The notes beneath the pieces were generated by a model. It saw only the letters and a program-made list of their open reading frames with translations. It was not told where the DNA came from and did not search any database. From positions 744,001 through 808,000 of the forward strand of contig NZ_KB911820.1 of NCBI RefSeq assembly GCF_000383675.1: a stretch of DNA of 64,000 nt, written 5' to 3'. The stretch's first letter is position 1. Every line of letters begins with the position of its first letter. The DNA comes from Terracoccus sp. 273MFTsu3.1. Its GTDB lineage: Bacteria > Actinomycetota > Actinomycetes > Actinomycetales > Dermatophilaceae. Positions 1-64,000 of the stretch are shown here, piece by piece. Made by a program: the position numbers and the translations under genes.

Positions 1-1412
1 GCGATCCGCTTGTCGGGAAGGTCCTTGGCGACGTCGACCTTGCGGCGGCGCACGATGCCCATGTCGATGACGGCGCGACGGGCCTCCGGGTAGAAGGCGC
101 GGTCGGCGGGCGTGTGCCCGGTCTCGTCGAGGCGCCGGGTGATCTCGGCGGTCGGCTTGCCGTCCTTGATCCAGCCGAGGAAGCGCCAGATCGCGTCGAA
201 GTCCTTGACGTCGTTGATGAGCGGCGTGCCCGTCAGGGCGATGAGGAGCGGGTCGCCGCCGGGCGTCGTCGACCGCAGCCGGTCGCCGAGGGCCAGGACC
301 TGCTGGGACCGCTGCGACTGGAGGTTCTTGATGAAGTGGGCCTCGTCGACGACCATCGAGCGGAAGCCGAAGCTCGAGAGCCACCCGAAGTGCCGGTCGA
401 GGATCTCGTAGTTGACGACGAACACGTCCGCGAAGGCGTCGACGTCGTTGCCGTCGCCGTGGATGACGGTGACCCGGCGCTGCGGCGTCCACCGCTCGAC
501 CTCACGGGCCCAGTTGATCTTCACGACGTTCGGCACGACGGCGAGCATCGGGTAGGCGCCGGCGATCGAGGCGGCCATGACCGACTGGGCCGTCTTGCCG
601 AGACCGGGCTCGTCGGCGAGCAGGAAGGTGCGGTGGCCCTCCTGGACGCTCTGGAGGAAGCGGGACTGGTGGACCATGAGCTGCGACCCGGGAGGGGAGA
701 AGCGGTCGATCTGCGGGGTCGGCGGCAGGTCCATCGAGGCTGCCTCGCCGCCGGCGCCCTGCTCGAAGGCGCGGTAGAGCGGGCTGAGCAGGTCCCAGCC
801 GGCGAGCCGGTTGGGAAGGTAGTCGCTCTGGGCGCGACCGACGTCGGGCGTCAGGAACGGGTTGGCGAGCGCGCGCGACGGCACCGACTGGGGCATCACC
901 TGGCGGGCCGCGATCTGCGGCGGGACGACCGGCCGCGGGGGCTCGGGCGCCTGGATGACGAGGTCCTCCTCGGCGAGCTCGGCGCCCGACTCGAGGAGCC
1001 AGTCGCGGCGCATCTGCTGGGCGGCCGGGCCGGGCTTGGCGTTCGCGTCGAGCAGCGTCAGCAGGCTCGTGTCGCGGGCCGCGATCTGCGCGAGGATCGT
1101 CGCGATGCCGTCGAGGCGCTTGAGCAGGTCGGCTCGGGTGGCCGACGGGATCGAGGCGTCCTCGCGGACCCGGGCGCGCTCGGACCGCATGAGCAGGGCC
1201 ACGACGAGGAACTTGGTCCGGTTCGTCGGGCTGGCCTTGCCCTTGCTCGAGACGCGGGACTCGACCTCGCGGACCCGCCGAGCGAGCACGGGGATGAGCG
1301 GCGCAGGGTCGTCCTTGCGCTGGGTGGCCTTCCGCTGACCGTGGTTCTGGCCGTTCTGCCCCTGCTTGGGGCCCTGGCCGTCGGTCGGTCGGCGGCGGAC
1401 GCGCGTTGCCAT
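1..1412 (-). CDS. SNF2-family DEAH helicase, 3' end outside the window
   Basis: Probable ATP-dependent DNA translocase/helicase of superfamily 2 (SNF2/SMARCAL1-like). About 470 residues are visible; the frame stays open to position 1, so the C-terminal helicase lobe is missing from the window. The ATG at 1412 follows an AGGAGG box three bases upstream. A Gln/Arg/Gly-rich basic start (residues 1-40) leads into a largely helical region that I do not recognise; the motor begins near residue 245, with motif I DEPGLGKT at 267-274 and motif II DEAH at 356-359. The DEAH/Walker pair is seen directly; the SNF2 assignment is family knowledge. The long plus-strand frame over the same DNA is its antisense shadow. 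Confidence 0.85.
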   Translation of the reverse strand, partial: MATRVRRRPTDGQGPKQGQNGQNHGQRKATQRKDDPAPLIPVLARRVREVESRVSSKGKASPTNRTKFLVVALLMRSERARVREDASIPSATRADLLKRLDGIATILAQIAARDTSLLTLLDANAKPGPAAQQMRRDWLLESGAELAEEDLVIQAPEPPRPVVPPQIAARQVMPQSVPSRALANPFLTPDVGRAQSDYLPNRLAGWDLLSPLYRAFEQGAGGEAASMDLPPTPQIDRFSPPGSQLMVHQSRFLQSVQEGHRTFLLADEPGLGKTAQSVMAASIAGAYPMLAVVPNVVKINWAREVERWTPQRRVTVIHGDGNDVDAFADVFVVNYEILDRHFGWLSSFGFRSMVVDEAHFIKNLQSQRSQQVLALGDRLRSTTPGGDPLLIALTGTPLINDVKDFDAIWRFLGWIKDGKPTAEITRRLDETGHTPADRAFYPEARRAVIDMGIVRRRKVDVAKDLPDKRI

Positions 1413-1656
1413 GTTCCTCCTGATGACGCGGAGGACGTCGAGCGGGCTGGGCCCCCGGACGACACCGTGCCTGACTGGGTCGGTGTCGGCGGCGGACTCG
1501 GCTCGAGTCCCGGTGGACGCGCATCGCGCGCCCCGTGCCCCGAGCGCCGGACCGGCGGTTGCGCCACTGACGGGCGCTTGGGACACCTCGACTCTACAGC
1601 CCGGCGGGCGCTGATCGGGTCGTATGCCGCGTGCTGGCCGTGAAGTGGCCGCGCGC

Positions 1657-2406
1657 TCAGCCGATGTTGACCCCGACGAGCGCGCCGATGGCATACGTCA
1701 CGCCCATGGCGAGCAGGCCGCCGGCGACGTTGCGCAGGACCGCCCGGGTGGCCGGGCTGCGTCCGAGGCGGGCGCTGACCGCTCCGGTCAGGGCGAGGGC
1801 CGCGGCGACGCTGACCACCGTGACGTGGATCCGGATCGAGGCCGGGCTGAAGGTGATGGTGAGCATCGGCAGGATCGCGCCGACGACGAAGGCGAGCATC
1901 GAGGCGCCGGCGGCGTGCCACGGGTTGGTCAGCTCGGTCGGGTCGATGCCGAGCTCGGCCTCGGCATGCGCCGTGAGCGCGTCGTGGGCCGTGAGCTCGC
2001 GCGCGACCTCGGCGGCCAGCTCGCGGCGCATCCCCTTGGCCTCGTAGAGCTGGGTCAGCTCCTCGAGCTCGCCCTCGGGGTCCTCGTGCAGCTCCTTGCG
2101 CTCGAGCGTCAGGAGCGCGCGTTCGGAGTCACGCTGGGTGCTGACCGAGACGTACTCGCCGGCAGCCATCGACATGGCACCGGCGGACAGCGCGGCGATG
2201 CCCGCGAGGATGATCGCGGCCTTGTCGGCGGTCGCACCCGCGACGCCGACGACGACGCCGGCGGTCGACACGATGCCGTCGTTGGCGCCCAGGACGCCGG
2301 CGCGGAGCCAGTTGAGGCGCGCGCCGACGTTGGCGTCGTGCGGCTCGTCGCGGTCGTGGCCGTTGTCGACGGGCGTGGGCTCGTCGGACGCTCGCACGTC
2401 GGACAT
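1657..2406 (-). CDS. VIT1/CCC1-family iron/manganese transporter
   Basis: 249-residue membrane protein of the VIT (vacuolar iron transporter, CCC1-like) family, expected in the cytoplasmic membrane moving Fe2+ or Mn2+. Family signature at the first helix: GANDGIVSTAGVVVGVAGA around residues 40-60, then a second helix with the AGAMSMAAGEYVSVSTQ segment. A Glu-rich cytoplasmic stretch (about 95-150, RKELHEDPEGELEELTQLYEAKG) corresponds to the metal-binding helices of the family. Three more hydrophobic segments follow to the C-terminus. Start ATG at 2406 is the first Met before the conserved part; longer upstream frames are rich in Arg/Ser and look non-coding. Divergent from the hybrid kinase at 2579. 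Confidence 0.9.
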   Translation of the reverse strand: MSDVRASDEPTPVDNGHDRDEPHDANVGARLNWLRAGVLGANDGIVSTAGVVVGVAGATADKAAIILAGIAALSAGAMSMAAGEYVSVSTQRDSERALLTLERKELHEDPEGELEELTQLYEAKGMRRELAAEVARELTAHDALTAHAEAELGIDPTELTNPWHAAGASMLAFVVGAILPMLTITFSPASIRIHVTVVSVAAALALTGAVSARLGRSPATRAVLRNVAGGLLAMGVTYAIGALVGVNIG

Positions 2407-2578
2407 GGGTGGTGCTCCGATCGAGGGTGAGGCGGTGGGGAGCGGTGCCCGTCGATCGTGGCACCCGCCGGGGACGCTGTCACCGAAGGCGAGGCTCACC
2501 TGCGGTGCGCCCGCCCTCCCACGCCGAAAAGAGCGCGCCATCCGGGCGCCACGGCCCGACATGCGCGAGGATCGGGAC

Positions 2579-5773
<3,195 letters not shown>

Positions 5774-6478
5774 TCAGGTCGTCGTGGTGCTGCCGGACGA
5801 GCTCGAGTCGTCCTGGCCCGGGTCCTGGCTCGGGTCCTGGTCGGAGAACGGGTCGATGCCCTGACCGAGCTGCTGGAGCAGGTCCTGGGGGTCGAGCTGG
5901 CCCAGCTGGTTCGGGTCGATGCCGCCCAGTCCGCCACCCGGCACGCCGTTCTGGAGGTTGGGCAGCTGCTGCGGGGTCGTGCCCTGCTGGTTGGGGTTCT
6001 GGTTCGTCAGGCCCTGCTGGCCCCCCGGGAACTGGAAGCCGCGGCCACCGCCCGGACCGCGGAAGCCCGTGTCACCACCCGTCGACCCGGCGGGCATGGC
6101 GGCCGCGGCACCGATGGCACCCGCAGACGTCAGCACGAGCGCGAGCCCGGCGGTCACCGCCGTCTTCTTCGCGTTCCACCGGGGCCCGTCACCGGTCGCC
6201 GCCACGCCGGCCGGCTTCTCGCGGACCGCCCTCTCGCGGACCGGCAGGCCGGTGGGTGAGAGCGGCACGTCGGGACCGGCGAGGGGGGCCGCGGTCCCCG
6301 GCGACACGGCATACGCGTACGGCGTGGCCGGTGGCGTCACCGGCATCTCGGTCGTCGTCGCCGACGGGAGCTGCTGGGTGTCGTCGGCGGGGTGGGCGGC
6401 CGGCGCGTTCGGGTCGAACTGCGGCAGCGCGGGCGTCGGCTGCGACGCCGGGACCTGTGGCGTGGACTCGTTGCTCAT
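5774..6478 (-). CDS. single-pass membrane or secreted low-complexity protein
   Basis: 234 residues, function unknown. N-terminal half is Pro/Thr/Ala-rich and probably cytoplasmic; a single hydrophobic segment (about residues 112-136, KKTAVTAGLALVLTSAGAIG) should act as a membrane anchor or internal signal; the C-terminal half is Gln/Asn/Gly/Pro-rich (PNQQGTTPQQLPNLQNG) and ends in an acidic, Ser/Thr tail, the type of sequence found in exposed unstructured wall-associated regions. It is divergent from the response regulator at 6619, and the shared 140-base gap holds the CACAG repeats, so it is a candidate target of that regulator (inference). ATG 6478 is chosen because codons further upstream lose this composition. 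Confidence 0.7.
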   Translation of the reverse strand: MSNESTPQVPASQPTPALPQFDPNAPAAHPADDTQQLPSATTTEMPVTPPATPYAYAVSPGTAAPLAGPDVPLSPTGLPVRERAVREKPAGVAATGDGPRWNAKKTAVTAGLALVLTSAGAIGAAAAMPAGSTGGDTGFRGPGGGRGFQFPGGQQGLTNQNPNQQGTTPQQLPNLQNGVPGGGLGGIDPNQLGQLDPQDLLQQLGQGIDPFSDQDPSQDPGQDDSSSSGSTTTT

Positions 6479-6546
6479 GGGGCCAACGGTCGGGCGGCTG
6501 CCTGTGCGGGTGCTGTGGCGCAGCCATCGAGCCGCTGGGACTTCGG

Positions 6547-6573
6547 GACAGTCATCCCACAGGATTCGCACAG
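6547..6573. promoter_or_regulatory. triple 11-base direct repeat, candidate response-regulator operator
   Basis: GACAG at 6547, CACAG at 6558 and CACAG at 6569 are spaced exactly 11 bases apart, one helical turn each, as expected for head-to-tail binding of an OmpR/PhoB-type regulator. Two more CACAG copies, 5 bases apart, follow at 6586 and 6591. The block lies between the low-complexity protein (minus) and the regulator gene (plus), about 50 bases before the regulator start. Similar pairs occur at 9123 and 16919. That the neighbouring regulator binds here is inference. Confidence 0.55.
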
Positions 6574-6618
6574 GAAGGTACTGGTCACAGCACAGGCCCA
6601 GGGGTTTCACTGGATGAC

Positions 6619-7356
6619 ATGAGCGAGAAGACCAAGCCCGCAGCGGCGCGACTCCAGCGACTCGACGGCTCCCCGGTGCGGGTGCTCGTCGTCGACGACG
6701 AGGCCAACCTCACCGAGCTGCTCGGCATGGCCCTGCGCTACGAGGGCTGGGAGGTGCGCGCCGCCGGCACCGGCATGGAGGCCGTGCGCGCGGCCCGCGA
6801 GTTCGACCCCGACGCCGTCGTGCTCGACATGATGCTCCCCGACTTCGACGGCCTCGAGGTGCTGCGACGCATGCGTGCCGACAACAGCAACGTGCCCGTC
6901 CTCTTCCTCACCGCGAAGGACGCCGTCGAGGACCGCGTCTCGGGTCTCACCGCGGGTGGCGACGACTACGTCACGAAGCCGTTCTCGCTCGAGGAGGTCG
7001 TCGCACGCGTCCGTGCCCTCATGCGCCGCACGACCATCGCCGTGTCGGCGTCCGACTCGGTGCTCGTCGTCGGTGACCTCACCCTCGACGAGGACAGCCA
7101 CGAGGTGATGCGCGGCAGCGAGGAGATCCACCTGACCGCAACGGAGTTCGAGCTGCTGCGCTACCTCATGCGCAACCCCAAGCGGGTCCTCTCGAAGGCG
7201 CAGATCCTCGACCGCGTGTGGAACTACGACTTCGGCGGCCAGGCCAACGTCGTCGAGCTCTACATCTCCTACCTGCGCAAGAAGATCGACGCGGGTCGCG
7301 AGCCGATGATCCACACCATGCGAGGAGCTGGGTATGTCCTCAAGCCGGCCGCCTGA
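6619..7356 (+). CDS. OmpR/PhoB-type response regulator
   Basis: 245 residues. Receiver domain (about 20-135): acidic pair in VLVVDDEAN, phospho-acceptor Asp 70 in VVLDMMLPDFDG, Thr/Lys in LTAKD and YVTKPF (Lys 120). C-terminal winged-helix Trans_reg_C domain (about 150-243) with LTATEFELLRYLMRNPKRVLS and VVELYISYLRKKID, ending in the typical RGAGYVL. It overlaps the following kinase gene by 23 bases, so the two are translated from one mRNA. The upstream region carries 11-base CACAG repeats, consistent with autoregulation. Resembles actinobacterial TrcR/MprA-like regulators; orthology to a named one cannot be decided by eye. Confidence 0.95.
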   Translation: MSEKTKPAAARLQRLDGSPVRVLVVDDEANLTELLGMALRYEGWEVRAAGTGMEAVRAAREFDPDAVVLDMMLPDFDGLEVLRRMRADNSNVPVLFLTAKDAVEDRVSGLTAGGDDYVTKPFSLEEVVARVRALMRRTTIAVSASDSVLVVGDLTLDEDSHEVMRGSEEIHLTATEFELLRYLMRNPKRVLSKAQILDRVWNYDFGGQANVVELYISYLRKKIDAGREPMIHTMRGAGYVLKPAA

Positions 7357-9076
7357 GGCGGGCACCGAGCTGCCGAGCCGCGCGGACCTGCCCGACGACG
7401 ACGGCGCAGGTGCGCCCGACATCTTCCCCGAGGGTGTCGGCTTCCGTGACGAGAGCGACGACCCGATGACGTATGCCGTCCAGGCACCCGCCGCAGACAC
7501 GCCGCGTCCCGGGGCCGGCGTGGACGAGGACGCCGATGCCCGGGTGCCGCTGGGCCGGCGGCTCGCCGACGCCCGTGACCAGGTGCGTCCGTGGTCGGCC
7601 TGGACGCTGCGCGCCAAGCTCGTCGCCTCGATGCTGGCGCTCTTCACCGTCCTCAGTCTCGCGACCGGGGCCTTCACGGTCGTCGCCCTCGACCGCCAGC
7701 TGACCGGGCAGGTCGACGACCAGCTCCACGAGTCGTTCTCGCGCATCCTGAGCGGGGGGCCCCTCCCCGACTTCAGCGTGAGCGGGGACGACGAACGGCG
7801 CTTCGGAGGCCCGGGCGACGAGGGGCTCAACGCCTTCCTCCCCACGAAACCGACGAGCCTGTTCCCGACGGACGTCGGGAAGGCGACGTCACTGGACAAG
7901 CAGCCGACCAACCTCACGGCGTCGCAGCTGCAGCTCCTTGCCGGGGCGGGGCTCGGTCCCAACGCCACGGACATCGACCTCGGTGGGAACCTCGGGACCT
8001 ACCGCGTCATCGCGACGTACCAGACGCTCCGGCCGAGGGGGAGCCTCCCGACGTCGCCTGACGCGTCGCCGGGTGTCCTCGTGGTCGGACTGCCGATGGC
8101 GCAGCAGCAGCGCACCGTCCAGCAGATGGTGGTCCTCGCGATCAGCACCGTCGCAGCCGGCCTCATCCTCGTGGCCCTCATCGGGACGTGGCTCGTGCGA
8201 CGCAACCTCGAACCGCTCCGTCGACTGGCCGCGACGGCGACGAAGGTCTCCCAGACCCCGCTCGACTCGGGCAAGGTCGCGCTCGCCGAGCGGGTCGACC
8301 CCGCCGACACCGACACCCGCACCGAGGTGGGGCAGGTGGGCGCCGCCTTCAACGAGATGCTCGACCACGTCGACGAGGCGCTCAACGCCCGCCACCAGAG
8401 CGAGCAGCGGGTGCGGCAGTTCGTCGCCGACGCCTCGCACGAGCTGCGCACGCCGCTCGCCTCGATCAAGGGCTACGCCGAGCTGTCGCGTCGCGAGCCC
8501 GACCCCGTCCCGCCGACGGTGACCCACGCGATGGGCCGCATCGAGTCGGAGGCCGACCGGATGGGCTCGCTCGTAGAGGACCTGCTCCTGCTCGCGCGTC
8601 TCGACGCCGGCCGTCCTCTCGAGCAGGCCCCGGTCGACATGTCGATGCTCGTCATCAACGCCGTGAGCGACGCGCACGCGGCCTCGCCCAGCCACCGCTG
8701 GGAGCTCGACCTGCCGCCCGAGCCCGTCGAGGTGACGGGTGACGGTGCACGTCTGCACCAGGTCGTGGCCAACCTCCTCGCCAACGCGCGGACGCACACC
8801 CCGGACGGCACGCGCGTCACGACGTCGGTGCGCCCCGAGGGTGAGTGGGTGCGGGTCGCCGTCCACGACGACGGCCCGGGTGTGCCGGATGCCCTGCAGC
8901 CCAACGTGTTCGAGCGCTTCGCCCGTGGCGATGACGCGCGTGTGCGGGACGGGGGCAGCACTGGTCTGGGTCTCTCGATCGTCGCTGCGGTCAGCAAGGC
9001 GCACGGCGGTCGTGTCGAGCTCGACAGCCGACCCGGCGACACGACCTTCAGCCTGCTCCTCCCCGCCGCCACCTGA
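7334..9076 (+). CDS. membrane sensor histidine kinase, partner of the 6619 regulator
   Basis: 580 residues. A long Asp/Pro-rich cytoplasmic N-terminus (1-90) precedes TM1 (about 95-119). An extracytoplasmic sensor loop (about 120-262) follows, then TM2 (about 265-290), HAMP (290-355), HisKA with ASHELRTPL (phospho-His 369) and an ATPase domain with ANLLANARTHT, DDGPGVP and GSTGLGLSIV. The start ATG lies inside the last codons of the regulator gene with a GAGGAG box 6 bases upstream. The sensor loop resembles no domain I know, so the stimulus is unknown; downstream glycosyltransferase and GtrA genes hint at a cell-envelope signal. Confidence 0.95.
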   Translation: MSSSRPPEAGTELPSRADLPDDDGAGAPDIFPEGVGFRDESDDPMTYAVQAPAADTPRPGAGVDEDADARVPLGRRLADARDQVRPWSAWTLRAKLVASMLALFTVLSLATGAFTVVALDRQLTGQVDDQLHESFSRILSGGPLPDFSVSGDDERRFGGPGDEGLNAFLPTKPTSLFPTDVGKATSLDKQPTNLTASQLQLLAGAGLGPNATDIDLGGNLGTYRVIATYQTLRPRGSLPTSPDASPGVLVVGLPMAQQQRTVQQMVVLAISTVAAGLILVALIGTWLVRRNLEPLRRLAATATKVSQTPLDSGKVALAERVDPADTDTRTEVGQVGAAFNEMLDHVDEALNARHQSEQRVRQFVADASHELRTPLASIKGYAELSRREPDPVPPTVTHAMGRIESEADRMGSLVEDLLLLARLDAGRPLEQAPVDMSMLVINAVSDAHAASPSHRWELDLPPEPVEVTGDGARLHQVVANLLANARTHTPDGTRVTTSVRPEGEWVRVAVHDDGPGVPDALQPNVFERFARGDDARVRDGGSTGLGLSIVAAVSKAHGGRVELDSRPGDTTFSLLLPAAT

Positions 9077-9122
9077 CGCGCCACGGCGTCGCCCGGAGCT
9101 CATGCCCGCACCAAAGTCGGGA

Positions 9123-9138
9123 CATAGCAACCGCACAG
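9123..9138 (+). promoter_or_regulatory. 11-base direct repeat before the GT39 gene
   Basis: CATAG at 9123 and CACAG at 9134, 11 bases apart. The second copy begins 27 bases before the ATG at 9161, the same distance as in the site at 16919 before the small secreted peptide. Candidate binding site of the adjacent OmpR-type regulator; inference from spacing and position. Confidence 0.5.
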
Positions 9139-9160
9139 TCCCGGGTTCGACGGTAGGGAC

Positions 9161-11242
9161 ATGGACACGATGACCCTCACCACCACGGGCCCCGCGGGCA
9201 GCACCGCGCCGGCGCCCGTCGGGCCGGCGGACGCCCGCCCCCAGACCACGCAGCCCGCCAGCCGTGCGGGTCGTCCCGGCCGGCTCCAGCGCCTCTGGCG
9301 CGGAGCCGACGCCGACCCGTCGTGGGCGCGCCCCGCGCTCCTCGGCCTGCTGCTCGTCACGCTCGTGCTCTACACGTGGAACCTGACGGCGAGCGGCTAC
9401 GCGAACTCCTTCTACTCCGCGGCCGTCCAGGCGGGCAGCGACAGCTGGAAGGCATTCTTCTTCGGCAGCTCCGACGCCGCGAGCTCGATCACCGTCGACA
9501 AGCCGCCGGCCTCCCTGTGGGTGATGGCCCTCTCGGTGCGGCTCCTCGGTCTCAGCTCCTTCGCGATCCTGCTGCCGCAGGCGCTCATGGGTGTCGCGAC
9601 GGTCGGCGTCGTCTACGCGACGGTCAAGCGCCACTTCGGCGCGGCGGCCGGACTCATCGCCGGTGTCGTCCTCGCGTTGACGCCCGTCGCGGCGTTGATG
9701 TTCACCTTCAACAACCCCGACGCGCTCCTGACGCTCCTCATGGCGCTCGGCGCCTGGGCCACGATCAAGGCGATCGAGCAGGCTTCGCCGAAGTGGATGA
9801 TGATCGTCGGCGTCTTCGTCGGCCTCGGCTTCCTCACCAAGACCCTCCAGGTCCTGCTCGTCGTGCCCTTCTTCGGGCTCGCTTACCTCGTCGCGGCCCC
9901 GACGACGCTGCGCAAGCGGATCGTCCACTCGCTGCTCGCCGTCGGCACCATGGTCCTCTCGGCCGGCTGGTGGGTCGCGATCGTCGAGCTCGTGCCGGCC
10001 TCGGCCCGTCCCTACATCGGTGGTAGCCAGACCAACTCGTTCCTCGAGCTGACCTTCGGCTACAACGGCCTCGGTCGCCTCAGCGGTGACGAGACCGGCT
10101 CGGTCGGCGGTGGCGGAGCGACCGCAGGTGGAGGCATGTGGGGCTCGACGGGCCTCTTCCGGATGTTCTCCTCGAGTGTCGGCGACCAGGTCTCGTGGCT
10201 CATCCCGAGCGCGCTGATCCTGCTCGCCGCCGGCCTCTGGCTGCGCGGCCGTCGCCCGCGCACCGACCTGCGCCGCGCCGCCTACCTCGTCTGGGGAGGC
10301 TGGCTCGTCGTCACGATGCTCGTCTTCTCCTTCATGGCCGGCATCTTCCACGAGTACTACACGGTGGCGCTGGCCCCCGCGATCGGTGCGGTCGTCGGCA
10401 TGGGTGCGGTCGAGGCCTGGCAGCGCCGTTCGAGCGCGGTCGGCACGATCGCCCTCGCGGCGGCGACCGCGGCCGCCGCGACGTGGAGCTTCATCCTGCT
10501 GTCACGGACGACGGCCTACGGCGACTGGCTGCGCATCTCGGTCCTCGCGGTCGGCATGGCCGCCGCCCTGCTCATCCTCGCGACCCGCTGGATGCACGCC
10601 CGCGCCGTCCCGTTCGTGCTTGCCGCGGCCCTCGTCGCGGGCCTCGCCGGCCCGGGTGCGTATGCCGTGTCGACCACGGCCCAGGGCCACAGCGGGTCCA
10701 TCGTGACCGCCGGACCCGCCGGACCCGCCGGCTCCAGCCGCGGCCCCGGTGGTGCCGGCGGCCCGGGCGGCACGCCGCCGCAGCTGCCCGGCCAGACCGG
10801 CACGACCCAGCAGGGCGCCAACGGCACGACGCAGGGCGGTCCGCAGACGGGTGGGGCCGGTGGCGGCATGGGCGGTCTGCTCGACGCCTCGACGCCGAGC
10901 ACGGCAGTCGTCGCGGCCCTCTCGGCCGATGCCGGAAGCTACACGTGGGTCGCCGCAGCCGTCGGATCCCAGACGGCGGCCGGTCTGCAGCTCGGCACGC
11001 AGCTGCCCGTGATGGCGATCGGAGGATTCAACGGCTCCGACCCGAGCCCGACGCTCGCGCAGTTCCAGCAGTACGTCGCGAACGGCCAGATCCACTACTT
11101 CGCCGGTGGCGCAAGGGGATTCGGCAACCAGAACGGTGGCAGCAGCGCCTCGTCGGAGATCAGCTCGTGGGTGCAGGCGAACTTCACCCCGGTCACGATC
11201 GACGGCTCGACGTTCTACGACCTGACCCAGCCCCTCCAGTGA
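9161..11242 (+). CDS. ArnT-like GT39 family glycosyltransferase
   Basis: 693-residue polytopic membrane enzyme, expected to transfer a sugar from a polyprenyl-phosphate carrier on the outer face of the membrane. A cytoplasmic Pro/Ala-rich N-terminus precedes TM1 (about 57-72); the acceptor/donor loop contains ASGYANSFYSAAVQ and the family motif DKPP (113-116), followed by about ten further helices. After residue 500 a Gly/Pro/Gln/Thr-rich linker (about 510-580) leads to a conserved soluble C-terminal domain (about 585-693, VVAALSADAGSYTWVAA to the end), as in actinobacterial ArnT-like proteins. ATG 9170 is an alternative start. GtrA follows with a 4-base overlap, a common pairing in glycan modification. 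Confidence 0.88.
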   Translation: MDTMTLTTTGPAGSTAPAPVGPADARPQTTQPASRAGRPGRLQRLWRGADADPSWARPALLGLLLVTLVLYTWNLTASGYANSFYSAAVQAGSDSWKAFFFGSSDAASSITVDKPPASLWVMALSVRLLGLSSFAILLPQALMGVATVGVVYATVKRHFGAAAGLIAGVVLALTPVAALMFTFNNPDALLTLLMALGAWATIKAIEQASPKWMMIVGVFVGLGFLTKTLQVLLVVPFFGLAYLVAAPTTLRKRIVHSLLAVGTMVLSAGWWVAIVELVPASARPYIGGSQTNSFLELTFGYNGLGRLSGDETGSVGGGGATAGGGMWGSTGLFRMFSSSVGDQVSWLIPSALILLAAGLWLRGRRPRTDLRRAAYLVWGGWLVVTMLVFSFMAGIFHEYYTVALAPAIGAVVGMGAVEAWQRRSSAVGTIALAAATAAAATWSFILLSRTTAYGDWLRISVLAVGMAAALLILATRWMHARAVPFVLAAALVAGLAGPGAYAVSTTAQGHSGSIVTAGPAGPAGSSRGPGGAGGPGGTPPQLPGQTGTTQQGANGTTQGGPQTGGAGGGMGGLLDASTPSTAVVAALSADAGSYTWVAAAVGSQTAAGLQLGTQLPVMAIGGFNGSDPSPTLAQFQQYVANGQIHYFAGGARGFGNQNGGSSASSEISSWVQANFTPVTIDGSTFYDLTQPLQ

Positions 11243-11760
11243 CGACGGTGACGACGGTGACGAGCACGTCGGACTCCGCGCCGGTGTCCCGAGCCCGCCT
11301 CTCGCAGCAGGTCATCCGCTTCGCCGGCGTCGGAGTCGTCTCCACCGCCCTGCACCTCGGCCTCTTTGCGGCCCTGGTGCGGGGCGGTGCCCCGTCCCAG
11401 CTGGCCAACGGCGTTGCCCTCGTCATCGCCACGGTCGTCAACACCGGCCTCAACCGGGCCTGGACCTTCGGGGTGTCGGGGCGCCGCAACCTCGTGACGC
11501 ACCACGGTCAGGCTCTCGTCATCTTCGCGATCACGTATGCCGCCACGACCGTCGCGCTCGCGGTGCTCGGCGCGCTCGCACCGTCCGCGGGGACGCTCGT
11601 CCAGACCCTCGTCGTCGCCGTGGCCAACGTCCTGTCGACGGCGCTGCGGTTCGTGGCGATGCGCCGGTGGATCTTCCGCACACCGGCCGGCCCGACGGAC
11701 CGCCACGACCCGGCATACGCGAGCAGTGGTGTGCTCGAGAGCCCGCCGGGCGAGCACTGA
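11239..11760 (+). CDS. GtrA-family membrane protein
   Basis: 173 residues with four predicted helices (about 25-45, 52-70, 90-115, 122-142), typical of GtrA proteins that help flip or present polyprenyl-phosphate-linked sugars. Conserved features seen: VIRFAGVGVVSTALHLGLF, NTGLNRAWTF and a C-terminal RFVAMRRWIF. The start is within a tandem repeat holding three in-frame GTG codons at 11239, 11248 and 11257; GTG 11239 overlaps the GT39 stop as GTGA. Position after the glycosyltransferase implies it supplies or positions the same lipid-linked sugar (inference). Confidence 0.88.
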   Translation: MTTVTTVTSTSDSAPVSRARLSQQVIRFAGVGVVSTALHLGLFAALVRGGAPSQLANGVALVIATVVNTGLNRAWTFGVSGRRNLVTHHGQALVIFAITYAATTVALAVLGALAPSAGTLVQTLVVAVANVLSTALRFVAMRRWIFRTPAGPTDRHDPAYASSGVLESPPGEH

Positions 11761-11787
11761 CGGCGGTCCGTCGGGACGCGCGGGCTC

Positions 11788-12885
11788 CTAGTCGTGGTCC
11801 TCGGGGGCGGCGCACGACTCCCACCAGGGGTCCTGGTGCGCGGCGACGACCTCGTCGACGTCGTTGTCGCTCAGCTGGATCCGCGTCCCGACGCGCGGGG
11901 CGACCATGCGCACGCCATGTTCAGCGGCTGCCCGTCGCGCCCAGCGGATCGGCTCGCTCCACCAGTGGGTCGCGAGGTTGAAGGTGGCCCAGTGGATGGG
12001 CAGCAGGACCGCGTCGGTCTCGCCCTTGTTGACGTCGAGGTGCGCCTCGATCGCCTCGGCGGGGTTGAGGTGGATGTCAGGCCAGTGCACGCTGTAGGCG
12101 CCGATCGGGATGATCGTGAGGTCGAACGGCCCGAGGTCGGCACCGATGTCGGCGTAGCGGTGGGTCGGCCCCGAGTCGCCTCCGAAGAAGACGGCGTGGC
12201 GCGGCCCCCGCAGCGACCACGCGGCCCAGAGGGTCTGGTTGCGCACGAACCCGCGTCCCGAGAAGTGCCGGGCCTCGGAGCACGTGATGCGGATGCCCGC
12301 GATCTCGGTCTCCTCGCGCCAGTCGAGGCTCGTGATGCGCCCGATGGGCACGCCCCACGCCAGCAGGTGGGCGTCGACCCCGAGCGGCACGACGTAGTGC
12401 GGGCGGTGGGTGCGCTCGAGCTGCCGGATCGACGGCTCGTCGAGGTGGTCGTAGTGGTCGTGGCTGATGACGACCGCGTCGAGGTGCGGGATCTCGGCGA
12501 TGCGGCCCGGGACCGGGTGCAGGCGCTTCGGGCCCGCGACGACCGACGGCGAGGCGCGCCTGCCGAAGACGGGGTCGAGCAGGAAGCGCCGCCCGTCGAG
12601 CTCGACGACGCTCGTCGCGTGGCCGTACCACGTGACCGCCAGGTCGGCGGGCTCATGGGGGTGCCGGGGCGTCACGAGCGGGACGGTGCCCCGCGGTCGG
12701 CCGCGGCCGAACTCGCGGACCATCGTCGTCAGCATGCTGCCCGGGCCCTCGGCCTCGGACGTCGCGACGACGTGCGTGGGCTCGTGGGAGCGGAACTCGC
12801 CGTCGCGGTAGTTCGGCGACGCGGTCGCGCGCTGATGCTGGGCGGCGGTCGACGCACCCATCCGTCGGAGGATCGGGAGCTGCAC
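11788..12885 (-). CDS. NAPE-PLD-like metallo-beta-lactamase fold hydrolase (copy 1)
   Basis: 365 residues. Metal-binding motif SHDHYDHLD, plus the family segments TWYGHATSVVELDG, LLDPVFGRRASP and GPKRLHPVPG, typical of N-acylphosphatidylethanolamine phospholipase D-like and UlaG-like hydrolases; FFGGDSGPT and PIHWATFNL supply the later metal ligands. Probably a cytosolic phosphodiesterase or lipid hydrolase; substrate unknown. The GTG start at 12885 has AGGAGA 6 bases upstream; the upstream part of the open frame is Ser/Arg junk. A close paralogue lies immediately upstream on the same strand (12989-14305), and both end in CAAPED-D. Confidence 0.88.
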   Translation of the reverse strand: MQLPILRRMGASTAAQHQRATASPNYRDGEFRSHEPTHVVATSEAEGPGSMLTTMVREFGRGRPRGTVPLVTPRHPHEPADLAVTWYGHATSVVELDGRRFLLDPVFGRRASPSVVAGPKRLHPVPGRIAEIPHLDAVVISHDHYDHLDEPSIRQLERTHRPHYVVPLGVDAHLLAWGVPIGRITSLDWREETEIAGIRITCSEARHFSGRGFVRNQTLWAAWSLRGPRHAVFFGGDSGPTHRYADIGADLGPFDLTIIPIGAYSVHWPDIHLNPAEAIEAHLDVNKGETDAVLLPIHWATFNLATHWWSEPIRWARRAAAEHGVRMVAPRVGTRIQLSDNDVDEVVAAHQDPWWESCAAPEDHD

Positions 12886-12988
12886 GGGCTTCTCCTGCCT
12901 GTCGTGCCTCGCGGCTCGGGCGGCCACGCGGGTGCGGGCTGCCGTCATTCTCGTCCAGCGTCGGACGGGGCGCCCGAGTTCCCGACCG

Positions 12989-14305
12989 TCAGTCACGGTC
13001 CTCGGGCGCCGCGCACTCCTCCCACCACGGCTCGGCGTGGGCGGCCGCGACGCTGACTGCGTCACCGGTCGTGAGGTCGACGCGCTCGCCGACGCGAGGG
13101 AAGGCGACGGGGACCCGCGCCTCGACCGCGGCCCGGCGGATGCGGCGTACGGGCTCGGCCCACCAGTGCATCGAGAGGTTGAAGGTGGCCCAGTGGATCG
13201 GGATGAGGAGGGACTCGCGCGCGGCCGTCTGCACGGTGCGGGTCGTCTCGGTGGGATCGCCCTCCTCGTGGGTGCCACCCGGGGTGTCGATGCGCTGGTC
13301 GCCCTCGATGAAGTCGTCGGCCACGCCGGCTGCGTCCTCGGTGAGGGCGTGGGCCTCGTCGCCGATGCGGTTGACGTCGCGGTGGGCGGCGAGGGCCTGC
13401 TCCGGGTCCATGTGGATGTCGGGCCAGAACGAGTCGTAGGCCCCGACCGGCATGAGGGTCACGTCGAAGGGGCCGAGGTCCGCGCCGATCGCCGCGAAGC
13501 GCTTCGACGTGCCCGAGTCCCCGGCGAAGTAGGCCGTGTGCCGGGGACCGTGCAGGGCCCAACCGGCCCACAGCGTCTGGCTGTCGACGAGCCCGCGCCC
13601 GGAGTTGTGCCGCGCCTCGGTGCACGTGAGCCGGATCCCGGCGACCTCGGTCTCGCCGCGCCAGTCGAGCGCGGTGATGCGCGACTCCGGCACGCCCCAG
13701 GCGAGCAGGTGGGCGTTGACGCCGAGGGGCACGACGTAGTGCGGCCGGTGCGTCTCCTCGAGCCGGACGATCGACGGCTGGTCGAGGTGGTCGTAGTGGT
13801 CGTGGCTGATGAGGACGGCGTCGATGCCGGGCAGGTCGGCGATCGACCCCGGGACCGGGTGCATCCGTTTCGGCCCGGAGTGCCGGATCGGCGAGACGCG
13901 CTCGCTGAAGACGGGGTCGATGAGGAAGCGGGCGCCGTCGATCTCGAGGACGCTCGTGGCGTGGCCGTACCACGTGACGGCGAGCTCGCCCGGCTGCCGG
14001 GGCGGCTTCGCGGGGAGCACCGGCACGGTGCCCGTGGGCCGGCCGCGGCCGCTGACCCGGATGGCCGCGAGCAGGGCGCTCGTCTGGGCCTTGACCCGCG
14101 GACGCAGCGACGGCTCCTCGCCCTCGAAGCGGCGGTTCGTGAAGTTCGGGGAGTCCTGGACGAACGGCAGGATCGCCGCGGGCGAGGCGCCCATCCGGTG
14201 CATGACCCGCACGAACTGGCGTGATCGGCTGCGTGACGAGACCTTCTCGATGGCGTGCGAGACGGCACGGACGGACGGGCGGTCGGAGGTTCCGAGGCTA
14301 CGCAT
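12989..14305 (-). CDS. NAPE-PLD-like metallo-beta-lactamase fold hydrolase (copy 2, with insertion)
   Basis: 438 residues, paralogue of the gene at 11788-12885: same TWYGHATSVLEIDG, SHDHYDHLD, GPKRMHPVPG and PIHWATFNL blocks and the same C-terminal CAAPED-D. It differs by an approximately 47-residue insertion between DVNRIG and LLIPIHWATF, acidic and Thr/Glu-rich (includes GTHEEGDPTETTRT), just before a metal-ligand block. ATG 14305 follows an AAAGG box. Tandem duplication followed by insertion in one copy is the simplest reading. Divergent from the RHH operon at 14412. Confidence 0.88.
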   Translation of the reverse strand: MRSLGTSDRPSVRAVSHAIEKVSSRSRSRQFVRVMHRMGASPAAILPFVQDSPNFTNRRFEGEEPSLRPRVKAQTSALLAAIRVSGRGRPTGTVPVLPAKPPRQPGELAVTWYGHATSVLEIDGARFLIDPVFSERVSPIRHSGPKRMHPVPGSIADLPGIDAVLISHDHYDHLDQPSIVRLEETHRPHYVVPLGVNAHLLAWGVPESRITALDWRGETEVAGIRLTCTEARHNSGRGLVDSQTLWAGWALHGPRHTAYFAGDSGTSKRFAAIGADLGPFDVTLMPVGAYDSFWPDIHMDPEQALAAHRDVNRIGDEAHALTEDAAGVADDFIEGDQRIDTPGGTHEEGDPTETTRTVQTAARESLLIPIHWATFNLSMHWWAEPVRRIRRAAVEARVPVAFPRVGERVDLTTGDAVSVAAAHAEPWWEECAAPEDRD

Positions 14306-14375
14306 CGGGCACCTTTCAGCGAGGGGTGAGCAGTGGGGTGAACGTACCCCGCTTCAAGTCTGCGTCATCATGGTG

Positions 14376-14404
14376 TTGACATGACACCACAGTGGTGTCA
14401 TAGT
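14376..14404 (+). promoter_or_regulatory. promoter of the RHH-DUF4097 operon
   Basis: TTGACA at 14376-14381, a 17-base spacer, and CATAGT at 14399-14404 form an almost ideal sigma-70-type promoter. Seven bases after the -10 lies ATG 14412, so the mRNA is probably leaderless. The operator palindrome fills the spacer. Confidence 0.75.
14381..14401. promoter_or_regulatory. perfect palindromic operator O1
   Basis: Arms ATGACACCAC and GTGGTGTCAT are exact reverse complements around a single central A. The site sits exactly between -35 and -10, where a bound protein would block RNA polymerase. The first gene encodes a ribbon-helix-helix DNA-binding domain, the obvious candidate repressor (inference). 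Confidence 0.75.
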
Positions 14405-14411
14405 GATGCAC

Positions 14412-14972
14412 ATGGACATCACCGAGTACGTCGACGCACTGCGTCGGGATCTCGCCCAGGCGGCCAGGGCGATGGGTCCGGAGACCGAGCAGGCCGCCGA
14501 GCGGATCGGTTTCGCGCTCGACTCATCAGCACGGCTGGCTCTCATGGACGCCCTCTCGCACGCTGCGGCCGAGATCACCAACGAGCTCGACGGCACGTCC
14601 GTCGAGGTCCGCCTCCAGGGCCGCGAGCCCGTCTTCGTCGTCGTCGGAGCCGGCCCGTCGGCCCTCGCTGATGACACGCAGGCGATCGACACCACTGACA
14701 CCACGGTGGTGTCACCCGAGGACGAGGGCGCCGAGACGTCGCGGATCACGCTGCGCCTCCCGGAGGCCCTCAAGGTCCGGGCCGAGGAGCTCGCGACCAG
14801 CCGCGGCCAGTCGCTCAACACGTGGATCGTCAACGCGGTCCGCGCCGCCACCGGGAGCGGCGTCCCGCCGATGCCCGGCTTCCCGCCGATGCCGCCCGGC
14901 CCGCAGTTCGGGCCCGGCGCCCCCGGCCGCAACCGCTCCTCCAACAAGCGCGTGCAGGGCTGGGTCCGATGA
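14412..14972 (+). CDS. ribbon-helix-helix regulator with novel N-terminal domain
   Basis: 186 residues counted from ATG 14412 (GTG 14403 and ATG 14406 are in frame upstream, but the -10 spacing favours 14412). Residues 1-85 are mostly helical (MDITEYVDALRRDLAQAARA, SARLALMDALSHAAAEITNE) and end in a strand VEVRLQGREPVFVVV. An acidic linker precedes a HicB/Arc-like RHH domain (about 112-150): a strand SRITLRLPEALKVR, then helices EELATSRGQSLNTWIVNAVR. The tail is Pro/Gly-rich and ends basic. Probably a repressor of its own operon, binding O1 and the internal copy O2. The next gene follows with a possible 4-base overlap or a better ribosome site at 15020. Confidence 0.8.
   Translation: MDITEYVDALRRDLAQAARAMGPETEQAAERIGFALDSSARLALMDALSHAAAEITNELDGTSVEVRLQGREPVFVVVGAGPSALADDTQAIDTTDTTVVSPEDEGAETSRITLRLPEALKVRAEELATSRGQSLNTWIVNAVRAATGSGVPPMPGFPPMPPGPQFGPGAPGRNRSSNKRVQGWVR
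14696..14714. promoter_or_regulatory. second copy of the operator, O2, inside the RHH gene
   Basis: TGACACCACGGTGGTGTCA is a perfect palindrome with the same 9-base arms as O1 and a different central base (G instead of A). It lies about 315 bases downstream of O1, inside the linker codons of the RHH gene. This spacing would allow looping or a roadblock. Function is inference. Confidence 0.65.
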
Positions 14973-15019
14973 CCCCGTCCGACCGACCAACGACCACCAC
15001 CGAGCAAAGGGGACTTCCC

Positions 15020-15889
15020 ATGGGCACCACCCTCGAGACCCGCTTCGACACGACGGGTCCCATCACCCTCAAGGCCGAGCTCCTCGTCGGCGACCTGACG
15101 CTGACCGTCGGCACCGGTCCGACGACGACCGTCCGCCTGCACCCGCACGGCAAGCACGGCGCCGAGATCGCCGAGAAGTTCACGGTCGAGGCCCACGGCA
15201 ACGACGTGTCCGTCCTGGCGCCGAAGCTGCGCGACAGCTTCTTCTCCCTCGGCACCAAGGGCTCGGTCGACGTCGAGGTCGAGCTGCCCGCGTCGAGCAC
15301 GGTCGATGCCAAGACCGGTGCCGGCGACATCACGGCGGCCGGGCTGCTCGGCGAGGTCCGCGCCGCCACCGGCGCCGGTGACCTCACCTTCCACGAGGTG
15401 GGCTCGGCCCGGCTCAAGTCCGGCTCCGGCGACATCGCGCTCCAGTCGGCGAGCGGCGACCTCGACGCCAAGACCGGCTCGGGCGACATCACCGTCGGCA
15501 CGGGTGGCGGGCGCCTCGACCTCACGTCGGGCAGCGGGGACATCTCCCTGCGGCGCTCCGACGCGGCCGTCAAGGCGAAGACCGGCTCCGGCGACCTCCA
15601 CATCGGCGCCTCCACCGGCGACCTCGAGCTGACGACCGGCACGGGTGACGTCCAGCTCGACGGCGTGCACGGCGGCGAGGTGCGGGCCAGGACCGGCACG
15701 GGCGACGTCACCATCGCCGTCGCCCACGGGGTCGCGGCCTACCTCGACCTCAACACCGTCACCGGCGACGTCGACATCGACCTCGAGGAGACCTCGGGCC
15801 CCGGGGACGCCGAGGCCCAGGCACGTCTCGTCGTGCACTCCGGCAGCGGCGACATCCGGGTCAAGCGGGCGCAGGTGAGCCTCGCATGA
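15020..15889 (+). CDS. DUF4097 beta-repeat protein
   Basis: 289 residues of the DUF4097/adhesin-like family, expected to fold as a right-handed beta-helix. After a beta-rich N-terminal region (1-95) there are about 12 copies of a short unit centred on [ST]G[AST]GD[ILV] (for example KTGSGDI, TSGSGDI, RTGTGDV). There is no signal peptide or membrane segment, so the protein looks cytoplasmic. Start ATG 15020 has AAAGGGGA 6-7 bases upstream; ATG 14969 would instead overlap the RHH stop. The next gene overlaps by 4 bases (ATGA). Biochemical role is unknown; association with an RHH regulator and a small basic protein is seen here. Confidence 0.85.
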   Translation: MGTTLETRFDTTGPITLKAELLVGDLTLTVGTGPTTTVRLHPHGKHGAEIAEKFTVEAHGNDVSVLAPKLRDSFFSLGTKGSVDVEVELPASSTVDAKTGAGDITAAGLLGEVRAATGAGDLTFHEVGSARLKSGSGDIALQSASGDLDAKTGSGDITVGTGGGRLDLTSGSGDISLRRSDAAVKAKTGSGDLHIGASTGDLELTTGTGDVQLDGVHGGEVRARTGTGDVTIAVAHGVAAYLDLNTVTGDVDIDLEETSGPGDAEAQARLVVHSGSGDIRVKRAQVSLA

Positions 15890-16158
15890 GCACCGGGACC
15901 CTGAGCCTGTCGCCGCAGGAGGCGATCGCCCGCGACCGCATCGTCGAGCGCGTCGCCGCCCGCCACCACGCCCCCAAGGTGGGTCGCACCCGCCGGCACG
16001 TCCGGGCCGCGCTCCTGCTGCGCAGCCTCGCCGAGCGGCTCGACCCCACGTCCGAGCGTCCCGGGCGCGCCGACCTGCGCGTCGTGCCCGCCCCGCACGC
16101 CGGCAGCCCGCGCCCCTGGAGCGCTGCACCCCGTCGGGCCCCGCACCGGCACAGCTGA
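15886..16158 (+). CDS. small basic protein, third gene of the RHH operon
   Basis: 90 residues, unknown function. The ATGA overlap with the DUF4097 gene argues for translational coupling and for a real gene. N-terminal half is helical and basic (QEAIARDRIVERVAARHHA, TRRHVRAALLLRSLAERL); the C-terminal third is Pro/Arg/His-rich and probably disordered. Composition would suit nucleic acid or membrane surface binding, but nothing identifies a family. A strong hairpin 15 bases after the stop probably ends the operon. Confidence 0.65.
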   Translation: MSTGTLSLSPQEAIARDRIVERVAARHHAPKVGRTRRHVRAALLLRSLAERLDPTSERPGRADLRVVPAPHAGSPRPWSAAPRRAPHRHS

Positions 16159-16172
16159 ACCCATCCCTCCCC

Positions 16173-16206
16173 ACGGAGCCCGTCGACACCCGTCGGCGGG
16201 CTCCGT
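16173..16206 (+). terminator. hairpin terminator after the RHH-DUF4097 operon
   Basis: Stem arms ACGGAGCCCG (16173-16182) and CGGGCTCCGT (16197-16206) pair perfectly over 10 bases with a 14-base loop. There is no T-tract, as is common in high-GC actinomycetes. It lies 15 bases after the last stop codon. Confidence 0.65.
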
Positions 16207-16243
16207 GCGTCTGCGCCCCGCGGGTGCGTGGCACCATCGGAGG

Positions 16244-16867
16244 ATGTACGTGCCCACGGCGAACGCCATGGCCGACCCCGACGTCACGGCCTTTCTCGCG
16301 GCCCATCCGGTCGCACGCCTCGTGACCGTCGGGCCCGACGGTCGTCCTGACTCCACCCTGCTGCCCGTCATCGTCGACGGCGACCGCGTCGTCGGCCACC
16401 TCGCCAGGGCCAACGACCACTGGGCGCGCATCGCGCCCGGGTCGCCGGGACTCGTCGTCGTGGGCGGTGCCGACGCGTACGTCTCACCGGGGTGGTACGC
16501 CACCAAGGCCGAGCACGGACGCGTCGTGCCGACGTGGAACTACACCGAGGTGCAGCTGCGTGGCACCATGACCGTCCACGACGACCCCGACTGGGTGCTC
16601 GACGTCGTCACCCGGCTCACCGAGCGCCACGAGTCCGGGCGCGAGCTGCCGTGGTCCGTCGACGACGCCCCGCCGAAGTACGTCCGCGGGCGGTTGCGCG
16701 CCATCGTCGGCATCGAGGTCGTCGTCGAGTCGGTCGAGGGCAAGGCCAAGCTGAGCCAGAACCGGTCGGACGCCGACCGTGAGGGAGCGATCGCCGGCAT
16801 GCGAGCCGAGGGTGCCGGCGCCGCGCTCGCGGTGGCCGACGAGATGGAGCGCGCCCTCCGGGGCTGA
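16244..16867 (+). CDS. PaiB-family FMN-binding protein
   Basis: 207 residues with the PaiB hallmark N-terminus MYVPTANAM and split-barrel flavin-binding segments (RLVTVGPDGRPDSTLLPVIV, GHLARANDHW, YVSPGWYATK, VPTWNYTEVQLRG, KAKLSQNRSDADREG). PaiB of Bacillus subtilis is described as a negative regulator of sporulation and protease genes; most homologues are predicted flavin or haem-binding stress proteins. ATG 16244 is chosen because the family begins MY-P, although GGAGG lies directly against it. Appears to be a single-gene unit. Confidence 0.9.
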   Translation: MYVPTANAMADPDVTAFLAAHPVARLVTVGPDGRPDSTLLPVIVDGDRVVGHLARANDHWARIAPGSPGLVVVGGADAYVSPGWYATKAEHGRVVPTWNYTEVQLRGTMTVHDDPDWVLDVVTRLTERHESGRELPWSVDDAPPKYVRGRLRAIVGIEVVVESVEGKAKLSQNRSDADREGAIAGMRAEGAGAALAVADEMERALRG

Positions 16868-16918
16868 ACGCCTCTGCGGCACAACGCCGCCCAGCCCATG
16901 CCGGACGCATCACCCGTG

Positions 16919-16934
16919 CACAGACGCCCCACAG
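16919..16934 (+). promoter_or_regulatory. 11-base direct repeat before the secreted peptide gene
   Basis: CACAG at 16919 and CACAG at 16930, exactly 11 bases apart. The second copy begins 27 bases before the ATG at 16957, the same geometry as at the GT39 gene, and both starts are embedded in the same 15 bases GGGACATGGACACGA. Candidate third target of the 6619 regulator (inference). Confidence 0.5.
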
Positions 16935-16956
16935 GTGCCGACGCGAACGTGGGGAC

Positions 16957-17250
16957 ATGGACACGACACCCCGCCCCGGAACCGCTCCCTCGACCTTCCG
17001 TGCCACGCTCCGTCGTGGCCTCGGCGCCGCCGGCGCGGCCGTCGCCGTCGCCTTCGTCGGCACCACGGCCCTGGGCGCCGGGGAGGCGCACGCCGCAGGC
17101 GTCGCCGGCGGCCTGACTCCCGTCCGCACGGCGTCCGCGCCGACGCCGCACCCGCACCGCCACCACGCGGCTCACCCGGCCAACCTGCCGGCGGCCACGA
17201 CCACGGCCTACCGCTACTCGTTCCGCGACGGCCAGCTCATCCGTCTCTGA
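16957..17250 (+). CDS. small secreted His-rich protein
   Basis: 97 residues. A Sec signal peptide is clear: basic n-region (RATLRRG), hydrophobic core (GAAGAAVAVAFVGTTALGA) and an Ala-x-Ala cleavage site at EAHA, giving a mature peptide of about 50 residues. The mature part is Ala/Pro/His-rich (PHPHRHHAAHPANLP) and ends with YRYSFRDGQLIRL, a short beta-like patch. The His cluster could bind metal; no family is recognised. Its upstream region matches that of the GT39 gene, suggesting co-regulation with the envelope glycosylation locus. Confidence 0.7.
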   Translation: MDTTPRPGTAPSTFRATLRRGLGAAGAAVAVAFVGTTALGAGEAHAAGVAGGLTPVRTASAPTPHPHRHHAAHPANLPAATTTAYRYSFRDGQLIRL

Positions 17251-17272
17251 CCGCTCGTCCTCGGCCCGGCCG

Positions 17273-18952
17273 TCAGTGCGACGGGTCGAGCCAGGCGTGC
17301 ACGAGCGGCACCACCGAGGCGCCCTCGCCGCTCGCCGACGCCACGCGCTTCATCGAGCCCGCGCGGATGTCGCCCGCCGCGAAGACGCCTTGGACCGTCG
17401 TCTCGAGGCTCTCGGGCGGCAGGCCGTCGCGCCACCGGTCCTGCGGCACGTCGCGGCCGGTCAGGACGAAGCCTCGCTCGTCACGGACCACCGCGTCGGG
17501 CAACCAGTCGCAGTGCGGCGCCGCACCGATGAGCAGGAAGAGGCCGCGGCACTCACGCCTCTCCTGCGTGCCGTCGGCGGTGTTGCGCACCGTGACCCAC
17601 CCGAGCCGGCCTTCCTCGCCCGGCCCGCCCTCGACGACCTCCGAGCAGGCGAGGACGGAGATCCGGGGGTTGTAGGCGATCTCGCCGACGAGGTAGCTCG
17701 ACATCGTCTCGGCTAGCGTCGCGCGGCGCACGAGGATCGTGACCGTCCGGGCGAAGCGGGCCAGGTGGATCGCCGCCTGCCCCGCCGAGTTGCCGCCACC
17801 GACGACGACGACGTCGGCCCCCTCCATCTCGCGGGCCGCGGTCATGGCGCTGCCGTAGTGCACGCCGAGCCCGACGAGGCGCTCGATGCCCGGGGCGTCG
17901 AGGCGGCGGTACTTCACGCCGGCCGAGACGACGACGGCCCGCGCGAGCAGGTCACCGCCCTCGGTGCGGAGGCGGTGCGGTGCGGGGACGCCGTCGGCAT
18001 CCACCTCGCCGGGCACGAGTGACGTCACCGGCCAGCCGGAGAAGAACTGCGTGCCGAAGCGGATCGCCTGGTTGCGCGCCCGCTGGGCGAGCCGCATACC
18101 GCTGATGCCCCTCGGGAAGCCGTTGCGGATCATCGACGACGTGCCCGCCTGTCCGCCGACGGCCTCCGCCTCGAGCACGACGGTGCTCAGCCCCTCGGAC
18201 GACGCGTAGACGGCGGCGGCGAGACCCGCAGGGCCGGCTCCGACGATCGCGACGTCGACGACCCGGTCGACGTCGACGTCGGCCGGGCGACCGTAGATGG
18301 CGGACGCGACGTCGCGCACGCTCCGCGCGCTGCCGACCCGCTGGTTGAGGTCCATGAAGAGCGGGAACTCCGGCTCGCCGCCCTCGGCCGCCACGAGGGC
18401 GAGCACGTGCCGGCCCTTCTCGCTCTCGGGCGCGTAGACGCGGTTGGGCAGGCCCATCCGGTCGAGGTAGTCGCGGATGCTCAGGGTCAGGGCGTCCTCG
18501 ACGGGCGAGACGATGGCAACCGCCACGACCTCGGGCTCGGCCACGGTCGAGCCCCAGTCGGACAGCAGCTCGCAGATGGCGGTGTGGAACTCCTCGTCGC
18601 GCGCACCCCGCGGCGCGAGGAGGTAGGCGTCGTACTTGCCCTTGGCCATGCCGCCGCGCAGTCGCTCGGCGTCCTCGCGGAAGCTGGAGACGTGGGCCGC
18701 GATGACACGTCGCGCGGTCGGCACGCTCGAGCGCCACCAGTGGAAGGCCTCGAGCACCTCGGCGTCGGGAAGGCGTGACTCGGTGACGAACATCGCCACC
18801 TGGCCGCCCTCGGCGACGACACGCTTCGCGGCCAGCTTCGCCTCGTGGGCGGAGGTCGCGGTGGGCAGCTCGTAGTCGCGGGCGTAGCGCCCGAACTCGT
18901 CGAGCAGCTCGTCGCAGCGGGTCTCGGACACGAGGATGATCGCCGGCTTCAC
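17273..18952 (-). CDS. thioredoxin-reductase-like flavoprotein with receiver-like N-terminus
   Basis: 559 residues. The N-terminal part (1-125) resembles a degenerate response-regulator receiver (AIILVSETRCDELLDEFGRY, VAMFVTESRLPDAEVLEAF); about 130-215 looks like a thioredoxin-fold insert (PVEDALTLSIRDYLDRMGLPN). From 235 comes an FAD/NAD(P) oxidoreductase: GAGPAGLAAAVYAS, GGQAGTSSMIRNGFP, VVVVGGGNSAGQAAIHLA, and C-terminal FAAGDIRAGSMKRVASASGEGA. The redox CxxC of true thioredoxin reductase is absent (HYGSAMTAA stands there), so it is not a standard dithiol reductase. GTG 18952 follows the debranching-enzyme stop by 10 bases, so the genes share a transcript. Confidence 0.88.
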   Translation of the reverse strand: MKPAIILVSETRCDELLDEFGRYARDYELPTATSAHEAKLAAKRVVAEGGQVAMFVTESRLPDAEVLEAFHWWRSSVPTARRVIAAHVSSFREDAERLRGGMAKGKYDAYLLAPRGARDEEFHTAICELLSDWGSTVAEPEVVAVAIVSPVEDALTLSIRDYLDRMGLPNRVYAPESEKGRHVLALVAAEGGEPEFPLFMDLNQRVGSARSVRDVASAIYGRPADVDVDRVVDVAIVGAGPAGLAAAVYASSEGLSTVVLEAEAVGGQAGTSSMIRNGFPRGISGMRLAQRARNQAIRFGTQFFSGWPVTSLVPGEVDADGVPAPHRLRTEGGDLLARAVVVSAGVKYRRLDAPGIERLVGLGVHYGSAMTAAREMEGADVVVVGGGNSAGQAAIHLARFARTVTILVRRATLAETMSSYLVGEIAYNPRISVLACSEVVEGGPGEEGRLGWVTVRNTADGTQERRECRGLFLLIGAAPHCDWLPDAVVRDERGFVLTGRDVPQDRWRDGLPPESLETTVQGVFAAGDIRAGSMKRVASASGEGASVVPLVHAWLDPSH

Positions 18953-18962
18953 CCTGACGATC

Positions 18963-21185
18963 CTAGGAGCCCCGGCCCTCCTGGAGTATGCCGTCGCCTC
19001 GGTCCGTGACGACCGTGACGTCGTCGGGTGCGCTGAGCACCTCGACGTCACCGTCGGCGGAGACGGCGAGGTCGACGCGGCCGCCGCAGAATCGCAGTCC
19101 CTCGACGCGGAGTGCCCCGTAGGGAGCCGGTCGCACTGGAGAGAGACGCAGCGTGCGGGTGGCCGCGTCGGGTCGCGGGCGGAGCGCCACGGTGAGCAGC
19201 GCGACGGCGGACGCGGCGGACCACGCCTGCGGCCGGCACGACGCCGGGTAGGGCGTCGGCGCGCCGGCCAGCGCGAGACCCGAGTAGAGCTCGGGCCAGC
19301 GGTAGGAGAAGGCCTCGGCCGACGCGAGCAGGGTCCGTGCGACCTCGCTGGCCTCGGCGCCGAATCCCTCACGGGACAAGCCGATCGCCGTGATCGCGGT
19401 GTCGTGGGTCCAGATCGAGCCGGTGTGGTAGCCGATGGGGTTGAAGCCGCCGTTGCCCGTGCCGAAGGTGCGGACCCCGAAGTCGTCGAGCAGCTCGGGG
19501 CCGGTGACGGTCGCGGCCACGGCCGCGGCCTCGGCCGGGGTCAGGGCGCCCGTGCCGAGCACGTGGCCCATGTTGGACCCGAGCCCGTCGACCGCTCGGC
19601 CCGCGCCGTCGAGGGCGATCGCGAGGTGGTGGCCCGCGTCGGTGTCGACCCAGAAGCGCTCACGCAGCCGGCCCTCGAGGGCCGTCGCCGCGGCGCCGGC
19701 GGCGTCGGCCTCGGTGCCGTCGTCACCGAGCGACCGGTGGAGGCGCGCGGCCGCGCGGAGGGCCTCGACGGCATACGCCTGCGCCTCGACGAGCGCGATG
19801 GGGGCGTCGGCGACCGTGCCGTCGCGCCACCGGATCGAGTCGCCGGAGTCCTTCCAGCCCTGGTTGGCCAGGCCGGTGCCGGACGTGTCGAGGTACTTGA
19901 GCAGGCCGTCGTCGTCGGGCTGGCCGTCGCCGGTCAGCCACGCGACGGCGGACCGGAGGGCCGGCAGCAGGATGCGCGCCCGCTCGGGCGGCAGCCCCCA
20001 GTCGCACGCCTCGGCGAGCAGGCAGACCCAGAGGGCGGTCGCGTCGACGGTGCCGTAGTAGACCTGCGGCAGCGTCATGCCCGTGGTCGTGTCGCGGTGC
20101 ACGTGGCGGCGCAGCTCGTGCGGGATCTTGCCGGGCGCCTCGCCCGTGACGGGGTCGTGCGTCCTGCCCTGGCGTCGGGCGAGAGTGTGCAACGTGCCCT
20201 CGGCCAGCGCGGTGCCGAAGGGCAGCAGCATGCGTGCCGTCCAGATGGAGTCGCGGCCGAAGAGCGTGAGGTACCAAGGGGTTCCGGCTGCGGCGAAGAC
20301 GTGCTCGGGCGACAGCGGGTCGCGCAGGACGAGGTGTCGCAGGTCGTCGAGGCCGTGCTCGACCGTGCGCGCGAGCCGGTGGTCCTGGGCGGTGACGCGC
20401 ACGTCGTCCCAGGCCAGTGCGTCGGAGCCGGGATCGGCGTCGAAGGCGGAGGCCTGCAGCCGCTCGGTGGTGACGCGGAGGCAGACGGAGGCCGTGCGGC
20501 CGGGCTCGACGACGAGCGTCGTCTCGAGCGCGACGGAGCCGTCGTCTCCCGGCCGCACGGCCACGGTGGTGCCCGCCGGGAGCCCCTCGAGGGCGACGGT
20601 CGTGCGGTGCCAGTCGTCGGCGAGGACGAGGCCGTCGGCCGTCGCGGTGGCCGCGGTGGCGGGACCGCTGAGGTGGCCGGACTTCACGGCGCCGATGTCG
20701 AGACCGTCACCGGCGACGACGAGTCTCACGGGAGCGTGCACCGTCTGCGCGGCCCGCGAGGTGATGGCGACGTGCTCGGTGAGGGTGCGGGCGCCCGACC
20801 CGAGCAGGCGCCTGCTGCGGAGCACCTCCACGGTCGGGTCGGGGCCGGGGTTGCCCAGCCCGCGCGCGGCTGCGGCGTAGTCGGCGCCGGCACCCGACGC
20901 GCGCTCGGCCACGAAGGCCGGGGTCTCGCCGGCGACCTCGAGGCGCAGGGTGCCGAGGATGCGTCGGTCGTCGACGTAGAGCCCCTGGCTCGTGCCGGGC
21001 CGCACGTCACCCGAGCGGTCCGAGAGCACCGTCGCGTTCCCGTCGACGACGATGGACAGCTCGTGCAGCCAGGGCTGGCGAGGGGGGAGCGGCGCGTCGC
21101 GCTTGGATCGTCGGGCGTTGTTCTCGCCTGATGGAGCGGGGCTCCGGGGTGTCGACAGGGGGTGTAGCTCTTCGTCGATCTTCAT
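18963..21185 (-). CDS. glycogen-debranching-type amylo-alpha-1,6-glucosidase
   Basis: 740 residues. N-terminal GDE-like beta domain (about 40-240: LSIVVDGNATVLSDRSGDV, GLYVDDRRILGTLRL) and a C-terminal (alpha/alpha)6 barrel of the MGH1/GH63-like fold (about 300-650: TPWYLTLFGRDSIWTARMLLPFG, GKIPHELRRHVH, NQGWKDSGDSIRWRDG, GFNPIGYHTGSIWTHDTAI, RPQAWSAASAV). Expected to hydrolyse alpha-1,6 or related glucosidic bonds in storage or extracellular polysaccharide; cytosolic. The start ATG 21185 has only a weak ribosome site and is 5 bases downstream of the stop of a low-GC gene on the same strand. The TrxR-like gene follows by 10 bases. Confidence 0.85.
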   Translation of the reverse strand: MKIDEELHPLSTPRSPAPSGENNARRSKRDAPLPPRQPWLHELSIVVDGNATVLSDRSGDVRPGTSQGLYVDDRRILGTLRLEVAGETPAFVAERASGAGADYAAAARGLGNPGPDPTVEVLRSRRLLGSGARTLTEHVAITSRAAQTVHAPVRLVVAGDGLDIGAVKSGHLSGPATAATATADGLVLADDWHRTTVALEGLPAGTTVAVRPGDDGSVALETTLVVEPGRTASVCLRVTTERLQASAFDADPGSDALAWDDVRVTAQDHRLARTVEHGLDDLRHLVLRDPLSPEHVFAAAGTPWYLTLFGRDSIWTARMLLPFGTALAEGTLHTLARRQGRTHDPVTGEAPGKIPHELRRHVHRDTTTGMTLPQVYYGTVDATALWVCLLAEACDWGLPPERARILLPALRSAVAWLTGDGQPDDDGLLKYLDTSGTGLANQGWKDSGDSIRWRDGTVADAPIALVEAQAYAVEALRAAARLHRSLGDDGTEADAAGAAATALEGRLRERFWVDTDAGHHLAIALDGAGRAVDGLGSNMGHVLGTGALTPAEAAAVAATVTGPELLDDFGVRTFGTGNGGFNPIGYHTGSIWTHDTAITAIGLSREGFGAEASEVARTLLASAEAFSYRWPELYSGLALAGAPTPYPASCRPQAWSAASAVALLTVALRPRPDAATRTLRLSPVRPAPYGALRVEGLRFCGGRVDLAVSADGDVEVLSAPDDVTVVTDRGDGILQEGRGS

Positions 21186-21190
21186 ATGGC

Positions 21191-22057
21191 TCAAGCCTGT
21201 GCGCCGGGTGAACCGGTACCTGATGTGCCAACCGCAGCAAACGATTCGGCAGAGAGGCGCATCGCACAATCAGCAACCAGGTTCCTGAACGCCTCGTAAC
21301 GTTCAGACTTTCGCAGATTCAATGCATTCTCTATGACCAGATAGATGATGAGTAGCGCGCTGGCAATGGCCAAGGGCCAGCGAATGTAAAGCGGTGCGTC
21401 GACGACGGAAGCTATGACTGGGCCAGAAAGTGCGATCGGCACTATGCTCGCGCACAATATGTTCACTTCCACCTCTACAGAGTCGATGTTCAAAGGCGGC
21501 GCCATCCGGCGAAGCCATAGTTTGGCGTAGACGAAAGCTTCATCGAAATCTCTGTGTCGAAGGAGAGCGGAAGGTTGAGTCGGATTTAGAATCAGTCCCA
21601 ACGCGGGGTGGAGTCGCAGGGCGTCCTGACACGCTGCGGCGCCAAAGCCATTCTTCAGCGAAACCTGAGCACCTTCACAAGTGTCGCCCTGCAACGCAGT
21701 CTTGAAGATCTTCTTCGCCATCCGTGAACTAACCGACTTGAGGGCTCTCGGGAGTCGCTTGTCGCCGGTCGTCGGCGGAGTCTCTATGCTTCTGATGATC
21801 CTAAACCCTAGAGCGCGCGCCGTGTAACCGACAATAAAGCTTAGGCCGACAGCGCCGGCAAGAAATAGCGAACCGAAAGAAGTGCTTCCTTCTAGGGCCT
21901 TCGAGATGGTTGGGATTTGGAAAGCTTGAGTCCTTGAAAGCCAGAGGATCAAGAGCGACAGAACTATTGCGCCGGGCGCCAAAACGCTTACTGCCATTAC
22001 CAATATGTACAGCGCCAAACGACGCCATCCGGAATCATCGGCATCTAGCGCGCTCAT
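21191..22057 (-). CDS. four-helix membrane protein of foreign composition, unknown function
   Basis: 288 residues. Hydrophobic segments at about 13-40, 60-85, 197-220 and 227-252 suggest four membrane helices, with a Lys/Arg-rich cytoplasmic loop (about 88-195) containing KRLPRALKSVSSRMAKKIFK and two Cys residues. Codon use differs sharply from all neighbours (many A/T third positions; about 45-52% GC in sampled stretches against about 70% around it), a sign of recent horizontal gain. The gene is wedged between the PAP2 gene and the debranching enzyme on the same strand. I recognise no family. Singleton low-GC genes of this kind may be selfish or defensive, but nothing here proves it. Confidence 0.75.
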   Translation of the reverse strand: MSALDADDSGWRRLALYILVMAVSVLAPGAIVLSLLILWLSRTQAFQIPTISKALEGSTSFGSLFLAGAVGLSFIVGYTARALGFRIIRSIETPPTTGDKRLPRALKSVSSRMAKKIFKTALQGDTCEGAQVSLKNGFGAAACQDALRLHPALGLILNPTQPSALLRHRDFDEAFVYAKLWLRRMAPPLNIDSVEVEVNILCASIVPIALSGPVIASVVDAPLYIRWPLAIASALLIIYLVIENALNLRKSERYEAFRNLVADCAMRLSAESFAAVGTSGTGSPGAQA

Positions 22058-22099
22058 GTGCCCTCCCAGGTGTCACTTTCGTGGACTTCTCCCTGCAGC

Positions 22100-22963
22100 C
22101 TATGTGCCATCCGGTCGCGTCTGTGCTTGAGGAGCCTCAGCACTGTTCCGTGTGAGCCGGAGAGTGAGCCAGAGGCGGTGCGCGGTGATGACGGCGAGGG
22201 CCCAGGCGAGGCCGATGAGCCAGCCGGCGAGCACGTCGGTGAGCCAGTGGTGCCCGAGGAAGACACGGGAGAGCCCCATCGTGAGGACGAAGATCGTGCC
22301 GAGCGTGATCGCGAGAGTGCGCTGCCAGGCTGCCGTCGTCTCGATGAGGACGAGGTAGACGACGATCGTCGTCAGCACCGTGGCGTTGAGGGTGTGGCCG
22401 CTCGGGAACGAGGGCGAGACCTCGAGCGGCGGCACGGCGAGCGAGGCCGGTGGCCGCGCGCGGTCGACGACGTTCTTGCCGACGATCGTCATGGCGAGCG
22501 ACCCGGTCGCGGCGATGACGGTGAGGACGATCGGCGTCCACCGGCGACGACGCCACGTGATGATCGCGACGGCGACGAGGGCGAGGATCGGCATGCCGAC
22601 CGGACCCCCGACGTCGGTGAAGGCCGTCACGGCGGAGTCGAGTGCGGGGGAGCGGAGCGTGATCGCCGCATCGAGCACCGGCTGGTCGACGGCCGTCAGC
22701 CCATCGCGCCCGACGACACCCTCGTAGACCGTCTCGATGCCCTCGACGAGGGCGACCATGACGACGAGAGCGATGACGGCGAAGACGACGAATGCCACGT
22801 GGGCGGAGGACCATGAGGCGACGCGCCGTGCGGCGGGGCGTGAGAGGCGGGCCAGGGCGGCGAAGACGTCGACGAGCCACCGGCCGAAGCGGGTGTGCCA
22901 GGCGGTGAGGTCGCGCGCCCCGATCGTGTCGTCCGGGGTCTGCGGGCGCGTGAGCTCTGGCAT
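22100..22963 (-). CDS. PAP2-family membrane phosphatase
   Basis: 287 residues, six helices, with all three phosphatase signatures: KNVVDRARPP (C1), PSFPSGH (C2) and SRVFLGHHWLTDVLAG (C3). Expected to dephosphorylate undecaprenyl-diphosphate or other lipid phosphates on the outer face of the membrane. The last 15 residues (NSAEAPQAQTRPDGT) use A/T-ending codons (AGT, GCT, CCT, CAA, GCA, ACA), unlike the rest, so the original 3' end may have been replaced when the adjacent low-GC DNA arrived. Start ATG 22963 is the first Met of the composition-consistent region. Confidence 0.9.
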   Translation of the reverse strand: MPELTRPQTPDDTIGARDLTAWHTRFGRWLVDVFAALARLSRPAARRVASWSSAHVAFVVFAVIALVVMVALVEGIETVYEGVVGRDGLTAVDQPVLDAAITLRSPALDSAVTAFTDVGGPVGMPILALVAVAIITWRRRRWTPIVLTVIAATGSLAMTIVGKNVVDRARPPASLAVPPLEVSPSFPSGHTLNATVLTTIVVYLVLIETTAAWQRTLAITLGTIFVLTMGLSRVFLGHHWLTDVLAGWLIGLAWALAVITAHRLWLTLRLTRNSAEAPQAQTRPDGT

Positions 22964-23071
22964 GCCCCATCCTTACCCATGAGCGGCCGTCCGGCCGCAG
23001 TGGTATGCCGTGCGGCACGTCCCATTGAGACGTAAACCATTGTGGGACAGTCGTTTTCGTGTGGACGACTC

Positions 23072-23100
23072 TTGAACGTCAATTCGAACACGTGTACGAT
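23072..23100 (+). promoter_or_regulatory. promoter of the 13E12/HNH gene
   Basis: TTGAAC at 23072-23077, 17-base spacer and TACGAT at 23095-23100 form a good promoter; ATG 23108 lies 7 bases after the -10, so the transcript is probably leaderless. The SOS box overlaps the spacer and the -10. Confidence 0.7.
23084..23099. promoter_or_regulatory. LexA-type SOS box
   Basis: TCGAACACGTGTACGA matches the actinobacterial SOS consensus TCGAAC-N4-GTTCGA with a single mismatch (GTACGA for GTTCGA). It covers the promoter of a 13E12/HNH gene, and SOS boxes before 13E12-type repeats are known from mycobacteria. LexA repression and damage induction are inferred. Confidence 0.7.
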
Positions 23101-23107
23101 TGAGGGT

Positions 23108-24619
23108 ATGGAGCAGAGTCGGAGCGTGCAGCAGATCGAGCGGGACTGGGACCACGTCGCGTCCCTGGCCGCCGACCTGCACGACGCGCACGCCCGGCTC
23201 GTCGACCTCCTCGTCGCTGTCCTCGCGGACGGGTCGTGGCAGGCGGCGGGGCTGCGCTCGCCCGAGCACTGGCTGATGCTCCGGGCGGGGCTGTCGCGGG
23301 GCCAGGCGGCCTCCATCGTGCTGCTGGCCCGCCGGGCGCTGGAGCTGCCCGACACCGTCGCGGCGTTGCGGGAGGGACGGATCAGCCTGGACCAGGCCGC
23401 GGTCGTGGCCCGGCACACCCCGGCCGCGTTCGACACGAGCGTGGCCCAGTTCGCCCAGCACGCGACGGTGACCCAGCTGCAGCGCACCGTCACCCGCTAC
23501 GACTTCACCCTCCAGCCCGACAGCGTCGACGACCGCGGCCGCGGCCTGCCCGGCGAGATCCCACCCGACGAAAGCAGTGGGGGCAGCGCGGACGGTCCGG
23601 GTGCGCAGGAGTCTGCGGGCGGTGAGGATGCTGCGGGCAGGGTCGTGGTCGGGCGCGAGCCGGTGCCGGTCGAGCCGGCGCACCTGAGCATGGGCCTCGA
23701 CACCGACGGACGGTTCCGGCTGCGCTACGACGCCCCCGCCGAGGTCGGCGCCCTCGTCGAAGCCGCGCTCGCCGAGGCCAAGGACCACCTCTTCCACATT
23801 CTCAGCACCGACATCCATGGCGAGGTCAGCGACGAGGAGCGGCGGGTCCTGAACGGGGACGTGCTGCACCCGACGTGGAGCGAGACCGACGGCGGCCGGC
23901 CCCGCGTCACCTGGGCCGACGCCCTCGTCGTGCTGGCCACCCGCTCCCTCGACGCCGCCACGACAGGCATCGACGGAACGGGCGGGGCGGGTGGTGCTAC
24001 TTCGGGTGGCGCTGCGCGGCGGGCGCGGTACCGGGTGCAGGTCCACCTCGACACCGACGGCGGCTGGCTCACCGGACGACCCCGCCTGCCCCAGACCATC
24101 GTGAACGGCCTCACCTGCGACGGCACCCTGACCCCCGTCTGGGAGACACAAGGGCACCCCGTCAACGTCGGGCGCACCCAACGCGTCGTCCCGCACCGCA
24201 CCCGCGTCCTGGTCCTGGACCGCGACCGCGGCTGCCGCTTCCCCGGCTGCGGATCGACCCATCACCTCGAGATCCACCACCTGACCCACTGGCGCGACGG
24301 CGGACCCACCGACACCGGCAACCTGCTCGCCCTCTGTCCGTTCCACCACGACGGACACCACCGCGGCGAGCTCACGATCACCGGCGACCCCACCCGCCCC
24401 GACGGGCTGACCTTCCACACCGACACCGGCCTGCTCATCGGCCCACCCCAGAGACCACCCCGACAAGCACCCCGACTCGCCCCGGCCCCCGACCCCGACG
24501 AGCAGAAGCCGCCAGAACAGCCGGACCGGCGCAGACCACCCGCCCGACTCGGGCGGCGCTACCCCGCCGCCACCGGCGGCACCCTGCACCTGCACCTCGT
24601 CGACTTCACCCCGACCTGA
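23108..24619 (+). CDS. 13E12-type DUF222/HNH endonuclease-like protein
   Basis: 503 residues. N-terminal DUF222 domain (about 1-260: LADGSWQAAGLRSPEHWLML, GLSRGQAASIVLLARRA, HATVTQLQRTVTRYDF) and a C-terminal HNH nuclease domain: RDRGCRFPGCGS, LEIHHLTHWRDGGPTDTGN, LCPFHHDGHHRG, with the HH, N and H metal/catalytic residues in place. These genes are multicopy in actinomycetes (REP13E12 of mycobacteria), and the family is often thought to be mobile or DNA-damage related. A tract rich in Gly/Ser/Glu (about 155-195) separates the domains. The tail is Pro/Arg-rich. An SOS box overlaps its promoter. No flanking repeats were seen, so it is not bounded as an element here. Confidence 0.9.
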   Translation: MEQSRSVQQIERDWDHVASLAADLHDAHARLVDLLVAVLADGSWQAAGLRSPEHWLMLRAGLSRGQAASIVLLARRALELPDTVAALREGRISLDQAAVVARHTPAAFDTSVAQFAQHATVTQLQRTVTRYDFTLQPDSVDDRGRGLPGEIPPDESSGGSADGPGAQESAGGEDAAGRVVVGREPVPVEPAHLSMGLDTDGRFRLRYDAPAEVGALVEAALAEAKDHLFHILSTDIHGEVSDEERRVLNGDVLHPTWSETDGGRPRVTWADALVVLATRSLDAATTGIDGTGGAGGATSGGAARRARYRVQVHLDTDGGWLTGRPRLPQTIVNGLTCDGTLTPVWETQGHPVNVGRTQRVVPHRTRVLVLDRDRGCRFPGCGSTHHLEIHHLTHWRDGGPTDTGNLLALCPFHHDGHHRGELTITGDPTRPDGLTFHTDTGLLIGPPQRPPRQAPRLAPAPDPDEQKPPEQPDRRRPPARLGRRYPAATGGTLHLHLVDFTPT

Positions 24620-24656
24620 CCTGTATGCAGGCGCGGTTCTCGTCGGCGCGACCCGC

Positions 24657-25037
24657 TCAGCGGTCGAAGAGCTGCTGGCCCACCCACGTGGAGAGGCAGA
24701 ACGGGTGGCCTGCCGGGTCGGCGTAGACGCGACAGTGGTCGTTCGGCTGGACCTCGAGGAGCCGGGCCCCGGCTGCCGTCGCCCGCGCGCCGCTCTCGGC
24801 GAGGTCGTCGACGAAGAAGTCGAGGTGCAGCTGCATCGGCGCGGACCCGCCCGGCCAGGTCGGCGGCTCGAAGTCCTCGACCTGCTGGAACGCGATGAGC
24901 GCGCCACCGGTGCTGACGGCGGCCCAGTGCGACGTGCCCTTGGCGACCCCGCCGGTGAGCTCCGCGTAGAAGTGCGCGAGCGCCAGGGCGTCGGGAGCGT
25001 TGACCGTGGTCCCGTCGAAGCGGATCGTCCCGGACAT
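24657..25037 (-). CDS. VOC/glyoxalase-fold protein
   Basis: 126 residues. The paired betaalphabetabetabeta modules of the vicinal oxygen chelate superfamily are visible (TTVNAPDALALAHFYAELTGG, MQLHLDFFVDDLAESGARATAAGA, ending in DPAGHPFCLSTWVGQQLFDR). Often labelled glyoxalase or bleomycin-resistance-like; substrate unknown. It is the last gene of a three-gene unit: its ATG shares one base with the TGA of the SRPBCC gene (TGATG), so translation is coupled. Control is therefore by the ArsR repressor at the head of the unit. Confidence 0.9.
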   Translation of the reverse strand: MSGTIRFDGTTVNAPDALALAHFYAELTGGVAKGTSHWAAVSTGGALIAFQQVEDFEPPTWPGGSAPMQLHLDFFVDDLAESGARATAAGARLLEVQPNDHCRVYADPAGHPFCLSTWVGQQLFDR

Positions 25038-25558
25038 CAGCGCTCCGGGCTCTCGTAGGCGGGGGTCAGGGCCGTCCAGCGCTCCTGCCACGCGGGCGCG
25101 GCTGCCTCCGACGACCAGCCGCTCTCGTGGGCCGGGCCTCCGGTGGCGAGTGACCGCGCGAGGTCCTCGAGGTGCACCTGCCAGCCTGCCCCGTAGAAGT
25201 GAAGCTGGCCGACCGGCAGGCCGCGCTCCTCGACGACGAGTCGGGTCTGGTCACCTTCGGCCGTGAGCCAGGCCTCGATCTGGCTCTCGTCGTCGGTGCC
25301 CGGCTCGGTCGTGAGCAGCAGGTGGTGGGGCGCGTCGCAGACCTCGACCGTCGCCGGTCCGGTCCACGTGCTCGTGAAGATGGCGTGCACCGTCCCACCC
25401 ACTCGCAGGTCCCCGGAGACCTCGGCGATCCACCGGGCCAGCCGATCGGGGTTCGTGCACGCCTCCCAGAGGTCGTCGATGTCCGTGTCGTAGACGTCTT
25501 CCACGCGGACCGCGCCGCGGGTGTCGTCGAGGGCGCGCATCGTGCCGATGATCTTCAC
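25037..25558 (-). CDS. SRPBCC/AHSA1-family protein
   Basis: 173 residues with the helix-grip fold of START/AHSA1-like proteins (VRVEDVYDTDIDDLWEACTNPDRLARWIAEV, LRVGGTVHAIF, LEDLARSL). These hydrophobic-ligand-binding proteins are regularly encoded directly after an ArsR repressor, as here. The GTG start at 25558 overlaps the ArsR stop by 4 bases (GTGA); a downstream Met in GTMRALDD is an alternative. Probably senses or handles a hydrophobic compound together with the VOC protein (inference). Confidence 0.88.
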   Translation of the reverse strand: MKIIGTMRALDDTRGAVRVEDVYDTDIDDLWEACTNPDRLARWIAEVSGDLRVGGTVHAIFTSTWTGPATVEVCDAPHHLLLTTEPGTDDESQIEAWLTAEGDQTRLVVEERGLPVGQLHFYGAGWQVHLEDLARSLATGGPAHESGWSSEAAAPAWQERWTALTPAYESPER

Positions 25559-25872
25559 TTCCGTGCCTTCTTTCCTCGTGCGATCTCCGTGTGCAGGGCA
25601 TCGAGCCGGTTCTGCCACAGGGTGCGGTAGCCGTCCAGCCACTCGTCGACCTCGACGAGCGGCTCCGGGCGCAGGCTGTAGATCCTGCGCTGCGCCTCCT
25701 GGCGCACGTCGACGAGCCCGGCCTCGCGGAGCACCCGCAGGTGCCGGGACACGCCCGGTCGGGCGATCGGCAGGGCGTCGGCGAGCTCACCGGCGGTCGC
25801 CGGGTGGTCGCGCAGGATCTCCAGCACCGTGCGTCGGCTCGGGTCGCTCAAGGCTTGCAGCACCGCGTCCAT
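25555..25872 (-). CDS. ArsR-family transcriptional repressor
   Basis: 105 residues, winged helix: MDAVLQALSDPSRRTVLEIL, HPATAGELADALPIARPGVSRHLRVLREAGLVDV, AQRRIYSLRPEPL. No metal-binding ELCVCDL-type box or Cys pair is present, so it belongs to the non-metal ArsR group that regulates SRPBCC genes. The -10 element TACATT lies 6 bases before the ATG, implying a leaderless transcript. Heads the ArsR-SRPBCC-VOC operon with 4-base and 1-base overlaps. Confidence 0.92.
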   Translation of the reverse strand: MDAVLQALSDPSRRTVLEILRDHPATAGELADALPIARPGVSRHLRVLREAGLVDVRQEAQRRIYSLRPEPLVEVDEWLDGYRTLWQNRLDALHTEIARGKKARK

Positions 25873-25878
25873 GCCATG

Positions 25879-25907
25879 AATGTACCCAATCAGTTATGTA
25901 CCCGCAA
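25879..25907 (-). promoter_or_regulatory. promoter and direct-repeat operator of the arsR-type operon
   Basis: On the minus strand TTGCGG (25907-25902), a 17-base spacer and TACATT (25884-25879) form the promoter; the start codon at 25872 is 6 bases further on. Two copies of GGGTACAT (plus-strand ATGTACCC at 25880 and 25896), 16 bases apart, cover the -10 and spacer, a plausible ArsR operator. Confidence 0.6.
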
Positions 25908-25950
25908 GGGTAATAAACCCGAGAGCCACGCTCCGTGGTAGGAACGAGGC

Positions 25951-26469
25951 GTGCCGATCCTGCCCGCCCAGCGTGATCCGCGGTTCATCACGATCCGACG
26001 CGGAGGCACGCTGACGGACGAGCACCACCGGCTCCTGGCCGAGTGGGCCCTCGTGTGCGCCACGCACGTGCTGCCACTCTTCGAGTCCGCGCTCCCGGAC
26101 GACACCCGTCCGCAGGATGCCATGGAGGTCGCTCGCGCGTGGATCAGGGGCGAGGCGCCGATGCGTGATGCGCACCGGGCAGCCTTCCAGGCCAACGCTG
26201 CCGGCCGCGGCAAGGACGACTCCGTGAAGTTCGCGGCACTGTCGGTGGGGCAGGCGGTCGCGGTGGCCCACGTCGCCGCGCACGAGCTGGGCGCTGCGGC
26301 ATACGCCATCCGAGCGGTCAGCGCGGCGGCGCCGGGCGGGGAGGCCGAGCGCGCCCGGCTGGCCGAACGTGACTGGCAGCGTGAGCAGCTGCCCGCCGAC
26401 ATCCGTGACCTCGTGCTCGACGACCAGCGTCGCCGTAGCGCCATCTGCTGGCACGTCTTCGACGACTGA
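25951..26469 (+). CDS. Imm5-like domain protein (putative immunity protein)
   Basis: 172 residues, mostly helical, resembling the actinobacterial proteins annotated as putative immunity protein with an Imm5-like domain (ITIRRGGTLTDEHHRLLAEWALVCATHVLPLFESA, GQAVAVAHVAAHELGAAAYAIRAV, DIRDLVLDDQRRRSAICWHVFDD). No signal peptide or membrane helix. There is no toxin gene next to it, so an immunity role is unproven; these homologues are common as solitary chromosomal genes. GTG 25951 has a GAACGAGG ribosome site. Divergent from the ArsR operon across a 78-base gap. Family assignment is from memory of such sequences. Confidence 0.6.
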   Translation: MPILPAQRDPRFITIRRGGTLTDEHHRLLAEWALVCATHVLPLFESALPDDTRPQDAMEVARAWIRGEAPMRDAHRAAFQANAAGRGKDDSVKFAALSVGQAVAVAHVAAHELGAAAYAIRAVSAAAPGGEAERARLAERDWQREQLPADIRDLVLDDQRRRSAICWHVFDD

Positions 26470-26480
26470 GTCGCCTGTCG

Positions 26481-26975
26481 TCAGCCGCCGAAGTCCTGCG
26501 TCCAGTAGTAGCGGTAGGGCCCGCCGACCGCCGAGCCGACCCCGATGGCCGTGTAGCGGCAGTTGAGGATGTTGGCCTTGTGTCCCGGGCTCTTCATCCA
26601 CGCGTCCATGACGGCCTGGGGCGTCGGGTAGCCGGCCGCGATGTTCTCGCCGATGATCGATCCCGTGTAGCCCTGGGCCCGGATGCGCTGCGCGAAGGTG
26701 CGTCCGTCGAGGCTCGTGTGGGAGAAGTAGCGGCGCTTCGCCATGTCGATCGAGTGCGCCTGGGCCGCTCGCGAGAGCCGCGCGTCGAGCACGAGGGCGC
26801 GGCACCCGACCTTGGCCCGCTGCACGTTGACGAGCTGGATGACCTGGTTCTGGACGCTCACCGTCGCCGCCTCGGCCGGCTGCGACGAGCCGATCGCCGG
26901 CGTGACCGCGAGCGCGGCCGCAGCCGCGACGACGAGGCCGACGCGGGTGCGGGTGGGAGTGCTGGCGGGGTGCAT
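26481..26975 (-). CDS. secreted CAP/SCP-domain protein
   Basis: 164 residues. Signal peptide: TRTRVGLVVAAAAALAVTPAIG, with cleavage near AEAA. The mature protein is a CAP domain of the bacterial YkwD type: NQVIQLVNVQRAKVGCRAL, AAQAHSIDMAKRRYFSHTS, IGENIAAGY, AVMDAWMKSPGHKANILN, YWTQDFG. The His/Glu/His set of the CAP cavity is present. Likely exported and wall-associated; activity unknown. ATG 26975 directly precedes the signal peptide. Its upstream region contains TTGTCGACAA (27038-27047) followed by another GGACAAA, a possible regulator site. Confidence 0.9.
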   Translation of the reverse strand: MHPASTPTRTRVGLVVAAAAALAVTPAIGSSQPAEAATVSVQNQVIQLVNVQRAKVGCRALVLDARLSRAAQAHSIDMAKRRYFSHTSLDGRTFAQRIRAQGYTGSIIGENIAAGYPTPQAVMDAWMKSPGHKANILNCRYTAIGVGSAVGGPYRYYWTQDFGG

Positions 26976-27076
26976 GGGTCCTCCGAGGTGACTGCGGGCG
27001 TATGCCGTCCAGCCACGGTACGGAGGACAGCGGCCGCTTGTCGACAAAACGGACAAACCAACCACCCGCAGACGCG

Positions 27077-27568
27077 TCAGCCGTGGCGCGCCCGGTGGTC
27101 CGCTCGCCAGTCGGTGTACGCGGTGACCTCCTCGACGGCGTCCCAGGCCGCCTTGAACACCTGGGCCGCCGCGGCCTTCTCCGGGTCCTCCGGTCCTCGC
27201 GGCAGCTCGCTCCGACCGTGGGCGCCGCTCCCACGCCGGCTGTCGGGGACCGGCCCGTCGTACTTGCGGCCTCCCGGGTGGTTCGCGTAGCGGCGAGCCC
27301 GGGTGTAGCCCATCTGGAGGAACTTGCGCGCCATGTCGGCGCCGACGAGATCACCGGCCGCGACGTACTCGTCGAAGCGGGAGCGGATCGCCGCAGCGCT
27401 CTCGCGGGCCACCTCGGCGGTGCGGAACCGCCACAGCGGCAGCAGCTCGTCCTTGTAGGGCTGCACACGCAGCACGCCCTGCTCGCCGCGGCCGACGCGG
27501 TAGTTCTCGGGATGCGCGCGCAGGTCGAGCGACTCGAGGTCGAGTCCGGCATACGGGTCCGGCGTCAC
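27077..27568 (-). CDS. DUF4385-family protein
   Basis: 163 residues matching the DUF4385 pattern (FxxYxVxxGEQGVL-like core: ENYRVGRGEQGVLRVQPYKDELLPLWRF, RFDEYVAAGDLVGADMARKFLQMGYTRARRYANHPGG). No function is known; predicted soluble, cytoplasmic. Start GTG 27568 is used because upstream codons become a run of Arg/Ser without structure. Gly/Pro/Arg-rich stretch (about 105-130) may be flexible. Confidence 0.8.
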   Translation of the reverse strand: MTPDPYAGLDLESLDLRAHPENYRVGRGEQGVLRVQPYKDELLPLWRFRTAEVARESAAAIRSRFDEYVAAGDLVGADMARKFLQMGYTRARRYANHPGGRKYDGPVPDSRRGSGAHGRSELPRGPEDPEKAAAAQVFKAAWDAVEEVTAYTDWRADHRARHG

Positions 27569-27710
27569 GCGCCCATTCTGTCGCGGGTCGGAGCGATGGC
27601 GCGATCGTCGCCGCCCAGGCCGTCGCCGTGCTCGTCGTCGTCGCGTCGACGACGGGCTGAGCCGCGCGCCGTCGGAGCCATCGTCACCACCCGTGGCTAG
27701 CGTCGACGTC

Positions 27711-28289
27711 ATGACCTTCGACGTGCGACCCGCCACCCTCGCGCGGTTCGACGACGTCGCGACGATGCTCGCGCCGAAGAACCCGTCCTCGACCGTGTGC
27801 TGGTGCTTGAGCCACCGTCTCGACTCGAGGACGAGCAGGGGACTCGTCGGCCCCGAGCGTGGCGAGTTCGTCCGTGAGCTGACGCGTCGCCCGGTCGCCC
27901 CCGGCGTGCTCGCCTACGACGGCGACGAGGTCGTCGGCTGGGCCGCGCTGGCGCCGCGCTCCGAGCTGCCCTTCGCCCGCTCGGCGAAGATCCCGCACGT
28001 CGACGACGTCGCCGTGTGGTCGATCTGGTGCATCCGGGTCCGCGCCGGCCACCGCGGCCGCGGCATCTCCCTGCCGCTCCTCGAGGGCGCCGTCGACTAC
28101 GCACGCGACCGTGGCGCCCCGGCCGTCGAGGGATACCCCGTCGACAACCGCGGGAAGAAAGTCGACCTCACGATGGCGTACGTCGGCACACGGGCCCTCT
28201 TCGAGCGGGCGGGCTTCGCCAAGGCAGCCGAGACGACCTCCGTCTCCGGCGGCTTCCCCCGCGTCGTCATGCGCCGGTCGCTGTCCTAG
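27711..28289 (+). CDS. GNAT-family acetyltransferase
   Basis: 192 residues. The GNAT acetyl-CoA-binding loop is seen as IWCIRVRAGHRGRGISLPLLEGAVDYARDRGA, followed by the beta-bulge strand AVEGYPVD and AYVGTRALFERAGF, typical of motif B. A Cys-rich WCLSHRLDSRT segment near residue 34 recalls the group with an N-terminal CWC signature. TAGCGT lies 7 bases before ATG 27711, fitting a leaderless start (GTG 27693 is an in-frame alternative). Substrate unknown. Confidence 0.88.
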   Translation: MTFDVRPATLARFDDVATMLAPKNPSSTVCWCLSHRLDSRTSRGLVGPERGEFVRELTRRPVAPGVLAYDGDEVVGWAALAPRSELPFARSAKIPHVDDVAVWSIWCIRVRAGHRGRGISLPLLEGAVDYARDRGAPAVEGYPVDNRGKKVDLTMAYVGTRALFERAGFAKAAETTSVSGGFPRVVMRRSLS

Positions 28290-28298
28290 GGTCGCGGC

Positions 28299-28886
28299 AT
28301 GACGGTCGTTGGTGCTGACGGGCTCGCCCGCCCCACGTGGGCCTCCGTGGACCCTCTGCTCATGGACTACTACGACACCGAGTGGGGGGTGCCGATCCGC
28401 GATGAGCGAGGCCTCTACGAGCGGATCTGCCTCGAGGGCTTCCAGGCCGGCTTGTCGTGGGCGACGATCCTGCGCAAGCGCCCGAACTTCCGGGCGGCCT
28501 TCGCCGACTTCGACCCCGACGTCGTGGCGACCTACACGGAGGCCGATGTCGAGCGGCTGCTCGGCGATGCCGGCATCATCCGCCATCGCGGCAAGATCCA
28601 GGCGACGATCACCAACGCCCGTGCCACGATCGCGCTGCGCGACGAGGGCGGTCTCGTCGACTTCGTCTGGGGCTTCCAGCCGGCCGACACCCCGCGCCCG
28701 AAGGACCATTCCGAGGTGCCGACCGTCTCCGACGAGAGCAAGGCGCTCTCCAAAGCCTTGCGCAAGAAGGGTTTCGCCTTCGTCGGCCCCACGACGATGT
28801 ATGCGTTGATGGAGGCCGTCGGCATCGTCGACACCCACCTCATGGGCAGCCACCGGCGGGGCAGCTCGGGCGTCTGGCCCGCCTAG
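28299..28886 (+). CDS. tag: DNA-3-methyladenine glycosylase I
   Basis: 195 residues. TAG family signatures: YYDTEWGVPIRDERGLYERICLEGFQAGLSWATILRKRPNFR, the Trp/Tyr base-binding residues, FVGPTTMYALMEAVGIVDTHL with the C-terminal metal-binding pattern partly kept (a terminal Cys is not present). Excises 3-methyladenine from alkylated DNA in base-excision repair. The -10 TAGGGT (28287-28292) is 6 bases before the ATG, and its first three bases are the stop codon of the GNAT gene, so the gene has its own leaderless promoter built into its neighbour's end. Confidence 0.95.
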   Translation: MTVVGADGLARPTWASVDPLLMDYYDTEWGVPIRDERGLYERICLEGFQAGLSWATILRKRPNFRAAFADFDPDVVATYTEADVERLLGDAGIIRHRGKIQATITNARATIALRDEGGLVDFVWGFQPADTPRPKDHSEVPTVSDESKALSKALRKKGFAFVGPTTMYALMEAVGIVDTHLMGSHRRGSSGVWPA

Positions 28887-28889
28887 CCC

Positions 28890-30446
28890 TCAGCGAAGGA
28901 TCGCCGTGGCCGCGTTGTGGCCGGGGATCGCGCTGACCCCGCCTCCGCGCCGGGCCCCCGCACCGCCTAGCAGCACGTTGTCGTATGCCGTCTCGACGCC
29001 CCACGTGCCCACCTCGGAGTCCCGCTCGGCCCAGGGCCACTGCAGCGAGCGGTGGAAGATGTTGCCGCCGGGCAGGCCCACCGACTGCTCGAGGTCGACC
29101 GGGCTCTTGACCTCGATGCAGGGGTTGCCGTTGCCGTCGCGGGCGAGCACCGACTCGATCGGCTCGCCGAGCACCGAGTCGAGCGAGCGCAGGGTCGCGG
29201 CGAGGGCCTCCTTCGTCGCGGTCTCGTTGTCGGCGCGGAAGAGGCGGGCTGGCAGGTGCAGGCCGAAGAGGGTCAGCGTCTGCGCATCCGTCGCGGCGAG
29301 CTCCGCGCCGAGGATCGAGCGGTCCGAGAGGGTGTGGCAGTAGATCTCGCACGGCGGCAGGTCCGGGATGCGCCCGTCGCGCGCGGCGGCATACGTCCGC
29401 TCGAGCTGGCCGTAGCCCTCGTTGATGTGGAAGGTGCCGGCGAAGGCTGCGGCCGGGTCGACGGCCGCGTCGCGGAGGCGGGGGAGGCGCGTCAGCAGCA
29501 TGTTGACCTTGAGCTGCGCGCCCTCGACGTCGGGCTCGGTGTCGACCGGTGCCGCACCCGCAGCCGCGAGGAGGCGGTTGAGGACGGTGGGCGCGCAACC
29601 GGCCACGAGGGTGCCACCGACGGCGCTGCCACTGCCGGCGCTCCCGCCGGACCAGGCGACCTCGCCCGTCGAGGGGTCGACGGACGTGACCTCGGCGCCG
29701 GTGATGATCGTCGCGCCGGCCGAGACCGCTGCTGCCGCAAGGGAGTCCGTGAGTGCTCCCATGCCGCCGACGGGGACGTCCCAGTCACCGGTGCCGCCAC
29801 CGATGAGGTGGTAGAGGAAGCAGACGTTCTGACGCAGGTCGGCCTCGCCGAGCGAGGCGAAGGTGCCGATGAGGGCGTCGGTGGCGATGATGCCGCGGAG
29901 GGTGTCATCGTCGGTGACCGACTCGATGAGCTCGCCGATGGGACGCGTCGTGAGGGCGTCGAAGAGGTCGGCGTCGCCGGAGAGCGCACGCACCTCGTCA
30001 CGCGAGCGCAGCGGTTCGAGGACCGTCGGGAAGACGCGCGCCGCGACGTCGGCCATCCGGCCGTAGAAGTCGCTCCACCCGGCGTACGCGTGGTCCCCGC
30101 CGGTGAGCGCGCGGAAGGCGGCGCGCGTCGCCTCCTCGTCACCGTGGTCGACGAGGAGGCCGCGGTCGGGATCCGACGGGACCGGCGTGTACGACGAGAA
30201 CCGCCTCCGGATGAGCCGCAGGTCGAGGTCGAGGTCGGTGAGCACCTGACGCGGCAGCAACGAGACGAGGTAGGAGTAGCGCGACAGCCGCGCGTCGACC
30301 CCCTCGAAGGCCCGGGCGGACACGGCAGCGCCGCCCACCTGGTCCGATCGCTCGAGGAGGAGGACGGTCCTTCCCGCGCGGGCCAGGTAGGCGGCGGCCG
30401 TGAGGCCGTTGTGACCGGCCCCGATGATGATGTCGTCGTAGCGCAC
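28890..30446 (-). CDS. phytoene-desaturase/PYROXD2-like FAD oxidoreductase
   Basis: 518 residues. N-terminal Rossmann FAD motif IIIGAGHNGLTAAAYLARAGRTVLLLERSDQVGGAAVS, central substrate domain with CFLYHLIGGGTGDWDVPVGGMGALTDSL, and C-terminal FAD-closing segment GGAGARRGGGVSAIPGHNAA. The PYROXD2-like branch of the carotenoid desaturase superfamily; no carotenoid genes adjoin, so the substrate is unknown. The GTG start at 30446 is preceded by TAGTCT at 6 bases, indicating leaderless transcription. Stands alone between tag (convergent) and the SGNH hydrolase. Confidence 0.88.
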   Translation of the reverse strand: MRYDDIIIGAGHNGLTAAAYLARAGRTVLLLERSDQVGGAAVSARAFEGVDARLSRYSYLVSLLPRQVLTDLDLDLRLIRRRFSSYTPVPSDPDRGLLVDHGDEEATRAAFRALTGGDHAYAGWSDFYGRMADVAARVFPTVLEPLRSRDEVRALSGDADLFDALTTRPIGELIESVTDDDTLRGIIATDALIGTFASLGEADLRQNVCFLYHLIGGGTGDWDVPVGGMGALTDSLAAAAVSAGATIITGAEVTSVDPSTGEVAWSGGSAGSGSAVGGTLVAGCAPTVLNRLLAAAGAAPVDTEPDVEGAQLKVNMLLTRLPRLRDAAVDPAAAFAGTFHINEGYGQLERTYAAARDGRIPDLPPCEIYCHTLSDRSILGAELAATDAQTLTLFGLHLPARLFRADNETATKEALAATLRSLDSVLGEPIESVLARDGNGNPCIEVKSPVDLEQSVGLPGGNIFHRSLQWPWAERDSEVGTWGVETAYDNVLLGGAGARRGGGVSAIPGHNAATAILR

Positions 30447-30499
30447 CCGGTCAGACTAGGTGCCGTGCCCGGGCGACGCCCGACGACCTCACCACTGCT

Positions 30500-31588
30500 T
30501 CACCGCTGAGCCGCGGACCTCCTCGCGGCGTCCTGACGGGCCGAGTAGAGCCGGTCGGCGGCGTCGATGCTCGCGCGGCTGTTCAGGTCGACCCCGGCGC
30601 GGGCCGCGGCGGCGCGGGCCGCGGGCGTCGTGAGGTCGGGAGCGACGAAGCGCTCAGGGGTGATCGTGCGGTCGACGGCCGCATACCGCCTCGCGTCCCG
30701 GGCCAGGGAGTCGGCGGATGCCGTGGCCTTGGCCTCGGCCTGCGACGCCGACAGCTTGAGGGCGAGCCCGAAGGCGGGCTTCGTGACGACGGCGTAGCCG
30801 TCCCGGTGACCGGCGACGTTGGGGTGGTAGCTCTCGCCGACCGGGTTGGACAGGCCGTTGAGCCACTCGACGCTGTCGCACACGGCGTGCCCGACGAACT
30901 TCGAGGTCGGGTTGACGAAGGTGAACCCGGCGTTGGCCGCGGCGCTGGCCGTCCTGGAGTTGAGCAGGTCGGCCGTCGCGTTGAGGCGCGACTCCTCGGT
31001 GGGTGAGAACCACGTGAAGGCGTTGCAGTCCTCGCCGTTGAAGATGCGCGGGTAGCCGACGACGATGACGCGGGCGTTCGGGGCCTTGGCGCGGATCGAG
31101 GAGTAGAGCGTCGCGAGGCGCCCCGGGATGGTGTTGTTGATGGTGCCCTGGGCCGTGTCGATGGCGCCGTTGCAGTTGCTGAGCCAGCTCGGCTGCGCGC
31201 ACGTCGTCAGGACGCTCGCGAAGCCGGCGTCGTTGCCGCCGACCGAGATGGTGACGTATGCCGTCGTGCTCGACAGTGCGGACAGCTGGGTGTTCGTCAC
31301 GTCGGCGACCGTCGCGCCGGAGCACGCGCGGAACGTCAGTGCCAGCCCGAGGGCCGAGGCGTCGAGCGACGGGTAGGCGTAGACGGATCGCTGGCACGAC
31401 GTGCCGTCGCTGATGTACGTCCGGGTCCCGGTGCCCGAGGAGTAGGAGTCGCCGAGGGCGACGTAGCCCGTGCCCGCGGCGACGGCCGGGGCGCCGAGGG
31501 CGAGGGCGGCTCCGGCTCCGACGAGGGCGGAGAGACCGGCCCCGAGGGCACGCCGGCGGGTGGATGACATGACGGACCTGCTCTTCAC
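30500..31588 (-). CDS. secreted SGNH-fold lipase/esterase
   Basis: 362 residues. Signal peptide with Tat-like twin Arg (STRRRALGAGLSALVGAGAALALGAPAVA). SGNH blocks: GYVALGDSYSSGTGTRTY (catalytic Ser), RACSGATVADV, SVGGNDAGF (oxyanion Asn) and SYHPNVAGH (catalytic Asp/His region). Six Cys suggest disulfides as in the Streptomyces SGNH lipase/phospholipase type. A helical Ala/Arg-rich extension (about 280-362) follows the catalytic domain. Start GTG 31588 has AAAGGAG 6 bases upstream; ATG 31570 is an alternative. Confidence 0.92.
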   Translation of the reverse strand: MKSRSVMSSTRRRALGAGLSALVGAGAALALGAPAVAAGTGYVALGDSYSSGTGTRTYISDGTSCQRSVYAYPSLDASALGLALTFRACSGATVADVTNTQLSALSSTTAYVTISVGGNDAGFASVLTTCAQPSWLSNCNGAIDTAQGTINNTIPGRLATLYSSIRAKAPNARVIVVGYPRIFNGEDCNAFTWFSPTEESRLNATADLLNSRTASAAANAGFTFVNPTSKFVGHAVCDSVEWLNGLSNPVGESYHPNVAGHRDGYAVVTKPAFGLALKLSASQAEAKATASADSLARDARRYAAVDRTITPERFVAPDLTTPAARAAAARAGVDLNSRASIDAADRLYSARQDAARRSAAQR

Positions 31589-31753
31589 GACACACTCCTT
31601 TGTGGGTGGAAGGCTTGCTGACGCCGAGCACTGCAACCTGCCGGGGCGCCGGCCGCCGGCCACGCTGTGCCCTGCGTCACACGTCCCGCTACCGGACAGT
31701 AGGGGTACCGTGCCCGACCCGCGAGCCGAACGGCAGCCGGACGCTCCGGCTCG

Positions 31754-32902
31754 TCAGGACGGCGCCTCGCGACGGTCCCCGAGAAGGCTGCCGAGCCATT
31801 GCGCGTGGGGGTCGACGTCGACGAGCAGGGCCTTGACGAGCAGCGTCAGCGGGATGGCGAGCACGGCGCCGATGCCGCCGAGCAGCACGGACCAGACGAC
31901 GAGCGACAGGACGGTCACGACCGTCGAGAGGCCCACCTCGTCGCCGACGATCTTCGGCTGGATGACCGACTGGATGATGAGGTTGATGACGCTGTAGACC
32001 ACGACGACGAGGGCGAACAGGCTCCACCCGCCCTCGAGCAGCGCGAGGATCGCCGGTGGCACGAGACCGATGACGAAGCCGATGTTGGGGATGTAGTTCG
32101 TGATGAAGGCGAGCAGGCCCCAGAGGAGCGCGCCCGGCACCCCGACGAGCCACAGGAACATGGTGTCGAAGACGGCGACGATGGCCCCGAACACCGTTGC
32201 CACCACGAGGTATCGGCGGGTGCCGTGCGTGAAGGACGTCATCGCCGACACGAACGCAGGGCGCTCGGTGCGGAGGGTCGTGAGGGTCTCGGAGAAGCCC
32301 CGGGCGTCCATCGCGGAGAAGAGCACGAGCGCGAGGACGAAGACGAGGTTCGTCACGAGCGACAGGATGTCCGAGAGCAGCGACGTGATGAGCGCGCTGA
32401 CGCGCCCGAGGTCGAAGGACGAGGCGATCGCCTGCGTCTGCTCGGGCTTGACCCCGCGAGCGGCGAGCCAGTCGGTCACGTCGGCGACGAGGGCCGCGAG
32501 GTCGTCGGCGTACTGGGGCAGGAGGCCCGCGAGCTCGGCGCCGGACACGACGACGAGCAGGGCGAGCCCCACGATGCCGACGTAGATCGCGAGGACGACC
32601 GCGAGCGTGCCCAGCCAGTGGGGCAGCCCGCGCCTGACCATGGCGTTGCGCACCGGGAAGGCCGCGATGGTCAGGACGAGGGCGAGGAAGAGCGGCCCGA
32701 GGATGCCCGAGACGAGGTGGATGCCGAAGGCGACGACGAAGCCGGCCGCGAGCGCCACGAGGATGAGCACCCCACGCGGCATCGCGGGAACCGCTCGCAT
32801 CGCCGGAGCGATCCCGGACGGCGCCTCGGGGACCGGAGCCTCGGGGACCGGAGCCTCGGGGTCGCCCGCCCTCGGCACGTCCGTTCCGCTCATGCCTGTC
32901 AT
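31754..32902 (-). CDS. AI-2E transporter (PerM) family protein
   Basis: 382 residues, about eight membrane helices, with the family's C-terminal block LVGVPGALLWGLLAFITNYIPNIGFVIG and VINLIIQSVIQPKIVGDEVGLSTVVTVLSLVVWSVLLGGIGAVLAIPL. Members export small molecules or act as Na+/H+ antiporters; autoinducer-2 export cannot be assumed. The cytoplasmic N-terminus has a tandem repeat PEAPVPEAPVPEAP encoded by a repeated 15-base unit. Start ATG 32902 or 32893; neither has a strong ribosome site. Confidence 0.9.
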   Translation of the reverse strand: MTGMSGTDVPRAGDPEAPVPEAPVPEAPSGIAPAMRAVPAMPRGVLILVALAAGFVVAFGIHLVSGILGPLFLALVLTIAAFPVRNAMVRRGLPHWLGTLAVVLAIYVGIVGLALLVVVSGAELAGLLPQYADDLAALVADVTDWLAARGVKPEQTQAIASSFDLGRVSALITSLLSDILSLVTNLVFVLALVLFSAMDARGFSETLTTLRTERPAFVSAMTSFTHGTRRYLVVATVFGAIVAVFDTMFLWLVGVPGALLWGLLAFITNYIPNIGFVIGLVPPAILALLEGGWSLFALVVVVYSVINLIIQSVIQPKIVGDEVGLSTVVTVLSLVVWSVLLGGIGAVLAIPLTLLVKALLVDVDPHAQWLGSLLGDRREAPS

Positions 32903-33023
32903 GTCACCACCGGGGCGCACGGCGGGCGTCACCCCGTCGGGGTGATGCCCCCGGCGCGGGCACCCCGGAGCATGAAGGCGAGCGGTGCCGGTCGCGACTC
33001 CGCCACGAACCGGGAGGAGTCCC

Positions 33024-33473
33024 ATGTCGACTGCGACGACAGGGCCGATCGGGCCAGTGGACCTGGCGGTCATCGGCTTCCGCGGAGAGCTGCGGCAGGA
33101 CGGCATACGCGACGCGGTGGCGCGAGCCGTCGACAAGGGCGCGGTCCGGGTGCTCGACGTGCTCCTCGTCCGCAAGGACGACGACGGCAGCGTGCGGATG
33201 TTCGACGCCGAGTCGCCCGAGGGCGCCGAGGAGCTGCTCGGCTTCCCGACGGTCATGCCCGATCTCGTCGGTGAGGAGGACGCGCTGGCGATCGCGGCCG
33301 AGATGGACCCGGGCACGACGGTGCTCGTCATCGCCTGGGAGAACGCGTGGGCCGCCGACATCGCGGCCGAGGTGCGCGAGCTGGACGGGCGGCTGCTCGT
33401 CCTGGAACGCCTGCCGCGTGAGGACATCGAGCTGGCGCTCAGCGCCATCGCGTCGAACGAGGAGGGGTCATGA
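33024..33473 (+). CDS. DUF6325-family protein
   Basis: 149 residues, alpha/beta, ferredoxin-like appearance, typical of actinobacterial DUF6325 proteins (GPVDLAVIGFRGELRQDGIRDAVARAVDKGAVRVLDVLLVRKDDDG, ELDGRLLVLERLPREDIELALSAI). Function unknown; members usually sit with a SHOCT protein, exactly as here (4-base ATGA overlap with the next gene). Start ATG 33024 with GGAGGAG 4 bases upstream. The pair may respond to membrane stress, by analogy with other SHOCT proteins (inference). Confidence 0.85.
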   Translation: MSTATTGPIGPVDLAVIGFRGELRQDGIRDAVARAVDKGAVRVLDVLLVRKDDDGSVRMFDAESPEGAEELLGFPTVMPDLVGEEDALAIAAEMDPGTTVLVIAWENAWAADIAAEVRELDGRLLVLERLPREDIELALSAIASNEEGS

Positions 33474-33793
33474 GGGGACGCAGGGGCCGGCCCGGTCTGC
33501 TGGGTGTGGCGGCCCGTACGGCTGTCGTGGCCGGCACCGCCACCGCGGTGAGCGGCAAGGTGCAGCAGGGCCAGCAGGCCAAGGCACAGCAGGCCGCGGA
33601 CGCCGAGGCCTTCCGACAGCAGCAGGCCCAGGCGACCGCTGCCCAGACGGCCCCGCCGCCCCCGCCGCCCCCGCCGGTCGCGTCCGCAACGGACGACATG
33701 CTGAGCTCGCTCGAGCGCCTGGCGGCCCTGCACGCGCAGGGCATCCTGACCGACGAGGAGCTGGCGCAGCAGAAGGCCCGCATCCTGGGCTGA
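33470..33793 (+). CDS. SHOCT-domain protein
   Basis: 107 residues. A hydrophobic N-terminal stretch (LLGVAARTAVVAGTATAV) may anchor it; a Gln/Ala helix (KVQQGQQAKAQQAADAEAFRQQQAQATAA) and an eight-Pro run follow; the C-terminus is a SHOCT domain (MLSSLERLAALHAQGILTDEELAQQKARIL). SHOCT domains are short helical oligomerisation modules found at the ends of membrane-associated proteins. Translationally coupled to the DUF6325 gene. Confidence 0.88.
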   Translation: MRGRRGRPGLLGVAARTAVVAGTATAVSGKVQQGQQAKAQQAADAEAFRQQQAQATAAQTAPPPPPPPPVASATDDMLSSLERLAALHAQGILTDEELAQQKARILG

Positions 33794-33926
33794 GTCCGAC
33801 GACACAGCGCGCGCCGGACCGGTCATGGCGCGCCCGCGGTCGTGCTTCGGCCTAGGCTGAACGCGTACTCGTGTCGGACGAGGTGACCGACGGTGTCCGA
33901 CGAGACCGTGACGCAGGAGGATGACC

Positions 33927-34601
33927 GTGGGCTTCCCGGAGAACGTGCTCGCCAAGGGAGAGAAGGTCGAGCGCGACCTGCACCCGCACTGGCTCACCGT
34001 CGTCGTGCCCACGATCTTCGGCCTGCTGCTGGCCGCGGCCTGCATCACCGTCGCCCGAGCCACCCCCGACGACGACACGGGCAACCGGATCCAGTGGATC
34101 GCCGTGGCGGTGTTCGTCCTCGTCGCCGTCCCGGCGGTCTTCGTGCCCTACCTGCGCTGGCGCACGACCCACTACGTCATCACCTCGCACCGCGTCATGG
34201 TGCGCCGAGGCATCCTGACGAAGAACGGCAAGGACATCACGCTCTCGAAGATCACCGACGTCAGCTTCCAGCAGACGGTGATGGACCGGATCATCGGCGC
34301 GGGCTCGCTCCACATCGAGTCCGCCGGCGACAGCCCCGACGAGAACCTCACGAACATCCCGCGCAGCAACGAGGTCCAGCAGCTCATCAACCGCCTCATC
34401 GACGAGGACGACCTGCGGCGGCGCACCCACGGCCGCGGCACGGTCGACACCCCCGGCTCGGACCCGGCCTTCGCGGCCGGCGACGACGGCTACAGCGAGG
34501 ACACGACGGCGATCCCACGCCAGCGGCCCGAGCGGCCCGAGCTCGCGGAGGAGCGTCGCCGCCCGCGCGACCTCGGTGACGGCAGCGACCAGTCGCTCTG
34601 A
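33927..34601 (+). CDS. PH-domain (bPH2) membrane protein, YdbS-like
   Basis: 224 residues. Two membrane helices (about 25-45 and 55-75: VVVPTIFGLLLAAACITVA, IAVAVFVLVAVPAVFVPYL) lead into a bacterial PH domain (RTTHYVITSHRVMVRRGILTKNGKDITLSKITDVSFQQTVMDRIIGAGSLHIESAG), the pattern of YdbS/bPH2 proteins. An acidic/Arg-rich disordered tail follows. The AGGAGG box at 33915-33920 touches ATG 33921 but is 6 bases from GTG 33927, so the GTG is preferred. A TAGGCT -10 at 33852 implies a leader of about 65 bases that contains a direct repeat. Confidence 0.85.
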   Translation: MGFPENVLAKGEKVERDLHPHWLTVVVPTIFGLLLAAACITVARATPDDDTGNRIQWIAVAVFVLVAVPAVFVPYLRWRTTHYVITSHRVMVRRGILTKNGKDITLSKITDVSFQQTVMDRIIGAGSLHIESAGDSPDENLTNIPRSNEVQQLINRLIDEDDLRRRTHGRGTVDTPGSDPAFAAGDDGYSEDTTAIPRQRPERPELAEERRRPRDLGDGSDQSL

Positions 34602-34652
34602 GCCCGTCGCCGTCCCCTGCCGCACGGCAGGCGCGTGTGGCATCGTCGGGTC

Positions 34653-36416
34653 ATGACCTCCACTGTCGACGAAGCCGGTGTGACCGCGACCTACCGGGCG
34701 GCCCGGGACGAGCTGCTCGCCCTGCGTGGTGACCACGCCCGTGCCGTCCGCGAGTTCACCTTCCCCGACGTGGGAGACCGCTGGAACTGGGGCGTCGACT
34801 GGTTCGACGCCGTCGCCCGGGGCAACGACGGCGCCTGCCTGACGATCGTCGAGCAGGACGAGTCGTCTGCGTCGTACTCCTGGGACGAGATGGCCCGCCG
34901 CTCCGACCAGGTGGCCGCGCACCTCGCCACCCTCGGTGTGCGCCGCGGTGACTCGGTCATCCTCATGCTCGGCAACCAGGTCGAGCTGTGGGAGTCGATG
35001 CTCGCCGTCATCAAGCTCGGCGCCGTCGTCATGCCGACGACGACCGCCGTCGGCCCGGGCGACCTCGTCGACCGGATGGAGCGCGGCGCCGCCCGAGCCG
35101 TCATCACCAACGCGTCCGAGGTGCACAAGCTCGACGACGTGCCGGGCGACTACGTCCGCGTCGCCGTCGGTGGGGCCGACCCAGCCGGGACCGCCACGGC
35201 CGGCTGGGAACGCCACGAGGCGGCATACGACCTCGAGATCCCGCCCACCGAGCACCCGGGCACGGCGCCCGACGACCGGATGCTCCTCTACTTCACGTCG
35301 GGCACGACGAGCCGTCCCAAGCTCGTCGAGCACACCCAGCGCTCCTACCCCGTCGGGCACCTGTCGACGATGTACTGGATCGGGCTGCAGCCCGGCGACG
35401 TGCACCTCAACATCAGCAGCCCGGGATGGGCCAAGCACGCGTGGTCGTCGTTCTTCGCACCGTGGGCGGCCGAGGCGACGGCGTTCGTCTACAACTACAG
35501 CCGGTTCGACCCGGCTGCCCTGCTGCGGGTCCTGCGCACGCACGAGGTCACCTCGATCTGCGCGCCGCCGACGGTGTGGCGGATGCTCATCAAGAGCGAC
35601 CTGTCGGGCGGCCCGGGGTCGCTGCGCGAGGTCATCGGTGCCGGCGAGCCGCTCAACCCCGAGGTCATCGCGCAGGTCGAGAAGGCGTGGGGCCTGACGA
35701 TCCGCGACGGCTACGGCCAGACCGAGATGACGGCTGCCGTGGGCAACACCCCCGGCTCCACCGTCAAGCCCGGCTCGATGGGTCGGCCGCTCCCCGGCTG
35801 CCCGGTCGTCGTCGTCGACCCGATCACGAACGTCCTCGTCACCGAGGCCGACGCGGCCGGCAACCGTGAGGGCGAGATCTGCCTCGACCTGTCGCAGCAC
35901 CCCGTCCCGCTCATGACCGGCTACCAGGGTGACGAGCAGCGCAACGCCGACGCCATGGCGGGCGGTTTCTACCACACGGGCGACGTCGCCTCGGTCGACG
36001 CCGACGGCTACATCTCCTTCGTCGGACGCACCGACGACGTCTTCAAGGCGAGCGACTACAAGATCAGCCCGTTCGAGGTCGAGTCGGTGCTCATCGAGCA
36101 CCCGGCCGTCGCCGAGGCCGCCGTCGTGCCGGCGCCCGACCCCGTGCGCCTCGCCGTGCCCAAGGCGTACATCGCCCTCGCCCCCGGCCACGAGCCAGGC
36201 GAGGCCGTCGCGCGCTCGATCCTCGCCCACGCCCGCGAGAAGCTCGCGCCGTGGCAGCGGGTCCGGCGGATCGAGTTCTTCGAGCTGCCCAAGACGATCT
36301 CGGGCAAGATCCGCCGGGTCGAGCTGCGTGGCCGCGAGACCGACCTCGAGGCGGCCGGCGCCGACCAGCCCGACAACGAGTGGCGCGACGACCAGTTCCC
36401 CGACCTCAAGGGGTGA
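34653..36416 (+). CDS. AMP-forming acyl-CoA synthetase
   Basis: 587 residues of the ANL superfamily (medium-chain acyl-CoA synthetase/acetoacetyl-CoA-like). AMP-binding P-loop LYFTSGTTSRPKL, motif YGQTEM (A5), hinge region FVGRTDDVFKASDYKISPFEVES, and C-terminal catalytic Lys in KTISGKIRRVELR. Activates a carboxylic acid as acyl-AMP and transfers it to CoA in the cytosol; chain length is not deducible by eye. The start ATG 34653 precedes conserved sequence; CATCGT 6 bases upstream could be a -10 for a leaderless mRNA. Its 3' end overlaps the convergent phosphoesterase by 11 bases. Confidence 0.93.
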   Translation: MTSTVDEAGVTATYRAARDELLALRGDHARAVREFTFPDVGDRWNWGVDWFDAVARGNDGACLTIVEQDESSASYSWDEMARRSDQVAAHLATLGVRRGDSVILMLGNQVELWESMLAVIKLGAVVMPTTTAVGPGDLVDRMERGAARAVITNASEVHKLDDVPGDYVRVAVGGADPAGTATAGWERHEAAYDLEIPPTEHPGTAPDDRMLLYFTSGTTSRPKLVEHTQRSYPVGHLSTMYWIGLQPGDVHLNISSPGWAKHAWSSFFAPWAAEATAFVYNYSRFDPAALLRVLRTHEVTSICAPPTVWRMLIKSDLSGGPGSLREVIGAGEPLNPEVIAQVEKAWGLTIRDGYGQTEMTAAVGNTPGSTVKPGSMGRPLPGCPVVVVDPITNVLVTEADAAGNREGEICLDLSQHPVPLMTGYQGDEQRNADAMAGGFYHTGDVASVDADGYISFVGRTDDVFKASDYKISPFEVESVLIEHPAVAEAAVVPAPDPVRLAVPKAYIALAPGHEPGEAVARSILAHAREKLAPWQRVRRIEFFELPKTISGKIRRVELRGRETDLEAAGADQPDNEWRDDQFPDLKG

Positions 36417-38079
36417 CGGACAGCCCGGACGGTGCGGCAGGGGTCGTCGTGCCCGACGGGGTCGGGTCGTCCGAGGCGAGCGGCAGCGACCGCACCGTCG
36501 TCTCGTCGATGCGGCTGCAGATGCGCTTGGCCGGGTCCGGCTGGTCCTGACCGGGCTGCTGGACGGTCGGTGCGGCGGGCCGGTAGGGGTCGATGCGGGC
36601 GCCGCTGATGACCTGCACGCTGTCGTAGGCGGGGCGGCCCTCGAGGAGGTTACGGAAGGAGTAGCGGGTCAGCGAGGTCAGCTCGCACGACGTGCCGAAC
36701 TGCGCGATGTCGAAGGAGTACGGCTGCCCGTCGAGCTCCTGCCCCGGGCCCTCGGAGTAGTGCGAGACGACCCCGCCACCGGTGAAGGTGCCGACCTGGA
36801 TCCGGTTGCCCTCGATCGCGGGGGTGTGCATGTGCCCGTTGATGAGCAGGCGTCCCCGCTCGACCTGCTCGGCGGCATACGGCTCGTGCGTCACGACGAC
36901 GTCGGGCTCGGGCTGACCGGCGACGGCCGCGTTGTAGCGGTCGGCCGCGGGCTTGGCCTTGGCCGTCGGGTCGGCGTTGTCGTCGCCGAAGTAGCGCGGG
37001 TCGTTGAAGCCGGTGATGCGCAGCCCGTGGAAGGTCAGCTCCCGCAGCGACCCGGCGGCGTCCTCGAGGAGCACGACGTTGGGGATGCGCGCGAGGCGGG
37101 CGACGACGGCACGGTCGCTCGCCGACGACTGGTCGTGGTTGCCGCTCGTGAAGATGTAAGGGACGCCGAGCGACTGGATGGACCGGTAGAGGCCCGCCGC
37201 GTCGCCCTCCTGGACGCGCCCGAAGTTGACGAGGTCGCCGCTGTCGATGACGGCGTCGATGTCCTCCTCCGCGATGATCGTGCGCATCAGGGCGTACTGG
37301 TTCGCGCCGTGGATGTCGGAGACGAGCAGCAAGCGCGCCGAGACGGGCTCGTTGACGTTGCCGGCGACGTACTTCTGCTGGAGCGCCTGCGTCACCGCGA
37401 GGAGGTTGCGGAAGTAGGGCGTCACCTGGGTGGCGCGCGCCTCGACGTCGGCGAGCAGGCCGGCGTTGCGCTGGACGACGCCGAGGACGCCGCTCGTGCG
37501 GTACTCCGCGAAGCGGCTCGGCTGGTAGGTCAGGGCGATGCCGCCGAAGGTCACGGCCGTCGCCACGACCATCGCCGACGCGACGAAGAGGACGTGGTGG
37601 CGACGGGTGGTGCGCTGCCGGATGTAGTGCGAGGCCAGGGCGAGGAGCACCGCGATCGCCGTCGCGCCGAGGACGAAGCGGATGCCGACGCCGACCGCCG
37701 CCTGGGCGATCGCCGACGAGATCTCGTCGGGCGAGGGTTGAAGCGCCTTGATGTCGACGTCGGGCCGGGTGAAGAGGTTGGTGATCTCCTCGCGCACCGC
37801 GACCTGCACGTCGAGGCCGGGCGCGACGATGGGAGAGGCGAACTGGACGTCGACGTCACCGACGATCGTCGGCGCGTGGAGCACGGGGGAGTGGCGCGGC
37901 ACCGGGTCGAGCCGCAGGACGGCGCGGTACTGCGACGTCTCGGCGACGGTCGGCGCGAGGTTGGTCGCGGCCACGCCGCCGAGGTAGCAGGCCGCGAGCA
38001 CCGCGAGCCACTTGAGCACGTGCGAGGCCCGGCGCAGCCAGGGGCTGTCACCGGTCAGCAGGTCGCCCACCTGTCGCAT
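36406..38079 (-). CDS. membrane-anchored metallophosphoesterase
   Basis: 557 residues. TM1 (about 22-42), an extracytoplasmic stretch, two further helices (about 133-152, 162-184), and a calcineurin-like phosphoesterase domain from about 250: LLVSDIHGANQ, DSGDLVNFG, FTSGNHDQSS, VVVTHEP and INGHMHTP give the complete dimetal set. The tail is Pro/Thr-rich. Predicted to act on the outer face of the membrane; substrate unknown. TAGGGT lies 6 bases before ATG 38079 (leaderless start). Overlaps the acyl-CoA synthetase end by 11 bases, so the pair is convergent. Confidence 0.9.
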   Translation of the reverse strand: MRQVGDLLTGDSPWLRRASHVLKWLAVLAACYLGGVAATNLAPTVAETSQYRAVLRLDPVPRHSPVLHAPTIVGDVDVQFASPIVAPGLDVQVAVREEITNLFTRPDVDIKALQPSPDEISSAIAQAAVGVGIRFVLGATAIAVLLALASHYIRQRTTRRHHVLFVASAMVVATAVTFGGIALTYQPSRFAEYRTSGVLGVVQRNAGLLADVEARATQVTPYFRNLLAVTQALQQKYVAGNVNEPVSARLLLVSDIHGANQYALMRTIIAEEDIDAVIDSGDLVNFGRVQEGDAAGLYRSIQSLGVPYIFTSGNHDQSSASDRAVVARLARIPNVVLLEDAAGSLRELTFHGLRITGFNDPRYFGDDNADPTAKAKPAADRYNAAVAGQPEPDVVVTHEPYAAEQVERGRLLINGHMHTPAIEGNRIQVGTFTGGGVVSHYSEGPGQELDGQPYSFDIAQFGTSCELTSLTRYSFRNLLEGRPAYDSVQVISGARIDPYRPAAPTVQQPGQDQPDPAKRICSRIDETTVRSLPLASDDPTPSGTTTPAAPSGLSVTP

Positions 38080-38182
38080 CGCCTCACCCTAACCGGACCG
38101 GGACGTGTCACCCGGAGGGCACCGCCCGTTCACGTGCGGGTGGTGCGATGGGGTGGTCAGCGCATCGCAGCGAGGGGGAGTC

Positions 38183-38395
38183 ATGGGGTCGACTCGTCGC
38201 AAGGCCGTCGTCGTCACGGCGCTCATGGCGTATGCCGTCCTGCTCGCCGTCGGGCCACGTGTCCTCGGCGGGTCGGCCGGGGTCGTCATCCTCGTGGCGA
38301 GCTTCGTCGTGGGCTTCGCCTGGCTCGTGCTGCTCGTCGCTCCGTGGGCGGCACGAGGGGCGGCGCGCGGCCGCGACCGTAGTCTGAGGCCGTGA
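38183..38395 (+). CDS. small two-helix membrane protein
   Basis: 70 residues with two hydrophobic segments (VVVTALMAYAVLLAVGPRVL and VVILVASFVVGFAWLVLLVAPWA) separated by a short Gly/Ser turn, basic ends. ATG 38183 is preceded by GAGGGGGAG 2-3 bases upstream. It overlaps the next gene by 4 bases (GTGA), so it is expressed with the phosphatase-like enzyme. No family recognised. Confidence 0.7.
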   Translation: MGSTRRKAVVVTALMAYAVLLAVGPRVLGGSAGVVILVASFVVGFAWLVLLVAPWAARGAARGRDRSLRP

Positions 38396-39075
38396 GCCTC
38401 GAGCACCGACCGAACCGGATCATCCTCGTGCGGCACGGCGAGTCCGAGGGGAACCTCGACGACACGATCTACGAGCGGGTCCCCGACCACCGGATCGGCC
38501 TGACTCCCAGGGGTTTCGAGCAGGCACGCCAGACGGGCGCCGCCATCCGCGACCTGCTCGACGGGGAGTCGGTCGAGGCCTACGTCTCGCCCTACGTCCG
38601 CACGCGGCAGACCCTCGATGCGCTCGGACTGCCGGTCGCCGAGCGGGACGTGCGGGTGGAGCCGCGCCTGCGGGAGCAGGACTGGGCCAACTTCCAGGAC
38701 CCCGTCGACATCGCGGAGCAGAAGGCCGAGCGGGACCTCTACGGCCACTTCTTCTACCGCTTCAGCCACGGCGAGTCCGGGTCGGACGTCTACGACCGGG
38801 TGTCGACGTTCCTCGAGTCGATGCACCGCAACTTCGAGACGCCGGCCGCGCCGCGCAACGTCGTCATCGTGACGCACGGCCTGACGATGCGCCTCTTCTG
38901 CATGCGGTGGTTCCACTGGAGCGTCGACTACTTCGAGTCGCTCGACAACCCGGAGAACGCCCAGCCGGTGGTGCTGCTGCGCCAGAAGGACTTCCGCTAC
39001 AGGCTCGAGTCGCCGTTCACGCAGTGGAACACCGACGTCGTGCCGACCGAGCGCGAGCGCTCGAGCTGGCTCTAG
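38392..39075 (+). CDS. histidine phosphatase (phosphoglycerate-mutase-like)
   Basis: 227 residues. Catalytic RHGESEGN with the nucleophilic His in ILVRHGE, YVSPYVRTRQT, acid/base region LREQDWANF, and second His in VIVTHGLTMRLFCMRW. Branch-1 histidine phosphatase fold; related fungal/actinobacterial proteins are annotated broadly as phosphoglycerate mutase family. Substrate unknown. GTG start at 38392 overlaps the preceding small membrane protein. Followed by two palindromes that probably end transcription between the convergent genes. Confidence 0.92.
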   Translation: MSLEHRPNRIILVRHGESEGNLDDTIYERVPDHRIGLTPRGFEQARQTGAAIRDLLDGESVEAYVSPYVRTRQTLDALGLPVAERDVRVEPRLREQDWANFQDPVDIAEQKAERDLYGHFFYRFSHGESGSDVYDRVSTFLESMHRNFETPAAPRNVVIVTHGLTMRLFCMRWFHWSVDYFESLDNPENAQPVVLLRQKDFRYRLESPFTQWNTDVVPTERERSSWL

Positions 39076-39079
39076 CCCC

Positions 39080-39105
39080 GTCAACCCGCCACGTGGCGGG
39101 TTGAC
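39080..39105. terminator. perfect 26-base palindrome between convergent genes
   Basis: GTCAACCCGCCAC and GTGGCGGGTTGAC are exact reverse complements with no loop base between them. It starts 4 bases after the stop of the plus-strand phosphatase and faces the 3' end of bpa. A bidirectional terminator is the simplest role; the central CACGTG could also be a protein site. Confidence 0.6.
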
Positions 39106-39136
39106 GCGGTCCCTCAGCCCTCGGCACCGCAGCAAC

Positions 39137-39150
39137 CCGCCATGTGGCGG
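39137..39150. terminator. second, imperfect copy of the palindrome
   Basis: CCGCCA-TG-TGGCGG, preceded like the first copy by CAAC. It repeats the core of the 39080 palindrome 51 bases away with CATGTG instead of CACGTG at its centre. Lies just beyond the 3' end of bpa. Confidence 0.45.
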
Positions 39151-39176
39151 ACTGTCGTGTGGTGCGGCGCCCGACG

Positions 39177-39809
39177 TCAGAGGTACTGGCCGGTGGGCCC
39201 GGGCTCGCCGGGGTGGGGCTCACCGGGCTGCATGCCCGGGGGCGTGCCGTAGGTGCTGCCGGGGCCGGGCGGCAGGGCGCGCATCTGCTGGAGCTGCTGC
39301 TGCGCCGCCATCTGCTGCGCGACCAGCGCGGTCTGGATGCCGTGGAAGAGCCCCTCGAGCCAGCCGACGAGCTGGGCCTGGGCGATGCGCAGCTCGGCAT
39401 CGCTGGGCGAGTCGTCGCGGAACGGCAGCGCGATCCGGTCGAGCTCGGCGACGAGCTCGGGAGCGAGACCGTCCTTGAGCTCCTCGATGGAGCGGTGGTG
39501 CACGTCGGCGAGGCGACGGCGCCCGGCCTCGTCGAGGGGCGCGTTGCGCACCTCCTCGAGCAGCTGCTTGATCATCGACCCGATGCGCATCACCTTGGCC
39601 GGCTCCTCGACGAGGTCGGCCGGGTTGGTGCGCTCCCGCTCGCGCCGCTCCTCGCGTCCCTCCGGGTGGGCGTCCTGTCCGTCGGGGCGGTCCTCGCCCT
39701 GGGCGTCCGCGACGCCCATGCCGTCGGGCGTGACGACGACGATGCGCGGCTCGTCGCGCGGGGAGTCGGTGTCGGTGCCCTGGCCCTGTCGGCTCGCGTC
39801 GTCGCTCAT
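39177..39809 (-). CDS. bpa: bacterial proteasome activator
   Basis: 210 residues, clear match to Bpa/PafE (Rv3780-like): core PADLVEEPAKVMRIGSMIKQLLEEVRNAPLDEAGRRRL, SIEELKDGLAPELVAELDRIALPF and SDAELRIAQAQLVGWLEGLFHGIQTALVAQQMAAQQQLQQM, ending in GQYL, the C-terminal docking motif that inserts into the 20S proteasome and opens its gate. Forms a dodecameric ring that feeds unfolded or specific substrates (HspR in mycobacteria) without ATP. The N-terminus and the Pro/Gly segment before GQYL are disordered. Proteasome genes are not in this window, but bpa implies they exist in the genome. ATG 39818 is an alternative start. Confidence 0.95.
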   Translation of the reverse strand: MSDDASRQGQGTDTDSPRDEPRIVVVTPDGMGVADAQGEDRPDGQDAHPEGREERRERERTNPADLVEEPAKVMRIGSMIKQLLEEVRNAPLDEAGRRRLADVHHRSIEELKDGLAPELVAELDRIALPFRDDSPSDAELRIAQAQLVGWLEGLFHGIQTALVAQQMAAQQQLQQMRALPPGPGSTYGTPPGMQPGEPHPGEPGPTGQYL

Positions 39810-39846
39810 GCGCACCATCCTGCCTCACCCCGCCGGTCCCAGGGGT

Positions 39847-39885
39847 CGGGGCCCGTGCGTCCCCCGTCAGGTCGCACGGGCCCCG
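39847..39885. terminator. hairpin after the ABC exporter operon
   Basis: Arms CGGGGCCCGTGCG (39847-39859) and CGCACGGGCCCCG (39873-39885) pair perfectly over 13 bases with a 13-base loop. It lies about 57 bases beyond the stop of the permease (minus strand) and before bpa on the same strand, so it should separate the two transcripts. Confidence 0.6.
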
Positions 39886-39941
39886 AGATCATGGGGTATG
39901 CCGCGTGGTGGAGTCACGTGGTCACGTGGCGTCACGTCGCC

Positions 39942-42818
39942 TCAGGTGGCTCGGCGCACCACCACCGGGGCTCGGCGGATCGAGACCCACGCGAGCGCAG
40001 CCGCCACCATGGGCACGAGCAGCACCGGCGCCAGGATCTGCACCCAGGGGATGCTGATGATGACGCTGTCGTAGCTGACCTCCGGGCCGGCGTACGAGGC
40101 GGTCAGGATCCGTGAGGCTGCGACTCCCGGTGCGAGGCCGACGAGGACGCCGAAGACCGACCCCACGAGCGCGAGGTAGCCGGCCTGTGACGCGCCGAGG
40201 GCACGGCGAGTCGTTCGCGTGGCTCCGACGGCCGCGAGGGTTCCCAGCATCGGTGCCGCCTCGGCCTGTCCCAACGCCGTGGCGATGAGCGTCGCCACGA
40301 GGATGATGAGCGCGATGACCGCGATGACGATCCCGATGATGAGGGCATCGTGACGCTGGTAGCCCCGCTCGACGGTGACGGTGGACCCCGGGAAGCGGGA
40401 CAGCACGCTGTCGCGCAGTCCGGACTCCTGCGAGTCGGTGAGCGCGGCGTCGGCCCGGACGAGCAGGCGTTCCGCCTCGCTCGACAGGCCGAGACGCTCG
40501 GCGGCCGCGGTCGGGAGGAAGGCTCCCGGCCCTCCGTAGCCGGCAACGACGGCCCGCACCCACTGCTCGTGGGTCAGGGTCATGGTCGGCAGGCGCACCA
40601 CCGAGTGGGGGATGTCGTCGAGCTTCGGCAGCCCGTCCGTGCCGTACCGAACCGTGTAGCGATGCCACGCGCTGGTGCCGTCGGTCACGGGAACGGCGAG
40701 CGGACGGAGGTCCTCCACCGACGTGCCGGAGGTCGTGACGGCGTGGCTCGGCGGCAGCAGCGCGGCCTCCTTCGGGTCGAGCAGAGCCACCGCGCCCCGA
40801 GCGAAAGTGGCCCGCTGCGCTGGGTCGAGGCCCACGAAGTCGGCGAACTCGTCCTCGTCGACGACGAGCAGGGTCGCCCCGGGTACCACCGCGTCGGCAG
40901 AGACGGTCGCGCATGGAGGCAACGTGTCGCCGTCGATGGTCAGGCCGCCGGAGTAGACGAGGTCGGGGGCCGTCTCGGCGAAGGAGCATCCGGGCCGGAC
41001 TGCGGCCAGACGCACCGAGGTTCCGTCCAGCGAGTCCGTGAGACGCCTGGGGGCGAGCGTCCTGAGCGACGGGTCGGCGGCGTGCACCGCCAGCGCGACG
41101 TCGGAGACGGCGGACGGACCGGGGCCGGGGTAGATGATCGCCTGCCCCTCGACGATCTCGGGGCTGTAGGTCCGGGCCCCGCGCTCGGTGTCGGCCTGCA
41201 GCCCGATGCAGACCGTCGTGAGCACGGCGGCGCCGCCCATGATGGCGGCCACGGTCGGAGTGGCCCTGCCGCGCAGGCGCCCGGCCTCCCGAGCGGCCAT
41301 GCGGGTAGGCAGGGGGAGCCGGTGCCCGAACCTGGCGACGCCGGCGAGGACCAGGGGCACGAGGAGGATCGCGCCGACGGCGATGAGCAGGACGCCGCCG
41401 ACGAAGACGTAGAAGTAGGCGTCAGCCGAGCGGTAGGAGGCGTAGGACACCGCCCCCACCCCGAGGGCGGCGACGAGCACGCCGGTGGCCGGGACGCGGC
41501 GGCGCAGGGGTGGCGACACGTGCTGTCCCTTGAGGACGGCGGTGATGTCGAGTCGACCGAGACCGCGGCTGGGCACGAGGGCGGCCACGACCGAGCTGAC
41601 CACGCCGGCGAGGGTGACGATGGCGACGGACCCCCACGAGATCTCGGAGGGCGCGAAGAAGTGATCCGGCGAGAGGGTGTGGACCCCGCGGACGGCGACG
41701 AGGCCGACCGCCAGGCCGAGGGCCGCGCCCACCACCGCTGCCAGCACCCCGAGGACGAGGCCCTGGGCGAGGACGGTCCGGCGCAGCTGTCCGAGGGTTG
41801 CCCCGTTGGAGGCGGCCAGTGCCAGCGAGTGGCGCTGCCTGGCGGCGCTCACCGCGAAGGCCGGTCCCGCCAGCAACGTCGTGAGCAGGAGCAGACCGGT
41901 CGAGGCGGCCAGCACGAGGAACAACGTGCTGTTGCTGTTCGGCATGGACGCGTCGGCGGGGATGACCACGGTCTCGGGGTGCTCCACCACATGGCGGGAG
42001 AATGCACCGACCCCGTACGTGTTGAGACGCTCGATCTCGGGCCACGTGATCGGCGTCGCCCGGTCGACGAGCCACTGTCGTTCGGCCGAGCCGCTCGGCA
42101 GGCGGACGAGCTCGACCGGGTGCACGTCGTCGGCTCCGTAGGTCCCGAAGCCCGTGCCGACGCCCACGATGGTGACGGGGCGCTCGGCCGACATGCCGGT
42201 GTCCGTGGCGACCTGGAGGTGGATCGTGCCGGAGCGGGGAAGCCCCGAGGCCAAGCCGAGATCGGTGACGACGACCTCGTCAGCCGCGGTGGGCCACCGG
42301 CCGCTCTCGAGGGTCGCTCGCGGCGCAAGCACCGACTCGGCTCCGCGAGGGTCGATCCCGAGCACCGCGGCACTCGTGTGGCGTGTGCCGACGCGCGCGG
42401 TGCCGTTCTCGAGGGTGACCGGGTGGAGCTGCGCACCCAGCAGGCGGGAGAGCGCCTCGCCCTCGGCGCCCGGCGCGTAGCCGGGGACGGGGCGCGCCTT
42501 GGCCTCGGGGGCGGCGTTGCCGTACGAGCTCCGCGGATCGACGAGCTGGTGGATCGCGAAGTCCATCGGGTCGATGAGGTAACCCTGCGTCTGGCCGAGC
42601 TGGAACGGGAGGCGCTCGGCCGCGTCGACGTCCTCGCTGAACCACAGGGTGCTGCCGGCTGTGAGGAGCAGGACGGGGAGGCCGACCATGATGACGATGA
42701 GCAGGCTGCGGCCACGGTGGCGGCGGACGTCGCGGCGAGCCATCCGCAGCGACACGCGCCACCCCGCCCGCCACTGCGCGAGGCGCGGTGTCGTCGCCTC
42801 GGAGCTCGGGGCCGCCAC
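39942..42818 (-). CDS. FtsX-like (MacB-type) ABC transporter permease
   Basis: 958 residues. TM1 follows a basic N-terminus (RRDVRRHRGRSLLIVIMVGLPVLLL); a large extracytoplasmic domain (about 70-290) is followed by an FtsX triple-helix block (about 295-440), two central helices, a second extracytoplasmic domain (about 545-830) and a last FtsX block. This duplicated layout is typical of actinobacterial lipoprotein/antibiotic-type exporters. GTG 42818 lies one base beyond the ATPase stop, so it is co-translated. Substrate unknown; the PadR repressor suggests a drug, peptide or phenolic compound (inference). Confidence 0.92.
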   Translation of the reverse strand: MAAPSSEATTPRLAQWRAGWRVSLRMARRDVRRHRGRSLLIVIMVGLPVLLLTAGSTLWFSEDVDAAERLPFQLGQTQGYLIDPMDFAIHQLVDPRSSYGNAAPEAKARPVPGYAPGAEGEALSRLLGAQLHPVTLENGTARVGTRHTSAAVLGIDPRGAESVLAPRATLESGRWPTAADEVVVTDLGLASGLPRSGTIHLQVATDTGMSAERPVTIVGVGTGFGTYGADDVHPVELVRLPSGSAERQWLVDRATPITWPEIERLNTYGVGAFSRHVVEHPETVVIPADASMPNSNSTLFLVLAASTGLLLLTTLLAGPAFAVSAARQRHSLALAASNGATLGQLRRTVLAQGLVLGVLAAVVGAALGLAVGLVAVRGVHTLSPDHFFAPSEISWGSVAIVTLAGVVSSVVAALVPSRGLGRLDITAVLKGQHVSPPLRRRVPATGVLVAALGVGAVSYASYRSADAYFYVFVGGVLLIAVGAILLVPLVLAGVARFGHRLPLPTRMAAREAGRLRGRATPTVAAIMGGAAVLTTVCIGLQADTERGARTYSPEIVEGQAIIYPGPGPSAVSDVALAVHAADPSLRTLAPRRLTDSLDGTSVRLAAVRPGCSFAETAPDLVYSGGLTIDGDTLPPCATVSADAVVPGATLLVVDEDEFADFVGLDPAQRATFARGAVALLDPKEAALLPPSHAVTTSGTSVEDLRPLAVPVTDGTSAWHRYTVRYGTDGLPKLDDIPHSVVRLPTMTLTHEQWVRAVVAGYGGPGAFLPTAAAERLGLSSEAERLLVRADAALTDSQESGLRDSVLSRFPGSTVTVERGYQRHDALIIGIVIAVIALIILVATLIATALGQAEAAPMLGTLAAVGATRTTRRALGASQAGYLALVGSVFGVLVGLAPGVAASRILTASYAGPEVSYDSVIISIPWVQILAPVLLVPMVAAALAWVSIRRAPVVVRRAT

Positions 42819-42819
42819 C

Positions 42820-43551
42820 TCAGCGGGCCTCTGCGAGAAGGGAGTCCGCCGTCGGGGCCGCGCCCGTCTCGTCGACGATGACCCCGTCGCGCAGGAAGAC
42901 GACCCGGTCGGCCCACGCCGCGTGCCGGGCCTCGTGGGTCACGATCAGACCCGCCGCCCCGGCGTCGCAGCGCTGCCGCAGGAGCTTGAGCACGCCCTCG
43001 CCCGTGTGGGAGTCGAGCGCTCCGGTCGGCTCGTCGGCCAGCACGAGCGTGCGCTCGCCGACGAGGGCTCGCGCGATGGCGACCCGCTGCTGCTGACCCC
43101 CGGACATCTGGTCGGGGAAGCGGTCGGCGAGCTCACGCAGCTGCAGCCGGTCGAGGGCGTCGAGGGCTTGCGAGCGGGCCCGGCGCACCGACCACCCGTC
43201 GAGCTCGAGCGGGAGGCCGATGTTCTCGGCGGCGGTCAGGCTCGGGATGAGGTTGAGGTCCTGGAAGACGAAGCCGATCGACCGGCGGCGCAGCGCGGCG
43301 AGGCCCTTGGCATCGAGGGACGTCACGTCGACGCCCTCGACGACCACCCTGCCCGACGTCGCGCGGTCGAGACCGCCGGCGAGGTTGAGCAGGCTCGACT
43401 TGCCCGACCCCGACGGACCCATGACGGCGACGAGCTCACCCCGGGCGACGGTGAGGGACGCGTGGCTCAGGGCGACGACCTCGGTCTCGGCCTCGCCGTG
43501 CACGCGCGAGACGTGGTCGAGGACGAGGACCGGTGTCGGGTCGGTGCTCAT
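42820..43551 (-). CDS. MacB/LolD-type ABC transporter ATPase
   Basis: 243 residues. Walker A GPSGSGKSS, Q-loop FVFQDLNLIPSLTAAENIGLP, signature MSGGQQQRVAIARALV, Walker B LVLADEPTGALDS and switch His in VTHEARHA. Energises the FtsX-like permease encoded next. The ATG at 43551 overlaps the PadR stop by 4 bases (ATGA), so the PadR-ATPase-permease trio is one operon. Transport direction is expected to be export or mechanotransmission, as for MacB relatives. Confidence 0.96.
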   Translation of the reverse strand: MSTDPTPVLVLDHVSRVHGEAETEVVALSHASLTVARGELVAVMGPSGSGKSSLLNLAGGLDRATSGRVVVEGVDVTSLDAKGLAALRRRSIGFVFQDLNLIPSLTAAENIGLPLELDGWSVRRARSQALDALDRLQLRELADRFPDQMSGGQQQRVAIARALVGERTLVLADEPTGALDSHTGEGVLKLLRQRCDAGAAGLIVTHEARHAAWADRVVFLRDGVIVDETGAAPTADSLLAEAR

Positions 43552-44153
43552 GCGCTCGCCCCCTTCGCGAGGGCGGCGGGTGACCCGGCCACGTCGTCGA
43601 CCGTGGGCGCGCGACGGACCGCGGCTGCCGGCATACGGCTCAGGGTGGACTCGACGTGGTCGAGCCAGCGGACCTCCGCCTCGGCGGCGAAGAGGAGGTT
43701 CTCGAGGACGAGCTGCCAGGCGAGGTCGTGCGCGTCGGGCTCGTCGCTCGCCCGGCTCTTGAGCCGGGTCAGGTCGCGCAGGTGCTTCAGCGTGGCCGTG
43801 CGCTGCGTCTGGACGACACGCGGGACGTCGACACCGGGCGCGGTGACGGCGAGGGCGAGCTTGATCACGAGCTCGTCGCGGGGCGTCGAGTCGCGGTCGA
43901 CCGGGGTGAGCCACCACGCGTCGATCTCGGTGCGACCGGCGTCGGTGAGTCGGTAGGCGATGCGCCCCTCGTCGTCGCTGCCGCCGACCGGCTCGACGAG
44001 GCCGTCGCGCTCGAGCCGGGCGAGGGTCGTGTAGACCTGACCGACGTTGAGCGGCCACGTGCCGCCGGTGCGTGCCTCGAACTCGCTGCGCAGCCGGGCG
44101 CCGTACATCGGCTCCTCGGCGAGCAGTGCGAGCAACCCCTGCTTGACGGACAT
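43548..44153 (-). CDS. PadR-family transcriptional repressor
   Basis: 201 residues. N-terminal winged helix (MSVKQGLLALLAEEPMYGARLRSEFEARTGGTWPLNVGQVYTTLARLERDGLVE) and C-terminal Vir_act_alpha_C-type helical dimerisation domain. A ribosome site AGGGGG stands 7 bases before the ATG. Controls the downstream ABC exporter by binding the paired ATAC-N3-GTAT sites just upstream (inference from position and PadR precedent such as LmrR). Effector unknown. Confidence 0.93.
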   Translation of the reverse strand: MSVKQGLLALLAEEPMYGARLRSEFEARTGGTWPLNVGQVYTTLARLERDGLVEPVGGSDDEGRIAYRLTDAGRTEIDAWWLTPVDRDSTPRDELVIKLALAVTAPGVDVPRVVQTQRTATLKHLRDLTRLKSRASDEPDAHDLAWQLVLENLLFAAEAEVRWLDHVESTLSRMPAAAVRRAPTVDDVAGSPAALAKGASA

Positions 44154-44166
44154 CGACAGGCCCCCT

Positions 44167-44212
44167 GCATACTCGGTATTGTCTCAGGTGAGGACATGTA
44201 TACCGAGTATGC
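44167..44212. promoter_or_regulatory. paired PadR operator (46-base inverted repeat)
   Basis: GCATACTCGGTAT (44167-44179) and ATACCGAGTATGC (44200-44212) are exact reverse complements. Each arm also contains its own palindrome, ATAC-N3-GTAT, with the two centres 31 bases (three helical turns) apart. The block lies 14 bases before the padR-type start and resembles the paired sites used by PadR/LmrR repressors. Confidence 0.65.
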
Positions 44213-44239
44213 ATGGGGATGGCAAGCGGTGACGCGCGG

Positions 44240-44851
44240 TCAGTGCGCGCCGGCCGAGGCGAACCACGGGTGGTGGAGGTCGTGGTAGCTGACGTCGCTC
44301 ATCAGCGCCATCATCTGCTCCATCTCCGCCTGGGCCTCGGGCGGCGGGCTCTTCTGCTCGCCCTCGCGCGCGGCGTCCTCGGTGCGGAAGGCCATCGTCT
44401 GGGTGAAGAAGCCGTCGGCGTCGATCGCGATCGTGCCGCCGATGATGTCGGGCCGGGCCTCGTGGAGCATGTCCATCGGCCCCTCCATCATGTGACGGAA
44501 GCGCTCCGGGTCACTGAGTCGGCCCTGGATGACCTGGACGAAGCCGGCGTCGTCGCTGCCGCCGTCGAGCATCATCGTCACGTCGTCGCAGTCGTGGAAG
44601 CTGACCTCACCGTCGAAGAGCCGGGCCGTCTCCTCCCACCACGCACCCTGCTCGGGCCGGGCGGAGTTGGCCTCGGCCGAGGCCCGCGAGTCGAAGCGGA
44701 CGACCCCGACGAACTCGCCGTCGTCCGTGATCCCGTACGTCCCCCCGAGCCAGCCGGACGCGCCGGGCTCGAGCTGCTCGCTCCACCGGTCCATCTGCCG
44801 GTGGAGGGCGTCGGCGTCAGTGCACCGACCCTGGATGACCTGGATGAACAC
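44240..44851 (-). CDS. duplicated ABM-like (dimeric alpha-beta barrel) protein
   Basis: 203 residues made of two similar ferredoxin-like halves: VFIQVIQGRCTDADALHRQMDRW and, about 107 residues later, GFVQVIQGRLSDPERFRHMMEG, each followed by a GGT-I module and a phenylalanine-rich strand. The fold resembles antibiotic-biosynthesis-monooxygenase-like barrels fused in tandem. No catalytic residues are recognised. GTG 44851 is preceded by GGGAGG at 6 bases. It lies downstream of a hairpin that separates it from the quinone oxidoreductase. Confidence 0.75.
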   Translation of the reverse strand: MFIQVIQGRCTDADALHRQMDRWSEQLEPGASGWLGGTYGITDDGEFVGVVRFDSRASAEANSARPEQGAWWEETARLFDGEVSFHDCDDVTMMLDGGSDDAGFVQVIQGRLSDPERFRHMMEGPMDMLHEARPDIIGGTIAIDADGFFTQTMAFRTEDAAREGEQKSPPPEAQAEMEQMMALMSDVSYHDLHHPWFASAGAH

Positions 44852-44915
44852 CGTGAACCTCCCGTTGCGATCGGGGGCCGCTCCGAGCCGAAGTGGCCCA
44901 TCGATCGACGGTACG

Positions 44916-44959
44916 CCGGTCGTGTCGGACGCGTCAGTGGACGAGTCCGACACGACCGG
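44916..44959. terminator. strong hairpin after the quinone oxidoreductase gene
   Basis: Arms CCGGTCGTGTCGGAC (44916-44930) and GTCCGACACGACCGG (44945-44959) pair perfectly over 15 bases around a 14-base loop, 2 bases beyond the stop codon at 44962. Probable terminator for the minus-strand gene and insulator from the gene at 44240-44851. Confidence 0.65.
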
Positions 44960-44961
44960 AT

Positions 44962-45939
44962 TCACGTGGTGAGGAGGATCTTGCCGATGTGGCCCGAGGC
45001 CTCCATCTCGCGGTGCGCCTCGGCGGCGTGCTCGAGCGGGTGGCGCGAGTGGATGACGGGGCGCACCGCGCCGGCCTCGATGAGCGGCCAGACGTGCTCG
45101 CGCACGGCGGCGACGATGGCGGCCTTCTCCGTCGCGGGGCGGGCCCGCAGCGACGTGGCGATGACGGCGGCGCGCTTGGCCAGCAGCAGGCCCATGTCGA
45201 GCTCGCCCTTGCGGCCGCCCATGAGGCCGATCGTCACGAGGCGTCCGCTGATGGCGAGGGCCTCGACGTTGCGGGAGAGGTACTTCGCGCCCATGTTGTC
45301 GAGGATGACGTCGGCACCGTGACCCTTCGTCAGCTCGCGGACGCGCTCGACGAAGTCCTCCTCGCGGTAGTTGACCAGGAACTCGGCACCGAGGTCGCGG
45401 CACACGTCGAGCTTGGCCTGGCTGCCCGCCGTGACGGCGACGTGCGCGCCGACCGCCTTGGCGAGCTGGATGGCCATGGTGCCGATGCCGGAGCTGCCGC
45501 CGTGGACGAGGAGCACCTGGCCCGGCTGGATGTTGGCGACGAGGAAGACGTTGGACCAGACGGTGCACGTCACCTCGGGCAGTCCGGCGGCGTCGACGAG
45601 CGAGACGCCGCGCGGCACCGGCAGCAGCTGCTCGGCCGGCGCCACGACACGCTCGGCGTAGCCGCCTCCGTCGATGAGGGCGCACACCTCGTCGCCGACC
45701 TGCCAGTCCTGTACGCCCTCGCCGAGCGCCGCCACGGTGCCGCTCACCTCGAGGCCCGGGTACTCCGAGGCGCCCGCCGGCGGAGGGTAGTGACCGAGGC
45801 GCTGCATGACGTCGGCGCGGTTGACGCCCGCTGCGGCGACGTCGATGAGCACGTGGCCGGCCGCCACCTCGGGGTCAGGCACCTCGTCGAGGACGAGGTG
45901 GTCGGCGTCTCCGGGCTCGGGGATCGTGATGGCGCGCAT
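44962..45939 (-). CDS. zinc-free NAD(P)H:quinone oxidoreductase (MDR family)
   Basis: 325 residues of the medium-chain dehydrogenase/reductase superfamily. N-terminal GroES-like domain (VNRADVMQRLGHYPPPAGASEYPGLEVSGTV) and NAD(P) Rossmann domain with VHGGSSGIGTMAIQLAKAVGAHVAVTAGS. The zinc ligands of alcohol dehydrogenases are absent, typical of QOR/PIG3-like enzymes that reduce quinones or enones with NADPH. TAGGCT stands 7 bases before ATG 45939, indicating a leaderless transcript. The stop is followed at once by a 15-base-pair hairpin. Confidence 0.93.
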   Translation of the reverse strand: MRAITIPEPGDADHLVLDEVPDPEVAAGHVLIDVAAAGVNRADVMQRLGHYPPPAGASEYPGLEVSGTVAALGEGVQDWQVGDEVCALIDGGGYAERVVAPAEQLLPVPRGVSLVDAAGLPEVTCTVWSNVFLVANIQPGQVLLVHGGSSGIGTMAIQLAKAVGAHVAVTAGSQAKLDVCRDLGAEFLVNYREEDFVERVRELTKGHGADVILDNMGAKYLSRNVEALAISGRLVTIGLMGGRKGELDMGLLLAKRAAVIATSLRARPATEKAAIVAAVREHVWPLIEAGAVRPVIHSRHPLEHAAEAHREMEASGHIGKILLTT

Positions 45940-45949
45940 GAGGCCGAGC

Positions 45950-46666
45950 CTATTGACCTGCGGTCCGAGCACGCACGAGCGCCCCGCCGGGCGTCGCCGG
46001 GTCCGGCGTGACGTGCCACACGCGCCCGGCGCCCGACACCGCGCCGTCCGACCGCAGGAGCGTCCCCTCGTCGAGCGCGACTCCGCTCGGGGCCAGCCCC
46101 GCGGCCACCGCGGCGACGAGTCGCGAGACGTTGCCCCACTGGGCGGCGTGCACGTCGACGGCTCCCGGCACGAGGCCGATGCCTCCGACCACGGCGACGT
46201 CGTCGAGGTCCTCGTTGCTGTCCTCCGGGCAGACCGGCCGCCCGTCGAGGAGCCAGCCGCCGATGACGGCGTGGGAGCCGGCGATGGCCGCACCCGCGGA
46301 GAACCCGGCATACGGCATCCCTGCGGACACCAGCGCGCGGATCCGGTGGTAGCTGCCCGCGAGTGACGCGTGGTACTCCGGCGTGGGGCCGCCGCCGACG
46401 AAGAGGCCGTCGACCCCGTCGAGGACCGCCGGGTCCAGCGGCGTGCCCTCGGCCACCCGCTCGACGACGAGGTCGTGGCCACCCACGAGACCGAGCGTGT
46501 GGACGTACTTCTCGTGGTACTCGAGCGACTCGGGATCCGTGCCCATGACGACGAGCAGGATGCGCGGGGTGTTGACGGCGCGGCGCGCGGCGGCCTCGAC
46601 GAAGGGTCCGTAGAGCGTGGGGGCGAGGGTGTCGTCCCAGCCGCCGCCGATGAGGTGGACGTCCAT
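45950..46666 (-). CDS. S51-family peptidase (peptidase E/cyanophycinase-like)
   Basis: 238 residues. The class I glutamine-amidotransferase-like fold is seen with GLFVGGGPTPEYH, nucleophile elbow YAGFSAGAAIAG (Ser) and a later HAAQWG. Peptidase E hydrolyses Asp-X dipeptides; cyanophycinase branches cleave beta-Asp-Arg, so the exact substrate is open. Leaderless start inferred from TAGGGT exactly 6 bases before ATG 46666. Its end is close (11 bases) to the oxidoreductase start, but the latter has its own -10. Confidence 0.88.
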   Translation of the reverse strand: MDVHLIGGGWDDTLAPTLYGPFVEAAARRAVNTPRILLVVMGTDPESLEYHEKYVHTLGLVGGHDLVVERVAEGTPLDPAVLDGVDGLFVGGGPTPEYHASLAGSYHRIRALVSAGMPYAGFSAGAAIAGSHAVIGGWLLDGRPVCPEDSNEDLDDVAVVGGIGLVPGAVDVHAAQWGNVSRLVAAVAAGLAPSGVALDEGTLLRSDGAVSGAGRVWHVTPDPATPGGALVRARTAGQ

Positions 46667-46703
46667 GTCGGCACCCTAGGAGACCCCGGTGCCCGGTGGG
46701 GGC

Positions 46704-47477
46704 TCAGCGGCGACCGGTCGGGCTGGGACTGAGACGGCGGGCGATGTCGTCGGCGGCGAGACGGGCCCGGGCCACGAGCTCGGCGACGTGCTCCGTGCTC
46801 GCGTCGGGTGTCCGCAGCGTCAGGGCGATCGCGGCGAGCGGCCGGCCGGCGCGGTCGAGCACGGGCACGGCCACCGAAGACAGGTCGGCCGTCACGGTCC
46901 CCTCCTCGCGGGCGTAGCCGTCAGTGCGCGTGCGGGTGAGCACGCTCCGCAGCTCGCCGAGCGACCGCGGCCCTCCACCGCTGCGTTGCACGAAGGACGC
47001 CCGGTCGGGATAGAGCGCCCGCACCTGCGTCGCGGGGAGGGCGGACAGCATGGCGAGACCGCTGGCCGTGAGGTGGGCGGGCAGGCGCACGCCGACGTCG
47101 GTGACGAGCATCGGCTGACCCGGGGCGCGTTCCTCGAGGAGGTAGATGACGTCGCGTCCGTCGAGCGTGGCGAAGTGCGCGTTGCGGCCGCACTGGTCGA
47201 CGAGCCGGCGCATGGCCGCCCGCGCGACCCGGGCGAGGGGCGCCTGCCGCTGGTAGGCGGACCCGAGCTCGTACGCCGCCTGGCCGAGCCCGAAGCGCCG
47301 CTCCTCCACGTAGTGGGTGACGTAGCCGCGGCTGTGCAGCACCTTGAGCAGGTGGTAGACCGAGCTCCGGGGCAGGCCGAGGTCGCGGGCGATGGATGCC
47401 GCGGGCACGGGTTCGGCGTGGCGGGAGAGGTGCTCGAGGACGTCGAGGGCGTTGGCGGCGGCCGGGGCGTTGGACAT
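46704..47477 (-). CDS. IclR-family regulator of the hut genes
   Basis: 257 residues. N-terminal winged helix (AAANALDVLEHLSRHAEPVPAASIARDLGLPRSSVYHLLKVLHSRGYVTHY) and C-terminal IclR effector domain (ELGSAYQRQAPLARVARAAMRRLVDQCGRNAHFATLDGRDVIYLLEE, LPAHLTASGLAMLSALP). Divergent from hutH with a 100-base gap containing the palindrome GACAATTGTC, so it probably regulates histidine utilisation and itself, perhaps sensing urocanate (inference). GGAGGTGG precedes the ATG. Confidence 0.93.
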   Translation of the reverse strand: MSNAPAAANALDVLEHLSRHAEPVPAASIARDLGLPRSSVYHLLKVLHSRGYVTHYVEERRFGLGQAAYELGSAYQRQAPLARVARAAMRRLVDQCGRNAHFATLDGRDVIYLLEERAPGQPMLVTDVGVRLPAHLTASGLAMLSALPATQVRALYPDRASFVQRSGGGPRSLGELRSVLTRTRTDGYAREEGTVTADLSSVAVPVLDRAGRPLAAIALTLRTPDASTEHVAELVARARLAADDIARRLSPSPTGRR

Positions 47478-47520
47478 GTGGGCCACCTCCGGTCCGCGAT
47501 CGAGCACGTCTCGCATCCGA

Positions 47521-47530
47521 GACAATTGTC
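47521..47530. promoter_or_regulatory. candidate IclR operator in the hutH upstream region
   Basis: Perfect palindrome GACAATTGTC, unusually AT-rich for its surroundings, midway between the divergent IclR-type gene and hutH. CCGAG and CTCGG flank it asymmetrically. IclR proteins bind short palindromes in such gaps; the assignment is inference. Confidence 0.45.
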
Positions 47531-47577
47531 CCCCCTCGGGGCCCGCCGCGCCAGCCGTTCGGCGGTTCGATGGGTCC

Positions 47578-49161
47578 ATGAACGCAGCACCTGCCACCGC
47601 CGCCCACTCGGTGACCGGCGCCGGCACCGTCACGGTCGGCACCGGTCCGCTCTCCCTCGACGACGTCGTCGCCGTCGCCCGCCACGACGCCCGGGTCGAG
47701 CTGTCCGCCGACGCCGAGGCCGAGATCGCCCGCAGCCGCACCGTCATCGAGGACCTCGCGAACGACACCGTCGCCCACTACGGCGTCTCGACCGGCTTCG
47801 GCGCGCTCGCGACCCGTCACATCCCGACGGCGCTGCGCGCCCAGCTGCAGCGCTCGCTCGTGCGCTCGCACGCCGCCGGCGCCGGGCCCGAGGTCGAGCG
47901 CGAGGTCGTGCGCGCCCTCATGCTGCTGCGCCTGTCGACCCTCGCGACGGGCCGCACCGGCGTCCGCCTCGAGACCGCGAGGACGTATGCCGCCCTGCTC
48001 AGTGCCGGCATCACGCCCGTCGTGCACGAGTACGGTTCGCTCGGCTGCTCCGGCGACCTCGCGCCGCTGTCGCACTGCGCGCTCGCCGCGATGGGCGAGG
48101 GGCCGGTGCGCCTCGCCGACGGCACGCTCACCGACGCGGCAACCGCCCTGCGTGACAACGGGATCGAGCCGGTCGTCCTCGCCGAGAAGGAGGGCCTCGC
48201 CCTCATCAACGGCACCGACGGCATGCTCGGCATGCTCGTCCTCGCGATCCACGACCTGCGCCACCTGCTCAAGGTCGCCGACGTGTCGGCCGCGATGAGC
48301 GTCGAGGGCCTGCTCGGCTCCGACAGCGTCTTCGCGCCCGACCTGCACGCGCTGCGACCCCAGGTGGGTCAGGGCGAGTCGGCTGCGAACATCCTGGCCG
48401 TCATGGCGGACTCGCCGATCCGGGACTCGCACCGCACTGAGGAGTGCACCCGCGTGCAGGACGCCTACTCGCTCCGCTGCGCGCCGCAGGTGCACGGCGG
48501 CGCCCGTGACACGGTCGAGCACGCCGCCCGCGTCGCCGCGGCCGAGCTGGCCTCGGCCGTCGACAACCCCGTCGTCACCCCCGACGGCCGGGTCGAGTCC
48601 AACGGCAACTTCCACGGCGCGCCCGTCGCCTACGTCCTCGACTTCCTCGCCATCGTCGCGGCCGACGTCGCCTCGATGTCCGAGCGCCGGTCCGACCGCT
48701 TCCTCGACCAGGCTCGCAACCACGGCCTGCCGCCCTTCCTCGCCGACGACCCCGGCGTCGACTCGGGCCTCATGATCGCGCAGTACACCCAGGCCGCCAT
48801 GGTCTCGGAGATGAAGCGCCTCGCCGTCCCCGCGTCGGTCGACTCCATCCCGAGCTCGGCCATGCAGGAGGACCACGTGTCGATGGGCTGGTCGGGTGCC
48901 CGCAAGCTGCGCCGCTCCGTCGACGCGCTCGGCCGCGTCCTCGCCATCGAGGTGCTGACGGCGGCGCGCGGCATCCAGCTGAGGTCCCCGCTCGAGCCGT
49001 CGCCCGCCACCGGTGCGGTCATCGCCGCGCTGTCCGCTCGCACGAACGCGGCCCCGGGGCCCGACCGCTTCCTCGCCCCCGACATCGAGGGCGCCCACCG
49101 GGCGGTGACCGACGGGGACGTCCTCGCCGCCGCTGAGTCCGTCACCGGCCCGCTCCGCTGA
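47578..49161 (+). CDS. hutH: histidine ammonia-lyase
   Basis: 527 residues. Converts L-histidine to trans-urocanate and ammonia, first step of histidine breakdown. The prosthetic MIO group is formed from residues 157-159, here Cys-Ser-Gly in [14 protein letters not shown], instead of the usual Ala-Ser-Gly. Other conserved blocks: [55 protein letters not shown]. Start ATG 47578 lies just after the palindrome region. First gene of a plus-strand hut cluster; hutU follows after 44 bases. Confidence 0.97.
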
Positions 49162-49205
49162 GCGACCCGGCACACCAACGTTTTTCCACCTCGAAGGAGA
49201 GTGAC

Positions 49206-50861
49206 ATGGAAGGTGCACGACCCGTCCGCGCGGCGCGTGGGACGACCCTGACGGCGCAGTCGTGGGCCACCGAGGCCCCGCTGCGGATGCTCATGAACAA
49301 CCTCGACCCCGAGGTGGCCGAGCGCCCCGACGACCTCGTCGTCTACGGCGGCACCGGTCGCGCGGCTCGCGACTGGAAGTCCTTCGACGCGATGGTGCGC
49401 ACGCTGACCACGCTCAAGCAGGACGAGACGATGCTCGTCCAGAGCGGCCGCCCCGTCGGCGTCATGCAGACGCACGAGTGGGCGCCGCGCGTCCTCATCG
49501 CCAACTCCAACCTCGTCGGCGACTGGGCGACGTGGCCCGAGTTCCGCCGCCTCGAGCACCTGGGCCTGACGATGTACGGCCAGATGACGGCCGGGTCGTG
49601 GATCTACATCGGCACCCAGGGCATCGTCCAGGGCACCTACGAGACCTTTGCCGCCGTCGCCGAGAAGAAGTTCGGCGGCACCCTCGCCGGCACGCTGACC
49701 CTGACCGGCGGCTGTGGCGGCATGGGCGGCGCGCAGCCGCTCGCCGTCACGCTCAACGACGGCGCCTGCCTCATCGTCGACGTCGACCCCGCCCGCCTCC
49801 AGCGGCGCGTCGAGCACCGCTACCTCGACGAGGTCGCGACCGACCTCGACGACGCCGTCGATAAGGCGCTGGCGGCCAAGCGCGAGCGCCGCGGCTGGTC
49901 GGTCGGCGTCGTCGGCAACGCCGCCGAGGTCTTCCCCGAGCTGCTCCGCCGGGGCGTCGAGATCGACATCGTCACCGACCAGACGTCGGCGCACGACCCG
50001 CTCAGCTATCTGCCCGAGGGCGTCGACCTCGCCGACTGGGCCGAGTACGCCGAGAAGAAGCCCGAGGACTTCACCGACCGCGCCCGCGCCTCGATGGCCA
50101 AGCACGTCAAGGCGATGGTCGAGTTCCAGGACGCCGGCGCCGAGGTCTTCGACTACGGCAACTCGATCCGCGACGAGGCCCGCCAGGGCGGCTACGACCG
50201 GGCCTTCGAGTTCCCCGGCTTCGTGCCAGCCTACATCCGCCCGCTCTTCTGCGAGGGCAAGGGCCCGTTCCGGTGGGCCGCGCTGTCGGGCGACCCGCGC
50301 GACATCGCCGCGACCGACAAGGCCGTGCTCGAGCTCTTCCCCGACAACGACCGCCTGCACAAGTGGATCCGGGGCGCGCAGGAGCGGATCGCCTTCCAGG
50401 GCCTGCCTGCCCGCATCTGCTGGCTCGGCTACGGCGAGCGTGACAAGGCCGGCCTGAAGTTCAACGAGATGGTGCGCACGGGCGAGATCTCCGCGCCCAT
50501 CGTCATCGGCCGGGACCACCTCGACAGCGGCTCCGTCGCGAGCCCGTACCGCGAGACCGAGTCGATGGCCGACGGCTCCGACGCCATCGCCGACTGGCCG
50601 CTGCTCAACGCGCTCGTCAACACGAGCTCGGGCGCGAGCTGGGTCTCGATCCACCACGGCGGCGGCGTCGGCATCGGCCGCAGCCTCCACGCCGGTCAGG
50701 TCTCCCTCGCCGACGGCACCGACCTCGCCGCGCAGAAGCTCGCACGCGTCCTGTCGAACGACCCCGGCATGGGTGTCATCCGCCACGTCGACGCCGGCTA
50801 CGACATCGCCGACCGCGTCGCGCACGAGCGCGGTGTCCGTGTCCCGATGCAGGAGGGCTGA
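49206..50861 (+). CDS. hutU: urocanate hydratase
   Basis: 551 residues, full length for the family. Hydrates urocanate to 4-imidazolone-5-propionate using tightly bound NAD+ as electrophile. Seen: [28 protein letters not shown]-binding [74 protein letters not shown] is 4-5 bases before the ATG. Transcribed with hutH; followed by two minus-strand genes that separate it from the rest of the hut genes. Confidence 0.98.
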
Positions 50862-50898
50862 GAGGGCGTATGCCGTCCGGTGGGGTCGTGCGGGCCGC

Positions 50899-51276
50899 TC
50901 AGCGGGGGCGGCGCACCGTGATCGGGCCCTTGGCGTGGTCCGGGTCGATGACCCGACCACCCTGGATGATCTGGGCGCGCCCGGCGGCGACGAGCCGTCG
51001 GGCGGCGTTCCGGGCCGGCTCGACGAGCGCCTCCCAGTCCGCGCCACCGACGGACCTGGCCGCCTCCGCCGGGTCGACCGTGGCCGAGGCGGCGTGCGCC
51101 CTGACGAGCTTGGCCAGGGTGTCCTCGAGCTCGAGGTCGACGGGGGTCAGGCCGTGCTTGCGGCAGTTGTCCGAGCACCAGCGCACCGTGGCCCAGTCGC
51201 GCTCCCAGGCCTTGCGCCACGTGATCGTGCGACCGCATCGAGCGCACGGTTTGGTGGGCAGCGGGGTGCGTGACAT
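50899..51276 (-). CDS. DUF2256-DUF3253 zinc-finger/winged-helix protein
   Basis: 125 residues. N-terminal small zinc-binding module with Cys pairs in [20 protein letters not shown] and [12 protein letters not shown] (DUF2256-like), then a helical/winged part [62 protein letters not shown] resembling DUF3253. The combination suggests nucleic-acid binding; no target is known. It lies inside the hut cluster on the opposite strand, so it is an intruder relative to the pathway. Confidence 0.8.
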
Positions 51277-51310
51277 GTGCACAGTCTGCGCCCTCGGGGC
51301 CGTAGGGGCG

Positions 51311-51844
51311 TCAACGGTCCGTGCGGACCTCCTCGTCGGAGATGTCGGCGACCGTCGCCTCGAAGAGGCGGATGACGTCGTCGCCGTTGACGGTGAGGCC
51401 GATGCCGTGGCCGCCACCGCCGAGCGAGATGCGGCGACCGACGAGGTGCGTGTCGGCGATGACGGGAAGGCGCGCGGCCGAGCCGAAGGGCGTGATGGTG
51501 CCGCGCTCGTAGCCCGTGACGGCCTTGGCGGTCGCGGCGTCGGGCATCGAGATGCGGTTCGTGCCGAGCAGGGCACGCACCTTGGCCCAGGAGAAGGTGC
51601 GGTCACCGGGTACGAGGACGAAGACGTGGTCGTCCTCGGCCCGGCGCACGACGAGGGTCTTGATGAGGTCACGCGGCTCGATGCCCCGAGCGGCGGCCGC
51701 CTCCTCGAGACTCGACACGCGCCCGTGCCGGGTCACCGTGTGCTCGATGCCCGCCGCGAGGACCGCGTCGACCGCGGGCGTGCGGATCGGCGCTTCCGGG
51801 CCCGAGTCACTACGCTCGGCGGTGTCATCGCGGTCAGGATCCAT
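51311..51844 (-). CDS. YbaK/EbsC-type aminoacyl-tRNA deacylase
   Basis: 177 residues. YbaK fold: [51 protein letters not shown] with the conserved Lys of the active site, [28 protein letters not shown] and [18 protein letters not shown]. Hydrolyses mischarged aminoacyl-tRNA (Cys-tRNA(Pro) in YbaK). TAGGCT is 7 bases upstream of ATG 51844, again a leaderless arrangement. Head-to-head with the M20 enzyme gene; the gap is about 60 bases. Confidence 0.92.
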
Positions 51845-51906
51845 GGGACAGAGCCTAGTTACACAGCCGGACGCAGACGCCGGCGTTGCGAGGAGTGGTG
51901 ATCGAG

Positions 51907-53163
51907 GTGACGACGACGAGCTTCGACCGGATGTGGGCTGATCTCGAGCCCGTCGGCCGCGACGCCGGATCGGGTGGCTACCGCCGCTACGCGTGGACCC
52001 GGACCGACCACGACCTGCGGGAGTGGTTCGCCGCCGAGTGCGCCACCCGCGGTCTCGACCTCGTCGAGGACCGGGCCGGCAACCAGTGGGGCTGGTGGGG
52101 CGATCCCGACACGACGCCGGGGGTCGTCATCGGCTCGCACCTCGACTCGGTGCCCGACGGCGGCGCGTTCGACGGCCCGCTCGGCGTCGTCAGCGCCCTC
52201 GCGACCGTCGATGCGCTGCGCGACGCGGGCTTCGAGCCGGACGTGCCGCTCGGTGTCGTCAACTTCGTCGACGAGGAGGGGGCGCGCTTCGGCATCGCCT
52301 GCGCGGGCTCCCGGATCATCACCGGGGCCCTCGACGCCGACCGCGCCCGCTCGCTGACCGACGCCGACGGCGTGTCGATGGCGGAGGCCTGGCGCAGCGC
52401 GGGACGGGACCCGAAGACGCTCGGCCGTGACGACGACACCGTGCGACGCGTCGGCCGTTTCGTCGAGCTGCACGTCGAGCAGGGCAAGGCGCTCGCCCTC
52501 GCCCCCGACGGCAGCGAGGACCTCGGCGACCCCGGCCGGGCCGTCGCGATCGGCACCGACATCTGGCCGCACGGCCGCTGGCGGGTCGACATCCCCGGCG
52601 AGGCCAACCACGCCGGCACGACGCGCATCGCCGATCGGCAGGACGCGATGATCGGCCTCGCCACGGTCATCCAGGCGGCCCGGTCGTACGCCGTCGGGCT
52701 CGGCTGCGTGGCCACGGTGGGCAAGGTCCACGTCGTCCCGGGAGGCGTCAACGCGATCCCGAGCCACGTCACGGCCTGGCTCGACGTCCGCGGCCGCAGC
52801 GAGCACGTCGTGCACGCGGCGGTCGACGCCGTGTCGTCGGAGGCCGGTCGATCGGGCGCCACGACGACCCCCGAGTCGTGGACGCCGACGACCACCTTCG
52901 ACACCGGGCTCGTCGGCAGGCTGCGCGAGATCCTCCCCGACGCGCCGCTGCTCGGGACGGGCGCCGGGCACGACGCGGGCATCCTCGCGACGCACGGCGT
53001 CCCGAGCGCGATGCTCTTCGTCCGCAACCCCACAGGAGTTTCACACTCACCCGCCGAGCTCGCGAGCACGGATGACTGTCACCATGGGGTCACGGCCCTG
53101 ACAGCCGTCGTGACCGAGCTGTGCACAGGGAAGGACCCCGAGTCGATGAGCGACGCCCGATGA
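51907..53163 (+). CDS. M20-family amidohydrolase (allantoate amidohydrolase-like) in the hut operon
   Basis: 418 residues. AllC/N-carbamoyl-L-amino-acid hydrolase type of the M20 metal peptidase clan: GSHLDSVPDGGAFDGPLGV (His, Asp ligands), VNFVDEEGARFGIACAGS (Glu-Glu), FVELHVEQG, and GTGAGHDAGILA near the C-terminus. It overlaps hutF by 4 bases and therefore belongs to histidine catabolism. Because HutF makes N-formylglutamate and no HutG-type deformylase is present, this enzyme probably removes the formyl group (inference). Start among GTG 51895, 51898 and 51907 is uncertain; 51907 has the best distance to AGGAG. Confidence 0.87.
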   Translation: MTTTSFDRMWADLEPVGRDAGSGGYRRYAWTRTDHDLREWFAAECATRGLDLVEDRAGNQWGWWGDPDTTPGVVIGSHLDSVPDGGAFDGPLGVVSALATVDALRDAGFEPDVPLGVVNFVDEEGARFGIACAGSRIITGALDADRARSLTDADGVSMAEAWRSAGRDPKTLGRDDDTVRRVGRFVELHVEQGKALALAPDGSEDLGDPGRAVAIGTDIWPHGRWRVDIPGEANHAGTTRIADRQDAMIGLATVIQAARSYAVGLGCVATVGKVHVVPGGVNAIPSHVTAWLDVRGRSEHVVHAAVDAVSSEAGRSGATTTPESWTPTTTFDTGLVGRLREILPDAPLLGTGAGHDAGILATHGVPSAMLFVRNPTGVSHSPAELASTDDCHHGVTALTAVVTELCTGKDPESMSDAR

Positions 53164-54506
53164 CTGCATTCTGGTGCGAGAGTGCCTGGCTCACAGGAGG
53201 ATTCGCGCGACGGGTCCGTCTCGTGACCCAGGACGGCCTCTTCAAGGAGGTCCTCGTCGATGCCGATCCCGAGCCCGACGACGTCCGCCTCGCCGGCGTG
53301 ACGCTGCCCGGCATGGCCAACGCGCACAGCCACGCCTTCCACCGCGCCCTGCGGGGCCGGGTCAACGGCGGGGGTGGCAACTTCTGGAGCTGGCGGGAGC
53401 AGATGTACGCCGCCGCGGAGCAGCTCAACCCCGACACGTACTTCGCCCTCGCGCGAGCCGTCTTCGCCGAGATGGTGCAGGCCGGGATCACCGTCGTGGG
53501 GGAGTTCCACTACGTCCACCACCGTCCGGGCGGACACCCCTACGGCGACCCGAACGCCATGGGGCTCGCGGTGCGCCAGGCCGCCGACGAGGCCGGCATC
53601 CGGCTCACCCTCCTCGACACCTGCTATCTCGAGGGCGGCCTCAACGGCGGCGGCCACGTCGAGCTGCACCCCGGTCAGCGACGCTTCAGCGACGGCACCG
53701 TCGAGGCCTGGGCCACCCGGATGTCGGAGCGCCGCCCCGAGACCGACCGCGTGCGGCTCGGTGCGGCCATCCACTCGGTCCGCGCGGTCCGCCGTGAGGA
53801 CCTGCCGCGGGTCGTCGAGGCGGCCGGCGACCTGCCGCTCCACGTGCACCTGTCCGAGCAGCACGGCGAGAACCTCGCCTGCCAGATGTTCTACGGCGCG
53901 AGCCCGACCCAGCTGCTCGACGAGGCGGGTGCCCTCGGTGCCCACTCGACCGCCGTGCACGCGACGCACCTCGAGGACCGCGACATCGACCTGCTCGGCG
54001 GCACCGGCACGGGCGCGTGCTTCTGCCCGACGACCGAGCGCGACCTCGCCGACGGCATCGGCCCGGCCCGGGCGCTCCACGATGCTGGCAGCCCGCTGTC
54101 GCTCGGCTCCGACCAGCACGTCATCATCGACCCCTTCGAGGAGCTGCGCGGTCTCGAGATGCACGAGCGGCTCGTCACCAACGAGCGCGACCGCTTCTCG
54201 GCCAACGACCTGCTCCTCGCGGCCTCCTTCAACGGCTACCGCTCCCTCGGCTGGTCCGACGGCGGCCACCTGAGCAAGGGCGCGCTCGCGGACTTCGTCA
54301 CGGTGCGCACCGACACGGTCAACACCGCCGGTGCCGCGCACGACCAGATCATCTACGCGTGCGTCGCCTCCGACGTCTCCACCGTCGTCGTCGGTGGCGA
54401 CGTCGTCGTCAGCGACGGCCACCACCGGATGGGCGACGTCGGACGGATGCTCGTCGGTGCCATCGACCGCGTCGCGGGAGGGGTCGTCGGAGGGGTGCAC
54501 GCGTGA
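53160..54506 (+). CDS. hutF: formimidoylglutamate deiminase
   Basis: 448 residues of the amidohydrolase superfamily. Converts N-formimino-L-glutamate to N-formyl-L-glutamate and ammonia. Zinc ligands in [28 protein letters not shown], and [29 protein letters not shown] provides the late Asp. Overlaps the M20 gene (ATGA) and hutI (GTGA), indicating one polycistronic message. The choice of HutF means the five-step route (via N-formylglutamate) and not the formiminoglutamase route. Confidence 0.96.
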
Positions 54507-55699
54507 GCCTGCTCCTCACCGGCATCTCGGAGCTGACGACGAACGACCCGGCCCGCGGTGACGGCCACGCCGACCCCGGCGACGCCCTCCTCGGCGTCAT
54601 CCGTGACGCGGCCCTCGTGGTCTCGACCGACGGCGTGGTCGAGTGGGTCGGCCCGGTCGCCGAGGCTCCTGACGCCGACACCCGCCGCGACCTCGGCGGG
54701 CGCGCGGTCATCCCCGGCTTCGTCGACTCGCACACGCACCTCGTCTTCGCCGGCGACCGCTCGGCGGAGTTCGCCGCGCGCATGACCGGCACGCCCTACG
54801 ACGGGGGCGGCATCGCCGTCTCGGTCGCCGCCACCCGGGCCGCGAGCGACGACGAGCTGCGCGCCCTCGTCGCCGCCCGCGTCGCCGAGATGCGTGCCCA
54901 GGGCACGACGACCGTCGAGATCAAGAGCGGCTACGGCCTGACCCTCGACGACGAGCTGCGCAGCCTCCGCATCGCCCGCGAGGTCACCTCGCACACGACC
55001 TTCCTCGGAGCGCACGTCGTGCCGCGGGAGTACGCCCCGGACCGGGCGGCCTACGTCGACCTCGTGACGGGCCCGATGCTCGACGCGGTCACCGCCGACG
55101 GCCCCACCACGCTCGCCGAGAGCATCGACGTCTTCTGCGAGCCCCACTCGGCGCACGCCTTCGACGGCGACGAGGCGCGCACGATCCTCGAAGCCGGCCG
55201 CGCGGCGGGCCTGTCGCTCCGCGTCCACGGCAACCAGCTCGGCCCGGGCCCGGGCGTCCGCCTGGCCTGCGAGCTCGGCGCGCGCAGCGTCGACCACTGC
55301 ACGTTCCTCGACGAGGCCGATGTCGAGGCGCTCGCCGCCGCCAGGGGCACGACCGTCGCGACCCTGCTCCCGGGCGTCGAGTTCTCGACCCGCTCGCCCT
55401 ACCCCGACGCGCGGGCCCTCATCGACGCCGGAGTGGACGTGGCGCTCGCCTCCGACTGCAACCCCGGCACGTGCTACTCGTCGTCCATCCCCTTCGCCAT
55501 CGCCCTCGCGGTGCGTGAGATGGGGATGACGCCCGCCGAGGCGCTGCACGCCGCGACGGCGGTGTCGGCGCGCTCGCTCGGCCTCGACCGTCGCATCGCG
55601 CCGGGACAGCCCGCCGAGCTGGCCGTCATCGACGCGCCGAGCCACCTGCACCTGGCCTACCGGGCCGGGGTGCCGATCGTGCGCGCGCTCGACCTCTAG
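54503..55699 (+). CDS. hutI: imidazolonepropionase
   Basis: 398 residues. Opens the imidazolone ring of 4-imidazolone-5-propionate to give N-formimino-L-glutamate. Metal ligands and substrate residues: [80 protein letters not shown] 54503 overlaps the hutF stop by 4 bases. Its stop (TAG 55697-55699) overlaps the convergent DUF1918 gene's stop. Confidence 0.97.
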
Positions 55700-55905
55700 G
55701 AGCCGGCTGCGTCGTCGGCCGGGTGCTCGCAGCGGAGCACCGAACCAGGTCCGGGATGGATGATCCCGGTGTGCCCGTCGGACCACTCGACGACGTAGGG
55801 AGGGGCACCGCCCTCGCCCTTCACCTCGCGGATGACGCCCTCGCGCGTGCTCTGACCGACGTGCTCCGCGGCCATCGTGATGCGGTCACCGACCCGTGCC
55901 TCCAT
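55696..55905 (-). CDS. DUF1918-family small protein
   Basis: 69 residues. Typical DUF1918 (SH3-like beta barrel): [52 protein letters not shown]. Common single-domain protein of actinomycetes, function unknown. ATG 55905 has GAGGAGGTG six bases upstream, making this start convincing over the longer open frame. Stop overlaps that of hutI. Confidence 0.88.
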
Positions 55906-55996
55906 GGCACACCTCCTCGCGCTGGGGATCCCCTCCAAGGACACCACCTCTTCGCCCCCGCGGGAAGGTCTTCGCGGGCCGAGTGACCGACGAACC

Positions 55997-57409
55997 TCAG
56001 TCGAGCAGCACCCGCTCGCCGAGGCGGGGCACCGAGACCGCACAGTCGAACCGTTCGCGTATGCCGTCCGCCAGCGCCCGCGCGGCCGCGGGCTCCCCGT
56101 GGACGACGTGGACGCTCTCCGGGGGGTGTGGCATCTCGCCGATCCAGGTGAGCAGCTCGTCGGCGTCGGCGTGCACCGAGAAGTCGTCGAGGGTGACGAC
56201 CTCGGCCCGCACCGGCACGTAGCGTCCGGCCATCTTCAGCTCGCGAGCCCCCTCCTGCAGGTCGCGGCCCCGGGTGCCGATGGCCTGGTAGCCCGTGAGC
56301 AGCACGGTGTTCCGCGACTGGGGCAGCAGGTGGCGCAGGTGGTGCACGACCCGGCCGCCGGTCGCCATGCCGGAGGCCGACACGATGATGCACGGCGTGC
56401 CCGGGGTGTTGAGCCGGATCGACTCCTCGGCGGTGTGCGCGGTCCGCAGGCCGGACAGCCGACGCAGCCGGTCGAGGGCGCCCGGCCGCACCTCCGCTGC
56501 GTGGGTCGGGTCGCGGTAGATGTCGAGCGCCGCGAGGGCCATCGGGCTGTCGACCCACACCGGCACGTCGGGGATCGCGCCGCTCCGGACGAGGTCGGCG
56601 ATGGCGAGCAGGACGATCTCGGTGCGGTCGACGGCGAAGGCCGGCACGACGACGCTGCCGCCTCGCCTGATCGTGCGCCGGATCGCGTCGGCCATGACGT
56701 GGTGCTCCGGGTCGACCTCGGGGTGTGCGCGGTCGCCGTACGTCGACTCGACGACGACGGTGCGGGCCGCCGGCGGTCGGGCGCGGGGAAGCAGCACCGG
56801 GTGGTCCGGGCGCCCGAGGTCACCGGAGAAGAGGACGCTCGCCCCGTCGACCTCGACGAGCACGCTCGAGCTGCCGAGGATGTGGCCGGCCGGCACGAAG
56901 GTCACGGTGGCGCCGTTCGGGCCGCCCACGCGTACGGCCGCGTCGTCGCCGACCGGGCGCAGTGCCGCGACGGCCACGTCGGCGTCACCGACGGTGTAGA
57001 GCGGCAGAGGCGGGTCGTGCCGCGACCAGCCGCCCCGCCGGGCGCCCTCGGCCTCCTCCTCCTGCAGGTGCGCGCTGTCGCGCAGGATGACGGCCGCGAG
57101 CGCCGCGGTCCCGGACGTCGCGTGCACCGGTCCGCCGAAGCCGCCCCGGACGAGCGCCGGCAGGTACCCGCAGTGGTCGAGGTGGGCGTGGGTCAGGGCC
57201 ACGGCGTCGACCGATGCTGGGTCGACCGGCGGCGCCTCCCAGTTGAGCGACCGCCAGCGCCGCTCGCCCTGGTAGAGGCCGCAGTCGACCATGAGTCTCG
57301 CGCCCTCGCTCTCGACGAGGAACTTGCTGCCCGTGACGGTCCCGGCCGCGCCGAGGAACGTCAGTGCCGGCGCCGGTCCGTGCCGTTCGGGTCTCCCGTG
57401 ACTGCTCAT
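55997..57409 (-). CDS. MBL-fold beta-CASP RNA-type hydrolase
   Basis: 470 residues. Metallo-beta-lactamase motifs TFLGAAGTVTGSKFLVESEGARLMVDCGLYQG, LTHAHLDHCG, VPAGHILGSSS, LFSGDLGR; beta-CASP motifs A-C (VVESTYGDRAH, PAFAVDRTEIVLL, VSASGMATGGRVVHHL) and the late FSVHAD and VVHGE. Related to YSH1/CPSF73-like bacterial nucleases (KH-free). Expected to cleave RNA, substrate unknown. GAGGAGGGG before ATG 57409 supports the start. Confidence 0.93.
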   Translation of the reverse strand: MSSHGRPERHGPAPALTFLGAAGTVTGSKFLVESEGARLMVDCGLYQGERRWRSLNWEAPPVDPASVDAVALTHAHLDHCGYLPALVRGGFGGPVHATSGTAALAAVILRDSAHLQEEEAEGARRGGWSRHDPPLPLYTVGDADVAVAALRPVGDDAAVRVGGPNGATVTFVPAGHILGSSSVLVEVDGASVLFSGDLGRPDHPVLLPRARPPAARTVVVESTYGDRAHPEVDPEHHVMADAIRRTIRRGGSVVVPAFAVDRTEIVLLAIADLVRSGAIPDVPVWVDSPMALAALDIYRDPTHAAEVRPGALDRLRRLSGLRTAHTAEESIRLNTPGTPCIIVSASGMATGGRVVHHLRHLLPQSRNTVLLTGYQAIGTRGRDLQEGARELKMAGRYVPVRAEVVTLDDFSVHADADELLTWIGEMPHPPESVHVVHGEPAAARALADGIRERFDCAVSVPRLGERVLLD

Positions 57410-57571
57410 GGCCCCTCCTCGGGTCCCCCTCCATCGTCCTCCCGGCCGGGCGCCGATGACCCGGGCTCGCTGCGTGATGATGGAGACACCCGCCCGGCGG
57501 TCGGCGACGTCGGGCCGGTCTCCGACCACGGTCTGACGACCCGACCCCGAGGTCCTCGTAGGCTTCTGGGC

Positions 57572-58756
57572 GTGAGCGAGGGGAGTGTCTACGACTGGCT
57601 GCAGCGCCGGCCGATGCTCCTCGACGTCCCGCTGGCGGTCTGCCTCGCGCTCCTCGGGCTCGTCGTCCTCGGCGAGGGTCACGGCCTCGGCTGGGCAGTC
57701 GTGGGACTCTCCAACCTCGCGCTCATCTGGAGGCGTTCCCACCCGGCCACGGCGTTCGCGGTCGTCAGCGTCGCCCTCGCGCTCCGGGTCGTCCCGACGA
57801 CCAACCTGCTTCCCGGTGACATCGCCTTCCTCGTCGCGCTCTACTCGCTCGCCGCCTACGACCGTCGCCGCGGCGTGCGCCTCGCCGGTCTCGGCGTCGC
57901 GGCCCTCGGGTCGGCCATCGCCGGTGCACGGTTCAGCGCCGTCAGCGGTCGCGTGCCCGGTCCCGGCGAGTTCATCTTCACCTTCGTCGCCTGCGCCGCG
58001 GCCTCTCTCGCGGCGTGGGCGCTCGGCGACCTCAAGCGTGCCCGCCTCCAGCGCCTCGCCGACCTCCAGGACCGCGCCGAGCGGGTCGAGCGCGAGCGCG
58101 AGCAGGCCCTCCGGCTGGCCGCCCAGCAGGAGCGCGCGGCCATCGCCCGCGAGATGCACGACGTCGTGGCGCACGCGCTGTCGGTCATCGTCGTGCAGGC
58201 CGACGGCGCCGCGTATGCCGCCGAGCGGAGCCCCGAGGGCGCGCTCGCCCGGTCGGTGGGCGCACTCGAGACCATCGGGTCGACGGCCCGCGACGCCCTG
58301 ACCGAGACCCGTCGCCTCGTCGGGGTGCTGCGCGACCCCGAGTCGGGCGTCGAGCTCGCACCGACGGGTGGGGTCGCCCAGCTCGACGACCTCGTCTCAG
58401 GAGTCCGCGCGGCCGGGGTCCCGGTGGTGCTGACAATCCGGGGCGCGGAGCGCGCCCGGCCCGTGGGACTCGACCTCGCGGCATACCGCGTCGTCCAAGA
58501 GGCGCTGACCAACGTCATCAAGCACGCCGGTCCGGCCGCGAGCGCCGTCGTCGACGTCGAGCAGACCGACGAGGTGCTGCGGATCTCCGTGTGCGACGAC
58601 GGGGTCGGGGCGCGCAGCGTCGACGACGGGCGCGGTCACGGGCTGCCCGGGATGCGCGAGCGCGTCGCCGTGCACGGTGGCACGCTGACGGCCGGGCCGC
58701 GTGCGGGCGGCGGCTTCGAGGTGCTCGCGACGATGCCGACGGACAGAGAGCGGTGA
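57572..58756 (+). CDS. NarL-type sensor histidine kinase (HisKA_3)
   Basis: 394 residues. Four or five N-terminal membrane helices (about 18-165), a short coiled-coil (LQRLADLQDRAERVEREREQALRLAAQQ), then the HisKA_3 box AIAREMHDVVAHALSVIVVQ (phospho-His in MHDVV) and an HATPase with VVQEALTNVIKHA, GVGARSVDDGRGHGLPGMRERVAVHGG. DesK-like sensor of membrane or envelope state. TAGGCT lies 7 bases before GTG 57572 (leaderless). Overlaps its partner regulator by 4 bases. Confidence 0.93.
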   Translation: MSEGSVYDWLQRRPMLLDVPLAVCLALLGLVVLGEGHGLGWAVVGLSNLALIWRRSHPATAFAVVSVALALRVVPTTNLLPGDIAFLVALYSLAAYDRRRGVRLAGLGVAALGSAIAGARFSAVSGRVPGPGEFIFTFVACAAASLAAWALGDLKRARLQRLADLQDRAERVEREREQALRLAAQQERAAIAREMHDVVAHALSVIVVQADGAAYAAERSPEGALARSVGALETIGSTARDALTETRRLVGVLRDPESGVELAPTGGVAQLDDLVSGVRAAGVPVVLTIRGAERARPVGLDLAAYRVVQEALTNVIKHAGPAASAVVDVEQTDEVLRISVCDDGVGARSVDDGRGHGLPGMRERVAVHGGTLTAGPRAGGGFEVLATMPTDRER

Positions 58757-59454
58757 CCGAGGTGACGACGGAGCGACGAACGGACCGGCCGACCCGGGTC
58801 ATGATCGTCGACGACCAGGCGCTCGTGCGGGCGGGGTTCCGGATGGTCCTCGACGCCGAGCCCGACATCGCCGTCGTCGCCGAGTGTGCCGACGGGCTGG
58901 CCGCGCTCGACGCGCTGCCCGGCCGCGACGTCGACGTCGTGCTCATGGACATCCGGATGCCGCGGCTCGACGGCATCGAGGCGACACGTCGGGTCGTCGA
59001 GCGCGGCGACACCCCCAAGGTGCTCGTCCTGACGACCTTCGACCTCGACGAATACGTCTACGCGGCCCTGCGGGCGGGGGCGGCCGGCTTCCTGCTCAAG
59101 GACGCCGGCCCGTCGGAGCTGCTCTCGGCGATCCGGGCCGTCCACACCGGCGACGCCGTCGTCGCCCCGGGCCCGACCCGGCGGCTGCTCGACCGCTTCC
59201 TGCCGGTGCTCGCGAGCCCGGCGCAACCGTCCGGCCTCGAGCGGCTCGACGTCCTGACGGAGCGAGAGCGCGAGGTGCTCGAGGCCGTCGGTCGGGGCCT
59301 GAACAACACCGAGATCGCCGCGGCGTTCTTCGTCGCCGAGGCGACGGTCAAGACCCACGTGGGGCGCATCCTCGCCAAGCTGGGCCTGCGCGACCGGGTG
59401 CAGATGGTCGTGCTGGCGTACGAGACGGGGCTCGTGCGCGTCGGCGACGCCTGA
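58753..59454 (+). CDS. NarL/LuxR-type response regulator
   Basis: 233 residues. Receiver: VMIVDDQALVRAGFRMVL, phospho-Asp in VVLMDIRMPRLDGIEATRR, Thr in LVLTTFD, Lys in FLLKDAG. C-terminal LuxR HTH: LTEREREVLEAVGRGLNNTEIAAAFFVAEATVKTHVGRILAKLGLRDR. Start GTG 58753 is shared with the kinase stop (GTGA). Targets unknown; no obvious export or desaturase genes nearby. Confidence 0.96.
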   Translation: MTEVTTERRTDRPTRVMIVDDQALVRAGFRMVLDAEPDIAVVAECADGLAALDALPGRDVDVVLMDIRMPRLDGIEATRRVVERGDTPKVLVLTTFDLDEYVYAALRAGAAGFLLKDAGPSELLSAIRAVHTGDAVVAPGPTRRLLDRFLPVLASPAQPSGLERLDVLTEREREVLEAVGRGLNNTEIAAAFFVAEATVKTHVGRILAKLGLRDRVQMVVLAYETGLVRVGDA

Positions 59455-59457
59455 GGG

Positions 59458-59925
59458 TCAGCGGCCGCCGGTGGCCTTGTCGATGGCCTTCTTCGTGGCG
59501 CGCTCGGCCTTGGCCTTGCCCCTGGCGAGCTGCTTCGAGGCCTTCTTGTCGGTGGGCGACACCTTCTCGTCCTCGAGAGCCTTGGGCAGGTGGCCGGTCG
59601 AGCGGCGGTAGTAGCTCGCCGCGCCGCGCTCGACGGCGACGCGGGCCGTGGCCACGGCCATCGACGAGAGCGCCGTGAAGAGGATGACGTCGCGGGTGCG
59701 CTCGCGCTCGAAGTCACCCTTGACGGGCACGTTGCGGCCGGTCGCGAGCTTCCAGCCCTTCTGCGTCGCGTCCGTCGCGATCTTCGTCGCGAGGATCGTC
59801 GAGCCGACGCTGAGGATCTTCCACACCGGGCCGCCGAGCGGCGTGCGGGGCGTGGCGGCGTCCTCGGTCCTGGCCTTGGCCCTGCCGAGCGCCTTGGTGG
59901 CCTTCTTCGAGTCCTTGGATCCCAT
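59458..59925 (-). CDS. DUF4235-family membrane protein
   Basis: 155 residues. A Lys/Arg-rich N-terminus, two short hydrophobic segments (PVWKILSVGSTILATKIATDATQKGWKL and VILFTALSSMAVATARVAVERGA) and a very basic Lys-rich tail (DKKASKQLARGKAKAERATKKAIDKA). The arrangement matches DUF4235. Function unknown. TACAGT occurs 6 bases before ATG 59925, again a leaderless start. Confidence 0.85.
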   Translation of the reverse strand: MGSKDSKKATKALGRAKARTEDAATPRTPLGGPVWKILSVGSTILATKIATDATQKGWKLATGRNVPVKGDFERERTRDVILFTALSSMAVATARVAVERGAASYYRRSTGHLPKALEDEKVSPTDKKASKQLARGKAKAERATKKAIDKATGGR

Positions 59926-59995
59926 GCCGTGACTGTACCCACGTGGTGCGGAGTAGAGTCACCCCCGACAACTGAAGAGCACCACCCACCCATCA

Positions 59996-60094
59996 CGACA
60001 GGGGAGCGCGTCACGCGCTGAGAGTGCGGCAGCCCGAAGGGCCGAGCCGCAGACCCTCGAACCTGCTCCGGTTAGCACCGGCGAAGGAAGTCGG
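59996..60094 (+). promoter_or_regulatory. TPP riboswitch (THI element)
   Basis: All conserved blocks are present: GGGGAGC at 60001, CTGAGAG at 60019-60025, ACCCTCGAACCTG at 60053-60065 and the TTAGCACCGGCGAAGGAAG part (60072-60090), with CGAC/GTCG available for the closing stem. Senses thiamine pyrophosphate and should repress the transporter genes that follow. TAGAGT at 59954-59959 is a likely -10. Confidence 0.93.
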
Positions 60095-60112
60095 TATTTC
60101 TCAGGCCACTGC

Positions 60113-60139
60113 ACGGCACACGTCATCGACGCGTGCCGT
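60113..60139 (+). promoter_or_regulatory. hairpin between riboswitch and ykoE-type gene
   Basis: ACGGCAC (60113-60119) and GTGCCGT (60133-60139) form a 7-base stem with a 13-base loop, 19 bases after the aptamer and 57 before the start codon. It may be part of the expression platform; no anti-terminator partner was identified by eye. Confidence 0.4.
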
Positions 60140-60195
60140 CCGGCTGGCTTCCCCCAGGTATCCACACGTATCCACTGGAACCCGGGAGACAGACC

Positions 60196-60810
60196 ATGTC
60201 CACGACCATCACCGCGAGCGGTCCGCTGACCCGCTGGCGCACCATCGACCTGCTCACCTGTGCCTTTCTCGGCGTCGCCTTCGGCGTCGCGTACTGGGCC
60301 TGGGGGCTCGTCTACGCCGTCCCGTCGAACGCCGTGTCGGCGGCCTTCCCGCCCCTCGGCGCCCTCTTCAACTGGCCCTGGCTCGTCGCCGGCATCGTCG
60401 GCATGCTCATCATCCGGCGCCCCGGAGCGGCCGTCTTCACCGAGCTCCTGGCGGCCGTCGTGTCGGCGCTCATCGGCACGCAGTGGGGCCTGACCACGCT
60501 CGTCTCGGGCCTCGTCCAGGGGCTCGGCGTCGAGCTCGGCTTCGCCGCCTTCGCGTATGCCGTCTACAGCTGGGCGCCGCTGCTGCTCGGTGGCTTCCTC
60601 GGTGGCGCCTTCGAGGCCGTCTACGAGTGGTACTCCTACTGGACCGACTGGGGCTGGGGCTACAAGGTCTCCTACCTGCTCCTGCTCGGTGCGTGCGTCG
60701 CCGTCCTCGGCTCGCTCGTCGCCGTCGGCCTGACGCGACTGCTCGCCGCGGCGGGTGCGCTCAACCCGTTCCCTCCGGGCCAGGAGGTCCGCGAGCAGCG
60801 GGCCGTCTGA
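60196..60810 (+). CDS. ykoE: ECF transporter substrate-binding (S) component, YkoE family
   Basis: 204 residues, about six membrane helices (TIDLLTCAFLGVAFGVAYWAWGLVY, FPPLGALFNWPWLVAGIVGMLIIR, GAAVFTELLAAVVSALIG, GVELGFAAFAYAVYSWAPLLLGGFLGGAFEAVYEWYSY). YkoE binds thiamine or its hydroxymethylpyrimidine precursor and works with the ECF module YkoD/YkoC. GGGAGAC precedes ATG 60196. The TPP riboswitch upstream confirms the thiamine role. Confidence 0.92.
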   Translation: MSTTITASGPLTRWRTIDLLTCAFLGVAFGVAYWAWGLVYAVPSNAVSAAFPPLGALFNWPWLVAGIVGMLIIRRPGAAVFTELLAAVVSALIGTQWGLTTLVSGLVQGLGVELGFAAFAYAVYSWAPLLLGGFLGGAFEAVYEWYSYWTDWGWGYKVSYLLLLGACVAVLGSLVAVGLTRLLAAAGALNPFPPGQEVREQRAV

Positions 60811-60832
60811 CCCGGTCGACGTGGACGCGCCG

Positions 60833-63163
60833 ATGGCACGAAAGACCGAACACCTCGACGCGCCGTCGCCGTCGGTGTCATCGGGCGTCGGCGTGCGCGT
60901 GCAGGACCTGACGTGGAGACCCTTCGGGCGCTCCCGTCCGGTCCTCGACGGCCTCGACCTCACCCTCGAGCCCGGCGAGCGGGTGCTGCTCGCCGGGCCG
61001 AGCGGGTCGGGCAAGTCGACCCTGCTCCGGGGCCTCGCCGGACTGCTGCTCACGGCTGACTCCGGCGAACTGTCGGGCACGGTGACCGTGGGCGGCTCTG
61101 CGCCACAAGAGGTTCCGGGATCGGTGGGCCTCGTCCTGCAGGACCCGGGCGCGGGCACCGTCGCCTCGAGCATCGGTCGTGACGTCGCGTTCGGCCTCGA
61201 GAACGTCGTGCTGCCGCCGGACGGGATGCCCTCCCGCGTCGCGGCCGTGCTGCGCGAGGTCGGGCTGACGATGTCGCCGGACAGCGCGCCGTCGACCCTG
61301 AGCGGGGGTGAGTCCCAGCGGCTCGCGCTCGCCGGGGCGCTCGTCATGGAGCCCTCGGTGCTCCTGCTCGACGAGCCGACGGCCATGCTCGACGCCGACA
61401 CGGCCGCCGACGTGCGGGCCGTCGTGGCCGACGTCGTCGAGCGGCGCGGTCTCACGCTCGTCGTCGTCGAGCACCGTCTCGACGGTTGGCTCGACCTCGT
61501 CGACCGGCTCGTCGTCCTCGACGCGGCCGGCTCGGTCGTGGCCGACGGCAAGCCTCACGCCGTCCTTGCCACCCACGGTGAATCCCTTGCGGCGCAGGGC
61601 ATCTGGGTCCCAGGCGTGCCCGACCCCGAACCGCTGCCGCTCGACCTCGAGCCGGCGCCGCAGGCGGCGGCCGGGCGGGTGCCCCAGGGTCGCGTCGTCG
61701 CAGCCGCCTCCGACGTCCGGGTCGAGCACCGGAGCCGGCGACTGGGGGAGCGGTCCCGCACGACGCTCGCCGTCGACGGCGCCGACCTCGAGGTGCGGGC
61801 CGGCCGGTCCGTGGCCCTCGTCGGACCCAGCGGCGCCGGCAAGTCCTCGCTCATGGCCGCCCTCGGCGGCCTCGTCGAGCCGTCGCGCGGCACGGTCGAC
61901 GTCGCGCTGCCGCTCACCCCGGCCGAGACCGGCGACCGATCCGGCGCGCGGGACCGGCTCACGCCCCCGCACGAGTGGTCCTCGCTCGACCTCGCGCGCG
62001 TCGTCGCGTGGGTGCCGCAACGCGCGGCGACCTCCATCGTCGGCCGCACGGTGCGCGACGACGTGCTCACCACCCCGCTCGCGCTCGGGCAGGACCCCGC
62101 GACCGCCGGCCGACGGGCCGACGCGCTGCTCGCGGCGCTCGGGCTCGGGCACCTCGCGCAGGCCGACCCACGCCAGCTCTCCGGCGGCGAGCAGCGGCGC
62201 CTCGCCATGGCATCGGCCGTCGCGCACGGTCCCGCGCTCGTGCTCGCCGACGAGCCGACCGTCGGGCAGGACCGACTCACGTGGGCTGCCGTGTCCGGCG
62301 TCCTGGCAGCCGCGCGTGACGAGGGCGCGGCCGTCGTCGTCACGACCCACGACCCCGGCGTCGTCGACGACGCCGACCGCGTCGTCCGGCTGGAGGCGCC
62401 CACCCAGCCGCCGCCCGACCCGGAGCCGGAGCGTCACCCCTTGCTCGCCCGGGTCGGACCCCTGGCCCTGCTCGGGGCGGCCCTGTGCGTCCTGCCCCTG
62501 CCCGCGCTGCTCGAGACGTGGCGCCAGGGACTCGCCGTCCTCGTCGTCGAGGTCGTCCTCGGCCTCGTCGGCCTTCTCGCCCCGGGCCGTGGCCGCGCCC
62601 CCGAGGGGCGCCTCCGGGGCGTCCTCGCGCGCCTCGCCCCGGCGGCGCTCGCCGTCGTCGGCGTCGCCTGGTCGGCGTGGCTCCTCGGCGGCCGGGACCT
62701 CGAGGTCGCCGCGGGAGCCGCCCTGCGCGTCCTCTGCCTGCTCGTGCCCTCGGCCTTCGTCGTCGGCTTCATCGACCCGGAGCGTCTCGGCGACCACCTC
62801 GCCCAGCGGCTCCGTCTCCCGGCCCGACCCGTCGTCGCCGCGACGGCGGCGCTCCAACGGCTCCAGTCCTTCGACACCCTGTGGGGCGAGCTCATGACGA
62901 CCCGCCGGGTGCGCGGCATCCGGGCCGACCGCGGGGCCCTCGCCCGCGGCCGCGAGGCGGTCGTCGTCACCGGAGGGCTCCTCGTCGGTGCCCTCGGACA
63001 GGCCTCGGCCCTCGCGCTCGCGATGGACGCCCGGGGCTTCGCGGAGGCCCGCCGGCGCACCTGGGCGGGGCCGGCGCCGTGGCGCCTGCCCGACACGCTG
63101 GCCCTCGGCGCCGGCCTGCTCGTGGTCGCCGCGGCCGTCGCGGCCCGGCTGACGCTGTCCTGA
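60833..63163 (+). CDS. fused ECF transporter: two ATPases plus T component (YkoD-YkoC)
   Basis: 776 residues. ATPase 1 (about 20-250): Walker A GPSGSGKST, signature LSGGESQR, Walker B LLLDEPTAMLD. ATPase 2 (about 295-520): GPSGAGKSS, LSGGEQRR, LVLADEPTVG. T component (about 535-776): several helices with two coupling motifs, MTTRRVRGIRADRG and AMDARGFAEARRR (Arg-Gly signatures). Having A, A' and T in one chain is a fusion of what are usually two or three proteins. Works with YkoE to import a thiamine precursor or thiamine. ATG 60833 chosen; GTG 60821 is also possible, neither with a strong ribosome site. Confidence 0.92.
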   Translation: MARKTEHLDAPSPSVSSGVGVRVQDLTWRPFGRSRPVLDGLDLTLEPGERVLLAGPSGSGKSTLLRGLAGLLLTADSGELSGTVTVGGSAPQEVPGSVGLVLQDPGAGTVASSIGRDVAFGLENVVLPPDGMPSRVAAVLREVGLTMSPDSAPSTLSGGESQRLALAGALVMEPSVLLLDEPTAMLDADTAADVRAVVADVVERRGLTLVVVEHRLDGWLDLVDRLVVLDAAGSVVADGKPHAVLATHGESLAAQGIWVPGVPDPEPLPLDLEPAPQAAAGRVPQGRVVAAASDVRVEHRSRRLGERSRTTLAVDGADLEVRAGRSVALVGPSGAGKSSLMAALGGLVEPSRGTVDVALPLTPAETGDRSGARDRLTPPHEWSSLDLARVVAWVPQRAATSIVGRTVRDDVLTTPLALGQDPATAGRRADALLAALGLGHLAQADPRQLSGGEQRRLAMASAVAHGPALVLADEPTVGQDRLTWAAVSGVLAAARDEGAAVVVTTHDPGVVDDADRVVRLEAPTQPPPDPEPERHPLLARVGPLALLGAALCVLPLPALLETWRQGLAVLVVEVVLGLVGLLAPGRGRAPEGRLRGVLARLAPAALAVVGVAWSAWLLGGRDLEVAAGAALRVLCLLVPSAFVVGFIDPERLGDHLAQRLRLPARPVVAATAALQRLQSFDTLWGELMTTRRVRGIRADRGALARGREAVVVTGGLLVGALGQASALALAMDARGFAEARRRTWAGPAPWRLPDTLALGAGLLVVAAAVAARLTLS

Positions 63164-63218
63164 CGCCCTCGCGGGGCACAATGGGCGGCGCACACCTGCC
63201 GACAGGAAGGGGCCGCAC

Positions 63219-63755
63219 GTGCCCATGCCAGGCCGACCCCGCCGAGCCACCCGGACCCACCGCACCCCGAGGGCGTATGCCGTCCCGACCATCGCGCTGG
63301 GCCTGTCCGTGTCGCTCGTGCTGGCGATCTCCGGCTGCGGCCAGCCCGCCCCGTCGTCGCCCGACGACGCCGTGGCGCCGACGGTGAGCGTCCCCGTCCA
63401 GCCGACGATCACGGCCGAGACCCCGAGCGACGACGTGCCCGACCCCGTCGACACGACCGACCCCGGCGACGGTGGCCTCTTCGACGCCGCTTCGAGCCTC
63501 ACCGGGGCGACGTGTGCGCCCACGGGCGAGTCGTGGAGCTTCACCGGCACCCTCACGAACTCCGACACGCAGGAGCACACGTTCACCGTGGCGGTCTTCA
63601 TCGTCAAGACCTCCGACGGCTCGGACGTCGCCGGCAAGGAGGTCGAGGTCAAGCTCGCCGCCGGAGCCACCGCGCCGGTCTCCATCAAGGACTTCCACAC
63701 CGGGCCGAGCAAGGGCGTCGAGTGCCTGAGCGGCGTCACGGTGAAGGGCCTCTGA
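63219..63755 (+). CDS. lipoprotein with C-terminal beta domain
   Basis: 178 residues. A basic n-region and hydrophobic segment (VPTIALGLSVSLVLAIS) end in the lipobox ISGC, so the mature protein is lipidated and surface-exposed. A Pro/Thr/Asp-rich linker precedes a small beta-sandwich-like domain (WSFTGTLTNSDTQEHTFTVAVFIVKTSDGSDVAGKEVEVKLAAGATAPVSI) typical of FxLYD-type domains. Function unknown. Start GTG 63219 has AGGAAGG 8 bases upstream; ATG 63225 also possible. Confidence 0.85.
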   Translation: MPMPGRPRRATRTHRTPRAYAVPTIALGLSVSLVLAISGCGQPAPSSPDDAVAPTVSVPVQPTITAETPSDDVPDPVDTTDPGDGGLFDAASSLTGATCAPTGESWSFTGTLTNSDTQEHTFTVAVFIVKTSDGSDVAGKEVEVKLAAGATAPVSIKDFHTGPSKGVECLSGVTVKGL

Positions 63756-63756
63756 C

Positions 63757-64000
63757 GTGCGGCTCTACCTCGTGCGGCACGGGCAGACCCACGCCAACGT
63801 CGCCCGTCAGCTCGACACGGCCGTCCCCGGCCTCGACCTCACCGACGAGGGGCGGGCGCAGGCACAGGCCCTCGCCGACCGTCTCGGCGGCGAGGACCTC
63901 GGCGCGATCTACACCTCCGACCTCGTGCGCACCCAGCAGACCGCGGCACCGCTCGCCGGGATGCTCGGTCTCGAGATGGTCGTCCTGCCCGGGCTGCGCG
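63757..64000 (+). CDS. histidine phosphatase (phosphoglycerate-mutase-like), cut by window end
   Basis: About 81 residues visible of a probable 200 or more. The N-terminal catalytic motif is complete: RLYLVRHGQTHANVARQLDT, then LTDEGRAQAQALADRL and IYTSDLVRTQQTAAPLA, the standard cofactor-dependent histidine phosphatase pattern. GTG 63757 follows the lipoprotein stop after 1 base. Substrate not deducible. Confidence 0.88.
   Translation, partial: MRLYLVRHGQTHANVARQLDTAVPGLDLTDEGRAQAQALADRLGGEDLGAIYTSDLVRTQQTAAPLAGMLGLEMVVLPGLR

What the first reader, a model, noticed from the sequence alone, without database searches (positions are those of the whole stretch)
1622..63282. GTATGCCG octamer enriched roughly tenfold or more
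About 29 copies on both strands in 64 kb against about 2 expected for a 70% GC sequence. All 17 forward GTATGCC heptamers continue with G, and 12 of 13 reverse ones do. The motif occurs in coding sequence of both senses and in five intergenic places (for example 23003, 27000, 39896), so it is not just a Tyr-Ala codon preference. In several genes it forces rare codons (ATA Ile in GGC ATA CGC at 33102, in the debranching enzyme near 18986 and in the beta-CASP gene near 56059; TAT Tyr elsewhere). It behaves like a genome-wide functional word such as a recombination, segregation, uptake or modification site.
Basis: partly seen in the sequence, partly recalled or inferred. Interest (0 to 1): 0.72.

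Follow-up and report, generated by a model that had tools for sequence, protein, structure and literature searches.

The report
Genome-wide GTATGCCG word in Terrabacter
This soil bacterium and many of its relatives carry thousands of copies of one short DNA word, kept unchanged between species and replaced by related or different words in sister groups, which looks like the signal some bacteria use to recognise and take up DNA of their own kind.

Summary
GTATGCCG occurs 29 times in the window (about 1 expected) and 2,244 times in the 4.94-Mb genome, a Terrabacter by AlaRS identity. It is the strongest octamer outlier in 464 kb of this genome, also enriched between genes and equal on both strands. 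In five other genomes of the genus, 93 of 106 aligned window copies are identical, where 33-67% of all octamers are; Tyr TAT codons inside the word are kept 50 of 50 times, elsewhere 18 of 33. The word is dense in 39 of 61 genomes of one family and, by my reading, in none of 362 others of the order. Sister genera carry dialects, GTATGNCG or GGATGCCG, or the unrelated CGAAGGGG. GGATGCCG is dense in most genomes of a second family.

Best reading: a DNA uptake sequence of the Neisseria/Haemophilus type in Gram-positives, probably read by a Tad/Flp-ComEA-ComEC machine. Maintenance and dialects are shown. Uptake is inferred: word-negative genera have the machinery too, and no experiment exists here. 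Replication-polar words are disfavoured; a methylation-driven (HIP1-like) origin is weakened, not excluded.

The parts
1622..1629 (+). GTATGCCG copy, intergenic
   Evidence: intergenic; identical in 3 of 3 aligned genomes of the genus
6307..6314 (-). GTATGCCG copy
   Evidence: identical in 5 of 5 genomes of the genus
7471..7478 (+). GTATGCCG copy
   Evidence: identical in 3 of 5 genomes of the genus, one gapped
10660..10667 (+). GTATGCCG copy
   Evidence: identical in 5 of 5 genomes of the genus
11535..11542 (+). GTATGCCG copy
   Evidence: identical in 5 of 5 genomes of the genus
11711..11718 (-). GTATGCCG copy
   Evidence: identical in 4 of 5 genomes of the genus, one gapped
18986..18993 (+). 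GTATGCCG copy
   Evidence: identical in 4 of 4 aligned genomes of the genus
19769..19776 (-). GTATGCCG copy
   Evidence: identical in 3 of 3 aligned genomes of the genus
23003..23010 (+). GTATGCCG copy, intergenic
   Evidence: intergenic; identical in 3 of 3 aligned genomes of the genus
26297..26304 (-). GTATGCCG copy
   Evidence: no aligned relative
27000..27007 (+). GTATGCCG copy, intergenic
   Evidence: intergenic; identical in 3 of 5 genomes of the genus
27547..27554 (-). GTATGCCG copy
   Evidence: no aligned relative
28983..28990 (+). GTATGCCG copy
   Evidence: identical in 5 of 5 genomes of the genus
29387..29394 (-). GTATGCCG copy
   Evidence: identical in 5 of 5 genomes of the genus
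31256..31263 (+). GTATGCCG copy
   Evidence: identical in 4 of 5 genomes of the genus
33101..33108 (-). GTATGCCG copy
   Evidence: identical in 2 of 3 aligned genomes of the genus
35221..35228 (-). GTATGCCG copy
   Evidence: identical in 2 of 5 genomes of the genus, others GTAGGCCG or GAAGGCCG
36873..36880 (-). GTATGCCG copy
   Evidence: identical in 5 of 5 genomes of the genus
38230..38237 (+). GTATGCCG copy, intergenic
   Evidence: intergenic; identical in 4 of 4 aligned genomes of the genus
39896..39903 (+). GTATGCCG copy, intergenic
   Evidence: intergenic; no aligned relative
43629..43636 (-). GTATGCCG copy
   Evidence: no aligned relative
46306..46313 (-). GTATGCCG copy
   Evidence: identical in 3 of 4 aligned genomes of the genus
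47985..47992 (+). GTATGCCG copy
   Evidence: identical in 5 of 5 genomes of the genus
50868..50875 (+). GTATGCCG copy, intergenic, just downstream of the urocanase gene
   Evidence: intergenic; urocanase; identical in 4 of 4 aligned genomes of the genus
56059..56066 (+). GTATGCCG copy
   Evidence: identical in 2 of 2 aligned genomes of the genus
58213..58220 (+). GTATGCCG copy
   Evidence: identical in 5 of 5 genomes of the genus
58479..58486 (-). GTATGCCG copy
   Evidence: identical in 3 of 5 genomes of the genus, others GTAGGCCG
60555..60562 (+). GTATGCCG copy
   Evidence: identical in 4 of 4 aligned genomes of the genus and in G058 of another genus
63275..63282 (+). GTATGCCG copy, intergenic
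   Evidence: intergenic; identical in 2 of 2 aligned genomes of the genus

Best explanation
GTATGCCG, most often extended as (C)GTATGCCG(T/C), is a DNA uptake sequence of these actinobacteria. Cells prefer to take up free DNA carrying the word, through a Tad/Flp-type competence pilus with ComEA and ComEC. Fragments that recombine into the chromosome therefore carry the word more often than not, so copies spread and broken copies are repaired until the genome holds one every 1-2 kb or so. Some close inverted copies double as hairpins between genes. Shown here: the enrichment, absence of strand polarity, conservation between species, confinement to one family within the order, and dialects.
For: 2,244 copies, forward 1,133 and reverse 1,111. 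Maintained: 93 of 106 aligned octamers identical in five other genomes of the genus, against 0.51, 0.67, 0.63, 0.33 and 0.42 for all octamers; intergenic copies 19 of 21 against 0.467; TAT codons inside the word 50 of 50 against 18 of 33 elsewhere. Dialects, as in Neisseriaceae DUS: GTATGNCG in G011 and G012; GGATGCCG in G034 (411 in 420 kb) and G024 (whole-genome counts), at independent sites (0 of 11 aligned window sites kept in G034; 4 of 34 aligned G034 sites kept in the window). No bias with position round the chromosome (G034: 183 forward, 207 reverse over 20 stretches, near equal in each). Intergenic enrichment. Close pairs are mostly inverted, 30 against 8 direct, and six that I picked fold at -34 to -58 kcal/mol. 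Reduced near phage capsid genes, 14 against 33.9 expected. ComEC in 36 of 36 family genomes; ComEA, ComEC and three Tad loci in this genome. Tad/Flp plus ComEA/EC is the uptake machine shown for the actinobacterium Micrococcus luteus (PMC4322843, passages).
Against: No uptake or transformation data for these genera turned up in the listings of the papers searched. ComEC and T2SSE-family ATPases are present in word-negative genera too, so their presence does not predict the word. The accessory part of the window is not depleted (4 copies in 6.8 kb), although recently acquired DNA should be poor in an uptake word. Phage-capsid neighbourhoods are reduced only about 2.4-fold. Close pairs are no more numerous than random placement gives (5 against 4.6 in G000, 17 against 17.0 in G034); only their orientation is biased. 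Spacing does not differ from random. The bias to gene ends seen in Pasteurellaceae is absent. No reader protein was identified.
Confidence: 0.57

Rival explanations
1. A HIP1-like word made by DNA methylation: a methyltransferase marks a core sequence and a methylation-guided mismatch repair drives neighbouring bases towards the full word, with dialects following changes of methyltransferase.
For: Very high density, patchy presence and sporadic replacement by other words are also features of cyanobacterial HIPs (PMC4390886, passages).
Against: HIPs are palindromes; this word and its dialects are not. 12 word-positive genomes lack both MTase families tested, PF00145 and PF01555, including the densest one, G015 with 4,724 copies, and the GGATGCCG genome G034 (counts). 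Other MTase families were not tested, and most of these genomes are drafts.
Confidence: 0.15
2. A recombination hotspot word (Chi-like) for the AdnAB/RecBCD-type nuclease, or another repair word, kept because it helps double-strand break repair.
For: Genome-wide spread, maintenance between species, and similar density in core and accessory DNA of the window would suit a chromosome-internal role.
Against: Chi is typically biased to the leading strand (recalled); here forward and reverse copies are near equal in every part of the G034 chromosome sampled. Dialects and loss between related genera are unexpected for a universal repair enzyme.
Confidence: 0.13
3. A binding site for a chromosome-organising or segregation protein (KOPS, nucleoid-associated or SMC-related).
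For: The word occurs in each of the 20 stretches sampled from two genomes.
Against: KOPS-type polarity is absent. Spacing is not more regular than random. Switching word between close genera, and losing it in others, is hard for a housekeeping factor.
Confidence: 0.08
4. A neutral product of mutation bias or codon preference.
For: 106 of 112 sense copies read Tyr-Ala in one frame.
Against: 52 of 230 copies are between genes. The word uses the rare codons TAT and ATA. It is conserved far better than its flanks (base identity 0.98-0.995 against 0.83-0.93 in four of five genomes of the genus, and 0.90 against 0.80 in the most distant). Its one-letter neighbours are not depleted overall as a single repair bias would predict (320 against 231 expected).
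Confidence: 0.04

Closest known systems
DNA uptake sequence (DUS) of Neisseriaceae, with dialects (PMC3630211)
   Same: Short word, extreme overrepresentation, eight dialects within one family with a shared core, conserved within species (passages); here too the word is family-wide, patchy and in dialects.
   Different: Found in Gram-positive Actinomycetes; the word lacks the CTG core required there; no ComP-type reader known; only 2 of 36 family genomes have a type IVa-pilus PilM, so the candidate machine is Tad/Flp. Uptake not shown.
Uptake signal sequence (USS) of Pasteurellaceae (PMC2346458, abstract)
   Same: Hundreds to thousands of copies; in this genome one orientation is commoner in reading frames (112 sense, 63 antisense).
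   Different: No bias to gene ends here; in the GGATGCCG genome antisense is slightly commoner (146 against 115); different phylum and envelope.
HIP1 and other HIPs of cyanobacteria (PMC4390886)
   Same: Genome-wide octamer at about 1 per kb, patchy, sometimes replaced by another word (passages).
   Different: HIPs are palindromic and generally come with specific methyltransferases; the first does not hold here, the second not for the two MTase families tested.
Flp-pilus-dependent transformation of Micrococcus luteus (PMC4322843)
   Same: Same phylum; same combination of two or more tad clusters with comEA/comEC.
   Different: The term 'uptake sequence' does not occur in that paper's text; I read passages only.

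Membership tests
DNA uptake sequence (DUS/USS) | Short word grossly overrepresented genome-wide in both orientations | tested here: met
   2,244 copies, 1,133/1,111; 230 in 464 kb against 10.2 expected
DNA uptake sequence (DUS/USS) | Present in coding and intergenic DNA, not explained by codons | tested here: met
   52 of 230 intergenic, 1.8-2.6 expected
DNA uptake sequence (DUS/USS) | Conserved within the lineage, with dialects between related genera | tested here: met
   93 of 106 sites identical; GTATGNCG, GGATGCCG dialects
DNA uptake sequence (DUS/USS) | Close inverted pairs in terminator-like hairpins (recalled for DUS/USS) | tested here: inconclusive
   30 inverted against 8 direct pairs at 45 bp or less, binomial p 0.0002, one inverted pair counted twice in near-identical strains; but close pairs are not more numerous than random; termination not tested
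DNA uptake sequence (DUS/USS) | Scarce in recently acquired DNA | tested here: inconclusive
   Phage capsid +-4 kb 14 against 33.9 expected, but accessory part of the window not depleted
DNA uptake sequence (DUS/USS) | Genome encodes DNA uptake machinery | tested here: met
   ComEA, ComEC, three Tad loci; but ComEC and T2SSE ATPases are also present in word-negative genera
DNA uptake sequence (DUS/USS) | The word raises DNA binding, uptake and transformation | not testable with these tools
   needs an experiment
DNA uptake sequence (DUS/USS) | A specific reader protein (ComP or equivalent) | tested here: inconclusive
   no candidate singled out; TadE/Tad-type pilins present; the TadE-like pilin of one locus is 62% identical between dialects
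HIP1-type word | Palindrome | tested here: not met
   GTATGCCG and dialects are not palindromic
HIP1-type word | Matching DNA methyltransferase in word-positive genomes | tested here: inconclusive
   PF00145 in 34 of 59 and PF01555 in 23 of 59; 12 word-positive genomes have neither; other MTase families not searched
Chi or KOPS | Orientation bias relative to replication | tested here: not met
   near-equal strands in each of 20 stretches round the G034 chromosome (origin not located); 101/100 in 20 stretches of G000

The most novel reading that the evidence does not exclude
A switchable system of uptake words spans at least two families of Gram-positive Actinomycetes. Each genus recognises its own DNA by a word (GTATGCCG, GTATGNCG, GGATGCCG, or the unrelated CGAAGGGG), read by a Tad/Flp pilus component, so that word changes set up genetic isolation between genera. 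To my knowledge it would be the first uptake-sequence system outside the Gram-negatives.
Probability: 0.42. Interest if true: 0.88.

Novelty: new variant of a known kind. Interest (0 to 1): 0.76.

Why it matters
Uptake sequences are, as far as I know, established only in two Gram-negative families, and how they arise and change is disputed. A second, independent set in Gram-positives, with several dialects among related genera and a different pilus, would let the drive model be tested afresh. It would also give a handle on natural transformation in Terrabacter, Knoellia, Janibacter, Pedococcus and relatives (include the word in donor DNA).

Tried and rejected
Mutation or VSP-repair-like bias: one-letter neighbours of the word are not depleted overall (320 observed, 231 expected over 24 neighbours; small counts for several, and some single neighbours are at 0). 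Codon preference: rejected by intergenic copies and by TAT retention inside the word. Regular spacing: variance per 20 kb is below the mean in both genomes but not significantly (p 0.23 and 0.14), so I dropped it. Excess of close pairs: none. Type IVa pilus as the machine: PilM in 2 of 36. ComEC (36 of 36) and T2SSE ATPases (60 of 60 at E<=0.001, 59 over the cut-off) do not separate word-positive from word-negative genomes; a high-scoring TadA subclass looks commoner in word-positive genomes but seems missing in several, by eye on a truncated listing. AlaRS tree of 40 rows (39 of the 80 loci plus this genome): the word label needs 7 changes, but AlaRS does not follow family lines, so it was not used as a species tree. 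Gene-end bias: none. Naming family f19 through plasmid matches failed; the same search with the window was no help. Phage terminase and capsid searches gave, in the rows and tallies shown, no phage of this family's hosts. Papers on the word or on uptake sequences in actinobacteria: searches found none; one search listed 3, 10 of 79, 10 of 1,579, 15 of 38, none on this by title and abstract start; one search listed 20 of 643 papers holding the letters, none on the subject by title, the other 623 not looked at.
Full report
WHAT IS THERE. The window holds 17 forward and 12 reverse copies of GTATGCCG, with about 1 expected from an order-2 model. It is part of a 4.94-Mb genome in 18 contigs, which holds 1,133 forward and 1,111 reverse copies; the same letters read backwards give 257. 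The organism is a Terrabacter by inference: its alanyl-tRNA synthetase is 97% identical to those of Terrabacter sp. Root181 and Intrasporangiaceae bacterium URHB0013, the next record being 84%; where I write Terrabacter for G001-G008 I rely on their being listed as the same genus. In 464 kb of this genome (the window and 20 stretches), the word occurs 230 times against 10.2 (order-3), or 2.0 with copies masked, and it or words overlapping it head every list of outlier words from 6 to 10 letters. The flanks add a weak preference, C before (70%) and T or C after (84%).

WHERE IT SITS. 106 of 112 sense copies read xxG TAT GCC Gxx and 16 of 63 antisense copies read xxC GGC ATA Cxx, using codons that are otherwise rare. 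Spacing is not distinguishable from random: copies per 20 kb have mean 10.05 and variance 7.5 in this genome, and mean 19.5 and variance 12.9 in G034 (lower-tail p 0.23 and 0.14). There is no strand polarity: 101 forward and 100 reverse in 20 stretches, and in the single-contig genome G034 its own word has 183 forward and 207 reverse over 20 stretches spaced round the chromosome, near equal in each. I did not locate the replication origin.

IT IS MAINTAINED. I aligned the window with the matching 60 kb of five other genomes of the genus (G001, G003, G006, G007, G008; the other three were not aligned) and found 93 of 106 aligned octamers identical (19/21, 23/24, 19/23, 14/18, 18/20 in G006, G008, G007, G001, G003), against 0.51, 0.67, 0.63, 0.33 and 0.42 for all octamers and 0.41-0.72 for octamers of equal A+T. 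Between genes it is 19 of 21 against 0.467, in genes 74 of 85 against 0.529. Tyr codon TAT is kept 50 of 50 times inside the word and 18 of 33 times elsewhere. Four of the 29 copies align with none of the five. Copies in sequence that aligns with at most one of the five are not rarer (4 in 6.8 kb, against 19 in 41.7 kb aligned with four or five), which does not help the uptake reading.

WHO HAS IT. together cover 61 genomes of the window's family: 39 have at least 150 copies per Mb (625 to 4,724 copies), 22 have fewer (7 to 293 copies, at most 81 per Mb); the threshold was set after seeing this gap (tally). In one search, 22 of 34 family genomes are positive and, by my reading, none of the 362 genomes of other families in the order reaches it. 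Other orders were not counted genome-wide. Unnamed genera with several members are consistent; all 9 genomes of the window's genus are positive. Of the 80 named loci, 74 long enough were counted: Terrabacter 11 copies in about 22 kb, Intrasporangium oryzae 15, Knoellia koreensis 28, Janibacter sp. HTCC2649 17, Pedococcus bigeumensis 16, Serinicoccus 12, but Janibacter massiliensis, Luteipulveratus, Arsenicicoccus, Marihabitans and Piscicoccus 0, three Phycicoccus loci 0-2 and Ornithinimicrobium laminariae 3.

DIALECTS. G011 and G012 use GTATGNCG (GTATGCCG, GTATGACG, GTATGGCG and, in G011, GTATGTCG). G034 and G024 use GGATGCCG: 3,949 and 3,816 copies against 260-1,336 in the other family genomes of that call. 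G034 is close in one gene (urocanase DNA 91% identical), yet none of 11 aligned window copies is kept in it, and of 34 of its own copies that align, 4 are the same in the window and none is GTATGCCG: the dialect stands at its own sites. Outside the family, the family labelled f19 carries GGATGCCG: 22 of 33 of its genomes exceed 500 per Mb, the other 11 have 147-495, and by my reading none of the other 363 genomes exceeds 500. Two word-negative genera (G100, G209) have an unrelated word, CGAAGGGG: 39 in 40 kb of G100, with 12 of 39 between genes (10 of 39 with the gene calls), and 16 in 20 kb of G209. G018, G022 and G027 show no word of comparable strength in 60-80 kb each (gene calling failed for G022).

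HAIRPINS. Neighbouring copies within 45 bp are inverted 30 times and direct 8 times: 4:1 in this genome, 13:4 in G034, 13:3 in 65 further stretches (binomial p 0.0002); two of the inverted ones are the same place in near-identical strains. The number of close pairs is what random placement gives (5 against 4.6, and 17 against 17.0), so only the orientation is unusual. Six intergenic pairs that I picked for folding form stems that extend the word, -33.6 to -57.7 kcal/mol (z -2.8 to -10.2; in one of the six, 3 of 200 shuffles fold as well, in the other five none). Termination was not tested.

PHAGE DNA. Capsid family PF05065 was found at 9 places in 8 of 37 word-positive genomes. Within 4 kb of the capsid gene there are 14 copies against 33.9 expected at host density; 3 kb: 9 against 26.1; 5 kb: 21 against 41.6; 8 kb: 35 against 64.8. 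Prophage borders were not determined, so this is a reduction, not an absence.

MACHINERY. ComEC is in 36 of 36 family genomes, T2SSE-family ATPases in 60 of 60 at E<=0.001, 59 over the cut-off, PilM in 2 of 36. This genome has ComEA (SLBB and HhH domains), ComEC and three Tad loci with TadE/Tad-type pilins (other Tad names by my reading of the sequences, and the TadE match of one locus is below its cut-off). In Micrococcus luteus two tad clusters are needed for transformation and the comEA/comEC locus is part of the system (PMC4322843, passages). Because ComEC and the ATPases are also in word-negative genera, they are permissive, not diagnostic. Comparing this genome with G034, most matched neighbours in the com and one tad locus are 70-90% identical in protein, ComEA 60%, ComEC 65%, TadE-like pilin 62%, TadZ-like protein 44%; this is too little to name a reader.

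METHYLATION RIVAL. PF00145 is in 34 of 59 and PF01555 in 23 of 59 family genomes; word-positive genomes with neither are G004, G006, G007, G011, G015, G029, G030, G034, G069, G344, G387 and G414. In cyanobacteria HIPs are palindromes and generally come with a matching methyltransferase (PMC4390886, passages). Other MTase families were not searched.

READING. A word that is non-palindromic, non-polar, enriched in and between genes, held constant among species and swapped for a one-letter variant in related genera resembles the uptake sequences of Neisseriaceae (PMC3630211, passages) and Pasteurellaceae (PMC2346458, abstract). Features that did not support it are the absent gene-end bias, no depletion in the accessory part of the window and no excess of close pairs. 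The step from word to uptake is inference and needs the experiments listed.

Noticed in passing
   Followed up: partly
L258, L259 (G100), L257 (G209): Word-negative genera carry an unrelated, equally dense word, CGAAGGGG, on both strands of genes and between genes.
   Followed up: partly
L044, L164, L165, L241 (G032); L043 (G031): Milder excess of CGTACG-containing octamers (GGCGTACG, GTCGTACG), also between genes; possibly another word.
   Followed up: no
sampled copies of this genome, window included: The extension GTATGCCGTC (68 of 230 copies) shares ATGCCGTC with the Neisseria AT-DUS (its letters recalled); it lacks the CTG core required there, so I take this as coincidence.
   Followed up: no
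window 55997-57292: MBL/beta-CASP protein whose best NCBIfam matches are a type VII CRISPR 'Cas14' model and aCPSF1-type ribonuclease, both well below their cut-offs.
   Followed up: no
L052-L131: The AlaRS tree splits this family in groups mixed with other families, which could mean horizontal transfer of alaS in the Terrabacter/Intrasporangium line.
   Followed up: no
L079 (Tetrasphaera MAG): Holds both GGATGCCG (18) and GTATGCCG (7) in 22.7 kb, perhaps a genome in transition between dialects.
   Followed up: no
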